From positions 744,001 to 808,000 of the forward strand of contig NC_052507.1 of the NCBI RefSeq assembly GCF_014356525.2: a stretch of 64,000 nt of DNA, written 5' to 3'. The notes beneath the pieces are model-generated. The model worked only from the letters and a program-made list of their open reading frames with translations. It searched no databases and was not told where the DNA came from. Made by a program: the position numbers and the translations under genes. Of the stretch, positions 1 to 64,000 are shown in pieces (positions within the stretch are counted from its first letter, which is position 1; each line of letters starts with the position of its first letter). This stretch comes from Nilaparvata lugens (taxonomy: Eukaryota > Arthropoda > Insecta > Hemiptera > Delphacidae).

Positions 1-2022
1 TTTACATCATTTAATTGGGATTTTCGTTTAATAATAACTATCCAATAACTAGCTTGCCCGGCGAACTTCCTACCGCCAAAAAGTCAATGTATCTCAAGTC
101 ACACTTGACTTTATTTGGTAAATCATAAAATTTATCTGACAATCAATATTTCCATTTACATCTCAATAAGGAATTCCTATGTGCTTAGTCATGCAGCATT
201 TATTATCCCGAAAACATATTCTTCTCAATCAATTGGTAGTAATATCTATCACTAAAGTGTTGAATTGAAAAAAGATAGTTTGAATCAGTATTTCAGAGAT
301 GAATCCAATGTGTTCATAGTTGTTGATTGTCAATAGATGGTCCAGAAAATATGCGATATACTATGAATCACACAGAATTCCATATTCTACCCATCTTCCA
401 TTTTAGGATGAATTGGCTAAGCTAAATTCGAGAAAAATTGTAAATTATTCTGTCATTCTTCAGTAATTAATGAATGCAATATGAGCAACTCTCTTTCATC
501 CGGTTCAATACCAGTACACACTTTATCTGTTATTACAGCTGTTGACTTTAGATGCTAAATCATATTATCACAACATGATCTTGAATCATGATCATCTTTC
601 TGTTCTTCGGTAGCCGCTCGGCCGATAATTTCGAAATCATAGGTCTGTAAAATGGATTAATAAGAAAATATTATTAGCCTCCCTATTGAAATTTCTGGTC
701 AGGAACCATCCCCAATATTCACACAACATATTCCCAAAGTTTCATGCCGTTCTGTCGAGTAGTTTTTAAGTATATAGGGAACAAACTAACACACGAACAG
801 ACATTCATTTTTATATATGTAGATAAAAAATACTTTTCTCAATCAATCTTTAGATGCAAGACCGTATGACTGGAAATGTTCAATATGGCAACACTGTTGT
901 CACATTCAGTCATGAAAAGGTTTCAGCAGAAACCAAAGGTGCATAGACTCACATGAAGCGTTAGTGTAGTAATTGGCCTACCTGTCCATCCTTTCACTTT
1001 TTCAGAGTCCTGAAAAATGAAAATGATTTTCAATTTTATAAATTATTGTTATAAATATTGAAATGAAATGAAATGAAATGTTTTGTTGGCAGAAATATAA
1101 AATTACAACATCTTAAAAAATACATAATAAAAGCAATACAAATTTTACAACATGAGTAAATACTACTACAAAATAAAATGCAATGCCAATAATTGAGTAT
1201 TTGCATCTCGAGGTACTAAACCTGTTTGAGATGGTGATATAAAATTGATTACAAAACTATAGCGCTAAAATGTAGTTACTGAGGCCGACAGTCGCATATG
1301 AAGTGACACATATTACGTAACAGTATCGATGATTTATCAATTTTAGCTTTGAAGTATGTTGTACAATATCATTATATACAAGTCTACATGAGAATTCTAA
1401 AAAAAGTATCTATATTCTCACATTCCATTACAAATCTCCTGACATCTCTCAAAGACTTTGATCGTATCTTGCACTGCCTTATCTCCAAGGGCAGCCGGTT
1501 GTAGAACTTTGGAGCCAAATAAGAAAAAAAATTCATGAAGTGACTTTTATTTGGCTTATTGATATTAATAATTATATTGATATTAATAATTAATTGATAT
1601 TAATATTGAATCAATAATAAAATTATTGATTTGAGTCTCTGTTATTGTAATGAAAATTGTGGTTCCTTATCATATAATATGAATTACCATTAACAATTAG
1701 GCCTACAAAGCCGTGTCCACACTGACCATGTTTCAAATGTTTGACAAACATGTTTGTTGAAACAGTTTGGGCAAATTTCATTATGTTTGACAAACAATGT
1801 TTGCCCCTGGCCAGTGTGGACGCGTCACCAAACAAAATATTTGTAAAGGTGCATTTTCGTTTGTGCGTAAATTTCCGCAGTAGACGACGACAAGCATTGT
1901 TGACATTCATATTGTCCAAATTTCAAGTTTTCTAAAACAGCTGATCAAATAACTTTTCATTCTGTGTGTTTGTTATTCAAGAATCAAATATTTCTAATAA
2001 TATCATCATATCGCCATTTGAA
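1..2022. other. AT-rich non-coding DNA with repeat remnants
   Basis: No convincing gene on either strand. About 1480-1560 resembles a decayed LINE 3' region read on the - strand. Positions about 1712-1833 form a short element with inverted ends (GTGTCCACACTG on the left, CAGTGTGGAC on the right) and an interior built from TTTGACAAACA-type palindromes; a related copy lies near 3810-3935. The two short open frames across 1623-1935 lie in this palindrome and look accidental. Confidence 0.5.
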
Positions 2023-2033
2023 AGTATAAAAAA

Positions 2034-3061
2034 TCTGGTGTGGTACACTCACACAACTTTCCTTGCTCATATTCGAAACTACGATCAGACTTTCGTATAT
2101 GTGTATATATAATTGTTTTCAGAGTACTTTTTCCTTTGTGTAAATTGTGAAATTCAATGATTTTTTTAAAGTCGTCAAAACAGCTGTTCTACAGATGAAA
2201 TATCTCGACTATGTGTTCTTTTTATGAACTGCTCTACCTATCTACCTCATGCACGAGAAGGAGGTTACAAAGTCCATTTCTCAAGGATGGGGTGGACCCC
2301 CCATTAGTTTCCTAGAGAGGAGACTCATGCCAGTTAATAGAGCTGATAAATAACTATACAGAGTATGAATTTGAAAAAAATCGGTCAAGTTATTTTGAAA
2401 AAATCGTGAAAAACATGGTTTTTTAGTAATTATCCGCCATTTTTCTCAAGAATATTACGGAGCTCCTGCAATTTTCCAAGGAAAAAACTCATGTCATTTG
2501 ATAGGACTTATGAATAGCTACCCATGGCTTGAATTTGAAGAAAATCGTTAGAGCCGTTTTCGAGAAAACCGTGAAAAACCTGGTTTTTGGTCATTATCCG
2601 CCATTTTTCTCAAGAATATTACGGAGCTCATGGAATTTCACCAGAAATGAGACTCATGCCAGTTGATAGTGCTTATGAATATCTATCCATGGTATGAATT
2701 TGAAGTAAATCGTTAGAGCAGTTTTCGAGAAAACGGTGAAAAACATGGATTTTTAGTCATTATCCGCCATTTTTCTCAAGAATATTACGGAGCTCCTGAA
2801 ATTTTCCCAGAAATGAAACTTATGCCAGTTGATAGGGCTAAAAATAGCTATCCATGGTATGAATTTGAAGAAAATCGTTGGAGCCGTTTTCGAGAAAAAC
2901 GTGAAAAACATGGATTTTTAGTAATTATCCGCCATTTTTTCCGCCATCTTGAATTGAATTTTATTGAATTTCTTATTGTCGGGTCCTCATGGTATAGGGA
3001 CCTCAAGTTTAGAATTTCAAGTCGATCGGTTAATTTAGGAATGGAGTTATCGTGTTCACAG

Positions 3062-3135
<74 letters not shown>

Positions 3136-3285
3136 ACACACATACACACACACAGACCAATACCCAAAAATCATGTTTTTGGACTCAGCGGACCTTGAAA
3201 CGTATAGAAAACTTGAAATTGGGGTACCTTAATTTTTTTTGGAAAGCAATACTTTCCTTACCTATGGTAGTAGGGCAAGGAAAGT
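2034..3285 (+). mobile_element. CA-microsatellite non-autonomous element, copy 1 (long form)
   Basis: The element starts TCTGGTGTGG, with ACTTTCCTTGC just inside, and ends GGGCAAGGAAAGT, so the subterminal motif ACTTTCCTTGC is inverted at the other end. Inside are about four tandem ~165-bp units (about 2280-2940) recognisable by AATATTACGGAGCTC and GCCGTTTTCGAGAAAA, then a (CA)n tract (3065-3155) and a conserved tail ACTTTCCTTACCTATGG. AGTATAAA stands at both flanks (2023-2030 and 3290-3297) and may be a target duplication. The open frames at 2813-3232 and 2848-3174 are microsatellite artefacts (poly Thr-His, Val-Cys). I do not know the class of this element. Confidence 0.65.
2280..2940 (+). 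repeat. ~165-bp tandem repeat inside the CA element
   Basis: Four diverged units. AGCTC after AATATTACGG recurs at 2461, 2625 and 2791, a period of 164-166 bp. Other copies of the element in this window carry only one or two units, so copy 1 has expanded. Confidence 0.75.
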
Positions 3286-3995
3286 AAAAAGTATAAACTG
3301 AACCTCCCGCATGAAAACATAATGAGCATAATATTTTATGTTATTTATTTATTTCATTTATTTATATTTTCTACAAAGAAACACTGATTGGGAGAGAAAA
3401 ACTAAGGATACTCCTTTACTATTTCTCTCGCAAATTTAGATAGGTAACATTTTAAAAGTCCAAAATAGGGTTATGATTTCACTTTACTAAAATTTAGTCC
3501 ATTTTCACTCAAAAACAACGAAAACTAAGATTTTTTAATTTTGACGGTTGGAAACAGAATAAAAAACAAAAATATCACCATCAATTGGAAAATGTTTGAG
3601 TAATTTTACAAAATTTAGAGCCAGAAAAAACACAACTAATTTGTCTTCATTCAGACAAATTGAATTCTACCCAATCTGAGATCCTCTCCATGTCATGGTC
3701 GACGACGGCATTTACACACAAACGAAAACCCAGGTTTTGTGGGAAGAACAGGTTTTGGGTTGCGCCGATGTTTTATGTTTTACAGAAAACACTGAAAATG
3801 TTCGGAAAAACAGTAATTTTTTGTTTGACAAACAATGATTGTCCAAACTATTTAAAATGTTTGTCTCTGAGCTCCTCAACAAACATGTTTGCCGAACATG
3901 AATGTCAAACATTTTTTCAGTGAGAACACGGCTTAATAGAAAATTATTGGCAAACATTCACTGATTTTGCTGATCTATGATCATATTGAGGAACA

Positions 3996-4355
3996 TGTGT
4001 TTTAATGGCAGAGGAGAAAGATAAAAGAGCAGCGTTGCCGATTCCCTACCTTACCACTGTCTTCTATAGAGGATAGCTGATACCGGCATATCATTCACTG
4101 TTCATTCTTGTTCAGAATAATCAATGATTATATTTGATTCGTAGAAAAATATGACTCAATGATTGAAAAATGAATTTTCATAATCTAGATTGAATATTTT
4201 GTTAATGAACCATATCTCTACGCTGTTGAAATCGATCTGGCAACACTGTCGAGCTACATAAGGAAGGATAGCACCAACTGCTTTGTCGAATGATGGATAA
4301 GAATAGCAGCATCAATGTAAATCAAGTGCTGTCATTATAACGCAGACCACAATAT
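3996..4355 (+). mobile_element. MITE family 1, copy (ends resemble GTCCACGTTATAATG)
   Basis: This is a ~360-bp non-coding unit shared, at lower identity, with 8625-9000, 9400-9705, 11635-12010, 12415-12890, 29230-29488 and (inverted) 35600-35880. Shared landmarks are GATAGCTGATACCG, ATTTTGTTAAT, CGATCTGGCAACA and a terminal CATTATAACG. The best copies begin with GTCCACGTTATAATG and finish with the inverse, CATTATAACGTGGAC. It has no coding capacity. Confidence 0.65.
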
Positions 4356-4379
4356 AGGTAGCATTATTTGATGGTCACC

Positions 4380-5240
4380 TTGTTCAAGAGCAAATGCTCA
4401 TGAGCAAAAGCATTGAGCATAAGGTTTTGCTCATGAGCAAAAGGTAGAAGCAAAAGCATTTGCTCATTTTTATATGAATAAGCTCTACCTTATACTCTTA
4501 CCTTATGCTCCTGAACTCTGGAACAAATGCTCACGTATTTGAAAGATTTTTCATCGGCTGATTTGCTTTTGTAGCCTTAGTTTGTTTTTATAGCTCACGG
4601 AAGCGCTAAATATACAAGTAGGGTGCACCGCTTGTGTTTGCGTCGTCTGCTCTGTTTTCTATTTATGAATAGAGTTTTAGGTTAGTTGAGTTTAGAATTT
4701 TGAAATAATAGCGTGAAAAAATGTCATCTCTATGATAATCTTCAGCATATTCTTATAATATCAATAGCCTTCTCATAATCGTCTACACTCTCATCTTCTT
4801 AAATGCCTATTTCCTATTTTGAGATTGCGCTATCTTTATAACAGGTAGCTTTTGTATTTATTCTTTTGTAGGAATAATGGTGATATATATCATGGTTGAA
4901 TCTAAAAAGAGTATTATAGTTCTCAACTATTGATTGTGATCGTACCTGGTATAGTTTCCTCTTCCTCATACGAATTAGTTGAGCCATTTTACTATGAACA
5001 AATGGTGATAAGCTCCTCTAGACTAGACTCACCTTTTTTCAAGCATTTGCTTCAAAAGTTGAGCAAATGATCTAGTTTATTCATACAATTTTGAGTAAAA
5101 GCTTTTACTTTTGAGCAAATGCTCAAACTATGTTTTTGATGAGCATGAGCAAAAGGTTTTGCTCACGTTTATTCATAGAAAATGAAGCAAATGCTCCATA
5201 TTTTAGAAGTATGAGCAAATGCTCAACTTTATTCATATGG
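4380..5240. repeat. Palindromic AGCAAATGCTC-rich element
   Basis: Both ends are packed with GAGCAAATGCTC and GAGCAAAAG motifs in both orientations (4380-4530 and 5040-5240), enclosing a ~500-bp unique AT-rich interior. The arrangement suggests a snapback non-autonomous element. No coding sequence is seen. Confidence 0.55.
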
Positions 5241-5562
5241 CCCATCAAGTATACATCATCAAAATGATAGGGGAAGGAAAAATAATGTAGCATTGTGCTA
5301 TTCCTATCCCAAATTTAGATAATTAGATTGGTTACACATAGTCCGAAATAGGTTGAGTCTTGTAGTTGTTCACCTCACAAAATTTTCAGTCCTTAATTTT
5401 CGGGCCTCTCTATGTATGGCATGAAACTATGATAACTGAATCTTGTTGCACTCACTGAGAACAAAGCGAGAGCACTTTGTAATAAGATGCTAATCATCAG
5501 AGCAGAGCAAATCACGTGACTTAATCCAATCATCATTTTCCTGGAGCCCACAGAGGTCTGTA

Positions 5563-6747
5563 ATGAAACACCATGAATATGATTTATTTATAGAGGTGAG
5601 TACAGACTTATGCGCCACGAACAAACGCATTCTCTTTACATCAGCTGATGCTATTCTAACTATATCTGTATTTAGGAACAGTTTAATACAATACATCAGG
5701 AACAGTTTTCTAATGGGAATATTCCCTAGTGTCTGGAAACACTTCATTGTTGTTCCAATCCCCAAGAAGTCTAGATCCAACAATATACAAGATTTCAGAC
5801 CTATTTCCATTCTAAACCCTTTTGCAAAGATAATTGAAAGAGTCGTTCACAGACAGATCTTCAGGAATGTAAAAACCTCCATCTCAGAATGTCAACATGG
5901 ATTCATGCCGGGTAAATCCACTGCAACCAATCTGTCAAACTTTCTTTCTGTAGTTGGACCTTGTGTAGAGAATCAGGAACAGATTGATGTAATCTACTTG
6001 GATTTTGAAAAAGCTTTTGATAAGATGCCTCACTCCATTCTACTCAAGAAGCTCTCCAACATCGGCTTCAATCAATTGTTAGTCAACTGGATAACATCAT
6101 ATCTCTCCAATAGAACATTCCAAGTCCGATTCAGAGGAGCTACTTCTAAGAACTTTCTAGCAACATCTGGTGTTCCTCAGGGCTCTAATCTTGGACCGTT
6201 ACTATTCAGTATATTCATGAATGACATTGTAGAGAATCTTGATTGTCATGTGCTGATGTATGCTGATGATCTGAAAATATTCAGGAAAATTAGCTCTAAA
6301 GAAGACTCAATGTCATTGCAGAGAAATCTTAATCAAGCTTTGAATTGGTCCATGAAAAATGGCATGCCCATCAACGTAAGCAAAACATTTGTAATGAGCT
6401 TTTCAAGAAAAACGAATACCTTGAGATTTCAGTATAACATTGCTGACAGACAAATTCAACGTGTGACCTGTGTGAAGGATCTGGGTGTCATATTTGACAG
6501 TAAACTACTTTTTAACGCACATATTGATGATATAGTAGCTAAAGCGAGAAGACAGCTTGGTGTAATAAGGTGGATTGGCAGAAACTTCAAAAATCCTCAA
6601 ACATTGAAGACACTCTTTTGTTCCATCGTCCGATGTCACTTGGAGTACGCGTCCATCGTTTGGAATAGAGACAGAATATGCACAACAAAGAAAATAGAAG
6701 AAGAAGGTAGGTGTCACGCGCATATTTGTGCTAAATTCCCGGTGTAG
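5563..6747 (+). pseudogene. Non-LTR retrotransposon (LINE) reverse transcriptase, 5'-truncated
   Basis: A 394-residue open frame covers most of a LINE reverse transcriptase. Visible motifs in order are IPKKSRSNNIQDFRPIS (finger region), YLDFEKAFDKMPH (first catalytic Asp), SGVPQGSNLGPLLF, and the catalytic YADDLKIF. The thumb region follows to VWNRDRICTTKKIE, where similarity stops at about 6705 and unrelated sequence begins, so the 3' end is interrupted. No endonuclease domain or ORF1 precedes it, so the copy is 5'-truncated. The lineage is Jockey/CR1-like by general motif style; I cannot place it further. The catalytic core has no stop, so the insertion may be fairly young, but it is not autonomous. 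Confidence 0.85.
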
Positions 6748-6925
6748 CTGACGTCATTTTATATCCAATCATCTGTTTTCAACAAATACGTTTCATAAAT
6801 TGCCAATAGGTGTTAAAAACCTCGGTTGGTGGCGATGACGCAATCTAGCTGGCTGGCCACTGCGCACTCATTTCATGACCCCTACCGTTTTTATCTAAAT
6901 ACCGTGGCGTATGCCCATAAGGGTG

Positions 6926-7108
6926 GGCACACACCAGTTAGTCAAGACAAGACTAGTCACGATTAGTCACAATAGTCACAATACTTAACATAGCTGCTTA
7001 TGAAGCAACACACACCGATCAGTCATTGCAATTAGACATGTCTTCATATATGGAGTATTGTGACTAAACGTGTCTTGTCTTGTCTTGACTAACTGGTGTG
7101 TGCCTAGC
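6926..7108. mobile_element. Snapback MITE (GGCACACACCAGTTAG ends)
   Basis: This 183-bp element has near-perfect terminal inverted repeats: GGCACACACCAGTTAGTCAA at the left and the complementary TTGACTAACTGGTGTGTGCC at the right. The interior has further GTCACAAT/ATTGTGAC pairs. It is non-coding. Confidence 0.8.
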
Positions 7109-7486
7109 CTAAGTCTGTATGCACCTTTATATTTGTATGTTTTGTACATTTTTTTTCAAGGAACACTCGCTAAATAGTACCGAGCAATTCTACCCTATCC
7201 TTGGATTTTCATTATCAATCACATATCAAACGTCAAAGTTGAAAAATTCAATCAAATATCATCCCCAATATCGATTGTAAACGACTTTATAATGTCAAAA
7301 CAATTTTGGATGCAGGTTTCGGTTGTTGCAACATTATTGATTCATGGTAAACTGAAAATTTCAACTTCAAGCAGGAGAGTCTTTTAGAATGAATGAAGCC
7401 CTACGATTGGTCATTAGCTGTTGACCAATTGAAGTTGGGCTCCACTGTTATTGGTCGAAGCTAGACACATCCAAATATTCCAAAAA

Positions 7487-8153
7487 TCTGGTGTGGCGCA
7501 CTCACACAACTTTCCTTGCCGTTATGAAAATTGATCACCTGACGCTAGTGTCCACGCGCATCTCAAGTCCACTTATAAACAAAGATCTGAGCCAGCTGGT
7601 GACAGGACAATAACGTTGGATACATACGAGTTTTGCTATCTCTTCATAGTGGATCCTTTAATAGAATCAAGAGTTGCCAACAGTTTGCAATTGAATAATC
7701 ACATTTTCTCAAATTTCGAGCGTATTTTAAATTTTCGGTGGGAATGTTACTGAACATTAATTGTAGAGATTTTCATGCTCAATCTTTTCCACTAGATTTT
7801 TTTTTGTCTAAATTGTATCTGAAGCCTGATAATTGAGAATCTTGAATCAAATTTTGCATAGATGGGGTGGAGCTCCTAAAATTTTCACAGATATGGGACT
7901 TGAGACAGTTAATAGAGCTTATCAATGATTATTTTAGGTATGGATTTAATCAAAATCGTTGGAGCCGTTTTTGAGAAAACCGCAAAAACCCTGTTTTTGA
8001 CAAAATTTTCTCTATTTTAGCCGCCATCTTGAATTGCATTTGAGCGAAATTGTTCGTGTCGGATCCTCATAGTGTAAAGACCTTAAGATCCAAATTTCAA
8101 GTTACTCCGTTGATTGGGAGATGAGATATCGTGTACACAGACGCGCATACACT

Positions 8154-8203
<50 letters not shown>

Positions 8204-8336
8204 CAGACCAATACCCAAAAACCACTTTTTTGGACTCAGGGGACCTTGAAACGTATAGAAATTTAGAAATTGGGATACCTTAATTTTTTTCGGAAAGCAA
8301 TACTTTCCTTACCTATGGTAATAGGGCAAGGAAAGT
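7487..8336 (+). mobile_element. CA-microsatellite element, copy 2
   Basis: The copy runs from TCTGGTGTGG to GGGCAAGGAAAGT, flanked by CAAAAA and AAAAA. It has the same interior landmarks as copy 1 (GGTGGAGCTCCTAAAATT, CGTTGGAGCCG, a (CA)n tract at 8155-8201, ACCTATGGTAATAGGG) but a single internal unit. No coding potential is seen. Confidence 0.75.
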
Positions 8337-8624
8337 AAAAATACGGTCATATGAACCGTTAAACAGCAAAAAATGAAAAGATGAACTATTAAGCTTCTGA
8401 GTTTCTCCAAACTCAGCTCAAAAACTGAATATTTTTACTACTGGATGTTGAAATAATAATTCTATTCATCTAAATGACAATACATTCTCACAAGCAGTTC
8501 TCCTCAACTTCTCTTGAAAACTTAGAAGGTAATAAAAATTTATCATAATGCAATCAAAGTCTGAACTGCATTGAAATAATTTCATGATATTTTTCCCCTA
8601 ATAGATGAATTTTTCTATAGTGAG

Positions 8625-9000
8625 GTCCACGTTATAATAATGACAGTAGAGAAAGATAGAAGAACAACGATGCCAATCCACTGTCTTGTCAATGCCTTCT
8701 ATAGACGGTAGCTGATACAGGTTTATTGATGTAATATTAACTATTCATTCTCGTTCAAAATAATTAATTTTATTTTATTAAGCAAGAAATAATATCAATT
8801 TTCAATAATTCCATAATGAATTTTCATAATTTAAATGAAATATTTTGTTAATTATTTATCAATTCTATATTGTTAAAAGACGCTCTGGTAACAGAGCAAT
8901 GCGGATAGAGATAGCACTATCCGCTTTGTTGCATGATAGACAAAGATTGCAATACAATTTCTAATCAAACACTGCCATTATAACGTGGACAACACACTTT
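8625..9000 (+). mobile_element. MITE family 1, copy
   Basis: It begins GAGGTCCACGTTATAAT and ends CCATTATAACGTGGAC, giving inverted ends. The interior matches the copies at 3996 and 11635. A second, more diverged member lies at about 9400-9705 in the same duplicated unit. Confidence 0.7.
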
Positions 9001-9892
9001 ACCTAGTATTCTCAATATTAATTGTAGTGAAAACAGTTACTGAACCAAGTAAGTAGAGTAGAGTTAGCTCGGTAGAGTTAGTATGTCAGTTACTCGACCA
9101 GTAACTCTACTAGTGAAAACCAGGCTTTATTCGGTAAATAAAGAATTCATAATCTACTCACAAAACCAATGAATATAAATTAAATGTGGTGATGCGGCCT
9201 ACAGCAAAGTATAGAGATAATAAATTTCCAATACTAGAAATCTACATCAGAATCGAAGTTTTAAGTATTGAAAAACGATCTTCATTGTGAAAACATCTGC
9301 TGTGAACATCAGCAAATAACTTTATTGGTTTTGAAGTCATAGAATAGATTGACGTCAGGCTGTCAACATTCCAACTAAAGTCCCCGTTATAATGGCAGTC
9401 AAGAAAGATACCTGGGAGAAAAGCGTTGCCGATTATCTGCCTTTCCCTTGCCTTCTATTATAACTGATACCGTTATATCAGAAGTAATACAGAGTGTCGA
9501 CGTGACACATTTATATTTTAGAAATAGAAAACAAAATATTAATTTTTCAAGATACTATCCATTCAACCTTGAGTAAAATAGTTGTGAGTATAAATTCTAT
9601 TATCTTGTTAATTACTTATATTGCTACATTGTTGAAAAACGATCTGGCAATGTTGCGGAGGTGGAAAATGATAGCGTTATCTGCTCTGTCGAATGAAATC
9701 TTTCACTATCCATATTCACTATTTTATATAATGTGATTCCATTCTCTAAAAACCCAACTCTTGAAAGACAAAATAGTTATTCTATCAACTAAGCTAGGAA
9801 ATTACTGAGATATTGTAATTATTCAAATGCTAATGTATGAATAATAATTCTCTTCAATATTTGATTCCATTACGAGCTGCTTGTTAAATAAT

Positions 9893-9990
9893 CACTTTTG
9901 AACAATTAATTACGACATAGCAGTCAGGTATCAATTTCCAATTCACTTGACTGCTATGTCGTAATTAATTGTTGAAAAGTGATTGAATAA
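9893..9990. repeat. Long perfect-type hairpin
   Basis: Arms of ~40 bp (AATCACTTTTGAACAATTAA and its complement) surround a ~16-bp loop. The same hairpin recurs at about 13073-13170 in the second copy of the 3 kb duplication. It looks like the remnant of a palindromic MITE. Confidence 0.75.
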
Positions 9991-10496
9991 TAATTATCAA
10001 ACTAAAATCCAAATTAAATGCTGTAAATCACCCCGAAGACTTCTGCTACTGCGAATATTTTGAATAAATTTTTGAATAGTTGCGCTCATTGAATTTCCAT
10101 CTAGCTGTTTAGCCTGTTGTCTTCGGGGTGATTTACAGCATTTAATTTGGTTTTTCGTTCAATATTTCGTTCAATTATCTTATAAATGATTTCTGTAACA
10201 GAGAATTCACACACACATACACTTTTGTGAGGCTTATATTCATTCCTCCATCTTTTAAGTTTTTTGTATTAGTTACCGTATATGATTATCATATTACCAG
10301 GATATAAAACATATTTTGGATGCAGGTTTCGGTTGTTGCAACATTATTGATTCATAGTAAACTGAAAATTTCAACTTCAAGCAGGAGAGTCTTTTAGAAT
10401 GAATGAAGCCCTACGATTGGCCATTAGCTGTTGACCAATTGAAGTTGGGCTCCACTGTTATTGGTCGAAGCTAGACACATCCAAATATTCCAAAAA

Positions 10497-11156
10497 TCTG
10501 GTGTGGCGCACTCACACAACTTTCCTTGCCGTTATGAAAATTGATCACCTGACGCTAGTGTCCACGCGCATCTCAAGTCCACTTATAAACAAAGATCTGA
10601 GCCAGCTGGTGACAGGACAGTAACGCTGGATACATACGAGTTTTGCTATCTCTTCATAGTGGATCCTTTAATAGAATCAAGAGTTGCCAACAGTTTGCAA
10701 TTGAATAATCACATTTTCTCAAATTTCGAGCGTATTTTAAATTTTCGGTGGGAATGTTACTGAACATTAGTCTAATTGTAGAGATTTTCATGCTCAATCT
10801 TTTCCACTAGATTTTTTTTTGTCTAAATTGTATCTGAAGTCTGATACTTGATAATCTTGAATCAAATTTTGCATAGATGGGGTGGAGCTCCTAAAATTCT
10901 CACAGATATGGGACTTGAGACAGTTAATAGAGCTTATCAATGATTATTTTAGGTATGGATTTAATCAAAATCGTTGGAGCCGTTTTTGAGAAAACCGCAA
11001 AAACCCTGTTTTTGACAAAATTTTCTCTATTTTAGCCGCCATCTTGAATTGCATTTGAGCGAAATTGTTCGTGTCGGATCCTCATAGTGTAAAGACCTTA
11101 AGTTCCAAATTTCAAGTTATTCCGTTGATTGGGAGATGAGATATCGTGTACACAGA

Positions 11157-11214
<58 letters not shown>

Positions 11215-11347
11215 CAGACCAATACCCAAAAACCACTTTTTTGGACTCAGGGGACCTTGAAACGTATAGAAATTTAGAAATTGAGATACCTTAATTTTTT
11301 TCGGAAAGCAATACTTTCCTTACCTATGGTAATAGGGCAAGAAAAGT
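10497..11347 (+). mobile_element. CA-microsatellite element, copy 3
   Basis: This is the copy within the second unit of the 3 kb duplication, nearly identical to 7487-8336. Its CA tract is at about 11165-11211. It was duplicated along with its surroundings rather than inserted independently, because its flanks match those of copy 2. Confidence 0.75.
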
Positions 11348-11634
11348 AAAAATACGGTCATATGAACCGTTAAATAGCAAAAAATGAAAAGATGAACTAT
11401 TAAGCTTCTGAGTTTCTCCAAACTCAGCTCAAAAACTGAATATTTTTACTACTGGATGTTGAAATAATTATTTTATTCATCTAAATGACAATACATGTCA
11501 TTCTCACAAACAGTTCTCCTTAACTTCTCTTGAAAACTTGGAAGGTAATAAAAATTTATTTTAAGGCAATCAAAGACTGAGCTGCATTAGAAATAGTTCA
11601 TGATACTGTTTCCCTAATAGATGAATTTCTTCTA

Positions 11635-12010
11635 TAGTGAGGTCCACGTTATAATAATGACAGTAGAGAAAGATAGAAGAACAACGATGCCAATCCACTG
11701 TCTTGTCAATGCCTTCTATAATAGACGGTAGCTGATACAGGTTTATTGATGTAATATTAACTATTCATTCTCGTTCAAAATAATTAATTTTATTTTATTA
11801 AGCAAGAAATAATATCAATTTTCAATAATTCCATAATGAATTTTCATAATTTAAATGAAATATTTTGTTAATTATTTATCAATTCTATATTGTTAAAAGA
11901 CGCTCTGGTAACAGAGCAATGCGGATGGAGATAGCACTATCCGCTTTGTTGCATGATAGACAAAGATAGCAATACAATTTCTAATCAAACACAGCCATTA
12001 TAACGTGGAC
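11635..12010 (+). mobile_element. MITE family 1, copy
   Basis: This is the duplicated counterpart of 8625-9000, with the same inverted ends. A further diverged member follows at about 12415-12890 and is interrupted by the ~168-bp segment specific to this duplication copy. Confidence 0.7.
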
Positions 12011-13198
12011 AACACACTTTACCTAGTATTCTCAATATTAATTGTAGTGAAAACAGTTACTGAACCAAGTAAGTAGAGTAGAGTTAGCTCGGTAGAGTTA
12101 GTATGCCAGTTACTCGACCACTAACTCTACTAGTGAAAACCAGGCTTTATTCGGTAAATAAAGAATTCATAATCTACTCACAAAACCAATGAATATAAAT
12201 TAAATGTGGTGATGCGGCCTACAGCAAAGTATACAGATAATAAATTTCCAATACTAGAAATCTACATCAGAATCGAAGTTTTAAGTATTGAAAAACGATC
12301 TTCATTGTGAAAACATCTGCTGTGAACATCAGCAAATAACTTTATTGGTTTTGAAGTCATAGAATAGATTGACGTCAGGCTGTCAACATTCCAACTAATG
12401 TCCCCGTTATAATGGCAGTCAAGAAAGATACCTGGGAGAAAAGCGTTGCCGATTATCTGCCTTTCCCTTGCCTTCTATTATAACTGATACCGTTATATCA
12501 GAAGTAATACAGAGTGTCGACGAGACACATTTATATTTTAGAAATAGAAAACAAAATATTAATTTTTCAAGATACTATCCATTCAACCTTGAGTAAAATA
12601 GTTGTGAGTATAAATTCCATTTATATTCCGCAGGGAAAATTATGTCAGGAAGCTTTTCCTTCTTCCCTGAGGCAAACTGTATCAACTGTTCAATCTTTCT
12701 TAGTCAATTATATCTTATTCGTCAAGAGAATTTATTTTTAAGTTATTTGGTCATCAATTTCCAAAATTGAGATTAAAAGTAGACTATCTTGTTAATTACT
12801 TATATTGCTACATTGTTGAAAAACGATCTGGCAATGTTGCGGAGGTGGAAAATGATAGCGCTATCTGCTCTGTCGAATGAAATCTTTCACTATCCATATT
12901 CACTATTTTATATAATGTGATTCCATTCTCTAAAAACCCAACTCTTGAAAGACAAAATAATTATTCTATCAACTAAGCTAGGAAATTACTGAGATATTGT
13001 AATTATTCAAATGCTAATGTATGAATAATAATTCTCTTCAATATTTGATTCCATTACGAGCTGCTTGTTAAATAATCACTTTTGAACAATTAATTACGAC
13101 ATAGCAGTCAGGTATTAATTTCCAATTTACTTGACTGCTATGTCGTAATTAATTGTTGAAAAGTGATTGAATAATAATTATCAAACTAAAATCCAAAT

Positions 13199-13353
13199 TA
13201 AATGCTGTAAATCACCCCGAAGACTTCTGCTACTGCGAATATTTTGAATAAATTTTTGAATAGTTGCGCTCATTGAATTTCCATCTAGCTGTTTAGCCTG
13301 TTGTCAATATTTGCAGTAGCAGAAGTCTTCGGGGTGATTTACAGCATTTAATT
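13199..13353. mobile_element. MITE with AAATGCTGTAAATCACCCCG ends
   Basis: The left arm AAATGCTGTAAATCACCCCG, extended by AAGACTTCTGCTACTGC, is matched by its complement at 13310-13353. The interior is ~70 bp. Copy 1 of the duplication (about 10016-10145) lacks 22 bp of the right arm. A diverged left half occurs at 19315-19400 and ends at the start of another repeat. Confidence 0.75.
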
Positions 13354-13519
13354 TGGTTTTTCGTTCAATATTTCGTTCAATTATCTTCTTAAATGATTTC
13401 TGTAACAGAGAATTCACACACACTTTTGTGAGGCTTATATTCATTCCTCCATCTTTTAAGTTTTTTGTATTAGTTACCGTATATGATTATCATATTACCA
13501 GGATATAAAACATATTATA

Positions 13520-13980
13520 CAGTACGTAATGATTTTCTGTAATCTATAAGACTTGTGTGAATAAGTATCTTTTGTTTTAGTGTTTTTTATTGATGTATTG
13601 CATAAAAACTTATATAATTGTACATATTCATTTATAGCTGACTCACATTCATGTAAAATTTCTGTCTCCTTTCTCTTTAGGGCTACTTGTAATATAAATA
13701 GAAATAAAAATCTCATTACCCTTTTTTGAATTATTTTATCACAACATGTTTCAACATTCAGTGTTATGAAAGTCTTCATAAAACTTGAAAATGGCATGAA
13801 TGTTAAAACATGATGTGATAAAATAATTCAAAAAAGTGTACTGAAATTTTTATTTCTATTTATATTACAAGTAGCCCTAAAGAGAAAGGAGACAGCAATT
13901 TTACATGAATGTGAGTCAGCTATAAATGAATAGACAAGGATAGCAACACAAGTGTACACGAATACTGTCATTATAATGAA
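13520..13980. repeat. Inverted repeat with AAGTAGCCCTAAAGAGAAAG arms
   Basis: Sequence around 13610-13760 is repeated in inverse orientation at about 13805-13935 (TTACAAGTAGCCCTAAAG and ACATGATGTGATAAAATAAT), giving a hairpin of ~130-bp arms. The 100-residue - strand frame at 13495-13797 lies inside one arm and has no recognisable domain, so I do not call it a gene. Confidence 0.6.
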
Positions 13981-13983
13981 AAC

Positions 13984-14822
13984 TATAAGGCTGCGCAAAG
14001 GCTAAAAATAAACTTTCTACACGTAATATTTCTCAAAGTTTTCCGATTTGTATATCATCAAGCTACGAGTATCAAAATGAAAAATTTTTCTCAGGAAAAC
14101 ATTTTTTCCGATCATTACTTTTCGAGATATGAGCGCCTGAAGTCTGAATTTTCGGGACAGAACATTCCAGATTCGGTAAGATATAAATCCATGAGATCTA
14201 GAGGATGGATTCTCCATGGTATTGTTGATCTAGTAAAATGAAAATATCAATTTTTGGAAAAGCTATTCAATTTACCAAAAATAACTCAACTAAAAGTTAT
14301 TTTTAGTAGATTGAGTAACTATCTTAAAAATCGATATTTTCCAAAGAAAATTGTTTTATTAGACCAACAATACCATGAAAAATCTATCCTTTGAATCTCA
14401 TGAATTTATCTCTTACCGAATTTGAAATGTTCTGTCCCAAAAATGTAATCTTTAGGCGCTCATATCTCAAAAAGTAATGATCAGAAAAAACTTTTTGTGT
14501 AGTTGAGAAGTTGATATTGTGGTAATTATTCATATTGAATGAAAAAGACTAAGAAATTGTCAAAAAACTACCGATTTATTGATAATAAGAAAGACCGGTT
14601 CGGTTATTACACCATTGTCAATCTCTGATGAACAGTCTTTCTTATTATCAATAAATCAGTGGTTTTTTGACAATTTCTTAGTCTTTTTCATTCAATACGA
14701 TCAGAAAAAATTTTTTTTCCTGAGAAAATGTTTCCATTTTGATAGCTTGATGATAAAAAAATCGAAAAACTTTGAAAAATATCACGAGTAGAAAGTTTAT
14801 TTTTAGCCTTTGCACAGCCTTA
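13984..14822. mobile_element. Snapback element (AAGGCTGCGCAAAGGC ends) with a nested MITE
   Basis: The left end AAGGCTGCGCAAAGGCTAAA is the inverse of the right end TTTAGCCTTTGCACAGCCTT. The arms pair over at least 250 bp and include CTCATGRRTTTATCTCTTACCGAA-type segments on both sides. The right arm is split by a second palindromic element at 14534-14696. The short frames at 14017-14217 and 14579-14791 are products of the inverted arms, not genes. Confidence 0.75.
14534..14696. mobile_element. MITE nested within the snapback element
   Basis: This 163-bp element has ~60-bp arms beginning ATTGAATGAAAAAGACTAAG and ending with the complement. It interrupts the right arm of the surrounding snapback element, so it inserted later. 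Confidence 0.75.
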
Positions 14823-15155
14823 ATATCAATGATTCACGTTCAACTAAGTCTGACAATTTTAAGTGAGTTCATTGCAGCAATATTTTCAGTTTCAATATGA
14901 TACTGCCATGCCGAAACTATTGTAACAATTACTCTTTGAAGCATTGTCTTTTCCATTTGCGTCATAGACAAATGGTTCTCCTATTGAAAAACGTATGACA
15001 AACAAGTTAATTAGATGTATTGCATTAATAAGGTAATATGATAATTCTGTCTACATGAGTACTGCGCCGGATAATAATTCAATTCTTCACAACTACTACT
15101 TCCATCTTAATTATTGTATGAGATCAAAATTTTTTCAAATTTTAAAAATATTCAT

Positions 15156-15380
15156 TACTAGCCGTCAGGCTCGCTTCGCTCGCCATATCCGTCTAGCCAG
15201 GGGGCTCCGCCCCTGGACCTCCGACTGGATTGTCCAAGAATGAGATCAGCAGGCTCGCTTCAATCGCCTGCATTTTCCATTTGAGCATTTTTATCATATG
15301 TTAGGACGATCCAGTCGGGGGTACAGACTATACGTCTGGCCAAACGGATATGGCGAGCGAAGCGAGCCTGACGGCTAGTA
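15156..15380. mobile_element. Element with TACTAGCCGTCAGGCTCGC inverted ends
   Basis: The left end TACTAGCCGTCAGGCTCGCT and the right end AGCGAGCCTGACGGCTAGTA are perfect inverse complements, and the inner CCATATCCGT/ACGGATATGG pair extends the match. The interior is GC-richer than its surroundings (GGGGCTCCGCCCCTGG). At about 15770-15835 a GAGT/CAGT tetranucleotide tract and a short (TA)n run follow and may belong to a related repeat. It is non-coding. Confidence 0.7.
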
Positions 15381-16261
15381 ATATAATATTACCAGGAATA
15401 GCTCTGATTGATGTAGCAGTGCCCAATCAATTTTTCCGCGATGAATGCATTTCAATCTTCAACTTGGTGCCAACCTAACAAAGTTAACTCAACTTGATGC
15501 CAACCTGACAAAATTATTAATTTAGTTACCAGTTAACAATACTGTTTCGAAGAGGTACTCTCTCTAGATTATAGTTCTATAGTAACGTATGGTATGGCCT
15601 TTTTTCAATTATAATGAAGAGAATTTGAAGAATATACAAACTAAAAGACGAACTTGAAATCCTTAAAAACCACCCTTAGAGTTAAAATATTGCGCCTCTA
15701 GAGGGCCAACTGAACATACCTACCAAATTTGAACGTTTTTGGTCCGGTAGATTTTTAGTTCTGCGAGTGAGTGAGTGAGTGAGTCAGTCAGTCAGTGAGT
15801 GAGTGCAATTTCGCTTTTTTATATATATATATATAGATTGTCAGGATTGATTCACAATATTGATAGCATTTATTGGGAATATACTTACATTGTTTGCATT
15901 AAAAGATTCAATTTCAAATTATTAGCTTAAGATTTAGAAACAGTTGATAAGTCTCTACTCTACAGAGCTTCACTTATGCCAGTAGCTCTTCACCTCTAGC
16001 CGTATCTTATAGATAGTTGATATAGATATTTAGAATGATAATAAAAATTATTGTGTGTAAACGGAGGGGGGTGTTTCTTCTCTTCTTGAATATTTGCTAA
16101 AGTTTACTGCTATCAAATCATCTACCGGTATTTGAATCCTTGTTTAGTTGGGAGCTTTAGCTATTCGTTCATTCAAATGCACAGATTATCATCATTAACT
16201 AATAATTGTCACCTATTCTAGCAGCTAGCAACTAAGTCAGGAACTTCAATGAAAAATACTA

Positions 16262-17003
16262 ATAAAATTTAACTCCAGGTTTATTGAAATCTAAGTAAAT
16301 AGAACGAATTAATGAAAGTCAGGTAACATGTCGAATTTTCAAACAGAACAAAGTTATTCAGCAATCGATTCAGGTCAAGAAGACATACTCAATTTTTTAA
16401 TCTATACATTTTGGGAACCTGCTAACTTGCTGCATTTAAATTTGGCCCTCGGTCATTCTATGAAATTAAATTATGAGCTTAATAAGAAAAACAACAAAAG
16501 TTCGGCACTCACCATTTCAACAATATTCAAACTTGGACTCTTCAGAAACACTCACATACGCTTTAATAGAACTCACTATACTTGAACTCACACACACAAA
16601 TAATTTCCTGATTCTACTCCTACTAACTCTATAAAATTTGGTTTCCTATTCAACTAGATAAAAATTACTGATAACTGAAAACTTAACAATTTATCCCTCT
16701 GAATGGGAAATGGGCCCAATCAGAGGACCGAGGCTCGCACACCGTTACATGTTTTCCCAGTTACGTCTCAATTCGAACTGAGGCCTTTTCACTGAAAATT
16801 ATTCCCCCTCCACGAGCGTTGAGCATAACTTCCAGTGGAAAAGCCAAAGCTGCAAAAAGGTCAATTCTCGTACAATTTTCAAATACAGTGGCTTTTTCGA
16901 CATGAAATTGAAACTGTACTTGAAAAATGCACGAAAATTGCTTTAATTTTGACAACTAAGCAACAAGTTAGCAAATTCAAACAAGACAGAGTCAATTCTC
17001 ACA
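16262..17003. repeat. Dispersed repeat E, copy 1
   Basis: About 740 bp nearly identical to 19405-20151, with a degenerate third part at about 23065-23270 and possibly a fourth near 26240-26450. It contains an 85-residue open frame (16328-16585, - counterpart 16761-16955) conserved in both copies. Conservation simply follows the DNA identity and the frame has no recognisable domain, so I do not call it a gene. Confidence 0.7.
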
Positions 17004-17134
17004 CTAAAAACGCAGGGTTCAACAAACAGTAAAAATTAAAGTTCATTCCAGTTCAAAAACCTGAAAAATAATATAAGATACACAAAAACAACTACAATAC
17101 TAGCCTCTCAATATCACGCTATTACATGTGTTTT

Positions 17135-17329
17135 ACTTTCCTTGCCCTATTACCATAGGTAAGGAAAGTATTGCTTTCCAAAAAAAAATGAGGTACCAGG
17201 AATAGCTCTGAAGTAGCAGTGCCCAATCAATTTTTCCGCGATAAATGCATTTCAATCTTCATGTTTTCTATTTCATTCCATGTTTTCTATACGTTTCAAG
17301 GTCCCCTGAGTCCAAAAACATGATTTTTT

Positions 17330-17376
<47 letters not shown>

Positions 17377-18161
17377 TGTGTGTGAACACGATAACTCCAT
17401 TCCTAATTAACCGATTGACTTGAAATTTTAAACTTAAGGTCCTTATACCATGAGGATCCGACAATAACAAATTCAATAAAATTCAATTCAAAATGGCGGA
17501 GAAAATGGTGGATAATGACTAAAAAAACATGTTTTTCACGGTTTTCTTGAATACGGCTCTAACGATTTTCTTCAAATTTATAGACTACCCTCGATAGCTA
17601 TTCATAAGCCCTATCAACTGACATGAGTCTCATTTCTGGGAAAATTGCAGGAGCTCCGTAATATTCTTGAGCAAAATGGCGGATAATTACTAAAAAACCA
17701 TGTTTTTCACGATTTTCTCAAAAATGACGACCGATTTTTTTCAAATTCATACCCTGTATAGTTATATATCAGCTCTATCAAGAAGCATGAGTCTCCTCCC
17801 TGAGAAACTAACAGGGGGTCCACCCCATCCTTGAAAAATTTACTTTGTAACCTTCTTCTCGTACTTGAGGGGTGGGTAGAGCAGTTTATTCAAAAGAACA
17901 CACGTTGATATTTTATTTGTAGAACACCTGTTTTGACAACTTAAAAAAAAATCCTCAAATTTGATAATTCAAACAAAGGAAAATGTACTCTGAAAACAAT
18001 GACAATAGTATAATCATTTTAGTAATCAATATAATCAATAGTTTTAATAAAATTATTTAGCCGCCAATCGTCATAATGTTATTCCCCTAGATCATCCTCG
18101 TTCAAGAATGAGGCTTATAGGTCAATGAGCAAGGAAAGTTGTGTGAGTGTACCAAACCAGA
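17135..18161 (-). mobile_element. CA-microsatellite element, copy 4 (inverted)
   Basis: This is the reverse orientation of the family: it begins ACTTTCCTTGCCC on the + strand and ends with the inverse of TCTGG. A (GT)n tract lies at 17332-17384. About 90 bp at 17190-17285 (GGAATAGCTCTGAAGTAGCAG onward) interrupts the conserved tail and also matches sequence near 15397-15460. Confidence 0.7.
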
Positions 18162-18359
18162 TTTTTTTCCAACTGTCCACATCTTTGTATTGTTTTGTGT
18201 TTTTGGTGAAATGAATTGCAATTGATACTCTTTCCTAGAATATGAGAATGTTAACTCACGTCCTAAAGTTATTTTAAAGAAATATCACAATCCTATTATT
18301 CAATTTATTACGTTGTGATTTTTTTAAACAGAGTTCTGTATTGAATTAAGAATGGGAAC

Positions 18360-18488
18360 AGCTGGGTTTGTCAAAAGCCTCCCATCAAAGATGATAGTTT
18401 TGTTAGGTCTACAGTAACTAACGTGCTCATACAATGTAAAGTTGTTCTGGCAATAAAGAATCTTGAATCTTGAATATTGAATCTTGAA
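18360..18488 (+). mobile_element. LINE 3' end with CTTGAAT tail repeats
   Basis: A 3'-UTR-like segment with an AATAAAGA polyadenylation-type signal ends in several CTTGAAT(A/C) heptamers, the kind of 3' microsatellite tail found on many insect LINEs. No coding sequence remains. Confidence 0.5.
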
Positions 18489-18492
18489 CTAA

Positions 18493-18671
18493 AGCTGCGT
18501 TTACACCAAAGTTATTAACAAAATGTTCATTTTTCCGGCATTATAGATTCAAAATAACTTAGCATAAAAATGATGTGCTTATGTGTTTGTCAAGTTCCGT
18601 TCAATCTAATAGAATTTATAAGGATTAAGTTATTAACATTTTGTTAATAACTTTGGTGTAAACACAGCTTA
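18493..18671. mobile_element. MITE (AAGCTGCGTTTACACC ends)
   Basis: Left end AAGCTGCGTTTACACCAAAG and right end CTTTGGTGTAAACACAGCTT are inverse complements with one mismatch, and TTATTAACAAAATGTT continues the pairing. The element is about 180 bp, flanked by TA on both sides. Confidence 0.8.
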
Positions 18672-18699
18672 ACGTAAAACTACATGGCTACCACTTAGA

Positions 18700-18798
18700 T
18701 TGGTTCTCTTTTAATTGATAGTGGTATATATTGTAGGTACCACGGTATATAGAAGAAGATCTAAATACCGTGGTTGGTACCACTATCAATCTAAAACG
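18700..18798. repeat. Short palindromic element
   Basis: TTGATAGTGGTA on the left and TACCACTATCAA on the right, with GTACCACGGTAT and ATACCGTGG inside, form a ~95-bp near-palindrome. It is non-coding. Confidence 0.65.
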
Positions 18799-18800
18799 TA

Positions 18801-18958
18801 AGGCCCGGTTGCACTAAAGCCGCTTACATTTTAACCGTGATTAACTTCACGAGTATCAATCAGAGAAGGCGTTTTTGAAAAGACGGCTTCTCCGATTGGT
18901 TCTCGTGGAATTAATCACCATTAAAATTTAATCAGCTTTTGTGTAACCGGCCCTAAGA
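18801..18958. mobile_element. MITE (GGCCCGGTTGCAC ends), copy 1
   Basis: It starts AGGCCCGGTTGCACTAAAGC and ends with the inverse TGTGTAACCGGCCCT. The interior has two facing copies of TTAACTTCACGAG/CTCGTGGAATTAA. Other members of this family in the window are at 30503-30645 (diverged) and 32351-32452 (short). Confidence 0.75.
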
Positions 18959-18967
18959 CTATCTAAA

Positions 18968-19400
18968 TCAAAGATAGATAGATAGATAGATGAATGACTT
19001 TTATTTACACTTTACAATAAAAGTGATGTGGGCGAAATTGAAGAAATAAGAGCCCTCTCTTCCATCTAGCCCACACAAAATGAAACCTTAATCTCAAATA
19101 AATAAATAAATAATAAATCCTATGTATATCTTAAATAAATATATAAGATAAATAGTACCCATGTTTAATAGTCAACAACCATTCCAGAAACCTGTCCTTT
19201 TACTCCATATATTTTCTCAAAACGAGAGAAGATAATCTGCAGATGGAATTAAATAGAGAATGCATTTATTCAAATGCTAATTAATTTATAATTATTATTA
19301 TTTAACGAAAATCCTAAATGAATGCTGCAAATCACCCCGAAGACTTTTGCTACTGCAGACGTTGACAACAGGGTTAACAGCTAGATGGAAATTCGATGAG
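18968..19400. other. Repeat remnants without a gene
   Basis: The stretch begins with a short GATA tetranucleotide run (18973-18994). A segment like the inverted 3' end of a LINE follows (about 18990-19170, AATGACTTTTATTTACAC reading outward), then AT-rich sequence. It ends in a half copy of the AAATGCTG-ended MITE next to repeat E. Confidence 0.45.
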
Positions 19401-19404
19401 AACT

Positions 19405-20151
19405 ACTAATAAAATTTAACTTCAGGTTTATTGAAATCTAAGTAAATAGAACGAATTAATAAAAGTCAGGTAACATGTCGAATTTTCAAACAGAACAAAG
19501 TTATTCAGCAATCGATTCAGGTCAAGAAGACATACTCAATTTTTTAATCTATACATTTTGGGAACCTGCTAACTTGCTGCATTTAAATTTGGCCCTCGGT
19601 CATTCTATGAAATTAAATTATGAGCTTAATAAGAAAAACAAAAAAAGTTCGGCACTCACCATTTCAACAATATTCAAACTTGGACTCTTCAGAAACACTC
19701 ACATAAGCTTTAATAGAACTCACTATACTTGAACTCACACGCACAAATAATTTCCTGATTCTACTCCTACTAACTCCATAAAATTTGGTTTCCTATTCAA
19801 CTAGATAAAAATTACTGATAACTGAAAACTTAACAATTTATCCCTCTGAATGGGAAATGGGCCCAATCAGAGGACCGAGGCTCGCACACCGTTACATGTT
19901 TTCCCAGTTACGTCTCAATTCGAACTGAGGCCTTTTCACTGAAAATTATTCCCCCTCCACGAGCGTTGAGCATAACTACCAGTGGAAAAGCCAAAGCTGC
20001 AAAAAGGTCAATTCTCGTACAATTTTCAAATACAGTGGCTTTTTGGACATGAAATTGAAACTGTACTTGAAAAATGCACGAAAATTGCTTTAATTTTGAC
20101 AACTAAGCAACAAGTTAGCAAAATTTAAACAAGACAGAGTCAATTCTCACA
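19405..20151. repeat. Dispersed repeat E, copy 2
   Basis: Near-identical to 16262-17003 over its full length, with single-base differences and one single-base indel. After it comes a ~130-bp segment (20151-20283, AATTCGTGAATTTTTCACAG onward) that recurs at 24373-24500 in another sequence context, so larger composite repeats are present. Confidence 0.7.
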
Positions 20152-20283
20152 CGGGATAATTCGTGAATTTTTCACAGGGAAAACCAGCAAATAATATTTG
20201 CTATTAAAGGAGACAGGTCTCTAGGAATTTTAGAAAGGATTCGCGGGTCTGAAAAACCGCGACCGGGACGATCTTGAATCTGG

Positions 20284-20760
20284 TGTAATAGGTGGGGGTA
20301 TTTATATAACTAATACCCCACCCCTGTCATTGTTGTAACGGGTGGGAGGCCAGGGACTTTGTTAGCACCCTATTTTGGAACAAAAAAAAAATAGATAATG
20401 ATTGCTTTTAAAATCTCTTCTTGAATAAACTTGTTCAAAATTATTTGAATCCACGGTTGGGAGCTTTGGATGGATTCGTTCATGCAAATGCCAAGATCTT
20501 CACTATTGTATAACAACACCTCTTCCAGAAACAAGTGCCAGGTGTAAAATAAAAGATTTTGTATAAATGCTACTGACATTAATTTATTAGTTTAATTATA
20601 CAATTATCGGTCATCTTTGAAATTCCGTTACATCGAATTATAATATTCACTGTAATCAATCCGGTTATTTATACAATTACTTGTTTCAATATTACAGCAT
20701 TAAAAAAATTAATTTCAAATAATATTTCTCAAATTACTACTTTATCGCATTCATTCATAA
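20284..20760. repeat. LTR-like direct repeat, left copy
   Basis: A ~477-bp block beginning TGTAATAGGTGGGGGTATTT recurs at 22568-23060. It contains a TATA-like TATTTATATAAC near its start, ACCCCTGTCATT, and GGGAGCTTTGGATGG. The two copies flank ~1.8 kb of AT-rich DNA with no gag, pol or env frame. This arrangement could be a non-autonomous LTR element, but I see no primer-binding site and no target duplication. Confidence 0.45.
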
Positions 20761-22567
20761 TTTTTCAACATTGAATGTAATTGGGATGTGCCTGTCCCAG
20801 AAATAAATACCAACACTAGCTCAAAATAGAAATGACCGGGCCCTTCAAAAACATTAATTAATCTCAAATTATTCACTTCTCCACACAAAACAACAATATC
20901 ACAACGCATATCTATTTCCTAAAACTTTAAATAATTTCCCAATTCATTATCGAATGCAATTTCAATTCGTTATCTTGTTTCAATTAGTATCAAAATAAAT
21001 AGCAATTATTCTATCTCTGTAGATCAAAACAATTCGCTACCTTGGTTTGACAAGGTTCTAACTAAAAAAATCATCAAAATTCAGGTTTTTTGCCTACTTT
21101 GTCTGCCAGCTTGCATTTTCAAAGTAACATTTCATTTCCATATTCATTTGATTGACTACTACGCTTTCAACTAATTTTCTGTTTGTCTATACATCTGTTT
21201 ATTCCATATTCCTCTCCACTTTCCTCTTATTCTTCTTTTGTTTCATCTCTACTTTCGTTTCTCTCTAGCCTTGACAAAATATTATAATAATCACTATTTA
21301 CTGTTTTACTCTAATTTTCATTGTTCTCATCGCACAGTCCAAGGAGTATTTTCTTCTCTTTCCAACCGTTACTTTCTCTCTCATTCTCACTCACACTTGT
21401 TGATCTTTTTTGTCTCTAATGCACAATATACGGATTCTCTTTCCCATCAAATCAACTATCTCTCTCACTCTTTATCAGGTCAGTTAACTATTCCCAGCCT
21501 TGGCCGCTAGAATAATAACTCATCCATAGAATAAAATTTAATTATTCTAAACTCTTATATACTTCTTATTGATGGCCAATTTCACTATCGCCCTCATAAG
21601 AGCCAGCATAGTCGAAAATGCCTACAATCAAGAACTTCTAAAAGTGGATACCCGATCATAACACCAGTTCACCTCACTGTGTTATCTCTCTCTCATTGAA
21701 TTTCCTGAATCCAAGTCTCGCTCTCAGTCCCACTGAGCAATAAAAAAATCATCTAACTGCATTTTACCTTATTTACCGATTTCTGCCCAGAATAAACCGA
21801 AATGCTCAAAATACAACCTTCTCGATCCAGCCATATAGTGAGTATCCAGTTCAAACGGGCGGAAATAAAACCATTCTTTCATCATTGCTCTTCCATATAT
21901 CAATTCTCAATCTCTCGCAAAATAACCGGTTTTACTCTAAATACAACTATATCTGTTTATATCAACTTCATTCCTCCTTGGACTCTCTCATAAAACATAA
22001 TTTTTTAGAAATTTCCACGCAACATTTTCAATAACAGAATATAATCAATCAAATTCGAAAAAATATTACATTACCAAGTTTTCAATCCAACAAAAATTAT
22101 TTCTGTCTTTCAAACAATACATTCTACATTCTATCAGTCTGGTGCGATGTTGTCAGCTTTTGCAGTCAACGGAGAACTCATATTACACATTTCAATTCCA
22201 TTGTTCTAGATCTTGAATCGAATTTCACCCAGCAATATTCTCAAGAACGGAGTAATGATTTCTATCTACATAAAACGTTCAACTACAATATAATTTTGAT
22301 TTAATTTTCCAATTCCAAAACTCCTTTCAAGAAAAATTAACACTCTTCACCTCAAAAATATTTTACAGTACTTCTCACATTTATAACAAGGTCATGCTAT
22401 TACAATAAAATTTTAAACTCTATGTTCCTGCTCGTGTTGCTGAGAAATTAAACATTTCGAAACAGGCTGTTTTCTCGATACTTCTTATCAATCCTCAAAG
22501 CTACTGACTCCTATGGCATTTGGATGTTTGTCATTTTTGCAGACAAACCCCACACACATGACAACAT
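20761..22567. other. AT-rich interior between LTR-like repeats
   Basis: No convincing gene. The short frames at 21238-21510 and 21802-21993 are low-complexity Ser/Leu/His-rich translations with no domain. Confidence 0.5.
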
Positions 22568-23060
22568 TGTAATAGGTGGGGGTATTTATATAACCAATAC
22601 CCCACCCCTGTCATTATTGTAACGGGTGGGAGGCCAGGGACTTTGTTAGCACCCTATTTTGGAACAAAAAAAATAGTTAATGATTGCTTTTAAAATCTCT
22701 TCTTAACTATAAACTTGTTCAAATTATTTGAATCCACGGTTGGGAGCTTTGGATGGATTCGTTCATGCAAATGCCAAGATCTTCACTATTGTATAACAAA
22801 CACCTGTTCCAGAAACAAGTAACTTATCACGAGCCAGGAACGTAAAATAAAAGATTTTGTATAGATGCTACTGACATTAATTTATTAGTTGAATTATACA
22901 ATTATCGGTCATCTTTGAAATTCTGTTACATCGAATTATAATATTCACTGTAATCAATCCGGTTATTTATACAATTGCTTGTTTCAATATTACAACATTA
23001 AAAAAAATTAATTTCAAATAATATTTCTCAATTTACTACTTTATCGCAATTATTCATAAT
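22568..23060. repeat. LTR-like direct repeat, right copy
   Basis: Matches 20284-20760 with small indels, including 16 bp extra after TAACAAACACCTGTTCCAG. A degenerate part of repeat E follows directly. Confidence 0.45.
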
Positions 23061-23279
23061 TGATATTTAGTCAAGAATTTGCTAACTCACTCTACAATAA
23101 ATTTAGGGCCTCGGTCAATTTATCTGGTCAATCTATTTGAGCTTAATAAAATAATTTTGGCACTCACCATTGAATTGAAAATTTAACAAATAAATCGGCA
23201 CTCACAATCACTCACGCTTACATTTCAACTACGGTTACAGTACTATATTTCAGACTACATGCTTTTAATTTATACTATT

Positions 23280-24500
23280 AGGATGGCCTATTCCACCCTC
23301 TAGGTTTCCTAATAATTGCGAAGTATTGCTACAACGCGGACTAGCTACAGTCGGATATGGGTCGGGGTCAGTAGCCGTACAGACAGGTGGAGATACCGGA
23401 CCTACACTTCTCCCTCTATCCTGATTCTTTACCCTCTGCTTCTTTCGCGAGAATTTTACTTTCAGGGGAAGAGTGTTTGCCCGTGCCGTTGCTGGCCGAT
23501 TCGGCCCTCGGCCTTTGGAATACAGGGTGGGTTTTAAGGGATATTAAGATAACCCTACACAAGGAGACGGATCTGACTATCAGATCCCTACCAATAATTC
23601 TATTTATAAAGGTAGTACGCAATCTGAGCCAACTGCGAATTGACGGCGAGCAAGCTGTACCTGCAAGCCCGGGATGTGGTTTTTCTATGGGGTTTAAGGT
23701 GAGAGCTATGGGGTAAAGGTATGACGGAACTATGGAGTTATAAGATGTAGTTAAATAGGGCACGGTATAGGGTATAGGGAACAGAGAATCAATAATAAGA
23801 TTATTATTCTCTACAGCAAATAAATATCTGCTCAATAATCCGCAATCTGAGAATTGTGCTCTAGCTCTCAGCAAGCTGGACCTGCTAGCTAAATACAGTA
23901 TATCAATTTCAATTATGTGGTAATTAAAGTTTAGAGGATAAGGTTTCGGGTGTCGGATTTCTGAATCGCGAGCCTGCAGCTGCGAAAGGATTTTCAGCAA
24001 TTCTGAAACTGCTAAACAGGATTTCCGCGCTAATCTGATGACTGCGCGCCGGTTATTAAGGGCCAATCTGTGACTGCCCTTAAGGGTATGGGAATCACTC
24101 TCAATCGTCCGAAACGCTTTTAAATTAATAGTCAGTATGTCGACTATTATGAGAGGATAGAAAAGATTTTTCACAGACACAGTCTGTAGAATAATATCGG
24201 GAAGACAACAGTCTGTCGTTGTCAGGGTCGGAAAGGATTTTTCCAGGATTTTCCACAAGGAAAATATCGAGTCAGAGACTCCTAATTCAGGAAAAGATTT
24301 CAATAGACTTTTCCAAGTAATTGCCAGTCTAAGGACTACCAAAAGATCGATCTCTAATTTGCAACTGAGATCACGGGAAAATTCGTGAATTTTCCACAGG
24401 TAAAGCCAGCAAATAATATTTGCTATTAAAGAATACAGGTTTCTAAGAATTTTAGAAAGGATTCGCGGGTCTGAAAACCCGCGACTAGGACGATCTCGAA
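23280..24500. other. GC-richer repeat-like block, no gene called
   Basis: Composition differs from the AT-rich surroundings. It contains repeated CAAGCTG(T/G)ACCTGC motifs that also occur in the following duplicated block. A 308-residue - strand frame covers 23416-24342, but its translation has no recognisable domain, is rich in Leu/Ser/Arg, and the same repeat motifs continue beyond it. I regard it as a chance frame in repeat DNA. Confidence 0.4.
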
Positions 24501-25965
24501 TCTGGAACTGAGATCAGGAAGGATTTTAACACAGGAAGAATTAAGAGAAAGAAAGAGAAAGGATGCCGCAGTCTAGAAACTTCGGCGAGGAAGTCCTCAA
24601 GCTGTACCTGAGAGCTAGAAGGATTTTAGAATAGGGGAAGTGAAGAGAAAGAAAGAGAATGGACGTCGCAGTCTAGAAACTTCGACAAGGACGAACTCAA
24701 GCTGCACTTGAGTTCTCTAGGAAAAGGATTGGACTTTTCCTACTTGGAATTACAGCAAGTCAGAAACTGCTAAGAAAAGTTAAAATACTGGGCCACTCTA
24801 TAGTATGAAAACTAAGCAAGGAAAATTTACCATAAATGATAATAACCTCTCTACAAGGATAAAAATTAATCGAGAAAACTATTGTCAAAAGGAACAGGGA
24901 TTTTCCCACAAGAATAAAAATTAATTGAGAAAAACTATTCTTAAAAAGGACAGGGATTTCCCTACAAGAATAAAAACTCAATGGAGAAAAATTACTCTTT
25001 AAACTAAAGACCACCTTACTACAGAGAAGGAAAAATATACGGACTACCAGTCCTGACATACAATTACCTGAAATGACGTGGATACTGATACGGAGAATAG
25101 CGAACCGATTCCCACTTCCCGTATTACAATTAAAAACGTCGTGAAGCGACAGAGTCGAGACTTAAAAATTAAGTACCCAAAAATAATCTGCTATAAGAGC
25201 CTAGCTAAATTTCCCACTCAACTATTTGTAGCACAAACTTCAGATCCCTTACAGGTTTCAAAACCAAGGATAACTCGTTCACCCCCAGTGATACGAATTT
25301 AGGAAAAATAACCAACAAGAAAGAAAATCCCCCAGGAAGTTCTATCTTCAAATACAGTCGGCAATTCGACATACAATATTCCATTCACTAAAATACAGAA
25401 TAGAATATTAACACTTTAGTACACCACTATTAGGAGCGCCGCTCGGAACGCAGCCGTACACGAACCCGTTCACCGAACTACTGCTTTCTCCCAGGTCTTC
25501 TTGAAGCTGCACCGGGTCGCTGAAAATTAGGAGGCCGGGGGAAAAGAGCTTCCTGACCAATGAGAGTCTGAAAAGACGATCACGCCACTGGTCATGTTAC
25601 AGGGTTTGATTCAGCTGCTCCTGATGTTAAGGGTGCAGCAAATGATGACAATGATAGTAATTGCTACACTAATTCAGGCCGGTAAACAATATTTCTATTC
25701 CAGAAATTTCATGAAGAACGATACCAACCCGACTCGGTAGCCGCTTATCGTTTTGATGATACGGATGCTGCTAATTTATAGGGATTGGCGACGATGGTGA
25801 TGATGTGCATGTACACAACTGCAAATCTAACAAAATATATCCGGCAGTCGATCCAATTCCTATTCTAAAATAGAATAAATTCGCTAATTTATACATTAGA
25901 CGACGGCTCTCTATCCGTCACAAAAATTCACTTTGTGACAATACAAAATGGAATAATAAGAAGAT
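24500..25965. repeat. Large dispersed repeat G, copy 1
   Basis: A ~1.46 kb block from AACTGAGATCAGGAAGGATT to TTCACTTTGTGACAATA. It is found again at 26453-29245, where it is enlarged by later insertions. Landmarks shared in the same order are CAGGGATTTCC, GTCCTGACATACAATTACCT, GAAGCGACAGAGTCGAG and AGGCCGGGGGAAAAGAG. The frames at 24760-25059 and 26700-27137 are homologous - strand translations of this repeat; they are hydrophobic and lack a known domain. It could be part of an unrecognised element. Confidence 0.65.
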
Positions 25966-26452
25966 TTTTCATCTAATTAGGCCGAAGCCTAAATTAGAGA
26001 CCGAGACTTGTTCTGCGACTACATCAGTTCTTCTCGCGGTGACGACTCGATTAGAACTGCCGCTCTTCCACTCAAATTTTCCGATTTGCAAGAAAACACG
26101 TGGAGCGCCCGGCCTAATACTTTCAGGTTGAAACGTCGTGGGGTCACACGGTTCAAATACATTTATAAATACGTTTGCATTATTTTCATTACGAAATTCA
26201 AGCCAGTACTATGGAAATGTTAGAGGACTACAATAACTTGGATGGATAAGAAGCAAGTTAGCAAATCTTTTATGGTAACACAAAATTTAGGTGATTACTT
26301 TGTGCATGAATAAATTCTTTAACAAACAAAAACAAGGTTCACTAGAGTTCATATTGGCAAAATTTAGTTCATTTTGATCAGTTCAACAACCTGAAAGAAA
26401 GGCACAAAAAAAAACTACAATTCAAACCTATCAATATTCACCATATTACACT
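25966..26452. other. Spacer between G copies with degraded repeat E sequence
   Basis: About 26240-26450 resembles the downstream flank of repeat E (GCAAGTTAGCAAAT, TTCAACAACCTGAAA). The 71-residue frame at 26008-26223 has no recognisable domain. No gene is called. Confidence 0.35.
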
Positions 26453-27085
26453 GGAACTGAGATCAGGAAGGATTTTAGAACAGGAAAAATTAAGAGAGAG
26501 TATGAAAAAGGATGTCGCAGTCTGAGGACTTCAACAAGGAATTTCTCAAGCTGTACCTGAGTGCTGGAAGGATTTTAGAATAGGACAAATTAAGAGAGAT
26601 AAAGAGAAAGGACGTTGCAGTCTGAATGACTCCAACCAGGACATGCTCAAGCTGCACCTGAGTTCTCTAGGAAAAGGATTGGAATTCTCCTACTAGGAAT
26701 TACAGCAAATCTGAAACTGCTATGCAAAATAAATACAGGGGCCACTCTACAATATGAAAATTAAGCAAGGAGAAATCACTCAAAATGATAAGAATTTCTC
26801 TACAATTATGAAAAGTAATCGAGAAAGCTATTCTCAAAAAGGACAGGGATTTCCTCGCAAGAATAAAAATTAATTGAGAAAAACTATTCTTCAAAAGGAC
26901 AGGGATTTCCCTACAAGAATGAGAATTCAATGGAGAAAAATTACTCTTTAGATTGAAGGCCACCTTACCACAGGAAAGGAAAAACATACGGACTACCAGT
27001 CCTGACATACAATTACCTGAATCAATGTGGATACTGATACAGAGAATGACGAACAGATTCCCAATTCCCGTATTAAACTTAAAAA

Positions 27086-27734
27086 TCTGGTTTGGCGCAC
27101 TCACACAACTTTCCTTGCCGTTATGAAAATTGATCACATGAAGCTAGTGTTCCCGCGCATCTCAAGTCTACTATTTAAAGATTTGAGCCAGCTGGTGACA
27201 GGGCAATAACGCTGAAGACACATGAGGTCTGCTATCTCTTCATAGTGAATGATTTAATAGAATCAACAATAATTTGCAATTTAATAATCACATTTTCTCG
27301 AATTTAAAGCTTATTTTCAATTTTAGGTGAAAATGTTACTGAACAATAATTGTAGAGATTTTCATGCTCAATCTACTCCACTTGATTTTTTTTGTTTCAA
27401 TTATATCTGAAGCCGGATAATTGGGGAATCTATCTGCATTGATGGGGTGGAGCTCCTGAAATTTTTACAGATATGGGACTTGTGGCAGCTGATAGAGCTT
27501 ATCGATGACTATTTTAGGTATGAATTTGATCAAAATCGTTGGAGCCGTTTCCGAGAAAATCACGAAAAACCCTGTTTTTGACAACATTTTCGCCATTTTA
27601 GCCGCCATCTTTAATTGCATTTGATCGAAATTGTTCGTGTCGGATCCTTATAGTGAAAGGACCTTAAGTTCCAAATTTCAAGTCATTCCGTCAATTGGGA
27701 GATGAGATATCGTGTACACAGATGCACATACACT

Positions 27735-27782
<48 letters not shown>

Positions 27783-27916
27783 GACCAATACCCAAAAACC
27801 AGTTTCTTTGACTCAGGGGACCTTGAAACTAGAAATTTAGAAATTGGGGTACCTTAATTTTTTTTCGGAAAGCAATACTTTCCTTACGGTACCTATGGTA
27901 ATAGGGCAAGGAAAGT
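27086..27916 (+). mobile_element. CA-microsatellite element, copy 5, with known empty site
   Basis: A complete member running TCTGGTTTGGCG to GGGCAAGGAAAGT, flanked by CTTAAAAA and AAAAATGATG. The paralogous repeat without it (about 25125-25140) reads AATTAAAAACGTCGTGAAGC. This comparison fixes the element ends and suggests a short A-rich (about AAAAA) target duplication. The (CA)n tract is at about 27738-27778. Confidence 0.8.
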
Positions 27917-28884
27917 AAAAATGATGTGAAGCGACAGAGTCGAGTCTCATAAATCAAGCACTCTAAAATAACCCGCTACAGAGCCTAGTTAAATTTCCCA
28001 CTTAACTGTTTGTAGCACAAACTTGAGATCCCTACAGGTTTCTAAACCAAGGATAACACGTCACCCCCAGTGATACGAGTTTGAGAGAAATAACTAACAA
28101 GAAAGAAAATCCCCAAGGAAGATCTAACTTCGAGTTGTCTGGAAGTTGTCCTACAATATTCTATTCTAACATACAAAAATAGAATAATTCCCCTAGTAAT
28201 AAAATAGCACCAGGAACGCCGTAAGGAGAGAAGATTCGCGACCCACTCACACGCTCAACTACCGAACAACTGCACTATAAATAAAAGCTACAAGAAAAGA
28301 AAATCCCCCCAGGAAAATCTACCTTCAAATAGTCGGTTATTCGACTCACAATATTCTATTCAATAAAATAGAGAATAGAATATTATCCCTCTAGAAAACC
28401 ATATTTGGGGACGCCACACGGAAAGCAGTCATACAAAAACTTGATCGCTGAACAACTGCCTCTCACACAGGTCTGCTCCTCGCAGAGTAGGGTCCGTGAA
28501 AAATTAAGAGGCCGGGGGAAAAGAGATTACCGACCAATAGGAGTCTCAGGAGACAATCACGCCACCGATCAGGTGACTGGGTATGATTCCACTAATGCTG
28601 ATGCTAAGGGTGTATCCATGATGACAATACTGCTAATTTCAATAATAAATTAGGCCGGTAAACAATCCTTCTCACCAGAAATTTCATGAAGAACGATACC
28701 GACTCAACCCGGTAGTTGCTTATCGCTTTGATACGGCTGCAGCTGCTGCAATACTAGATACTAGAATTCTCAAACTAGTAAACAAGATTTCTGGTTCAGA
28801 TGAATCCGCTGCTGATAATTCACAGGGTTGTTGCCAATGATGATGATTTACACACTCGACTCTAAAGCTGCGTACACATATTCG

Positions 28885-29117
28885 TGCTTCCAACCCACAC
28901 CGAGCACGCTCCTCCCTCGTACCGCCCTCGTACCACCTTCGTATCACCATTGAACCACAGTCGGACCGCCCACGCACCCATCATGAACGTTACGGAAGAT
29001 GTTAGATCTTCTCGCGTTCCCCGGTCGAACAACTCTTGCTCGCCGGTCGATCATCAATCGCTCTGCTGGAGTGACGTTCGGCTGCGGAGCAGAGCGAGAG
29101 TCTGTACGCACCTTAAG
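28885..29117. mobile_element. GC-rich MITE (AAGCTGCGTACACA-type ends)
   Basis: Left end TAAAGCTGCGTACACA and right end TGTACGCACCTTAAG are imperfect inverse complements. The interior is unusually GC-rich, with repeated CCTCGTACC motifs. The frames at 28720-28977, 28884-29165 and 28944-29132 are translations of this element. Confidence 0.6.
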
Positions 29118-29227
29118 CTTAGCAAAATACATATGACTGCCGACCCTATTATTCTACTAAAATAGAGGAAATTCACTAAATTATAGACTGAATGATGGTT
29201 CTCCATTTGTCACAAAATTCACTTTGT

Positions 29228-29488
29228 GACAATATCAACTGTTTATTCTCCTTCAAAATAATCAATTATAATTATCCAAGAAATTATATTTTCAAGGATT
29301 TCATAATGAATCTTCATAATTGAGATGAAATATTTTGTTAATTAATTATTATTAATTCTACATTGGTAAAAGACGATCTGGCAACAGAGCAAAGCGAGAA
29401 AGAAATAGCTCTATCCGCTTTGTTGAATGATCGACAAGGATAGCAATACCATTGCCAAACGAAATCTGCCATTATAACGTGGACCTCA
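29228..29488 (+). mobile_element. MITE family 1, 5'-truncated copy
   Basis: Ends CATTATAACGTGGACCTCAC, the right end of the family, but lacks the left end, where repeat G meets it. It lies just upstream of the EF-hand gene's first coding exon. Confidence 0.6.
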
Positions 29489-29623
29489 CTATAGTAGTTA
29501 TACTGTAGAGCAAACTGTTGAAATGATACCGTATTGAAATGAAATTCTAAATTTGTGTGTTCATGGTATATTATACTCCTGTATGCACATTTATAAATAC
29601 ATGTTTATTGTATCTCATTACAG

Positions 29624-29722
29624 ATTTTCAAGGACTCCTATAAAATGCAAATGAATCAGGTGATTTACATTGCTCTGATGTCGAGCTTTTTCCTATCAAG
29701 TGCTTCTGCTATGTTTAAATCA
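29624..29722 (+). CDS. Host gene, first coding exon: signal peptide of a secreted EF-hand protein
   Basis: The exon is bounded by an acceptor (TATCTCATTACAG, AG at 29622-29623) and a strong donor (GTAAGT at 29723). Translation starts at ATG 29645 and gives 26 residues with a hydrophobic core, VIYIALMSSFFLSSASA, a typical cleavable signal peptide with an Ala-x-Ala site. The exon ends on a codon boundary and joins in phase with 32200-32224 and 34550-34645. The protein is therefore predicted to be secreted or to enter the ER. The 17 bases before the ATG would be 5' UTR. Regulation is not visible because the promoter exon lies upstream and is not identified. Confidence 0.7.
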
Positions 29723-32199
29723 GTAAGTGCAATAATGCATTCCATTATTTATTTATATTGTATAAACCACTATAATCATTCAACTAGCATTTGCGAGTTC
29801 TTACTTTTGACTTGAGGCGAAAGTAGTTATCTGTCTGTGTTTGTATGTCTTACAATAACTCTCTTTAAATTCTGTTTTGTAATCATATATCACATGACCA
29901 CCTTTCCATTCGAAAAAAATCAAGTTGGATTCAAAATGAAGTTGGATTTAAAATGAAGTTGGATTCATATGACAGATCCAAAATGGCGAGCAAAAATTTT
30001 GAAGTGACATCAGAAAATTTGTTACTTTTTCAATTTGAATTGAATCCCTATGGAACCTTCTGTCAAAGTATTCTTGTAATGAATTTCAAGTAGTTTCCCT
30101 CATTTTCACATTCTCTGTGTAATTACAAGTTGTGGATTTTAAAGATCAATACAACAGCTCATGAGCGAGTTCTTCAACCCAGGGGGTCCCTAGTAATATA
30201 TTCATGATCATGGAGGAAAAACTGGATAGTAATATAAACATGATCATGGAGGAAAAACTAGGCGGAGTATGTACAATTTCTCTCCAGAATCTTGGAAAAA
30301 GTTGATGTTGACAAAGTATTATTGGGTTATGGAATCACACAATATCAGGGACCGAGCTTTGCTCTGGAGTACAAGAGCATAAAAAATTATCTATTACAAA
30401 AGAAGAAAATAATCATAATAACATTCATACAGAAATGTTCTATCTAATCACAGTAAATTAAGATTAATTCCCAGAGAAATGCAAAAATTCCCCTCACAAA
30501 GGCCCATTTGCACAAAAGCCGGTTAAATTTTGATCCTGATTAACTTCACGTGAACCAAATCAGAGAAGACCATTTCAAAAAGATGGTTCTACTGGAATTG
30601 ATCAGTATTGAAAAAAACCCGTTTTTTTGCAACTGGCACTAAGTACCTGATTGAATGATTACAAAAAAATACAGCTGAGTCATAATTTTGACACAGTCCC
30701 ACACACATGAACTCGCTCACTCACTTCCATATTCAACAGATGACGAAATAATTATTATCAGCTGTTTTTCCAAAGATGAATAATAATTATCCTTTTAATG
30801 TCCTTCAGCGAGTTTTCCCAGGGATGAGACCTACTGCAATCGAATCTTTATATTTTATACCTACTATGTTCTGAATTTCGTGAGAATCGTTAGAGCCGTT
30901 TTCGAGATCCGATGAAATACAATAGTTATTTGTGCAGCTAGTGCACAAAGTGAAAGTTTGCTGCACCGAAAGAAACGTTTACGCCCGAGCCATAGGCAAG
31001 GGCGGAATGGCTTCTTGAGTGCAGCAGTGGAACTTTGCGCACGTATTTCACATAAAATTTTTCCTACAGTTACCATTGAATATGAAAAGTGGGTAATTAT
31101 GGATAGAATGATGGCTGAAATCCATCAAATGTTTGTGTGTGTGATGCTGTTATTAATACAACCTTAATTCATTTAAAAATTAATAATCCAATTGAAGTTG
31201 AAAATTCTCAGCCAAAGGTCTCATTTTTATTCATTCAAGAATCAGAAAAAATACAGAAAAACAAAAAATTGCATTCAAAATACATGCCAACAGCTGGTTT
31301 GGATGACTGCAAAATGGCTGAACCGACAAGCGCGCGACCTAGCGGGAAGAATCGTACCTAACTTCGTTCTTTCATCCAGCTAAAAACAGTATTCAGATAT
31401 TCAGAATTATGATTAACTAGAATTACCGAAAAATACTATAAGTAAACTAAAAAATATTTATAAAATAACATAGACAACAGAAAATATTTTATTGTAGTAA
31501 ATTCTAATGTTATTTTATTAATTTTATTGACATGGATTTCGAACGGTAATTATTCAACCTGAAAATTCGAATTTCAAAATGTGTGTTTGCTACATTTCTC
31601 ATAGCTTGGACTTGAACTAATTATTACTGTCAATAGAAAATAAACATTATTTATTATTAAATGATGAGAAGTTATTATTTAATTATGATTTAGATAAACA
31701 TTATTCTTGTTTTGGATTTCTAGATTGGGATTTTATCATAAATGTAGGGTAGCCATTGAAATGATTCTCATCTAAATCTAACCACAGTCATTGTTATCAA
31801 CTTAATTTTTGTTTTCGTGCACTAATCCTCCATATAACCCACCAACTATTTTGTGTTGCCATGTTGCAAATCTGCAGTGCAGAAAAATTTTTTCCCGCAC
31901 TAGAGCAGAAAAGTGATTCTTTGCGTTTCTGTAATCAGTGCAGGAATGGCCACTTTTCAAGGTAACTGTAGGAAAACATAAAAACAGAAGTTGCTCGTTT
32001 AATAGCCTAGGATAACACTGCTTCGCCACTTCATTTTCGGTCCAGGAATAATTATTTGAGAATTTTGAATTTTGAATTTATGATAAAAAGATTAATGATG
32101 ATTTATATTTTATGATTTAAAAAGAATCACAATTATCATCGAAATAACAGTGATTCATATCAATAATTTATTAAATTGTAAACTATTTTCATTTTTCAG
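29723..32199. other. Intron 1 of the EF-hand gene
   Basis: Mostly AT-rich unique DNA. It contains a diverged copy of the GGCCCGGTTGCAC MITE (30503-30645). At 30870-31060 a stretch with GTGCACAAAGTGAAAG and AAAGAAACGTTT is related, in inverse orientation, to 31850-32000, with which it may form a dispersed pair. The short frames here show no domain. Confidence 0.45.
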
Positions 32200-32224
32200 G
32201 GAGCTCAAGAAGCTGGCTGGGAAG
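32200..32224 (+). CDS. Host gene, 25-nt microexon
   Basis: It lies between ATTTTTCAG (acceptor) and GTAGGC (donor at 32225). It encodes GAQEAGWE plus one base of the next codon, which keeps the frame from the signal-peptide exon into the EF-hand exon. It is too short to detect except by its splice sites and phase. The introns on either side are ~2.5 kb and ~2.3 kb and contain MITEs and the large heptamer array. Confidence 0.65.
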
Positions 32225-32350
32225 GTAGGCATTAATACATAAGTGTCATCATTGGTTAAATGAGAAGCACCGTTTGCTGCTATTAAGATATTCTGACAGT
32301 TTGAAGTGAATATCGTCATAGGCTATTTCATTATTGTTCACTCAAAGTCT

Positions 32351-32452
32351 GAGGCCCGGTTGCACAAGAGCCGGTTAAATTTTAACCGTGATTAATTCCA
32401 TGAGAATCGTTAAAATTTAACCGGCTGTTTTGCAACAGGCACTTAATTCTAC
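32351..32452. mobile_element. MITE (GGCCCGGTTGCAC ends), short copy
   Basis: Begins GAGGCCCGGTTGCACAAGAG and ends with TTTTGCAACAGGCAC. It is a ~100-bp internally deleted member of the family seen at 18801-18958. Confidence 0.7.
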
Positions 32453-32692
32453 TACCCATTCCGCTCAATCGTAGAGCTTGCTGCCCTGCCGATCAGCCTG
32501 AGAAAACGCCAAATCTGGTATCGCCCTTATACTCGAATGAGTTGGGACTTGGATAGAATATCAGCGGTGTTGTCAAGTTGTGCTAGGTAGGTTACCGTTC
32601 CATGCAAATGCAAGCTCATAATAATTATGAGTGTTTATTAAACTCACGACAACCCTGCTATAATATTATTGTTTTGTCAAGTTGAATAGAAA

Positions 32693-33565
32693 TTTATTTT
32701 TTTTTATTCATCCATTTATTCATTCATTTATTTTTTTTATCCATTTAATCATTTATTCATTATTCATTATTCATTTATCCATTATTCATTATTCATTATT
32801 CATTATTCATTATTCATTATTCATTATTCATTATTCATTATTCATTATTCATTATTCATTATTCATTATTCATTATTCATTATTCATTATTCATTATTCA
32901 TTATTCATTTTTCATTTATTCATTATTCATTATTCATTATTCATTATTCATTATTCATTATTCATTATTCATTATTCATTATTCATTATTCATTTATTCT
33001 TTATTCATTTATTTATTCATTATTCATTATTCATTATTCATTATTCATTATTCATTATTCATTATTCATTATTCATTATTCATTATTCATTATTCATTAT
33101 TCATTATTCATTATTCATTATTCATTATTCATTATTCATTATTCATTATTCATTATTCATTATTCATTATTCATTATTCATTATTCATTATTCATTATTC
33201 ATTATTCATTATTCATTATTCATTTTTCATTTATTCATTATTCATTATTCATTATTCATTATTCATTATTCATTATTCATTATTCATTATTCATTTATCC
33301 AATTATTCATTCATTCATTCATTCATTCATTCATTTATTCATTATTCATTATTCATTATTCATTTTTCATTTATTCATTATTCATTATTCATTATTCATT
33401 ATTCATTATTCATTATTCATTATTCATTATTCATTTATCATTTATTCATTATTCATTATTCATTATTCATTTATTCATCTATTCATTATTCATTTATTCA
33501 TCTATTCATTTATACATTTATTCTATTATTCATTATTCATTATTCATTTATATATATATATATAT

Positions 33566-33617
<52 letters not shown>

Positions 33618-33645
33618 TTATATACCATATATATATATATTCGGT
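32693..33645. repeat. Heptanucleotide (TATTCAT)n array followed by (TA)n
   Basis: About 790 bp of an almost pure 7-bp repeat TATTCAT (32757-33547), with scattered single-base length variants, then ~90 bp of (TA)n. Because 7 is not a multiple of 3, the array cycles through all three phases every 21 bp and contains no stop in one reading direction. This creates a 373-residue open frame made of HYSLFII repeats (32682-33803), which is an artefact. The array lies in the intron between the microexon and the EF-hand exon. Confidence 0.9.
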
Positions 33646-34140
33646 CTATGTACTGGCATCAATCTATTATCCTCTGCAATGCTTGGAATTCACCCAGATA
33701 TTTTCATTTCTCTTATTCAAATCCCTTCATATATATTTTTTCCAATTCAAAATCTTACCTGAGGCTCCGCTTGTCCCTGCTCTATCATGTTCTATCATTT
33801 TAAAAAAAAAATTTTTTCCTTATCTATTTTTATTTATTTTTTTTTACTAGCATTAACTTTTCAAATTACTTCTATTTATATTTTAAGTAAATTTAATTTC
33901 TTTGTAGTTAGTTATCTAACTCATTCATTATTTATAAACCAAATATTAATATTTATTTTTTCTCCTCACAATTTAATTTATTACTTTATTTAATTTAGCA
34001 GCCTGATATATTTCAGGCTACCCAGAACTCACCCCTACACACAGACGAATAGTCTTGTGGGGGTATTCCTGTATCTATGTAAAGTGTGTTTAATTTCCTG
34101 TAATGTATATTTTTGAGGAATAAAGCTTATTTGATTTGAT
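33646..34140 (+). mobile_element. LINE 3' end with TTTGATTTGATT tail
   Basis: A 3'-UTR-like segment ends GGAATAAAGC, TTATTTGA and then TTTGA repeats, typical of a LINE 3' terminus. Upstream only AT-rich sequence remains. A tract of TTTATTCA-type imperfect repeats (34141-34375) follows and gives a spurious 79-residue frame. Confidence 0.5.
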
Positions 34141-34549
34141 TTGATTCATTCATTTATCCATTTATTCATTTATTCATTAATTTTTTTCATTTATTCATTC
34201 ATTCATTTATTTATTCATTTATTTATATCCATTTATATTTATTTATTAAATTATCTATTTATTTATTTATTCATTTATTTATTCATTTTTATCCATTTAT
34301 CTATCTATTCATTTATCTATTTATTCATTTATTTATTTATTCATTTATTCATTTATTTATTCAATTTCTCAATATTATAACATCAAATTTTGACGATAAA
34401 AAACATAATTATATTATGAGAATGGAAATTTGGATGGAGGTCCCATACAAATGAATAAATTCATCTTTGTAGAAAATTCTATAATATCCTGCTTTTTTTC
34501 ATTGATTGTATTAAAATATAATTTAATCCATTATTTATTTTAACCACAG

Positions 34550-34645
34550 CGGTTTACAACCTGATTGACACTAGAGGAAAAGGATATATAACAATCGATG
34601 ATCTGCCAAAATTTTTCAAGTCTGAGCATGGCATCCAATTTAATG
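34550..34645 (+). CDS. Host gene, EF-hand exon of a secreted protein (partial gene)
   Basis: This 96-nt exon has acceptor TAACCACAG and donor GTAAGT (34646). It reads VYNLIDTRGKGYITIDDLP then KFFKSEHGIQFN. DTRGKGYITIDD fits a 12-residue EF-hand loop (positions 1 D, 3 R, 5 K, 6 G, 8 I, 9 T, 12 D), although Arg at 3 and Lys at 5 and the Asp at 12 in place of Glu make strong calcium binding uncertain. Together with the signal-peptide exon it indicates a small secreted EF-hand protein. Planthoppers are known to secrete EF-hand proteins in saliva; assigning this gene to that role is speculation. The next exon is not seen to 64000, so the gene is incomplete here. Confidence 0.7.
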
Positions 34646-34654
34646 GTAAGTGCA

Positions 34655-35430
34655 TGAGAATTGAATTGAATTGGATTGAATTTATTGCCAAAATTACAAA
34701 TACATATTTGTACAATATTAATCACAAGAGTATACAATACAAATAGACATTGATTTTAACTTTAGTATAACAATATTATCAATGTAATATTTGGCACTGC
34801 CAACATAAGAAACCTTGTGTGTTGGCAGTTAGTTGTAGTTCACTTATTCTGCTTCAAGTACTTTATTTACAATTCAAATTTTATAATGTTAAAGAAATTA
34901 TTACAGTAATTTACAAAAATCGCAAAAGCTTGGAAAAAAACAAACTTAAGAATACTGCATATTATATGATAAAGTGATATCCAATTAGTTATTGTGACGT
35001 CTTGTGGCCATCTTTCAAAAAGAGAAAATAAATACAATAAAACTAATCTCCTGCAAGATACGTGGGACAATTACATACCTGGTTCAAGAACCTGAAACTG
35101 AAATACCATCGTTCACAGTTTCTAGTAACAATGCTTGTTGGGTACAATACTATACTTCATACAACTATTTTGAAGAAAATATTCTGCTCAATCCAATATT
35201 CTATACTTTTAAGTAAATTACGTGAGATTTTGTTATCTATAAAATCGTTTGGAATCTTATTTATAATGTAGTTACAATAATATGTAAATTGGTGCCTGCA
35301 TATGGTTAGCTTGATGAGTTCTGTGTTAAATCTATTGTTAGGACGTGTATTATGGGGTGAAATATGTGTAGCAAAATTCGATTTATTCTTATTGATATAG
35401 AGTATTATGTTTTTCATATAATTCTGTCTT
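34655..35430 (-). mobile_element. LINE 3' region, inverted
   Basis: Starts on the + strand with GAATTGAATTGAATTGGATT, which read on the - strand is an AATTC-repeat tail after GGCAATAAATTCAATCC. About 750 bp of 3'-UTR-like AT-rich DNA follows. Overlapping short frames (34540-35417) show no reverse transcriptase motif. It lies directly after the EF-hand exon donor. Confidence 0.45.
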
Positions 35431-35599
35431 ATTGTCGGGACCTTAAATTCAAGAAAAATTTCCCTACTAGGATAGAGTCGAAATAACGGAATGGTTCGAT
35501 TTCCTTGAAAAAGAGATCTTTACATCACATCATTGATCTTGAAAAAGAAAATTTGTTAGATTGTCTTACAATGAGTTTTAACGAATGACACCATTTTTT

Positions 35600-35885
35600 T
35601 TGAGTGCTGCTACTCTTGTCTATCATTCGACAAAGTAGATAGTGCTATTCTGTTCTAGCTCCGCAACGTTGACATATTATTTCTTATTAACAATTCAGAA
35701 ATTCAATTAATATTTATTTAATCTCAATTCTGAAAGTTCATTTTTTAATGATTGAAAAATATTTTTTCAATGAATAAAATATAGGCTACTGGTAATTGAT
35801 TATTTTTTCCAAGAAAAATAAACAGCTAATGATACATAAAATATTATACCGATAACAGCAGTCTTCCATAGAATCAGGACCTCCT
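35600..35885 (-). mobile_element. MITE family 1, inverted copy
   Basis: Shares TATCATTCGACAAAG, TCCGCAACGTT and ACCGATAACAGC with the + strand copies, in reverse order. A separate ~38-bp hairpin (AGGACCTCC ... GGAGGTCCT, 35877-35916) abuts it. Confidence 0.55.
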
Positions 35886-36107
35886 AAATACTTTTAGGTT
35901 TTTAGGAGGTCCTGGTAGAAGACAGCCCGGCTCAGCCCAGCTTTGGTGTGAAACCCCACTCAGGGCCGGCTCCCGAGCTCGAGATTTAGCTTAGTTCTAG
36001 ACTTTGAACAGCTGGAGTAATAAAATTGACTTTCCGAAACAGGGCAAAGTCACCATCCACGTTTTTATTGAATTTCAAAAAACTAGAAAATTGAACACAA
36101 AAAAAGC

Positions 36108-36975
36108 ACACTAACACAACTTTCCTTGCTGTTATGAAAATTGATCACCTGACGTTAATGTTCTCACGCATCTACTAAACAAAGATCTGAGCCAGCTGGT
36201 GACAGGACAATAATGCTGGAGACACACGAGGTCTGCTATCTCTTCATAGTGAATTATTTGTTTATTATACTTATCTAGTCGAGTGGATTAGATGCTGGCT
36301 TTGTAATCCAAAGGCCCGGGTTCGAATCCCAGCCCGGGCAAGATATTTTTCTCGGGCCACTCCCGTGTTTCGGATGGACACGTTAAGCCGTCGGTCCCGG
36401 CTGCCTAAAAAGCAGTCGTTAGGTCATGTCAGAGGCCCTGAAATTGATCAGTTGCGACCTGAAAACTCTGACACCAGACCTGAGCCAGCCAGGTCACACG
36501 ATATTATTATATATTATACTTACCAAATTGCAAATTTCCACACTTGAGCTTATTGTGTTTCATTCTCTTCAATGAACAAAGAATCAATAATGATGATCCA
36601 TGCAATGAATGTTTATTGATTGAATCAACAGTTGCCAACAGTTTCCAATTGAATAATTACAATTTCTCAGATTCCGAGCTTATTTTCAATTTTAGGTGAA
36701 AATGTTACAAAACATTAATTGTAGAGATTTCCATGCTCAATTTTCACCACTTGATTTTTCTTGTTTAAATTGTATCTGAAGCCTGATATTTAAAAATCTA
36801 AAATCAAACTTTGCATAGATAGGGCGGAGCTCCTGAAATTTTTACAGATATGAGACTTGTTCATAGAGCTTATCAATGACTATTTTAGGTATGAATTTGA
36901 TCAAAATTGTTGAAGCCGTTTTCGAGAAAATCGCGAAAACCCTGTCTTTGACAAAATTTTAGCCATTTTAGCCGC
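36108..36975 (+). mobile_element. CA-microsatellite element, copy 6 (3'-truncated, SINE inside)
   Basis: Matches the 5' two thirds of the family (CACACAACTTTCC-type start through GCCATTTTAGCCGC) but stops before the CA tract, where the 30-bp minisatellite begins. A SINE is inserted at 36274-36511. Confidence 0.65.
36274..36511 (+). mobile_element. tRNA-derived SINE with 11-bp target duplication
   Basis: The head is tRNA-like: TCTAGTCGAGTGGATTAGA (box A region), an anticodon-type stem-loop CTGGCTTTGTAATCC, and GGTTCGAATCC (box B), followed by CAGCCCGGGCA. The body contains GTTAAGCCGTCGGTCCC, a conserved block in several invertebrate SINEs as I remember them. TATTATACTTA flanks it at 36263-36273 and 36512-36522. 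It would be transcribed by RNA polymerase III and mobilised by a LINE. The loop resembles tRNA-Thr (TGT), but the parent tRNA is not certain. Confidence 0.8.
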
Positions 36976-36989
36976 TTTAAAAGTTGGAT

Positions 36990-37350
36990 GACACAAGTGT
37001 GCCAGAACCTGCCTTTATCTCAAGGTCATCCAGGCGCCCCAAGGTCATCCAGGTCACCCACCCTAACCTCAAAGTCATCCAGGCCAATCACCCTAACCTC
37101 AAGGTCATCCAGGTCAACCACCCTAACCTCAAGGTCATCCAGGTCAACCACCCTAACCTCAAGGTCATCCAGGTCAACAACCCTAACCTCAAGGTCATGC
37201 AGGTCAACCAACCCAACCTCAAGGTCATGCAGGTCAACCACCCTAACCTCAAGGTTATCCAGGTCAACCAACCCAACCTCAAGGTCATCCAGGTCAACCA
37301 CCCTAACCTCAAGGTCATCCAGGTCAACCACCCTAACCCGAAGGTCATCA
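36990..37350. repeat. 30-bp minisatellite
   Basis: About twelve copies of a 30-bp unit AAGGTCATCCAGGTCAACCA + CCCTAACCTC. Because 30 is divisible by 3, frames stay open in several phases on both strands, producing the artefact frames at 36984-37371 and 37026-37351. Confidence 0.9.
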
Positions 37351-37615
37351 AAAAAAAAAAAAAATAAATAAAAAAAAAATTAAAAAAAATAGAAAAAAAA
37401 AATAATTTAAAAAAAAATTAAAAAAAAAAATTAAAAAAAAATTGAAAAAAAAATTAAAAAAAAAAAAAATAAAAATAAAAAAATAAAAAATGAAAAAAAA
37501 AAAAAAAAAAAAAAAATAAAAAAAAAATTAAAAAAAAAAATTAAAAAAAAAAATTAAAAAAAAAAAAAATAAAAATAAAAACAATTAAAATTGGGAATAA
37601 ATGGGAAAAAGGGAA
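37350..37615. repeat. A-rich low-complexity tract
   Basis: About 265 bp composed almost only of A with single or paired T (AAAAAAATTAAAAA-type). It lies between the minisatellite and a GC-rich block. No coding or structural signal is seen. Confidence 0.9.
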
Positions 37616-37629
37616 AAAAACTACTGATC

Positions 37630-38195
37630 TTGAACTGCCCGCCGTTCACCCCCGCCGGTCGCCCGGCCGCCACCGGTCACCCCACAGGTCGCCTGGCCAC
37701 CGCCGGTCGGAAGAAGTATCATATTCTATATAATTTAAGTCTTTAAACATAAATCCTCTATGGTGTAGTGGTTAGCAAGTCAGCTTTCTGAGTTGGAGGT
37801 TCTATGCTCGAATCCAAGGCGGTAAAGGTAAGTATTAAAGGTCAGTATCAACAGAACCAGAGGATATATTTTTTGTATGTAGTGGGTAGACTGGCCCACC
37901 ACTGCCAATCATCCCGCTGCCGGTCGTCCAGCCACCACTGATCGCCTGGCCGCCGCCGGTCGCCCCACCAGTCGCCCCACCGGTCGCCCCACCAGTCACC
38001 CACCACTGGTCGCCCAGCCGCCGCCGGTTGCCCGGCCGCCGCCGGTCGCCCCACCACCGGTCGCCCGGCCGCCGCCAGTTGTCGTCTGGCCGCCACCGGT
38101 CGCCCGGCCACCAGTCGCCCCGCCGGTTGCCTCACCAGTTGTCCGACCGCCACAAACAGTCGACCTGCTGCGGCTGGCAATTGTCCCGCCGGCTG
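37630..38195. repeat. GC-rich CGCCGGTCGCCC repeat blocks
   Basis: Imperfect repeats of CCGCCGGTCGCCCGGCCACC-type sequence occur at 37635-37708 and 37890-38190. The frames at 37848-38180 and 38028-38270 are low-complexity Ala/Gly/Arg translations. A tRNA-like segment separates the two blocks. Confidence 0.8.
37751..37813 (+). tRNA. tRNA-like sequence (pseudo-tRNA or SINE head)
   Basis: TATGGTGTAGTGGTTAGCA matches the 5' half of insect tRNA-Glu, including box A. A stem-loop CAGCTTTCTGAGTTG follows, with TTC in the anticodon position. Box B is weakened (GCTCGAATCC preceded by CTAT), and no acceptor-stem partner for CCTCTA is seen. It is probably a decayed tRNA gene or SINE head rather than a working tRNA. 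Confidence 0.4.
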
Positions 38196-38383
38196 AGCAT
38201 GAGCATTCTGAGCGCAGTCAGTGGCACTCAGAATATACTTATAGCTAAACTATATCTAAGGAGATGGTAGGTAATAAGTAAACAGTTTGGAATACAATTA
38301 GCTATTTATCGATCAATTCAACTTCTATTTCATTGAAAAGTTTACTACAAGCAGGTATATCTCTGTTCCAAAATCCAAGTTGT

Positions 38384-38560
38384 TTATGATATTAAGTGTG
38401 CAGAAAAGTGATGTTTCCATGATGTTTCTCCTTGGTCCATGTCAAGCAGGTGATGTCCCAGGTAGTAGACTCCTTTTCCAGCACTAGTCCTTGGCAAGTC
38501 TTCTATGTTGTCTGATAGTCTTCGGATGATATTCAGTGATACCTCTAGAACACTGTTTCA
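38384..38560 (-). pseudogene. Open remnant downstream of the acidic ORF (fragment A)
   Basis: A 57-codon stretch between a TGA (38558-38560) and a TAA (38384-38386) reads coding-like (SLNIIRRLSDNIEDLPRTSA, then KGVYYLGHHLLD) with no ATG start. No family is recognised. By position it is where the next structural gene of fragment A would be expected, so it may be the decayed start of one. Confidence 0.25.
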
Positions 38561-38578
38561 GTTAGAGACAATACCCTG

Positions 38579-39037
38579 TCATTGATGTTGAATCACCTCA
38601 CAACCTCTTTCCTTCAGGTAATTGATGCTCCTTCTAGTCAAAAGTATAGGCGTAGTAGTATTTCTCACCACTACATCATCCTCCTTTTCCTCTTCCTCTT
38701 CCTCCTCCTCCTCTTTCTCCTCCTCCTCTTCCTCCTCCTCCTCCTCCTCTTCCTCTTCCTCCTCTTCCTCTTCCATCTCTACCTCATTGTCCTCCTCCAT
38801 ATCAGTTTCCTCTTCCTCATCTTCTACATGATCCTCAACCATCTTCAGATCAAATGGGGAGATTGATGGTAAATTTGTCTCACCATAGTCGGCCCACTTT
38901 GAGAATAGGAGTACCATCTTCTCTATTGTTCTAGATACACAGTTGATCGACAAAATGTCTATTCTCCACAGATGATTCCAGCACAATGAATCTAATCTGC
39001 TATGTATCCAATATATATATCCATATTTGTATAGCAT
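38579..39037 (-). CDS. Acidic ORF of Polinton fragment A (152 aa)
   Basis: ATG at 39037. The middle is a long Glu tract encoded by a (CTC/TCC)n-type trinucleotide run (38694-38773). The C terminus reads ILLTRRSINYLKERGCEV, which resembles the LSAKSARILEKLGFIV stretch of the small protein located just before the capsid gene of element B (45848-46033). It follows a PLA2 gene on the same strand 30 bp downstream. In fragment A this could be the counterpart of that small protein. The match is short, so the relation is an inference. The function is unknown. Confidence 0.45.
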   Translation of the reverse strand: MLYKYGYIYWIHSRLDSLCWNHLWRIDILSINCVSRTIEKMVLLFSKWADYGETNLPSISPFDLKMVEDHVEDEEEETDMEEDNEVEMEEEEEEEEEEEEEEEEEEEKEEEEEEEEEKEDDVVVRNTTTPILLTRRSINYLKERGCEVIQHQ

Positions 39038-39067
39038 TATGATTTTGATTGTACCTCAATATAATGT

Positions 39068-39898
39068 CTAAGGTGTTGCTGTTCTCTGCTTTCTGAAGTA
39101 AAGACCTTTACCAACCTTTGATCTCTGCTGTCTCAAGTAAAGACCTGTACCAACCTTTGGTTTCTGATGTCTCAAGTAAAGACCTCGACCTCCTTTCATT
39201 GATTTTTTCTTCGATGGTTGAATCTTTTGTTTCTTCCCCTTCTCAACCACCCTGCTGACTTCCTTCAGTGATCTTTTCATACCTCCCCCAAATTTTGCCT
39301 TAGCCTTCATAATGTTGGTGACTGCTAGTGCTGCAGCTTTTTCCAACACCCCCACATCATCAGATCTCACTCTGTCCCAGGCTCTCTCTGCCAAGATGCT
39401 GTCTGCTACTGCTCTGCTTGCTGTATCACCACTCTTGGAATAGGCAATATCATGCTCCTTACAAGCCTGATCAAGTTTGTTGATTCCTGGATCACCTTGT
39501 GCTAATCGCTTCTGAAGTTTTGTTCCTGGTCCACAGTATTGATAGCCAGGGATATGAAGTTCAACTGGTAGAATGTCAATTGCCTTATTAACTATTGTAC
39601 CAGCAGCTCCCTTGATAGCTGACAGAACACCTCTTCCTCTATAGATCTTCTGACTTTTCTCCTTACTAAAATCACGCCTTGGGGCAATAGATCCTCTCCC
39701 AGTCACTTGTCTCCCAGAATGTCTTTGACCACCATCTCTGCTATCATCCAAAAGGCGTTTGATTGTATTCTTATACTTAGCTTTGTTGTAGTTAACAATC
39801 TCACCTCTTGGATCATTGTTCTGTCTGTGCACATTGGTCCAGTTCAATATTTCTCCATAAGCCTGTCTGTCAGCAGATTCATATAGGTAAAAAATCAC
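39068..39898 (-). CDS. Phospholipase A2-like (parvovirus VP1-type) virion protein, fragment A
   Basis: About 276 residues. The PLA2 core lies near residues 115-170: a calcium loop YCGPGT and the catalytic helix DQACKEHDIAY, with the His-Asp pair intact. The region after it is Ala-rich (TNIMKAKAKFGGG), and the C terminus is basic with three repeats of the type VGxGLYLR. SMKGG followed by R (residues 233-238) fits the adenovirus-type protease consensus (M/I/L)xGG-x, so the protein may be matured in particles. Proteins of this kind occur in densoviruses and insect Polinton-like elements, where they are proposed to act on membranes during entry; that is family knowledge. No ATG opens the frame (GTG at 39898), so an upstream exon or a lost start is possible. 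A CRE-like TGACGTCA next to an inverted CCAAT lies at about 39990-40004. Confidence 0.8.
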   Translation of the reverse strand: MIFYLYESADRQAYGEILNWTNVHRQNNDPRGEIVNYNKAKYKNTIKRLLDDSRDGGQRHSGRQVTGRGSIAPRRDFSKEKSQKIYRGRGVLSAIKGAAGTIVNKAIDILPVELHIPGYQYCGPGTKLQKRLAQGDPGINKLDQACKEHDIAYSKSGDTASRAVADSILAERAWDRVRSDDVGVLEKAAALAVTNIMKAKAKFGGGMKRSLKEVSRVVEKGKKQKIQPSKKKSMKGGRGLYLRHQKPKVGTGLYLRQQRSKVGKGLYFRKQRTATP

Positions 39899-40099
39899 CT
39901 TACTTTACTTTCGGCGATGCAATTTCAGCGACCCCCACTCCTCCCCCTATCATGTGACCTTGGCTCCACCCATCACTGCTCTTAGCCTGGATGACGTCAC
40001 ATTGGATTACAACCTTCTCTGCTCACATTGCACAACATTATGCAACAATCTAGTATAGTTATGTTTGCACACTACCTACTGCACCTTGTGCACACCTAC

Positions 40100-40232
40100 T
40101 GCACCTAGTGCACACCCACTGCACTAGTGTCGTACATGGTGGCTCGGAGTCCACTTAAAATTGTAGGGTCCATGCCCACTGCACCAATGTCTTCCATGGT
40201 GGCTCGGAGTCCACCTAAAATTATAAGGTCCA
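40100..40232. repeat. 66-bp direct repeat upstream of the PLA2 gene
   Basis: CATGGTGGCTCGGAGTCCAC occurs twice (40135 and 40196), each within a longer repeated block that also contains CCCACTGCAC. It is preceded by CACCTACTGCAC repeats (40073-40120). It produces short overlapping frames on both strands. Confidence 0.75.
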
Positions 40233-40340
40233 AGTATCCAATGTCATGGCTCATATGGCAAGATGGATCCACCTGTAAGGGGCTCTCCACCAATAAAAGC
40301 TATATGCTTATTATTATTATTGCAGTTATTGCATTACATA

Positions 40341-40370
40341 TTAGGTTAGGCTAGGTTAGGTTAGGTTAGG
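40341..40370 (+). repeat. Interstitial insect telomere-type repeat (TTAGG)n
   Basis: Six consecutive pentamers, five TTAGG and one CTAGG. TTAGG is the canonical insect telomere repeat. It lies in the upstream part of Polinton fragment A, far from any evident chromosome end. Confidence 0.85.
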
Positions 40371-40499
40371 ACCCCCCAAGAGCCCCAAACTTAGGTGTGG
40401 ATAGGATTGTTGGGATATATAATCAAAGTCAAATAAGTTACAATAATTTCTTTATTAATATTATAATGTTACATTTTCCACTATTTACAATACCTTAAA

Positions 40500-41153
40500 T
40501 TAAATACAAAATACAACTCTTTCCTTATGTCTACTGGGATTATGCTTTAGAACATCTAGCTTAATTCTAATTTTATAATTCAAATCAATGTTAGAGCTCT
40601 CAAATTCCTCCTCTAACCAATAGTTAGACACATACAATTCTTCTAGGCTCTCAAACTGTAAAATATACCGTATCTTATTTCTATTGTACACCTCTTTTAT
40701 TGCAATAATGACCAACTCTGTACCTTCTGGTAACTCTTCTAATCTTTTGCACTGTCCTATTTTTACTTTCCCTTTAATTTCCAGCATAGTAATGTTGTTG
40801 AATTGCTCCACTTCTGTCTGTGTGAATGGGGTGTCTTCCAAGTTTTTCCATACATCTGACAAAAATTTTAGATTTTGTATTTTTGGAAATGTGTTACCAT
40901 TATAGCTTGTCATGCCATTGGTGGTAATTACACAAATAGTTTCTATCCTTGGTAGACAAATAATTTCTTTTTGATCATTATATGGGATTACAAAATAACC
41001 CACTTTCTTAAAGTCTTCTATTGCTTTGTATGCATTTAGAAAAACATTTTTGTGATACCCTTTTACAATGTACACATGTTTCGAGCCTTCCTTTTCTCCT
41101 AAAACACCTACATATGGAAATTTTCCCTTATTATTTACAGAAAATGCAGTCAC
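40500..41153 (-). CDS. Uncharacterised protein of fragment A, upstream of PLA2 (217 aa)
   Basis: A long frame on the same strand as, and ~600 bp upstream of, the PLA2 gene. No catalytic motif is recognised. The C-terminal half has the pattern RLEELPEGTELVIIAIKEVY, then RYILQFESLEELYVSNYWLE. This parallels, in spacing rather than identity, the C-terminal exon of element B's two-exon gene (48438-48851), which also lies directly upstream of a PLA2 gene. A small beta-barrel DNA-binding fold is possible but unproven. The listed start codon is not supported by a strong context. The - strand tail of an inserted LINE abuts it at about 41190. Confidence 0.5.
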   Translation of the reverse strand: MTAFSVNNKGKFPYVGVLGEKEGSKHVYIVKGYHKNVFLNAYKAIEDFKKVGYFVIPYNDQKEIICLPRIETICVITTNGMTSYNGNTFPKIQNLKFLSDVWKNLEDTPFTQTEVEQFNNITMLEIKGKVKIGQCKRLEELPEGTELVIIAIKEVYNRNKIRYILQFESLEELYVSNYWLEEEFESSNIDLNYKIRIKLDVLKHNPSRHKERVVFCI

Positions 41154-41189
41154 ATTATAAACCCCTCTAGGCTCAAAATTCCGCCAATG

Positions 41190-42039
41190 TTTTTTTTTTT
41201 TATTTATTTTTTTATTATATAAAAATTAGCACCTAGTCTGAGACTAATAAGCTATTTATTTTATCCTAATTTTGCTAAATAGACTTTTTCAAACCTCATC
41301 CTATGATTCAGTTTGTCTAGTTTTTGACTACAATTACTTAGTCTAGTTTGTATCCTATAAAATAGTTTCATACAATCAAGTTAGTAGGCCAATAATAATT
41401 TGTTTGGTTTGAAGGGATGAACATTTCACTATCACTAACACCAGCTTCAAGCCATCAATTCACAACACAAATTTCACTTCACTAACTCATGCGGTTTTGT
41501 TCTTTTGAGCCTCCTGACCAGATTATCAACATCAAGCAGCTGGATTGCCTCTATATTGTCGTGCTGGTGGAGTCTCTCTTCATGCTTGGCCGCAAAGTGC
41601 TCAATAACTTTCATGACTGTCTCCAATTGAAGGTTGCGGTGAAGATCAGCATTTCTGATGTACCAAGGAGCATCAACAATATTTCTTAGTACCTTATTTT
41701 GAAATCGTTGGATAATTTGTACATTGGATGGTTTAGTACAGCCCCAAAGTTGAATGCCATAAGTCCATACTGGTTTCAGTAGCTGTTTATATAGTGGAAT
41801 TTTGTTGTATAAGGACAGCCTGGATCCTCTTCCCAGCAACCAATACATCTTTTTGAATTTAATTCCTAGTTCTTCCCTTTTCTTCTTGACGTGTGCTTTC
41901 CATTTGAGCTTGACATCTAGCGTCATACCCAAATATTTGGCAGTATTAGCAAGTGGAATGACTTTCTTATTTATATATACTGGAATATATTGAATTCTTT
42001 TATTAGTAAAATTCACATGTACAGACTTGGTATCAGTAG
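41190..42039 (-). mobile_element. 5'-truncated LINE, interrupted by Polinton B
   Basis: A poly-T run (41191-41203) is the poly-A tail read on the - strand. About 260 bp of 3' UTR follows, then 41474-42016 encodes the C-terminal (thumb and downstream) part of a Jockey-like reverse transcriptase: KYLGMTLDVKLKWKAHVKKK and PVWTYGIQLWG. The catalytic YADD region is missing. The reading frame stays open upstream of 42016 (TDTKSVH) up to the first base of element B, so B inserted at, or very close to, the LINE's 5' truncation point. No reverse transcriptase sequence is recognised on the far side of B. Confidence 0.75.
42034..42039 (+). other. 6-bp target site duplication of Polinton B, left
   Basis: CAGTAG immediately precedes the terminal inverted repeat. 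An identical CAGTAG follows the right end at 61474-61479. Six-bp duplications are the hallmark of Polinton integration. Confidence 0.9.
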
Positions 42040-42715
42040 AGGGATATTAAGACTTTGAAGCCACTTTTTTGCTCCAAAACCCCCTCCCCCCTCTCACCCC
42101 TCGTCCATCCCGCCTCCCCTTCCCCCGCCTGTAGGGTGGGGGGTGTTCTAAAAATAGATTACTCCTTCCCCTTGCCCAGTGGAGGTGAGGGGGTTGGAAA
42201 GAGAGGAAGATATCTTTCTCTCTCTCTCTCTCTTTCTAACCCCTTCCCCTTGCCCAGTGGAGGTGAGGGGGTTGAAAAGAGATATCTCTCTCTCTCTCCC
42301 CTTCCCCTTGCCCAGATGAGGGAAAAAAAAATTTCCCTTTTTGGAGGAAAAATTCCATCTCTATACTGACAGATTAAAGTGAATCCATATTTCTACATCT
42401 AATGCTATACTGTCAAATTAAAGTGAATGCTAGATGAGGGAGAAAAATCTCTTTGAGAGGGAAAAATTCCCTTGGTGACAGATTAAAGTGAATCCATATT
42501 TCTAATGCTATACTGTCAAATTAAAGTGAATGCATATTTCTACATCTAATGCTATACTGACAGATTGAAGTGAATCCATATTGCTATACTGACAGATTGA
42601 AGTGAATTGAGAAATTCTCCCTCTCTCCCAGTATAGATGAGGGGGAATAATTTCCCTTTGAGGGGGAAAAAATTCTCTACTGACAAATTAAAGTGAATCC
42701 ATATAACTCTATACT
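42040..42715 (+). repeat. Left terminal inverted repeat of Polinton B
   Basis: Pairs with about 60615-61473 in inverse orientation. The outer ~100 bp are nearly identical (GACTTTGAAGCCAC, CCCCTCCCCCCTCTC, GGGTGGGGGGTGTT). Then come CT-rich units built on CCCCTTGCCCAGTGGAGGTG, and an inner zone of repeats built on GACAGATTAAAGTGAATCC. The left arm has one fewer CCCCTTGCCCAGTGG unit than the right arm, which explains the length difference. The frame at 42055-42369 is a product of this repeat. Confidence 0.9.
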
Positions 42716-42847
42716 AGCGAATCCAGAGTGAGGTCAATGACTCTCTCTCTACATCTAATTGAATTGAGAAATTCTCTCTCTCTCACATCTAATGCTATAA
42801 ATCTCTACAATGATCTAAGTTCTTTTACATTTTTTATCTGCAATATT

Positions 42848-43279
42848 TTACAAGCATTTCCAAAGTTCATCGGAATTTTTAACAACAGATAATGCTGAAT
42901 CATTTGTACAATCATAATGTAGATGACCGCTGTCTAGAATATTGAGCAGTTCGAAAATCTCAGATAAAATCGAAAAGTGTACATTTTCTGTTTTTGTTAA
43001 CTGTAAATCAACATCTTGACATCCTGTTGAAAATTTAATATTCTTTGCAATTGAATCAAATTCATTAAATGAAATTGACATCAAGAGACGAGTTAATTTT
43101 TTGAATTTTGAAAAACCATAACACTGCATCTCGCAGATGTTTGACATGTCTCGAATGAGGGGAATAGAGAAAGATATATTTCTTTTTCTAAATTGATGAG
43201 ATGCACATGTTATAGGGGCTCGTGTCTGTATAAAAAAGATCACCCCACACGTCTTGTCAGGTCTAGCTCTAAGCAGCAA
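42848..43279 (-). CDS. Uncharacterised Polinton B protein (143 aa)
   Basis: The last structural-cluster frame before the left terminal repeat. No ATG opens it: the first codon after the TAG at 43280-43282 is TTG, and the first Met is MSNICEMQCYGFSK. It may be a 3' exon or a decayed gene. It is Cys- and Ser-containing with no membrane segment or known motif. It shares its frame with the 91-residue gene immediately upstream, but several stops separate them. Confidence 0.35.
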   Translation of the reverse strand: MLLRARPDKTCGVIFFIQTRAPITCASHQFRKRNISFSIPLIRDMSNICEMQCYGFSKFKKLTRLLMSISFNEFDSIAKNIKFSTGCQDVDLQLTKTENVHFSILSEIFELLNILDSGHLHYDCTNDSALSVVKNSDELWKCL

Positions 43280-43339
43280 CTAAACTAAAAATCGTGAATG
43301 GGATATTGGAATGAAAAATCATTTGAAGGCAGAAAACGT

Positions 43340-43615
43340 TTATTTACACATTTCGGCACAACTATTCATAATTTCATCTTCAATTCTAATTAGCTTATCT
43401 ATACACAAATTATGAGGACGATAATAGCATAGATAGTCTCTTATATCATTTAAATTAACCGTGCTTAGAAAAATGTCTTTCAATTGTTTCACCAAACTAT
43501 AATTTTCAGGAGTTGATTTCCTAATTGCACTTTCACACTCATCGTACCAATCAATACAGTTTTTTAACCTCACTTCCAATTCGTTGTCGGGAGCCAACCA
43601 CTGTCTCAGATCCAT
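43340..43615 (-). CDS. Uncharacterised small Polinton B protein (91 aa)
   Basis: ATG at 43615, 22 bp after the preceding BIR-like gene ends. Charged and probably helical (VRLKNCIDWYDECESAIRK, VKQLKDIFLSTVNLNDIRDY), Cys-containing, with no recognised family. Its position suggests co-expression with the capsid genes. Confidence 0.45.
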   Translation of the reverse strand: MDLRQWLAPDNELEVRLKNCIDWYDECESAIRKSTPENYSLVKQLKDIFLSTVNLNDIRDYLCYYRPHNLCIDKLIRIEDEIMNSCAEMCK

Positions 43616-43637
43616 GTTGTTGAGCGAATGAAGAAAA

Positions 43638-44549
43638 CTAAGTATAGGCAGGAACTATTATAGAGTAATTAAGTGGTCTTTCTTCATTAATTGATGAGAG
43701 ACAACATGTACGTGCTTTATGCAGTCTCAATGCATGCAGGCAATAAACACATTGTAGATCCTTTCCGTTGTAGAAGAATCCATAATGAGCAAAGTTTCTT
43801 TTCTGTGAATTCGTGTACATCGGAGCCATTTTCATACTTTGCATTCGATTGTTTTCGCACAAGAAATTATTTGTTTGATACATATTTTTAAACAACAAAG
43901 AATTATAATGTTGGGTAGAGAATAAAGCAGAGCGAGAATGTGGTCTATTTTTATGAATGTTACACGCAGCATAACACCATGAACTAGTGAAAAAGCTGAA
44001 AACAGGTTTTGGAAAATCCTCTGGTATACATTGAATGTTGCTATGCAATCTTCTTAAAAACTTTGCTTTCTCACTTCCTTTTGTGAAAATTCTCTCATAA
44101 CCTGCAAGGTAATCACATATTAATGACTCACTGTATTCTAATTCTCCATCTTCCCATTTTATTTTATGATAGTGACGTTCTGACCATGTTACATCGTTAT
44201 ACAATTTTGCACTCAATTCTGTCTTTGCAAATGGTGATTTGAAATGTAACACAATATAATTATTAAACTGATCAATTATGGCAAGTTATTTCACAATAAT
44301 TTGATTACAATCTTGTTTAAACCAGTGAAGATCAACCGTAGCAATTTTCGCACTCGCTTCCTTGTCCACTTCTTTATCTTTGGTGGGCTCCTCGAATCCT
44401 TCGTCTTTCTCTTCTCGTTTCTCCTCCTCCTCCACCTGCAGCGGCTTCGGTGTACTTGCTTCATAATAGAAACTATCAAGATCGCACTGAATACCAATAG
44501 AGCGAGTTTGTGGCTTGTCCAAAATATCAGAACACAAAGAATAGGACAT
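43638..44549 (-). pseudogene. BIR-like zinc-binding protein with an in-frame stop
   Basis: The frame opens at ATG 44549 and runs to 43638, interrupted once by TAA at 44286-44288; both sides are in the same phase and the downstream part has no ATG of its own. The upstream part has an acidic linker (EEEEKREEKDEGFEEP) and ends VDLHWFKQDCNQIIVK. The downstream ~205 residues end with a half-BIR pattern: FAHYGFFYNGKDLQCVYC, with the CxxC in place but no matching Glu-His...Cys pair afterwards. The same FA..G.F...LQCVYC pattern occurs as the second, degenerate BIR of the gene at 51663-52304. The role is unknown. Whether the stop is a mutation or is read through or spliced out cannot be told from the sequence. 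Confidence 0.55.
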
Positions 44550-44634
44550 GTTGTCTGTTCAAAGGTGAAACTGATAATGAACTAAATTGAGCAGAATGCA
44601 CACCTTATATAGCCGGCGTGCTCTATCAATAAAA

Positions 44635-45873
44635 TTACTGAACTTCTTTCACCATGCTCGTGAGAGGTGTGTACTCCATCACACGATCGCTAATTAAAAC
44701 GCAATACGTGGAAGTATTTGCAGGTACTGCACTATTAAATTCCATTTCAATACGAACATCTGTCGATGATTTCAAATGACTTGGTTGGTGTGAACAATCT
44801 ACAACAATCAGCGGTGTTGATTCACAAAACATTTTAAAGTCAATTTCTGTTCCGAGTTCGCTATTGATTGAATGATTATAATACGAGGGCGCGAAATCCA
44901 GGAACATGCGGTATAATACCTCCTTCTTACCTAGCAGATTTTCATATGGATAATACTCGCTGTTCAAATATACTTTAACATTGTAAATACCACAGCTATC
45001 GAAATTAGCTATTGATTTTTTAATTTTATTCTTACGATCAGTTTGAAATGCAATTATAACGTATTCTGGACTATCAAAACTCGATGTGGTACGAACTGCC
45101 CAAGAATGGTTAAGTGAAATTTGCAAATTTGGTAATTCACAAATTTCCCAATGCCGGAAACCTAATTTCAGTGGAGTGTCAGCATCAAGCAGTCTCAAAA
45201 ATTTCAGTCTTACATGATCTTCTAAAGTTATGTAGGGCATTCTCCATTGTAGTTTTGTAATTTTCACACTAACGCTTGTTCCACTTGTAGACTCAACACA
45301 ATTTAGATCTGTCAGTGACCTCAATAAGACGAGTTCCTGTTTAAAATTTAAAATTATTCTTTGAAAATCTTCAAAAAACGGCAGGATTAATTTCAGCGGT
45401 ACACAGAAAGTGAATTTATTATCTGTTAGCTCATATCCTGCTCTGTCAAAACCAGCCAAGTGATATGTGTTTTTATTGAGAGTATTCTTCACTAGAATAG
45501 CTTCAATTGTGGATGTTAATCCAATCAATCTTGATTTAGAAATTTGCTGACCTGCTAATTCATATCGTATTTCGTCAAAAAGGTTGCCGATTACGTTACT
45601 GCTTAATTTATAGTCTGCTGCAACTGGTGCATCGGTCGGCTCTGTTCCCGGTTTTGTACAGTTAACTGTTCCCTCAATCAATATGAATGATTTACGAGGT
45701 AAAGTATAGACATCTAAAGAATTTATGCCAATACATGCCTCGTCAGAGTTTTTTATTTCCTGTCCCGAATAAACTGTATGAGTGTGAAATTGGAATTTAG
45801 TAATATCATTATAAAACTGAAGGTCTGTCTCCACATCCAGAATTTCACTAATTGCTGCCGCTCCTCCTGACAT
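44635..45873 (-). CDS. MCP: Polinton major capsid protein
   Basis: ATG at 45873 (MSGGAAAISE) gives 412 residues. Supporting features are its size and place directly after the penton gene, and the stretch FFEDFQRIILNFKQELVLLR, a pattern I associate with capsid proteins of insect Polintons. It has beta-rich composition throughout and an acidic early segment (ISEILDVETDLQFYND). The family forms trimeric double-jelly-roll capsomers of icosahedral particles. There is no internal stop. The start overlaps by 26 bp the end of a small upstream frame, so the two are probably translated from one transcript. An alternative TTG start at 45885 is unlikely. Confidence 0.75.
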   Translation of the reverse strand: MSGGAAAISEILDVETDLQFYNDITKFQFHTHTVYSGQEIKNSDEACIGINSLDVYTLPRKSFILIEGTVNCTKPGTEPTDAPVAADYKLSSNVIGNLFDEIRYELAGQQISKSRLIGLTSTIEAILVKNTLNKNTYHLAGFDRAGYELTDNKFTFCVPLKLILPFFEDFQRIILNFKQELVLLRSLTDLNCVESTSGTSVSVKITKLQWRMPYITLEDHVRLKFLRLLDADTPLKLGFRHWEICELPNLQISLNHSWAVRTTSSFDSPEYVIIAFQTDRKNKIKKSIANFDSCGIYNVKVYLNSEYYPYENLLGKKEVLYRMFLDFAPSYYNHSINSELGTEIDFKMFCESTPLIVVDCSHQPSHLKSSTDVRIEMEFNSAVPANTSTYCVLISDRVMEYTPLTSMVKEVQ

Positions 45874-46033
45874 TTCGCCAATCAACTATAAAACCCAACT
45901 TTTCTAATATTCTCGCACTTTTAGCCGACAAAGCACGTTTGTTTTTAGGTGTTGACGCTATCGCATTCCTTTCTCTAATGACTTGATTGTGCATGCACGT
46001 ATTCGAATGTGGGTTGAAAATAAGATAACCCAT
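45848..46033 (-). CDS. Small conserved Polinton protein between penton and MCP (61 aa)
   Basis: ATG at 46033 overlaps the penton stop as TAATG, and the 3' end overlaps the MCP start by 26 bp. Residues about 30-50 read KNKRALSAKSARILEKLGFI, a short helical motif also recognisable at the C terminus of the acidic ORF of fragment A (38579-39037). The tight overlap on both sides supports a real, co-translated gene. The function is unknown; a minor virion or assembly role is a guess. Confidence 0.55.
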   Translation of the reverse strand: MGYLIFNPHSNTCMHNQVIRERNAIASTPKNKRALSAKSARILEKLGFIVDWRNVRRSGSN

Positions 46034-46719
46034 TACTTTTCACGTATGTGCAACCTAATTGTAATTGTATCCCCACGGAAATCAATAAACGATCCGTTCT
46101 GGTCCGTTACCTTTACATTAATAGTTTGAATTCGATGCGTATTCAAAGGTACATAAATAATCGGTGATGGTACTTCGTTTATTAAATAACCGCTAGGAAC
46201 CTTTGGTAAAAATTCGTAGATTATATGTTTTTGTTTTCCCTCAGAGTAACTGCCGCAAGCTAAATTACACTCAACTACAATACTGTCAACGCTTGTTATG
46301 TTAACCAAATGTTTGGAATAATGCCATTTATTTGCCTGCAAAACAACATTATCAAAACCAAGTATCTTAGCAATCGAATCAGAACGTGTTAAATCAATGG
46401 GTTTATCAGAATGGATTTCAATCTTCATAGTATTTGCGTTTGCACGTATAATAAGTTTATTCTTCTTCCCATCAATATTCAATTTATTCTTTAAAGATTT
46501 TATAATATCCTCAACTTCATATGCACCCGTATCCAACTCGATTAATCTATCACCATATTTGAAGCTGGAATTTGTTCCTTTGTTAATGTTTGCAATACTA
46601 TTGTAACTAGAAAAATTAATCAATCCAATTTCCCATTCACGATTTTTATCCAATTCTATAATTTCTTGTAAATGTTCATAGAGGTTACTCGTGTTAGATC
46701 GTAATGTAATAACTACCAC
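46033..46719 (-). CDS. Polinton penton (minor capsid) protein
   Basis: About 228 residues, beta-rich. The N-terminal part reads EWEIGLINFSSYNSIANI and the C-terminal part FIDFRGDTITIRLHIREK after VPSPIIYVPLNTHRIQTI, patterns I associate with the single-jelly-roll penton protein encoded next to the capsid gene in Polintons. Penton pentamers occupy the five-fold vertices. No ATG is present in frame: the first possible codon after an upstream TGA is near GTG 46719, so the start codon may have been lost (ATG to GTG) or initiation is non-standard. It lies 26 bp after the protease gene and overlaps the next frame. Confidence 0.65.
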   Translation of the reverse strand: MVVITLRSNTSNLYEHLQEIIELDKNREWEIGLINFSSYNSIANINKGTNSSFKYGDRLIELDTGAYEVEDIIKSLKNKLNIDGKKNKLIIRANANTMKIEIHSDKPIDLTRSDSIAKILGFDNVVLQANKWHYSKHLVNITSVDSIVVECNLACGSYSEGKQKHIIYEFLPKVPSGYLINEVPSPIIYVPLNTHRIQTINVKVTDQNGSFIDFRGDTITIRLHIREK

Positions 46720-46745
46720 CTTGTGTGTTCACCACAAACACTTAA

Positions 46746-47108
46746 TTACAACTGATTTGCAAGAAACAATAATGTAAGATGACTACAAAAATCGCTATTT
46801 AATGGTTGCATATGCTCCACATTATAAAATATATTTACTCCATTTTCTTTTTTCCAATATTTGTCCAATTCGTATGGAGGTTGTAAATTTCCAATTGGAT
46901 CAAAATACCAAACATTAGAGCCAACTTTCTTATATGCTACCCAATGTGTCCCATCCTCGCTTTCCCTTGCTAAATTCACAATGGCATTCTCGTTTTTTAG
47001 AATTTTTTTGGGTAATGTATCTAGCATATATATCCCTCTTAGCTGAATCTGTAATAATTTCGACCAATCAATCAAATCATAATTACTCAATTCTCCTTCA
47101 ATATTCAT
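46746..47108 (-). CDS. PRO: Adenovirus-type cysteine protease (maturation protease)
   Basis: 120 residues from ATG 47108, shorter than adenovirus proteases but in the range I would expect for Polinton enzymes. The catalytic set is visible: His in DGTHWVAY, Asp in VWYFDPIG, Gln in EHMQPLNS and Cys in DFCSHLTL. The family (C5, related to Ulp1) cleaves capsid and core precursor proteins after (M/I/L)xGx-G or (M/I/L)xGG-x; such sites are present in the neighbouring PLA2 protein. A Ser follows the catalytic Cys where Gly is common. No stop or frameshift is seen, so this gene looks intact. Confidence 0.85.
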   Translation of the reverse strand: MNIEGELSNYDLIDWSKLLQIQLRGIYMLDTLPKKILKNENAIVNLARESEDGTHWVAYKKVGSNVWYFDPIGNLQPPYELDKYWKKENGVNIFYNVEHMQPLNSDFCSHLTLLFLANQL

Positions 47109-47191
47109 ACCTTCTTCTTCTTTGTCTTCTTCCTACTCTTCTTTGTTGTTCTACGTTTCTTAACTCGAGGGAATAAACTCACTCCATATGA
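47105..47191 (-). CDS. Possible small basic peptide upstream of the protease
   Basis: A 28-codon open stretch between PLA2 and PRO, with no ATG, reads SLFPRVKKRRTTKKSRKKTK and ends KKKV, overlapping the PRO start. The Lys/Arg density recalls small DNA-condensing core peptides of adenoviruses, but this is only a compositional analogy. It could instead be the coincidental translation of a purine-rich segment. Confidence 0.25.
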   Translation of the reverse strand, partial: SYGVSLFPRVKKRRTTKKSRKKTKKKKV

Positions 47192-47230
47192 TTATGGGGG
47201 TAGGGGTGGAACTCTCCCCCCACTAGTTAT

Positions 47231-47785
47231 TTAAGGAAAAGGCTTCAAAAAATACCCTTTTCCTGCAATATGCTTTTTCAACTGAGCTATAGCTTTGCGT
47301 CTAATATCGTTACTATAACTTCTCCTCTCATTCTTCTTCTTCTTCTTCTTTCTCAAAGACCCACCAAACCCCGCTTTAGCTTTCATGACGTTTGTAACAA
47401 GATAGCTAAGTGCTTTCTCGGCAAGGGGTGTTTGAGGATTTTTGAAAATGTCCCATGCAGCGTTTGCTAGAGCTCTGTCAGCTACTGCTCGAGTTTTATT
47501 ATCGCTATTTTGAGTATAGGCTATATCATGTATCTTGCAAGCTCTATCTAATGAATTTATACCTTGATCACCCCTCTTTAACCTTTCATTAACCTTTGTG
47601 CCCGGTCCGCAATTCTCGTATCCTGGAATATGATATTCTTCTCCCAGGTTATCAATTACCTTATTTAAAATAGTTGATGTCACATTACCTGCCAAACCTG
47701 ACACACCTTTAAAAACTCTTGCCGCTGAACTCAAGATTCCTTTACCCCGTTTCCTCGAACTCTGCTTTTTTCTCCTACATACCAT
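47231..47785 (-). CDS. Phospholipase A2-like (parvovirus VP1-type) virion protein
   Basis: ATG at 47785, 184 residues. It starts with a basic segment (CRRKKQSSRKRGKG). The PLA2 core follows, with calcium loop NCGPGT and catalytic helix DRACKIHDIAY (His-Asp pair intact). An Ala-rich helix (TNVMKAKAGFGGS), a Lys run and the C terminus HIAGKGYFLKPFP complete it. IAGK followed by G matches the adenovirus-type protease site (M/I/L)xGx-G, so processing by the adjacent PRO is likely. In parvoviruses this domain acts on endosomal membranes during entry. Its placement in the structural cluster supports a virion role. The frame is intact. Confidence 0.85.
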   Translation of the reverse strand: MVCRRKKQSSRKRGKGILSSAARVFKGVSGLAGNVTSTILNKVIDNLGEEYHIPGYENCGPGTKVNERLKRGDQGINSLDRACKIHDIAYTQNSDNKTRAVADRALANAAWDIFKNPQTPLAEKALSYLVTNVMKAKAGFGGSLRKKKKKKNERRSYSNDIRRKAIAQLKKHIAGKGYFLKPFP

Positions 47786-48085
47786 TTTTCATCACCTTTC
47801 AACTCAATGGTTGAACATTAACTGAGGTTAATTAATCAATACATCAACTTGAATTGAATTGAATTGGTTTAATTTTCAATCGAGTTGGAAATGGATTCAC
47901 ACGCTATTGCTATGTGCTTATAACATTGCTTGAATGATAAGAATATTATTTCAAATCTGAAAGGTGAATGCGATTTGAAAAGGGGGGAAATGATGCTGGC
48001 ATTGCATGCCCACCCACATCTGTAGGAACACGTGCTAATGTAGGAGGGAGTGAGCGAGAAGCCAGCACCACTTGCCTGTACGGCT

Positions 48086-48086
<1 letters not shown>

Positions 48087-48153
<67 letters not shown>
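48087..48153. repeat. (GT)n microsatellite
   Basis: About 67 bp of uninterrupted GT between the PLA2 gene and the + strand promoter. It gives rise to a spurious His-Thr frame on the - strand (47869-48186). Confidence 0.95.
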
Positions 48154-48155
<2 letters not shown>

Positions 48156-48187
48156 CGGAAAAGACTACTGAGCATGCTCGCAACAAA

Positions 48188-48224
48188 CTATAAAAGACTC
48201 AGTCACCTTATTTAAATATCATTC
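48188..48224 (+). promoter_or_regulatory. TATA promoter for the + strand (replication) cluster
   Basis: CTATAAAAG at 48188-48196 is followed about 31 bp downstream of its first T-A pair by an initiator-like TCATTC (48219-48224). A leader exon begins here and ends at a good donor. It lies between the two gene clusters and points toward the polymerase. Confidence 0.6.
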
Positions 48225-48318
48225 ACAACAGAGCAGGTGAAGCAGCATTTCTTCTTCTGTGTGTTTCTACTATTCATTACGAACTTATCAACAACAACAA
48301 CAACAACAACAACAACAG
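48221..48318 (+). other. Predicted 5' leader exon 1 (untranslated) of the + strand transcript
   Basis: Runs from the initiator to AACAACAACAG with donor GTAAGA at 48319. It contains no ATG and ends in a (CAA)n tract, an unstructured sequence suited to ribosome scanning. A second ATG-free exon lies at 48891-48963. Confidence 0.55.
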
Positions 48319-48890
48319 GTAAGAATTGAAAACAATTTTTATAGAAACAATATTACATTTTATTTTATCTATTCACACATACATCTATACAATTCGTAAC
48401 ACATAGGTCGACGAATTGTATACAGATATAAAAATTGTTATTGCTCAACAATTTTTATATCGGACCAATTTGGCGACCTATGTGTTACCAGCATCAAAAA
48501 ATTTTTACACTTGAGATTAAATTGGTGTATTTTCTCTGAGCTAATGCAGTAAGCGAATCTTTGCGGTAAATACACCTCACTCGTAGATTTGCTTCCTACA
48601 TTGGTAATTTTTAAAATTACTTGTCGTCCGTGAATATTTGTCTGTTCCCTTGCACCAACTATGGGGTAGGGAGTGCGCTCCTTTAACTCCCTCAGCGGGA
48701 TCCATGGTTTGGGCGTTGGTGCATTTACAATTGATACGAACTCCATCTCGTCCTCCTCCTCCTCCTCCTCCTCCTCCTCCTCCTCCTCCCTTCGTCGCAC
48801 CTCCTTCATCAGCGGCACGAGTGAGGAGTGCTCGTGCATTACAGCTCGTTTCTGTTGAAAAATATTTGATTAGTGTCTTATTTGTTTCAG

Positions 48891-48963
48891 ATCATACTAC
48901 AGATCAAGATCTCTACATCAGATTATCATCGAATTGTCATCATCATCGAATTCTCTGCATAAA
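48891..48963 (+). other. Predicted 5' leader exon 2 (untranslated)
   Basis: Acceptor TTATTTGTTTCAG (AG at 48889-48890) and donor GTGAGT at 48964 define a 73-nt exon without ATG. The next good acceptor, TTGTTTTTCAG at 52341-52351, lies 4 bp before the polymerase ATG, giving a 3.4 kb intron that holds the satellite array, the - strand promoter and the BIR gene. Confidence 0.5.
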
Positions 48964-48969
48964 GTGAGT

Positions 48970-50110
48970 AATATCAGTTATTGAAATAACATTGTTGCAT
49001 GATCGAGTACTTTAAACAATAATTTCTAATCAGTTCAAATAATATTCCCTTTGCATTCTAATCAGTTCAAGGAAATATTGCTAACATTGTTGCATAATCG
49101 ATTACTTTAAACAATAATTTCTAAGCAGTTCAAATAATATTCCCTTTACATTCTAATCGCTTCAAGGAAATATTGCTAACATTGTTGCATAATCGATTAC
49201 TTTAAACAATAATTTCTAATCAGTTCAAATAATATTCCCTTTGCATTCTAATCAGTTCAAGGAAATATTGCTAACATTGTTGCATAATCGATTACTTTAA
49301 ACAATGTTTTTTCATAATACCATTTCTAATCACTTCAAATAATATTGGTAACATTTATGCATGATCGATTACTTTAAACAATAATATCTCATAATACCAT
49401 TTCTAATCAGTTCAAGGAAATATTGCTAACATTGTTACATGATTGATTAGTTTAAACAATAATTTCTAAGCAGTTCAAATAATATTTCCTTTGCATTCTA
49501 ATCATTTCAAATAATATTTCCTTAGCATCAATTTCTATTCGGTTCAAATAATATTTCCTTTGCATTCCAAGCAGTTCAAATAATATTGGTAACATTTATG
49601 CATGATCGAATACTTTGAACAATAATATCTCATAATACCATTTCTAATCAGTTCAAGGAAATATTGCTAACATTGTTACATGATCGATTAGTTTAAACAA
49701 TAATTTCTAAGCAGTTCAAATAATATTTCCTTTGCATTCTAATCATTTCAAATAATATTTCCTTAGCATCAATTTCTATTCGGTTCAAATAATATTTCCT
49801 TTGCATTCCAAGCAGTTCAAATAATATTGGTAACATTTATGCATGACCGAATACTTTAAACAATAATTTCTAATCAGTTCAAATAATATTGGTAACATTT
49901 ATGCATGATTGATTAATTTAAACAATAATTTCTAATCAGTTCAAACAATATTTCCTTTATATTCTAATCACTTCAAATAATATTGGTAACATTTATGCAT
50001 GATCGATTACTTTAAACAATAATATCTCATAATACCATTTCTAAGCAGTTCAAATAATATTTACTTGCATTCTAATCAGTTCAAATAATATTCATATCAA
50101 ATAATATTCG
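48970..50110. repeat. ~115-bp satellite array in the centre of Polinton B
   Basis: About nine to ten irregular units built on TTTCTAATCAGTTCAAATAA, AACATTGTTGCATAATCGAT and TACTTTAAACAATAATTTC, with shorter sub-units missing in some copies. The array is entirely non-coding and lies inside predicted introns of both strands. Confidence 0.85.
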
Positions 50111-50624
50111 TATCAAATAATCAAAGACTCGTATGTGCACAGATTTTTTTTTTTAACAATCAATCACAGAAAAAATCTGTGCATACACAAGTTAATAATA
50201 TTTGTTGAAACTAACCTTTGTTTGTGAGCAGATTGACTGCTCCTCCTCATCCCCGCTAACCTCAGGCTCGTCAAACACCAACCTCCTCTTCCCCTGCTTC
50301 TGCTTGATGTTGTTGCTCAGCGTTGTCAGCACCGCACGTCGCGGTGCCCAGGTAGTCAGTGTAGATTGAGGGAGAGGACTGTCTGGAATCACGATCTCCT
50401 CACCCCTCTCTCATTGTACGAAGATTCCCTGTCTCTTCAGGGGTGAGGCTGAGGAGGAGGCGGGGGAGGCAGCGGAGGCGGCAGCTGTGGCAGCAGAGGT
50501 GGTAGTCGAGCTGCGAGCTTTCTGCTGCTGCCAATAGTTGAGCACGTGCTGCGGCGGGCTATCCGGCAGGATGTAAGATGGAGAAGATGTTGATTGTGAA
50601 GTCATTGTGGAGGTGGTTCAGATG

Positions 50625-50664
50625 TAAATGATAATTTTCCTCTCATCGCTTCTGTTTATATAGC
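50625..50664 (-). promoter_or_regulatory. TATA promoter of the - strand gene
   Basis: On the - strand, TATATAAAC (50655-50662) is followed ~30 nt later by an initiator-like ATCATTT (about 50632-50626) and by ATG 50605, giving a 5' UTR of about 24 nt. The initiator is similar to that of the + strand promoter. CT-rich sequence lies upstream (50670-50690). Confidence 0.6.
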
Positions 50665-50924
50665 ATACGTTTCTCTCTCTGTTCCAGGCTCGTACAAGCG
50701 AGAGCGTGCTACAAGGCGAAAAAAATTCGAATTTCTCCCCAACAACACGTGCTCCCACATCGTTATCGGTTTGTAAGTATTCTCTCTCCTATAAGACACT
50801 TGATCATTTTTCAAATAGCATCCATGTGTTAGAAGACGAAAAAAAATCTCGTCTAGAACTCAGCATGAGAGGGTGAAAACACCTGCTAGAAGCTGAAATC
50901 CCCCATGTCAACTCACTTAAACAT

Positions 50925-51295
50925 ATTTCTAATATTATTAAATATTTCACAGCATTTCAACATAGAGGAATAGCATTCTCGATTGATTTCTAATATTATT
51001 AAATATTTCACGGCATTTCAACATAGAGGAATAGCATTCTCGATTGATTTCTAATATTATTAAATATTTCACAACATTTCAAGATAGAGGCTCACTTTTT
51101 TGAATAGCATTATCGATTGATTTCAGTTCAGTTATTGAATATTTCACGCCATTTCAACATACAGGAATAGCATTCTCGATTGATCAGTTATTAAATATTT
51201 CACAACATTTCAAGATAGAGGCTGACTTTTTTGAATAGCATTCTCGAATGATTTCAGTTCAGTTATTAAATATTTCATTGTTTTCACAGCATTTT
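50925..51295. repeat. ~65-bp tandem repeat in Polinton B
   Basis: Five imperfect units containing TTATTAAATATTTCACAGCA, TTTCAACATAGAGGAATAGC and ATTCTCGATTGATTTC. Non-coding; within the 3.4 kb + strand leader intron. Confidence 0.8.
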
Positions 51296-51532
51296 CTCAC
51301 CTCTCAACTCGAGTTCCGAACCTCATAACCAGTTGAGCTCTCGTCGAGACAACACAGCTGAGAGGAATCAATCTGAAAGGAGTCAAAGGCGGTATATACA
51401 CCTGAGAGGAATCAATCATACCATAGACCGCTATCTACACCTGTACCATAGCCCGCTATCTACACCTGTACACTCGAGGAGATTCATGCAGCATCAGTCA
51501 GTACATGTAAGTACATTTTTACTTTGATTTCA

Positions 51533-51632
51533 TCCTCTGAGGAGGAAAATTGTGCTCCGAGGACAATTTTTGTCCTCCGAGGACAATTTTTGTCCTTGGA
51601 GCACAGTTTTTGTCCTCGGAGGATAAAAAAAA
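51533..51632. repeat. Tandem inverted TCCTCGGAGGA motifs 3' of the BIR gene
   Basis: Four spaced copies of a TCCTCCGAGGAC-type palindrome separated by AATTTTTGT. They could fold into a row of hairpins or form a tandem binding site. They lie just past the 3' end of the - strand BIR gene. Confidence 0.65.
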
Positions 51633-51662
51633 CCTTCTACAATATACTGCATGCATGCGATT

Positions 51663-52304
51663 TTACTTCATCTTTATGATACGGTATATCCGGAACATCC
51701 AAGCCCCGCTCTTCTCTCTCACACTCTTCATATAAACAAAACGGTAAATGTATTCCTTTTCAAATGGATTTTCGATAATATATTTGCAATAGACACATTG
51801 CAGATAGAATGGATTTTTATGTAAGAAATAACCATTTCTCGCAAAATACTCTGCTTTATTGGATAATGATTTACAAAAGTCACAATGTAGATGATGATGC
51901 TTTTCAAAATACTCTCCTTGAACGGATGAATCTTCTACACAATTAAAAGTTGAATATCTTTCTTCATATTTTCGTAGAATATTATTATCGAAATTCTCCT
52001 CTTCAATTGTTATATTATCTTTCCTACTACAGTTCGGGCTGTACCTTGCATGTTCTATTGCTGGTATGTCACTTTCTTCCCATTTTCCCAAACAAATTGA
52101 ACAAAATACACATCGCACAATGTCTGGTGCAGATGAGAATATAAATCCCTCTTTCGCCATGTTTTCCGCGGACAAATGCGGAGAAGATTTCAACCATCTT
52201 TTATCAAAAGATAATAATCTTAATCTTTCATACAACATTATGTGATCTTGAGATATCATTTTCACACACCCTTCTTCTAGCAATGACAATTCACAACTAA
52301 ACAT
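51663..52304 (-). CDS. BIR-domain (inhibitor-of-apoptosis-like) protein
   Basis: 213 residues from ATG 52304. The first BIR domain (residues ~25-95) is complete in its zinc ligands: Cys65 and Cys68 (RCVFC), His85 (IEHARYSP) and Cys92, with the usual GF and W residues (EGFIFSSAPDIVRC, GKWEESDIP). A second region (residues ~135-180) keeps only the FA..GYF...LQCVYC half. No RING finger is present. BIR proteins of baculoviruses and insects bind caspases or pro-apoptotic peptides; an anti-death role here is inferred from the family. It is divergently placed from the polymerase (51 bp between ATGs) and lies within the polymerase leader intron. The frame is intact. Confidence 0.85.
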   Translation of the reverse strand: MFSCELSLLEEGCVKMISQDHIMLYERLRLLSFDKRWLKSSPHLSAENMAKEGFIFSSAPDIVRCVFCSICLGKWEESDIPAIEHARYSPNCSRKDNITIEEENFDNNILRKYEERYSTFNCVEDSSVQGEYFEKHHHLHCDFCKSLSNKAEYFARNGYFLHKNPFYLQCVYCKYIIENPFEKEYIYRFVYMKSVREKSGAWMFRIYRIIKMK

Positions 52305-52355
52305 GCTGTTGTACTCTATCTCATCCTGATCGTTATTCTTTTGTTTTTCAGAATC

Positions 52356-55300
52356 ATGCCGAGGGAACGCAGACTACGTGGCGTGAATTCCGCAGCAGTC
52401 CGCCATCGCATCACCCTCGATGACGAGGCTGAGGATATCGACATCACCAACGTGCTTGAGAGGTCGAAACGTCGAGTTTTCGATATAATTAGGGAACATG
52501 CGGCACGCCATGATGGGAATGTTAAGTGGTTTATAGTATTAAATGTTTTGCTGTATAAATTAGTGGTGATGGATGACAAGCAGGTTGGTGAGACTGTCTC
52601 ATCTCTAATAAATCTACATAGTTACTCCAACATAGCGCTAAACGTGCTTGAGAACTATGAAGATTTTAATGAGCATTTTTTCTTGGCTGTGAAAAAAATC
52701 CTCTCATCTTTCGAAAATTTCGTAAGACATGGGAGTGGATGGGTGCTAAAGAAAATTGAATCACTGGATGTGAACGTGATTAAATTTAATCCTATATACA
52801 CATCCAGTTTCATTCAAACACCCCAGTTTTTGAAAAACAAAAATTGTATTATAAATGTCAAAAATCTCTCTGACGAAAAATGCTTTTTATGGTCAGTGCT
52901 TGCGTATTTCCATCAGAAGCCAAGGAACTTGCGCTTGACTGTAAAGTATTTGAGCAAGTTTGCTCACACACTTAATACGCGAGGTGTAAATTTCCCGGTG
53001 ACGACACGCGATATTAAGAAATTTGAAATACTCAATCCGGACATTGCAATTCACGTCATCGCGTACGAGAACAAAAAGTTTTTCCCCTTCCGTACAAGCA
53101 TTTTCCGCACTCGTAAACACCAAATTAATCTTTTAATGCTAAAAGGCGATGCAGGAAAAACTCATTTCTGTTTAGTAAATACCGCGAACGGGAAAAACGG
53201 GCTATCGCGTCTTCTCTCCCACCTTTCAAAATGCCACGGTCAAGTACACATTTGCAATTTTTGTTTTCACCGGTTCACATCGAACAAAACTGAGAATTGT
53301 GATGGTAATGCAAATTTGATGAAACATGTGGAACTTTGTTCCAAGTTTGAATCTCAGCATGTTTCATATCCTAAACGCGGAGAGACAATTAAATTCAAGA
53401 AACTAGGCGCAACGTTGAAGAAAAAGTACACCATTTACGCGGATTTAGAAACTTATGTTCTTAATATCACAGATGACGATGATTCCAATTCTGATGAAAT
53501 TACTCATAGTTACACAAAGAAAACGGCGCGTCATATTCCCTGTGGCTATTGTTTCGTTGTTATCAATATGAATGGGGAAATTGCCTACGGACCTGTACTC
53601 CATAGATCGAGTAGTTTAGACGAAAAAATCATGGAGAAAATTCTTCAGGAAATTACAGATCTCGGCGACATTTTGTATGAGGATATGAAACGAGAAATTC
53701 CGATGCAAGCTTTATCCAAAAGTCAAGAGCGCGAATTTCAAAATTCAGTAAACTGCGGGCTTTGTGCTGAACCATTTTTAGACAGCGATATTAAATGTCG
53801 TCACCACGCGCATGAAACCAGTAATTACTTGTGTGCGGCACATGTTTCTTGTAATTTAACAGCTCGTACTCCAGAGTACATTTCGTGTTTTTTTCATAAT
53901 TTCTCCAGTTTTGATTCGCATTTTATTCTGAAATCGCTCGGTAAATGTAAAAAAGAAATTTCCTGCATCGCAAATACGTCAGAGAGATTTTTGACACTTT
54001 CAGTAGGCAAAATTAAATTTTTAGATTCCTACAAGTTTATGTCTGAATCCTTGGAAGTATTGGTGCGTAATTTGGTAGAAAGTACAGACATGGAAAAGAA
54101 GTTCGAACGATTATTTTCGGTGTTTCATGATCCACCTCGCGAACACAGACAGCTCTTGTTGAAAAAAGGAGTATATCCTTACTCGTACATGAGCTGTCCC
54201 GAAAAATTCGAGGAAACATCGCTTCCTCCCATCGAATGTTTTCATAATGATTTAACTGATACACCTCTGTCTCGCGAAGAATATGAGCATGCGCAAAGAG
54301 TGTTCTCAACATTCAAGCTGAAAAATCTGGGTGAATATCACGATTTTTATTTATGTTTGGACGTAATGCTATTAGTGGTAGTTTTTGAATCCATAGACCT
54401 CGTCTATGCTTTTTAGCTCATACGGCCTCGATGTGACCCATTTTGTTTCTCTCGCGCACTTCACCTGGAATTGCATGCTGAAACACACTAAAGTTGAACT
54501 AGAATTGATTACTCATCCTGACATGCATCTTATGTTTGAGGCAGGGATGAGGGGTGGGGTGTCATTTATCGGTAAACGTTATTGTGAAGCAAATAACAAA
54601 CATCTACCCGAAACATACGATCCTTCAAAACCGTCTAATTATCTGCTTTATATCGATGCAAACAGTTTATACTCGGAAGCTATGAGCCAAAGCTTACCTG
54701 TTGGAAATTTCAAATTCCTCTCAGAGGAAGAAATTTCCAGCCTTGATTTCGCGAATTTGGACAGCAATTCAGAAACCGGATATATAATAGAATGTGATCT
54801 CAAGTACCCTCAAGAGTTACATGATAAGCACGCCAGCTTCCCACTCGCACCTCTCCACCAAACGCCGCCGCGCGAATTGCTGTCGAACTACCAAACAAAT
54901 GAGAATGGTCAAACTGGAACCAAAAAGCTCATGAACACACTTTTCGACCGTGAAAAGTACATTGTTCACTATGTCAATTTGAAGCTCTACCTTCAGCTCG
55001 GTTTGAAATTATTGAAAGTGCATCGCGTCATTAGCTTTTCCCAATCTCCCTGGCTGAAAAGCTACATCGACTTCAATATCCGGAATAGGCAGAACGCGAA
55101 AAATAAATTTGAAATATCCTTCTTTAAGGCCTGTTGTAACTTGATATTTGGAAAAACGATACAATCAGTGCGTAAGCATATCAATGTTAAAATTATCACG
55201 GATGAAAAACGGTTAGATAAGTACATTTCAAATCCACTATGTAAATGCTGGCAAATAATTAGTACGAACGTGATCGCGTTTTTCTCTTGCAAGTTGGAAC

Positions 55301-55923
55301 TTAAAATGAACAAGCCTGTCTATTCCGGCGTTTCCGTACTGGAGTTGAGTAAATTCCATATGTACGATTTTTTCTATTGCAAATTACAAAAAATTATACC
55401 ATGGGATCGTATAGAACTCTGTATGACTGATACCGACAGTTTTCTTCTAAACCTAAAAGTCGAAGATGTGTATCAGTTGATTAGAGAAAATTTGAGCCTT
55501 TTCGATACTTCTAACTATCCACCTTCCCACCCTTGCTTTTCCATAGAGAGAAATAAAGTTGTAGGAAAGTTCAAGGATGAGACTGCCTCAAAACCTGTCC
55601 ATAGATTTCTTGGACTTCGATCCAAACTTTACTCATTTTTAGTATGTAAAGAGAATGAAGAACCTGTAAATAAATGTATAGCAAAGGGTGTACAGAGCGG
55701 AGTGAAATGTAGAAAACTTAATTTTAATTTATATAAGAAATCATTGTTTGAACGTAGTGAACACATTGAAAAATTTAATATGTTAAGATCCTATAATCAC
55801 ACCATGTATCAGGTTGAATGTGCAAAAATCTGTTTGAGTCCTTATGATGATAAGAGGTACATTGCTGAGAATGGTGTTGATACTCTCCCATTTGGACATT
55901 ATAGAGTGCCCACAACACTCTAA
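52356..55923 (+). pseudogene. POLB: Protein-primed family B DNA polymerase (Polinton), frameshifted
   Basis: ATG at 52356, directly after a strong splice acceptor (TTGTTTTTCAG). The N-terminal ~350 residues carry a conserved Polinton region with a Cys/His-rich cluster (HICNFCFHRF). 3'-5' exonuclease motifs are TIYADLETY (Asp363, Glu365), HNFSSFDSHFI (~residue 520) and YHDFYLCLDVMLL (~662). The first frame stops at 54414-54416. The second frame, overlapping by 11 bp in +1 phase, carries YGLDVTHF, then the polymerase motifs DANSLYSEAM (A), KACCNLIFGK (B) and MTDTDSF (C). The phase change falls in a run of five T near 54408-54412, consistent with a one-base insertion or a sequencing error. The enzyme would replicate the element using a terminal protein primer. 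Confidence 0.9.
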
Positions 55924-55986
55924 CTGATTGCTCAGTATGTCCCGTGACAATCATCCAACACCACTGATTTGACTGTTGTAAATATC

Positions 55987-56940
55987 ATGAATATTATTAG
56001 ATCTAAGCTAGCTTTAGAGCTTCATAGCGTGCCGCGTGTGAACTATCCCACTCGCAAATATGAGTTGAAAAGTGAAAAAGACTTGCTTCAAGCCGATCTC
56101 ATTGAGATGACGAGTTTATCGCGTTTTAATAAGGGTTATAAATATATCTTAGCTGTTATTAATTGTTTTTCAAAATTTGCATATTGTGTACCATTAAAAG
56201 ACAAGGCAAGCCAATCTGTATTTAACGCTCTCGAACCAATTATTTCTAAAAATAAGGGAGTTAAGCTGTTCCAAACAGATCAGGGAACAGAATTCTTTAA
56301 TTCAAAAGTTAAAGCGTTATTAGATAGATATAGTATTAAACATTATCATGTTTTTACCGATAAGAAAGCCTCCATAGTTGAAAGGTTTAATAGAACACTT
56401 AAAGCAAAAATTTATAGATATTTAACTGAACATGGAACCAAAAACTGGATATCGCAACTAGACAGTTTGGTTCGTGATTATAATGCAACAATGCATTCAT
56501 CCATTAGAATGAAACCTAAAGATGTGGGGAAAAAAGATCGTAATCATGTTTTAATGTCTTTGAATTCTGCATTCAATAGACGATATAAATTGAAAAATTC
56601 AAAACCGAAATTTAAGCTAGGAGATGTTGTACGAATCTCAAAGAAAAGGGTTCTTTTTGATAAATCTTATAACATAAACTGGAGCGCAGAGTATTTTGTA
56701 ATTCATTCTATATTTCCTTCTCAACCTGTAACGTATAGCTTGCGAGATCTAAACGGAGAAGTAATTAGTGGTAGGTTTTATGCAGAAGAAATTAAAAAAA
56801 CCCAATTAAACGAATCTGAGAGACAAGTGTATTTGATTGAAAAAATATTAAAATGTGATAAAAAAGGATTGCTAGTGAAATGGATTGGGTTTTCAACGCC
56901 TAGTTATATTAGTAAAGATCAACTATTAGATGAAAAATAA
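55987..56940 (+). CDS. INT: Polinton integrase (retroviral type, with chromodomain-like tail)
   Basis: ATG at 55987 (MNIIRSKLAL) gives 317 residues. The DDE core is complete: Asp37 in LQADLIEM, Asp98 in LFQTDQGTEF and Glu132 in SIVERFNRTLK, with 33 residues between the last two. An SH3-like C-terminal domain (FKLGDVVRIS) is followed by a chromodomain-like end (VYLIEKILKCDKKGLLVKWI, GFSTPSYI). The enzyme joins the element ends to a staggered target, consistent with the 6-bp CAGTAG duplication. The frame is intact. It lies 63 bp after the polymerase. Confidence 0.92.
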   Translation: MNIIRSKLALELHSVPRVNYPTRKYELKSEKDLLQADLIEMTSLSRFNKGYKYILAVINCFSKFAYCVPLKDKASQSVFNALEPIISKNKGVKLFQTDQGTEFFNSKVKALLDRYSIKHYHVFTDKKASIVERFNRTLKAKIYRYLTEHGTKNWISQLDSLVRDYNATMHSSIRMKPKDVGKKDRNHVLMSLNSAFNRRYKLKNSKPKFKLGDVVRISKKRVLFDKSYNINWSAEYFVIHSIFPSQPVTYSLRDLNGEVISGRFYAEEIKKTQLNESERQVYLIEKILKCDKKGLLVKWIGFSTPSYISKDQLLDEK

Positions 56941-57302
56941 TCTTTTGTAATCTATTGTAAATATCATGTACATTTATTGTAAATATCATGTACATTTATT
57001 GTAAATAATCTATTGTAAATACATTCCATTCAGTGTAAATATCATGATGTACATTCGTTGAAAATATAATAGAAGTATTATTATCAAACATTGCTTTTCA
57101 TTTCAATCTGAAGTTTCGTAATTTGCTAAGGCTCAAGCAACAGACGCATTCTCGTGGAGAGGGTGCGGGAAAGAGAGGGCCAGTTGAAGTGAGAAACTTC
57201 TATCAGTGGGAGCGAGCGTCTGTCTAGCCATGTGGTGACTCACCTTCCTCTCTGATAACTTATCAGTTCCTTATCAGATCACATGCTGTACACGTGACTA
57301 AC
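56941..57302. other. Spacer between integrase and ATPase with short repeats
   Basis: The first ~120 bp repeat TAAATATCATGTACATT-type units, forming small palindromes around ATGTACAT. The rest is purine-rich (GGAGAGGGTGCGGGAAAGAG). No gene is seen. Confidence 0.5.
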
Positions 57303-57972
57303 ATGATTCCGATAGTAAATTTCGACAATGTTATAAGAGAGAAAGAAATGGTGTAAAAATGGTAAGCTGTTACCACATAATGCAAGGATCCTTATAATAG
57401 GCTCTTCAGGCTGTGGCAAGACCAATTTGCTATTTAATTTAATTTTTTCAAAGAATGGGTTGAGATTTAAAACTATATACTTGCACACGAAGAGCGAGTA
57501 TCAAGATAAGTACTTGTTTTTGAGAAAAGTCTTTTCAAAAATGAAGGGTATTGAATTTTATATAAACAGCAATTTGGAATCTATTCCTCACCCGAACAAA
57601 ATTCAACAATTTTCTCTTGTCATATTCGACGACTTCCAACTTAATCACGTACCTCAAATAAGAGAATATTTTACCATGGGACGACATCGTAATATTGACA
57701 CTGCATATTTAATTCAGAGTTATGGAGCTACACAGAAACATTTCACTAGGGACAATGCGAATATGATTATAATCTTCAAGGTAGATTTATTGAGTCTGAA
57801 ATTAATTCACAGAGATCATGTTGGAGGAGATATTTCTTATAAAGATTTTGTTAAACTTTGTCATAAAGTTTGGAATCGTAAACCTCATAATTTTGTAACT
57901 ATTATGAGCAAGTGTGGAATTAATAGCGGCAAATACCGAGATTCGCTCGATACGTTTCTTACCGTTCAGTAG
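57303..57972 (+). pseudogene. Packaging ATPase (FtsK/HerA type), N-terminal frameshift
   Basis: Walker A is GSSGCGKTN (57400-57426) and Walker B VIFDDF (about 57619-57636); GRHRNIDTAYLIQS follows as in A32-like packaging ATPases. The ATPase frame has no ATG before the Walker A motif: it is open back to 57337. A neighbouring frame starts at ATG 57303 (MIPIVNFDNVIREKEMV) and ends in TAA at 57354-57356, so a one-base shift near 57350 separates start and core. The protein would pump DNA into capsids. The C terminus, IMSKCGINSGKYRDSL, is also recognisable in fragment C. It ends 21 bp before the next gene. Confidence 0.85.
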
Positions 57973-57993
57973 AGATTAATTCTTTGTGCAGTC

Positions 57994-58902
57994 ATGTTGT
58001 CATACAGCAGCAGAAAACTGAATAGAAAGAACGTTGGTTTAATCGAAAAGATTAAGAAATTGAGAAAAGTAATTAGAGAGAAGCATAAAAGCTTAGTCAA
58101 TTTTGAAAAACGATCGGAGGAATACAATAGGAAAACGCTCTTGCCATTGATAGAGCCCATAATTGAACTGGGAAAAAACAAATTCTCACACTCTGGTGTA
58201 AAACCAAAAAAGAAAGAAGTAAAAGAGGAGAGTACGGAAATTGATGATAATGAGGAGGGGGATGAACAGAGTTATGAGAGTTCAACAGACAATTTTTTAA
58301 GTTCAACTAAATTTGAAAACAGTTTACTTGGTTCTAGCAGAAACGATGATGTGCTGTCACAATATCTAAAAACGTTTCATGCAGAAAAATTGAATAATTC
58401 AATCAGTTATGGAATTTCATATAATTCTAAAGATGAGGTGTATTATATTGGAAATCAGCAAGTAATATTCGATAATGGTTATATAGATATTAATAATGAA
58501 AGATTTCGTTTAACACATGGTCTACTTGAGTTATTATTCAGTGCGAGACCAAACTCAAATCTTTATAATCAGAGAGATCTGGATAAGTATAAAAAAATCT
58601 TAACACTTACAGGCATACATTTAGATTGAAGAGGCTATGTTAAATGAAATCAGGGAATTAAATCGCAAATGATTCAAAAGTTATTTCCCAGTAAAAAAAT
58701 TAGTAAAAAGAAGGGGTGGGGTTTATTGAAATTTGCAAAAAATAATTCTCATGATAGAATTTATCAATACTTTGATAATTTTGACGAATTAGTGGAAAGA
58801 TTAAATTTACTCTATTCCTCAAAAGCTACTGGCAACACCGGGCATGATATTGAGATCGCGTCTATAATTGAAGAGCTAAAAGAAGCAAAATTAATTGTTT
58901 AG
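57994..58902 (+). pseudogene. DUF8207-type Polinton protein with two nonsense codons
   Basis: ATG at 57994. The N terminus is basic and helical (LIEKIKKLRKVIREKHKSL), followed by an acidic linker (DDNEEGDEQSYESS) and the conserved domain: NNSISYGISYNSKDEVYYIG, FRLTHGLLELLF and NLYNQRDLDKYKKIL. Two in-frame TGA codons lie at 58627-58629 and 58645-58647. The phase is kept beyond them to 58902 (Ile-Gln-Lys-Leu-Phe-Pro-Ser and EIASIIEELKEAKLIV). The homologous gene of fragment C has Arg at both stop positions, which fits CGA to TGA transitions. I recall this family as DUF8207, common in insect genomes; its function is unknown. A virion or DNA-associated role is a guess. Confidence 0.75.
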
Positions 58903-58909
58903 TGTTACG

Positions 58910-59941
58910 ATGACTCTACATCGATTCGGTCGAATTGATACGCCTAGTGCTAGCGGAGCTGCTGCTAATCTTACGTGTGATATTGACTCGATAACACAGA
59001 AGATAATCGAATCGATAAATCAACAAGGAATCAGCGAAGCTGTGAAATTTTATTTAGATTCGCAAATAACCAAACTCGTTTCGGAAAATACAAAGAATAT
59101 TGGAGTGAGCATAATTGAAAGAGAACATATTCTAAGTACATTACAAAATTTCAGTGCTAATATCGATAAAGCTATTGCAGAGAGAACTCTAAATTTAGAA
59201 TCCGCTCTAGGAGAAGTGAAAACTTTAACAGACAGCTTTTCATCTCAGTTGCTCAGTATTAACACCGATCAAGTTGATAAAGCTTATTTAGATGAGAAAT
59301 TAAAAGCCGTATCAGATAAAATTAAGAATTTGGAGGTGCTGGACAGAAACTATCTCAATACTAAATTAAAACAACTTAGTACAGAAATTTTTACTAAAGT
59401 AAATGAAACACAGCCATCGTCAATTGATAAGCAATATTTAGAATCTGCTTTGCAGAAATTGATTAGTTCTTCATTAACAAAGGAAGAGTTTGAAAAACGA
59501 TTATCTGAAATGGCAAGTGCAATAAAAGCTAATATTATGGAGGGTATTGAACAGTTCATTACAAAAGATGCTATCGCTATTCTAATTAAGCAAATTGCAG
59601 AAAAGTACGCAACTAAAAATGATATAGGAGATTTTATTGAGAAAAACGAGATGGGAGTCGCTGTGAAAAGCGTTCGTGATGAAATAGCTGAGGCAATTAA
59701 AAATTCGGAAGAGGGTACTGTCATGAGACTGCAATGTTCGGCTCCATTCATTGACTATCTAAATTTATTCATCCACAGAGTGGCCCTGGACATCGTATCC
59801 AAATACACCCAGGTAAGTTTTCACATGAACTGGATTGAGGCCAAGGAACACAACCTTTCCGTAAATCAGGTTTTGCAAATTATTACAGAAAAAGTGGATT
59901 TAGTCAAATATAAAGACTTTATATTGGCTCCAAAAACATAA
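58910..59941 (+). CDS. Coiled-coil protein, possible fibre or minor virion protein
   Basis: ATG at 58910 (MTLHRFGR), 7 bp after the preceding gene, giving 343 residues. It has heptad-type segments for most of its length (IDKQYLESALQKLISS, KEEFEKRLSEMASAIKANI) and a globular C terminus (IDYLNLFIHRVALDIVSKY, then VNQVLQIITEKVDLVKY). The homologue in fragment C starts with the same RFGR motif. A trimeric fibre is conceivable because such proteins extend from penton vertices, but this is only a structural guess. The frame is intact and it is the last gene before the right terminal repeat. Confidence 0.65.
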   Translation: MTLHRFGRIDTPSASGAAANLTCDIDSITQKIIESINQQGISEAVKFYLDSQITKLVSENTKNIGVSIIEREHILSTLQNFSANIDKAIAERTLNLESALGEVKTLTDSFSSQLLSINTDQVDKAYLDEKLKAVSDKIKNLEVLDRNYLNTKLKQLSTEIFTKVNETQPSSIDKQYLESALQKLISSSLTKEEFEKRLSEMASAIKANIMEGIEQFITKDAIAILIKQIAEKYATKNDIGDFIEKNEMGVAVKSVRDEIAEAIKNSEEGTVMRLQCSAPFIDYLNLFIHRVALDIVSKYTQVSFHMNWIEAKEHNLSVNQVLQIITEKVDLVKYKDFILAPKT

Positions 59942-59984
59942 AATCTTGTAAACAGTTGTGTGAGAGAGAGTGAACTTTAACACA

Positions 59985-60500
59985 TGTTGTTTCAAATTTC
60001 AGTCTAGACATTTTTCACTATGATTGATTGTATAAACACTTGCGTGAGAGAGAGAGAGAAGTATTTAAACACCTGTAGTTTCAAATTTCACCCTAGACAT
60101 TTTTGACTATGATTGATTGCATAAATCTTGTAAAAGGTTGACATATTATTAGAGAGAGTGAAGTACAGACCTCCTGCTTCAAATTTCAGCCTAGACATTT
60201 TTTGACTATGATTGATTGCATAAACACTTGCGTGAGAGAGAGTGAACTTTAACACATGTTGTTTCAAATTTCAGTCTAGACATTTTTGACCATGATTGAT
60301 TGCATAAACACTTGTGTGAGAGAGAGTGAAGTATTTAAACACCTGCAGTTTCAAATTTCAGCCTAGGCATTTTTGACTATATCGGTTTTCTACATAAATC
60401 TTGTAAAAGGATGAGATATTATTAGAGAGAGAGTGAAGTAACTTTAACGGATAAAAACAGATGTCACAGATGATAAATCGATTTAGACATTTTTTCATGT
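59985..60500. repeat. ~90-bp tandem repeat before the right end of Polinton B
   Basis: Five imperfect units with TTTCAAATTTCAG, CTAGACATTTTTGACTATGA, TTGATTGCATAAA and GTGAGAGAGAGTGAA. TTTCAAATTTCA starts near 59990, 60081, 60177, 60260 and 60348. Non-coding. Confidence 0.85.
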
Positions 60501-60614
60501 AACGGAATGTAACGGTTTTCGATGCAGGAGTTATTCTAGAGGAACCTAGCAGAGAGCAGAGCGCACGTGTCATTTGTCTAGACGGGGGAGAGGGTGACGA
60601 GCGAGCGCACGTGC

Positions 60615-61473
60615 ATTAGATGTAGAAATATGGATTCACTTTAATTTGACAGTAGAGAATTTTTCCCTCTCAAAGAGATTTTTTCCCTCATCTAGCATTC
60701 ACCTCAATTTGTCAGTATAGCATTAGAAATATGGATTCACTTTTTCCCTCTCAAAGAGATTTTTTCCCTCATCTAGCATTCACTTTAATTTGTCAGTATA
60801 GCAATATGGATTCACTTCAATCTGTCAGTATAGCATTAGATGTAGAAATATGCATCCACTTTAATTTGACAGTATAGCATTAGAAATATGGATTCACTTT
60901 AATCTGTCACCAAGGGAATTTTTCCCTCTCAAAGAGATTTTTTTCCCTCATCTAGCATTCACTTTAATTTGACAGTATAGCATTAGATGTAGAAATATGG
61001 ATTCACTTTAATCTGTCAGTATAGAGATGGAATTTTTCCTCCAAAAAGGGAAATTTTTTTTCCCTCATCTGGGCAAGGGGAAGGGGAGAGAGAGAGAGAT
61101 ATCTCTTTTCAACCCCCTCACCTCCACTGGGCAAGGGGAAGGGGTTAGAAAGAGAGAGAGAGAAAGATATCTTCCTCTCTTTTCAACCCCCTCACCACCA
61201 CTGGGCAAGGGGAAGGGGAGAGAGAGAGAGATATCTCTTTTCAACCCCCTCACCTCCACTGGGCAAGGGGAAGGGGTTAGAAAGAGAGAGAGAGAAAGAT
61301 ATCTTCCTCTCTTTTCAACCCCCTCACCACCACTGGGCAAGGGGAAGGGGAAATCTATTTTTAAAACACCCCCCACCCTATAGGCGGGGGGAAGGGGAGG
61401 CGGGATGGACGAGGGGGGAGAGGGGGGAGGGGGTTTTGGAGCAAAAAAGTGGCTTCAAAGTCTTAATATCCCT
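60615..61473 (-). repeat. Right terminal inverted repeat of Polinton B
   Basis: Inverse of the left repeat, with an additional CACCACTGGGCAAGGGGAAG-type unit (about 61195-61330 duplicates 61070-61195). The outermost 25 bp match the left end exactly. It is followed directly by CAGTAG. The frames at 61027-61383 and 61065-61376 are repeat translations. Confidence 0.9.
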
Positions 61474-61479
61474 CAGTAG
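61474..61479 (+). other. 6-bp target site duplication of Polinton B, right
   Basis: CAGTAG, identical to 42034-42039. Confidence 0.9.
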
Positions 61480-61489
61480 TGGTGTTTTG

Positions 61490-61935
61490 AGAGAGCTGCC
61501 TATCCAATAGAAATCGAGGGGTGTGGCCTCCCCCTCCACCCCCCCTGCCACAGTCAGCCATTTTGGCCCCGTCCCCAGCCAATAGGAATCAAGGGGCGTG
61601 GCCACGCCCCCCTCCACCCCCCCTGCCATAGTCAGCCATTTTGGCCCCGCCCCCAGCCAATAGGAAGCAAGGGGCGTGGTCAAAATGGCGTCCCTCCACC
61701 CCCCTTCCCTAGTGTCGGCCATTTTGGCCCCCACCAAAGTCCCCGCCCCAACCAATAGGAAGAGGTTCCCCGGGCCCCGACGGCCATCTTTGTTGTAGCA
61801 GGTGTCAAAAACATCTGTCATATCCCACCAAAGTCCCCAACCAAGAGGTTCCCCTACCCAGGAAGTGCCCCCGACGGCGGCCATCTTTGTTGTAGCAGGT
61901 GTTCTGACATCTGCCCCAGTCACACCTGCTTCAGC
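61490..61935. promoter_or_regulatory. Tandem CCAAT/GC-box modules at the edge of fragment C
   Basis: Four to five modules spaced 75-95 bp. Each has CCAATAG (61504, 61579, 61657, 61752; a decayed fifth near 61836), a GGGGCGTGG or CCCCGCCCC box and GCCATTTTGGCCCC. The stretch is far GC-richer than its surroundings. It could be the terminal region of fragment C, a promoter/enhancer, or both. The 181-residue - strand frame here (61378-61923) simply reads these repeats. Confidence 0.5.
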
Positions 61936-62026
61936 AATTAAGTGGTGCCAATTAGCATATTAAAAATATCCCCACATTTAAAATCTTTAAAATCACAGAT
62001 ATCTAAACTCTCAAACTACTACTAAT

Positions 62027-62604
62027 CTATCTCCCAGTCATATTTTTTTCTTTTTTTCCTGCATCACTTGGTCGCCTATCACTGAACATTCTTTTCAAAA
62101 ACAACTCTTGCACCTGATCAGAATTCAAATTATGTTGTACAGCTTCACTCATGTCAAAGATGTACCTCTTTTTGACATATTGTGCAATCAAATAGTATGA
62201 AAAGTTGAACAACTGTTCATTTAAATATTTCTGAAAATCTTCACCTTTAATAATCATCTGCATAATGTCATCTTTTAGCTTTTGGTGAGAAGCTAAATTT
62301 TTTTCATCAAGTTTCTTTTGCACCTCAGCAAACATAATATTGAATGTTGATTCTAGATCAACTACTTTCAAATTATAATCTTGCCTGTTAATAAAGTTAA
62401 GTTTCTGTTGTGCAAGTAGATTGTCTTCTAATTCTTTCAATTTAGTTTCTAGCAAATCTGTATCAACATGTTTTAAACTATTGTTTTTACTTTGTTGTTC
62501 ATATAATGTCTTCAATTCGTCTGATTTGTATTAAACACATGATGTGTCCTACCAAATCGATCTATTGTACTACTCACTGCAGTGGCGGCGCTACTGCCCG
62601 ACAT
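62027..62604 (-). pseudogene. Coiled-coil protein of fragment C, frameshifted
   Basis: ATG at 62604 starts MSGSSAATAVSSTIDRFGRT, sharing RFGR with element B's coiled-coil protein, but this frame ends at a TGA near 62517. The main coiled-coil body continues in another phase (62530-62027: KTLYEQQSKNNSLKHVDTDL, LKELEDNLLAQQKLNF) without its own ATG. The C terminus (NLNSDQVQELFLKRMFSD) parallels the C-terminal globular part of the B protein. It lies 29 bp after the DUF8207-type gene. Much shorter than the B homologue. Confidence 0.6.
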
Positions 62605-62633
62605 CTCTATTCTTGTCAAGTGTTAAACACATA

Positions 62634-63425
62634 CTAACGACTAAAAGCAACATTGCCACCTAATATAATACCACTTTCTTTCAGTTCTTCAATAATAGAA
62701 ACTATTTCAACTGAATGTGATCTATTTCCCGCCTGCTTTGATGAAAGCAGAATATTTAATCTGTCTATCAGTTTATTTGGATTATCCCAGTAGACATACT
62801 GTCGACTAGTAGATTCATTTCTTATAAAACCCATACCACTAACAGCTGCTACATCATCAATCCTAGATCTTTTTCTTTTCCTACTACTACTCGATGGAAA
62901 TAAAGATTGAATAATTTGTGATTTATAGCCTGTATTTCTCTTTACATAACCGCGTCTATCTAAATGAGCAGCGGTAAGCTGCAATATATTACGATATTTT
63001 CTTAAATCACGTTCTGTGTACAGTTTCTGGTCAGGCTGTTTTTTAAATAGAAGTTCACACAAACCAACTGTTAAACGATACTTATTATTATTGTTGATAA
63101 TTAAATAACCATTGGCAATACTAATATCCTTTACACCCATATAGTATTCATTTACTTTACTATCATAACATATACCATAAGATATACAATTATTTATTTT
63201 GTCATTATGAAATTCACGTATATACTCATCAATAAAATCCACTGTTATTGTTGTTTTATTCAAAATATCACTTACATTAGATCTATTCAAACCCTCATCC
63301 ACATCCATTTCCTTGCCCGTATCTTTCTCCTCCTCCTCCTCCTCCTCCTCCTCCTCCTCCTCCTCCTCCTCCTCCTCCTCCTCATCGTCTCTGATTCTCT
63401 TTAAGTCTGCTACTAGTGTGTGCAT
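62634..63425 (-). CDS. DUF8207-type protein of fragment C (intact frame)
   Basis: ATG at 63425, 263 residues. A poly-Glu tract (63328-63382, a TCC-type run) is followed by the same domain as in element B: NNCISYGICYDSKVNEYYMG, YRLTVGLCELLFKKQP and LYTERDLRKYRNILQLTAAH, then RRGYVKRNTGYKSQ and EIVSIIEELKESGIILGG. Unlike the B copy it has no internal stop. Order and spacing with the coiled-coil gene match B, in the inverse orientation. The function is unknown. Confidence 0.75.
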   Translation of the reverse strand: MHTLVADLKRIRDDEEEEEEEEEEEEEEEEEEEKDTGKEMDVDEGLNRSNVSDILNKTTITVDFIDEYIREFHNDKINNCISYGICYDSKVNEYYMGVKDISIANGYLIINNNNKYRLTVGLCELLFKKQPDQKLYTERDLRKYRNILQLTAAHLDRRGYVKRNTGYKSQIIQSLFPSSSSRKRKRSRIDDVAAVSGMGFIRNESTSRQYVYWDNPNKLIDRLNILLSSKQAGNRSHSVEIVSIIEELKESGIILGGNVAFSR

Positions 63426-63603
63426 GTTGTACAAGTGTATCTTTCAATTGTTTTAGTGGATTGATAATGGTTCTAATGATTTTTGTCTAATCGAATCATT
63501 TTCCCTAATCATACTAGTTAATGATCTATTTTATTAATAATTGACTTACGCAAACCTTTTATCCTGTCATTACTTACTAGTATGACGATGATGATCACGT
63601 GCA

Positions 63604-63675
63604 CTAGTCCTTGTCTTCGTCCATGTCCTCGCCGCCCTCCTCTTGTTTTTTTCTTTTTAATTTAATTTTACGCAT
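63604..63675 (-). CDS. Very short charged ORF between ATPase tail and DUF8207 gene
   Basis: A 23-codon ATG frame, basic then acidic (MRKIKLKRKKQEEGGEDMDE). It may be a decayed N-terminal piece of the DUF8207-type gene, whose B homologue starts with a basic helical segment followed by an acidic linker, or it may be chance. Confidence 0.2.
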   Translation of the reverse strand: MRKIKLKRKKQEEGGEDMDEDKD

Positions 63676-63752
63676 ATTGCTAGTAGTAGTAAACGATAAT
63701 TAGTTCTTTCACCTACACTGGCTCAACAACAAATGATGAGAATTGACACATG

Positions 63753-64000
63753 TCAATTGGTGCTGCTGCTATACACACTTGGATCAATATACTTACCAAG
63801 ACAATTACGATATTTACCAGCATCTGGTTTACACTCAGTGAAAATTGAAATAAAACTATGATTTCCACCGCTTTGCCATACATGCAAACTAGATTTCTGA
63901 ATGCAACAAATGTCATATCAGTACCAACAAAATCTCTGAATATTAATTTTAAATTGGCATATCCATTTTAAAAATAATCAGCATATTTGCGTTGTCTCTG
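63753..64000 (-). pseudogene. C-terminal end of packaging ATPase, fragment C (runs off the window)
   Basis: Two frames together resemble the last ~60 residues of the B ATPase. LKLIFRDFVGTDMTFVAFRN corresponds to LKLIHRDHVGGDISYKDFVK. After a phase change near 63860, NHSFISIFTECKPDAGKYRN corresponds to FVTIMSKCGINSGKYRD. The stop is at 63753-63755. So fragment C reads ATPase, DUF8207, coiled-coil on -, the order found in B on +. The rest of the element should lie beyond 64000. Confidence 0.6.

Follow-up and report, generated by a model that had tools for sequence, protein, structure and literature searches.

A probable germline-integrated Polinton of Nilaparvata lugens with seemingly copy-specific terminal tags

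The window analysed here is a 64,000-nucleotide stretch of Nilaparvata lugens DNA (contig NC_052507.1, positions 744,001 to 808,000). It most probably (at roughly 0.85) contains a germline-integrated Polinton, a DNA element of virus-like nature designated as element B, which belongs to a large and recently expanded family of this planthopper, lies in a LINE and later received another element, C, in its tip. B occupies 42035–61474 (no strand assigned), as judged from the termini and target-site duplications (TSDs) of sister copies and from the far junction, and its final 4 bases, TACT, are found past the window end at window coordinate 70205–70208 (814205–814208 of the contig). Among the features of Polintons, B has long terminal inverted repeats (TIRs), AGTAGA ends and a 6-bp TSD with 5 of 6 bases equal. 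The family is represented genome-wide by 227 exact subterminal sites, with 0 in a reversed-pattern control, and its ends carry 23-nt tags that seem to be copy-specific and usually equal at both ends of one copy.

The initial annotation gave 42034–61479 for B together with its flanking CAGTAG letters and fixed the element itself (19,434 bp) to the base, with ends at AGGGATATTAAG, CAGTAG as a perfect TSD and the 5′ edge of a truncated LINE as the target. The inverted termini AGGGATATTAAG are indeed present at 42040 and 61473, and the letters CAGTAG do occur on each side of B, at 42034–42039 and 61474–61479. However, sister copies start with AGTAG[A/G/T] and have other 6-bp TSDs outside; AGTAG is part of the element in 54 of the 55 kept family ends, and the remaining one has AGAAGA. 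In addition, the right side is accounted for to the base by the two ends of C, its TSD, the leftover TACT of B and the continuing LINE. CAGTAG was therefore rejected as the TSD, and the reading based on it is barely credible. The actual TSD, obtained from the junctions, is GGTATC at 42029–42034 on the left and GGTATA at 70209–70214, outside the window, on the right. Thus neither the proposed boundaries nor the perfect duplication were retained. Since two AGTAG termini, those of B and C, meet here, CAGTAG at both ends of B is a coincidence. Among 22 other two-ended copies, the TSDs agree at 6 of 6 bases in 18, at 5 of 6 in 3 and at 2 of 6 in 1; right ends were located for 5 of 8 projected positions in sister copies. 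The TSDs of sister copies differ from one another, so site-specific insertion into NAGTAG was also abandoned. We take AGTAG[A/G/T] to be the integrase site. Alignment of the two ends of B, as the initial annotation had suggested, gave TIRs whose clearly alignable parts are 42035–42607 and 60778–61474 (unstranded), the right one being longer owing to an extra repeat block. They are 98–99% complementary in two gap-free blocks (42321–42607 with 60778–61064, and 42039–42126 with 61387–61474).

Read from the junctions, the nesting order of the locus is fragment A, LINE, B and C, from the oldest to the youngest. Fragment A (39068–41190, minus strand; PF08398, E 7.1e-13) is a piece of a Polinton interrupted by the LINE; its match to C (87% over 726 bases) stops at 41190. 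The 3′ part of the LINE, with a poly-T run at its 3′ end, occupies 41188–42034 on the minus strand and is interrupted by B. The LINE resumes beyond C and joining both flanks restores one reverse-transcriptase-like frame, in disagreement with the proposed truncation at the insertion site. C is a shorter Polinton-like element with AGTAG as its own terminus. Its left part is at 61475–64000 (plus strand) and the whole element extends outside the window to 70198, with inverted repeats at 61475–62505 and 70198–69175. The TSD of C, TCCCTC (left copy at 61469–61474), is common to both of its junctions, and on the 3′ side it is followed by the TACT of B, GGTATA and the remainder of the LINE. C is located inside the last ten bases of B and was consequently inserted later than B, not part of the site before the arrival of B as previously supposed. 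An end-to-end fusion of B and C was likewise dropped because C carries a separate TSD inside B.

A 100-N assembly gap lies just past C, and the flank is duplicated around it with 95% identity, as might be expected if the B/C junction were an assembly chimera. That explanation is very improbable: the left B/C junction is ~9 kb away from the gap, TCCCTC is present at both junctions of C, the cut-off tail of B is found where nesting predicts, and the far junction, which was read twice, is the same on each side of the gap. The general picture in the initial annotation, a near full-length Polinton in a LINE with pieces of other Polinton-like elements on either side at a repeatedly hit locus, was borne out. 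Its placement of the locus in an intron of an EF-hand gene found no support, as a six-frame search for the EF-hand loop gave 0 matches with a strict pattern and a single low-complexity acidic run with a relaxed one; degenerate exons could escape such patterns.

The ORFs described in the left half of B are on the minus strand. The double jelly roll major capsid protein (44635–45885) matched PF21738 with an E value of 1.3e-86 and has 295 relatives. The ORF at 46033–46728 was designated as a putative penton or minor capsid protein from its position; it gave no identifying match in Pfam, PHROG or PDB, and the mean pLDDT of its fold model (34) was too poor for use. An adenain-like protease at 46746–47132 is a weak match (PF00770, 19.3 bits against a cut-off of 21.3). 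The left half also has a phospholipase A2-like protein (47231–47788; PF08398, E 4.6e-12) and an ORF at 43638–44285 with a sub-threshold match to half a BIR domain (E 0.005, 17.7 bits, cut-off 22.9).

The replication, integration and packaging genes are on the plus strand. The protein-primed DNA polymerase B is divided into a first part at 52287–54416 and a second part in another frame at 54397–55923, which are 93% and 96% identical to residues 1–680 and 682–1139 of P0124, a 1141-residue planthopper protein. Neither piece matched a Pfam model directly, even at E 10; the 63 relatives include some named DNA-directed DNA polymerase and some with PF03175. The identification is based on these named relatives and on characteristic motifs. 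The RVE integrase (55948–56940; PF00665, E 2.1e-12) and the A32-like packaging ATPase (57337–57972; PF04665, E 7.4e-10) are followed on the same strand by two ORFs with no assigned function (57973–58629 and 58895–59941), the latter giving no family match above chance level. Accordingly, of the six core Polinton genes claimed initially, the capsid, integrase, ATPase and frame-split polymerase genes were confirmed, while the protease is sub-threshold and the penton is placed by position. Since the assembled polymerase sequence occupies two reading frames, this copy looks unable to replicate on its own; the duplicated stretch around the gap beside C indicates that frameshifts may be sequencing errors.

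B also carries an IAP-like gene at 51663–52373 on the minus strand, the product of which has a BIR domain (PF00653, E 5.2e-20). Its relatives end in a further ~40 residues with a C-terminal CaaX box, and B has this stretch in another frame. The closest sequence matches in PDB are the BIR domains of NAIP and Drosophila IAP1, and the fold model (mean pLDDT 39) was too poor for use. The gene was scored at 150 places genome-wide, B included, and was present in one of four small stretches expected to hold it. Phage records searched with the BIR protein and viral contigs scanned with the BIR and capsid proteins yielded no relative. The predicted role of the protein is that it may delay apoptosis in an infected cell, and the gene, which has multiplied along with the family, is probably an anti-death gene acquired by capture.

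The termini of the family consist of three layers: the hardly varying AGTAG[A/G/T], the 23-nt tag and the invariant CTTTTTTGCTC. In B, end comparison and a genome-wide tag count placed AGTAGA and the tag GGGATATTAAGACTTTGAAGCCA at 42035–42063 (plus strand). The right copy of the tag, with the last two terminal bases of B before C, is at 61450–61474 (minus strand), the remaining TACT being beyond C. This tag has exactly two sites in 1.085 Gb. The tags were distinct in all 55 kept ends (at most 54 elements), and in 20 of the 22 pairs examined the two tags of one copy were the same or almost the same. Over the 29 bases compared, the two ends differed at 0 positions in 11 of the 22 copies, at 1–2 in 8, at 4 in 1 and at 16 in 2. 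The two copies with unlike tags (L058/L059 and L027/L096) have perfect TSDs nonetheless, indicating that matching of the ends is not needed for integration.

In a linear genome replicated by protein priming, the ends are expected to be among the most constrained bases, and the adenovirus origin is located there. In the proposed life cycle, which draws on the family as a whole, the element's own protein-primed polymerase would copy the linear molecule starting at the ends, the capsid proteins and ATPase that it encodes would serve for packaging, and its RVE integrase would carry out the insertion. During replication, each end of a molecule would usually be templated by the other, which would explain the matching of the tags. 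Tags may change by short-tract exchange among co-replicating elements, and their diversity may be maintained by selection or hypermutation.

One possible interpretation, which we hold tentatively, is that the tags are combinatorial modules, matched between ends and reassorted between molecules, that serve as an address for end pairing or self-recognition, or for escape from a sequence-reading host or parasite. It is also conceivable, short of probable, that they are functionless, i.e. old terminal variants in an unread spacer, brought into new combinations by recombination or gene conversion involving older elements. The sharing of module alleles between different copies, the unlike ends of two copies and the lack of a link between tag and gene distances (Mantel r 0.03, P 0.37) are in line with such a spacer. 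However, divergence between copies is 53% in the tags versus a mean of 2.55% in the genes (~twentyfold), and the variation stops sharply at both borders at constant length, where a neutral spacer should resemble its neighbours. Terminal hypermutation, in which protein-primed initiation or end repair makes frequent errors within the first ~29 bases and the altered end then serves as the template for the other, would fit the position of the variable island, where protein-primed copying would start, and the mostly equal tags of the two ends. This explanation is unlikely, since the first six bases are nearly constant and the variation is free of indels and modular, each block having few alleles, rather than scattered. 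An internal donor of the tag within B found no support, the best match being 16 of 23 bases where shuffles reached 17. No variable protein region able to read the tag was found at 42.7–47.9 kb of 16 copies, and none other than ragged alignment edges at 55.9–60.1 kb of 5 copies and the window.

The ends of this family are of interest in two respects, of which the tags are the more important. As Polintons share the AGTAG end, two meeting elements can imitate a TSD, which is relevant to annotation. The 23-nt island is label-like in its variability, with the remaining sequence 97% alike. It thereby becomes possible to test by what means the two ends are kept alike and altered, and whether they have a reader; the tags could also be used in practice to follow parent and offspring insertions.

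B shares its gene set, long TIRs and 6-bp TSDs with Polintons/Mavericks. The family termini are close to the Maverick end motif (AGT)2 given in passages of a published study (PMC8097293). B differs in carrying the BIR gene and in the copy-differing tag of its family, a feature absent from the descriptions in the literature passages compared here. The BIR protein resembles IAP and other BIR proteins in having one full BIR domain and a partial second one, but differs in having no RING domain detectable by Pfam and in the C-terminal CaaX box seen in the 3 relatives found. Adintoviruses have integrase, polymerase B and capsid genes, as B does. According to passages of a report on these viruses, most mammal-associated species have anti-apoptotic homologues (PMC11071296). 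B, in contrast, has an insect host and a BIR cargo, and the copies read here were integrated, with no free virus genome seen. Endogenous virophages (EMALEs/mavirus) have terminal repeats that vary among close relatives, as in the B family. In those elements, as described in part of another study, a new TIR is always accompanied by a new primase/helicase version (PMC10945749), whereas the tags of the B family change with the examined genes remaining ~97% identical and free of a variable hot spot.

In the 1.085 Gb assembly (G000), where the window occupies G000:C4:744001-808000, 20 sister copies of B, the Polinton of the window (42035..61474 plus the bases TACT at 70205-70208), were picked by internal similarity for comparison of their left ends. 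Seventeen begin with AGTAGA followed by 23 bases and CTTTTTTG, and 15 of these 17 carry the full CTTTTTTGCTC block, while no such terminus was found at the other three left ends. Five of eight projected right ends were located; they carry the same terminus and are flanked by the target-site duplications (TSDs) GATAGG, TGTATT, GCCGTT, AATGAA, and GCGACG/GTGACG. Since sister copies have this terminus at both ends, with differing TSDs outside, AGTAG is part of the element. The initial annotation had taken CAGTAG as a perfect 6-bp TSD of B; these letters are indeed present on both sides, but AGTAG is the element's own sequence, and the TSD of B is GGTATC/GGTATA.

The right tip of B was followed into the stretch beyond the window (C4:808001-817900, designated L037). 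A shorter Polinton-like element, C, starts at 61475 with AGTAGTGG; the inverted repeat of C (86% over ~1 kb) ends at 70198, and a second match (89%) ends at 71794. The far junction reads CTACT-TCCCTC-TACT-GGTATA, which indicates that C has the TSD TCCCTC and sits within the terminal ten bases of B. The host flanks of B, once joined, form a single reading frame containing WLIKLNDTKSVHVNFTNKR. A LINE endonuclease domain (PF14529, E 5.3e-16) lies farther out in the same stretch, and Pfam gave no match for the other LINE piece in the stretch beyond C. The LINE poly-T run at 41188 adjoins the Polinton fragment A (39068..41190), which is 87% identical to C over 726 bases, the match stopping exactly at the poly-T point. 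The order of arrival is A, LINE, B, and C. Around a 100-N gap at 70570-70669, ~1.3 kb is duplicated on the two sides at 95% identity (69100-72000, L037), probably an assembly artefact that arose when overlapping contigs were joined into a scaffold. By eye, a long block with a CA microsatellite was seen twice in the window's host portion, at 7100-8400 and 10300-11400.

The exact pattern of the subterminal block occurs at 227 genome sites (reversed control, 0), of which 100-odd, all on C1 to C9, were listed by place. The 60 fetched ends, 15 left ends, and the window gave 76 ends. A set of 55 remained once each recognised pair was represented by a single end and duplicated insertions, along with two irregular ends, were set aside. 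All 55 have distinct 23-base tags; as L027 and L096 are two ends of one copy, at most 54 elements are represented. The window tag has exactly two sites in the assembly, the two ends of B. Duplicated insertions with common flanks (L015/L018, L086/L087, and L091/L092) keep their tag. Of 22 end pairs, all picked by position, 16 came from the listed sites and 5 from projection, and 1 was found later. The 29 bases of tag and hexamer are identical between the two ends in 11 of the 22 and differ at 1–2 bases in 8, at 4 in one, and at 16 in two. TSD agreement is 6/6 in 18 pairs, 5/6 in three, and 2/6 in one (L052/L053, 41 kb apart), which is perhaps no true pair. The TSD is perfect in both pairs with unlike tags (L058/L059 and L027/L096). 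Family termini also occur ~650 bases apart at G000:C6:61047325-61047974, a MITE-like derivative with the perfect TSD ACCCTC, and ~4.2 kb apart on C5.

Across 16 copies, divergence is 2.55% (1.2–3.9%) in the stretch homologous to 42715-47900 and 53% in the tags, and the two distances are uncorrelated (Mantel r 0.03, P 0.37). The per-site diversity of 16 left ends is ~0.5 within the tag and 0.69 in the host flanks, whereas both AGTAGA and the 11 bases that follow the tag have a diversity of 0, selection of ends via the subterminal block biasing that block toward invariance. The tags are modular. Positions 19–23 show 10 words against a mean of 43 in column shuffles (lowest 36), and positions 8–12 show 10 against 21 (lowest 17).

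Clear Pfam matches in B comprise the capsid, integrase, ATPase, and a PLA2-like protein; the protease match scores under its Pfam cut-off, and a putative penton is assigned from position alone. The two polymerase pieces, which lie in different frames and meet near 54400, had no Pfam match at E up to 10. They match residues 1–680 (93%) and 682–1139 (96%) of P0124, a Nilaparvata lugens protein of 1141 residues, and some of its 63 relatives carry PF03175 or are named DNA-directed DNA polymerase. A serine-rich reading frame with one in-frame TGA lies at 50192-50617 on the minus strand, and diverged direct repeats, poorly alignable among copies, occupy the gene-free middle of B (48960-50130).

A BIR-domain gene, with a match to that domain, is located at 51663-52373 on the minus strand. 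Three BIR relatives end in CSIL, CSIM, and CSLL, a CaaX-type box; the matching C-terminal tail is present in the window in another frame than the BIR ORF. The gene is present, whole or partial, in five sister copies whose fetched stretches extend that far. Among the matches listed (1834 candidates), 150 places including the window's own were scored, 118 of them without a stop within the match; 69 are on C15 (4.7 times the length-expected share) and 16 on C16 (11.5 times). B-family copies, as judged from these scored places, are thus concentrated on these two scaffolds, which may be sex chromosomes. Most mammal-associated adintoviruses are said to encode anti-apoptotic homologues (PMC11071296).

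The simplest account of the tags would be that co-replicating molecules exchange short modules and that one end is copied onto the other. Such exchange and copying would give shared modules, unique combinations, and matched ends, and the two unlike-ended pairs could be unfinished or recombinant cases. These processes alone leave the restriction of diversity to 23 bases unexplained, and selection for distinctness or local hypermutation would have to be added. No variable hot spot was found in the compared parts of the element, which counts against an element-encoded tag-reading protein.

Nothing of this kind was found in the portions of the literature consulted on hypervariable Polinton or transposon termini. 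For vertebrate Mavericks, (AGT)2 is reported as one of two end motifs (PMC8097293), and the AGTAG terminus of the B family is close to it. The nearest parallel to the tags in the literature consulted is a report on virophages in which a new primase/helicase version is always accompanied by a new terminal inverted repeat (TIR) (PMC10945749).
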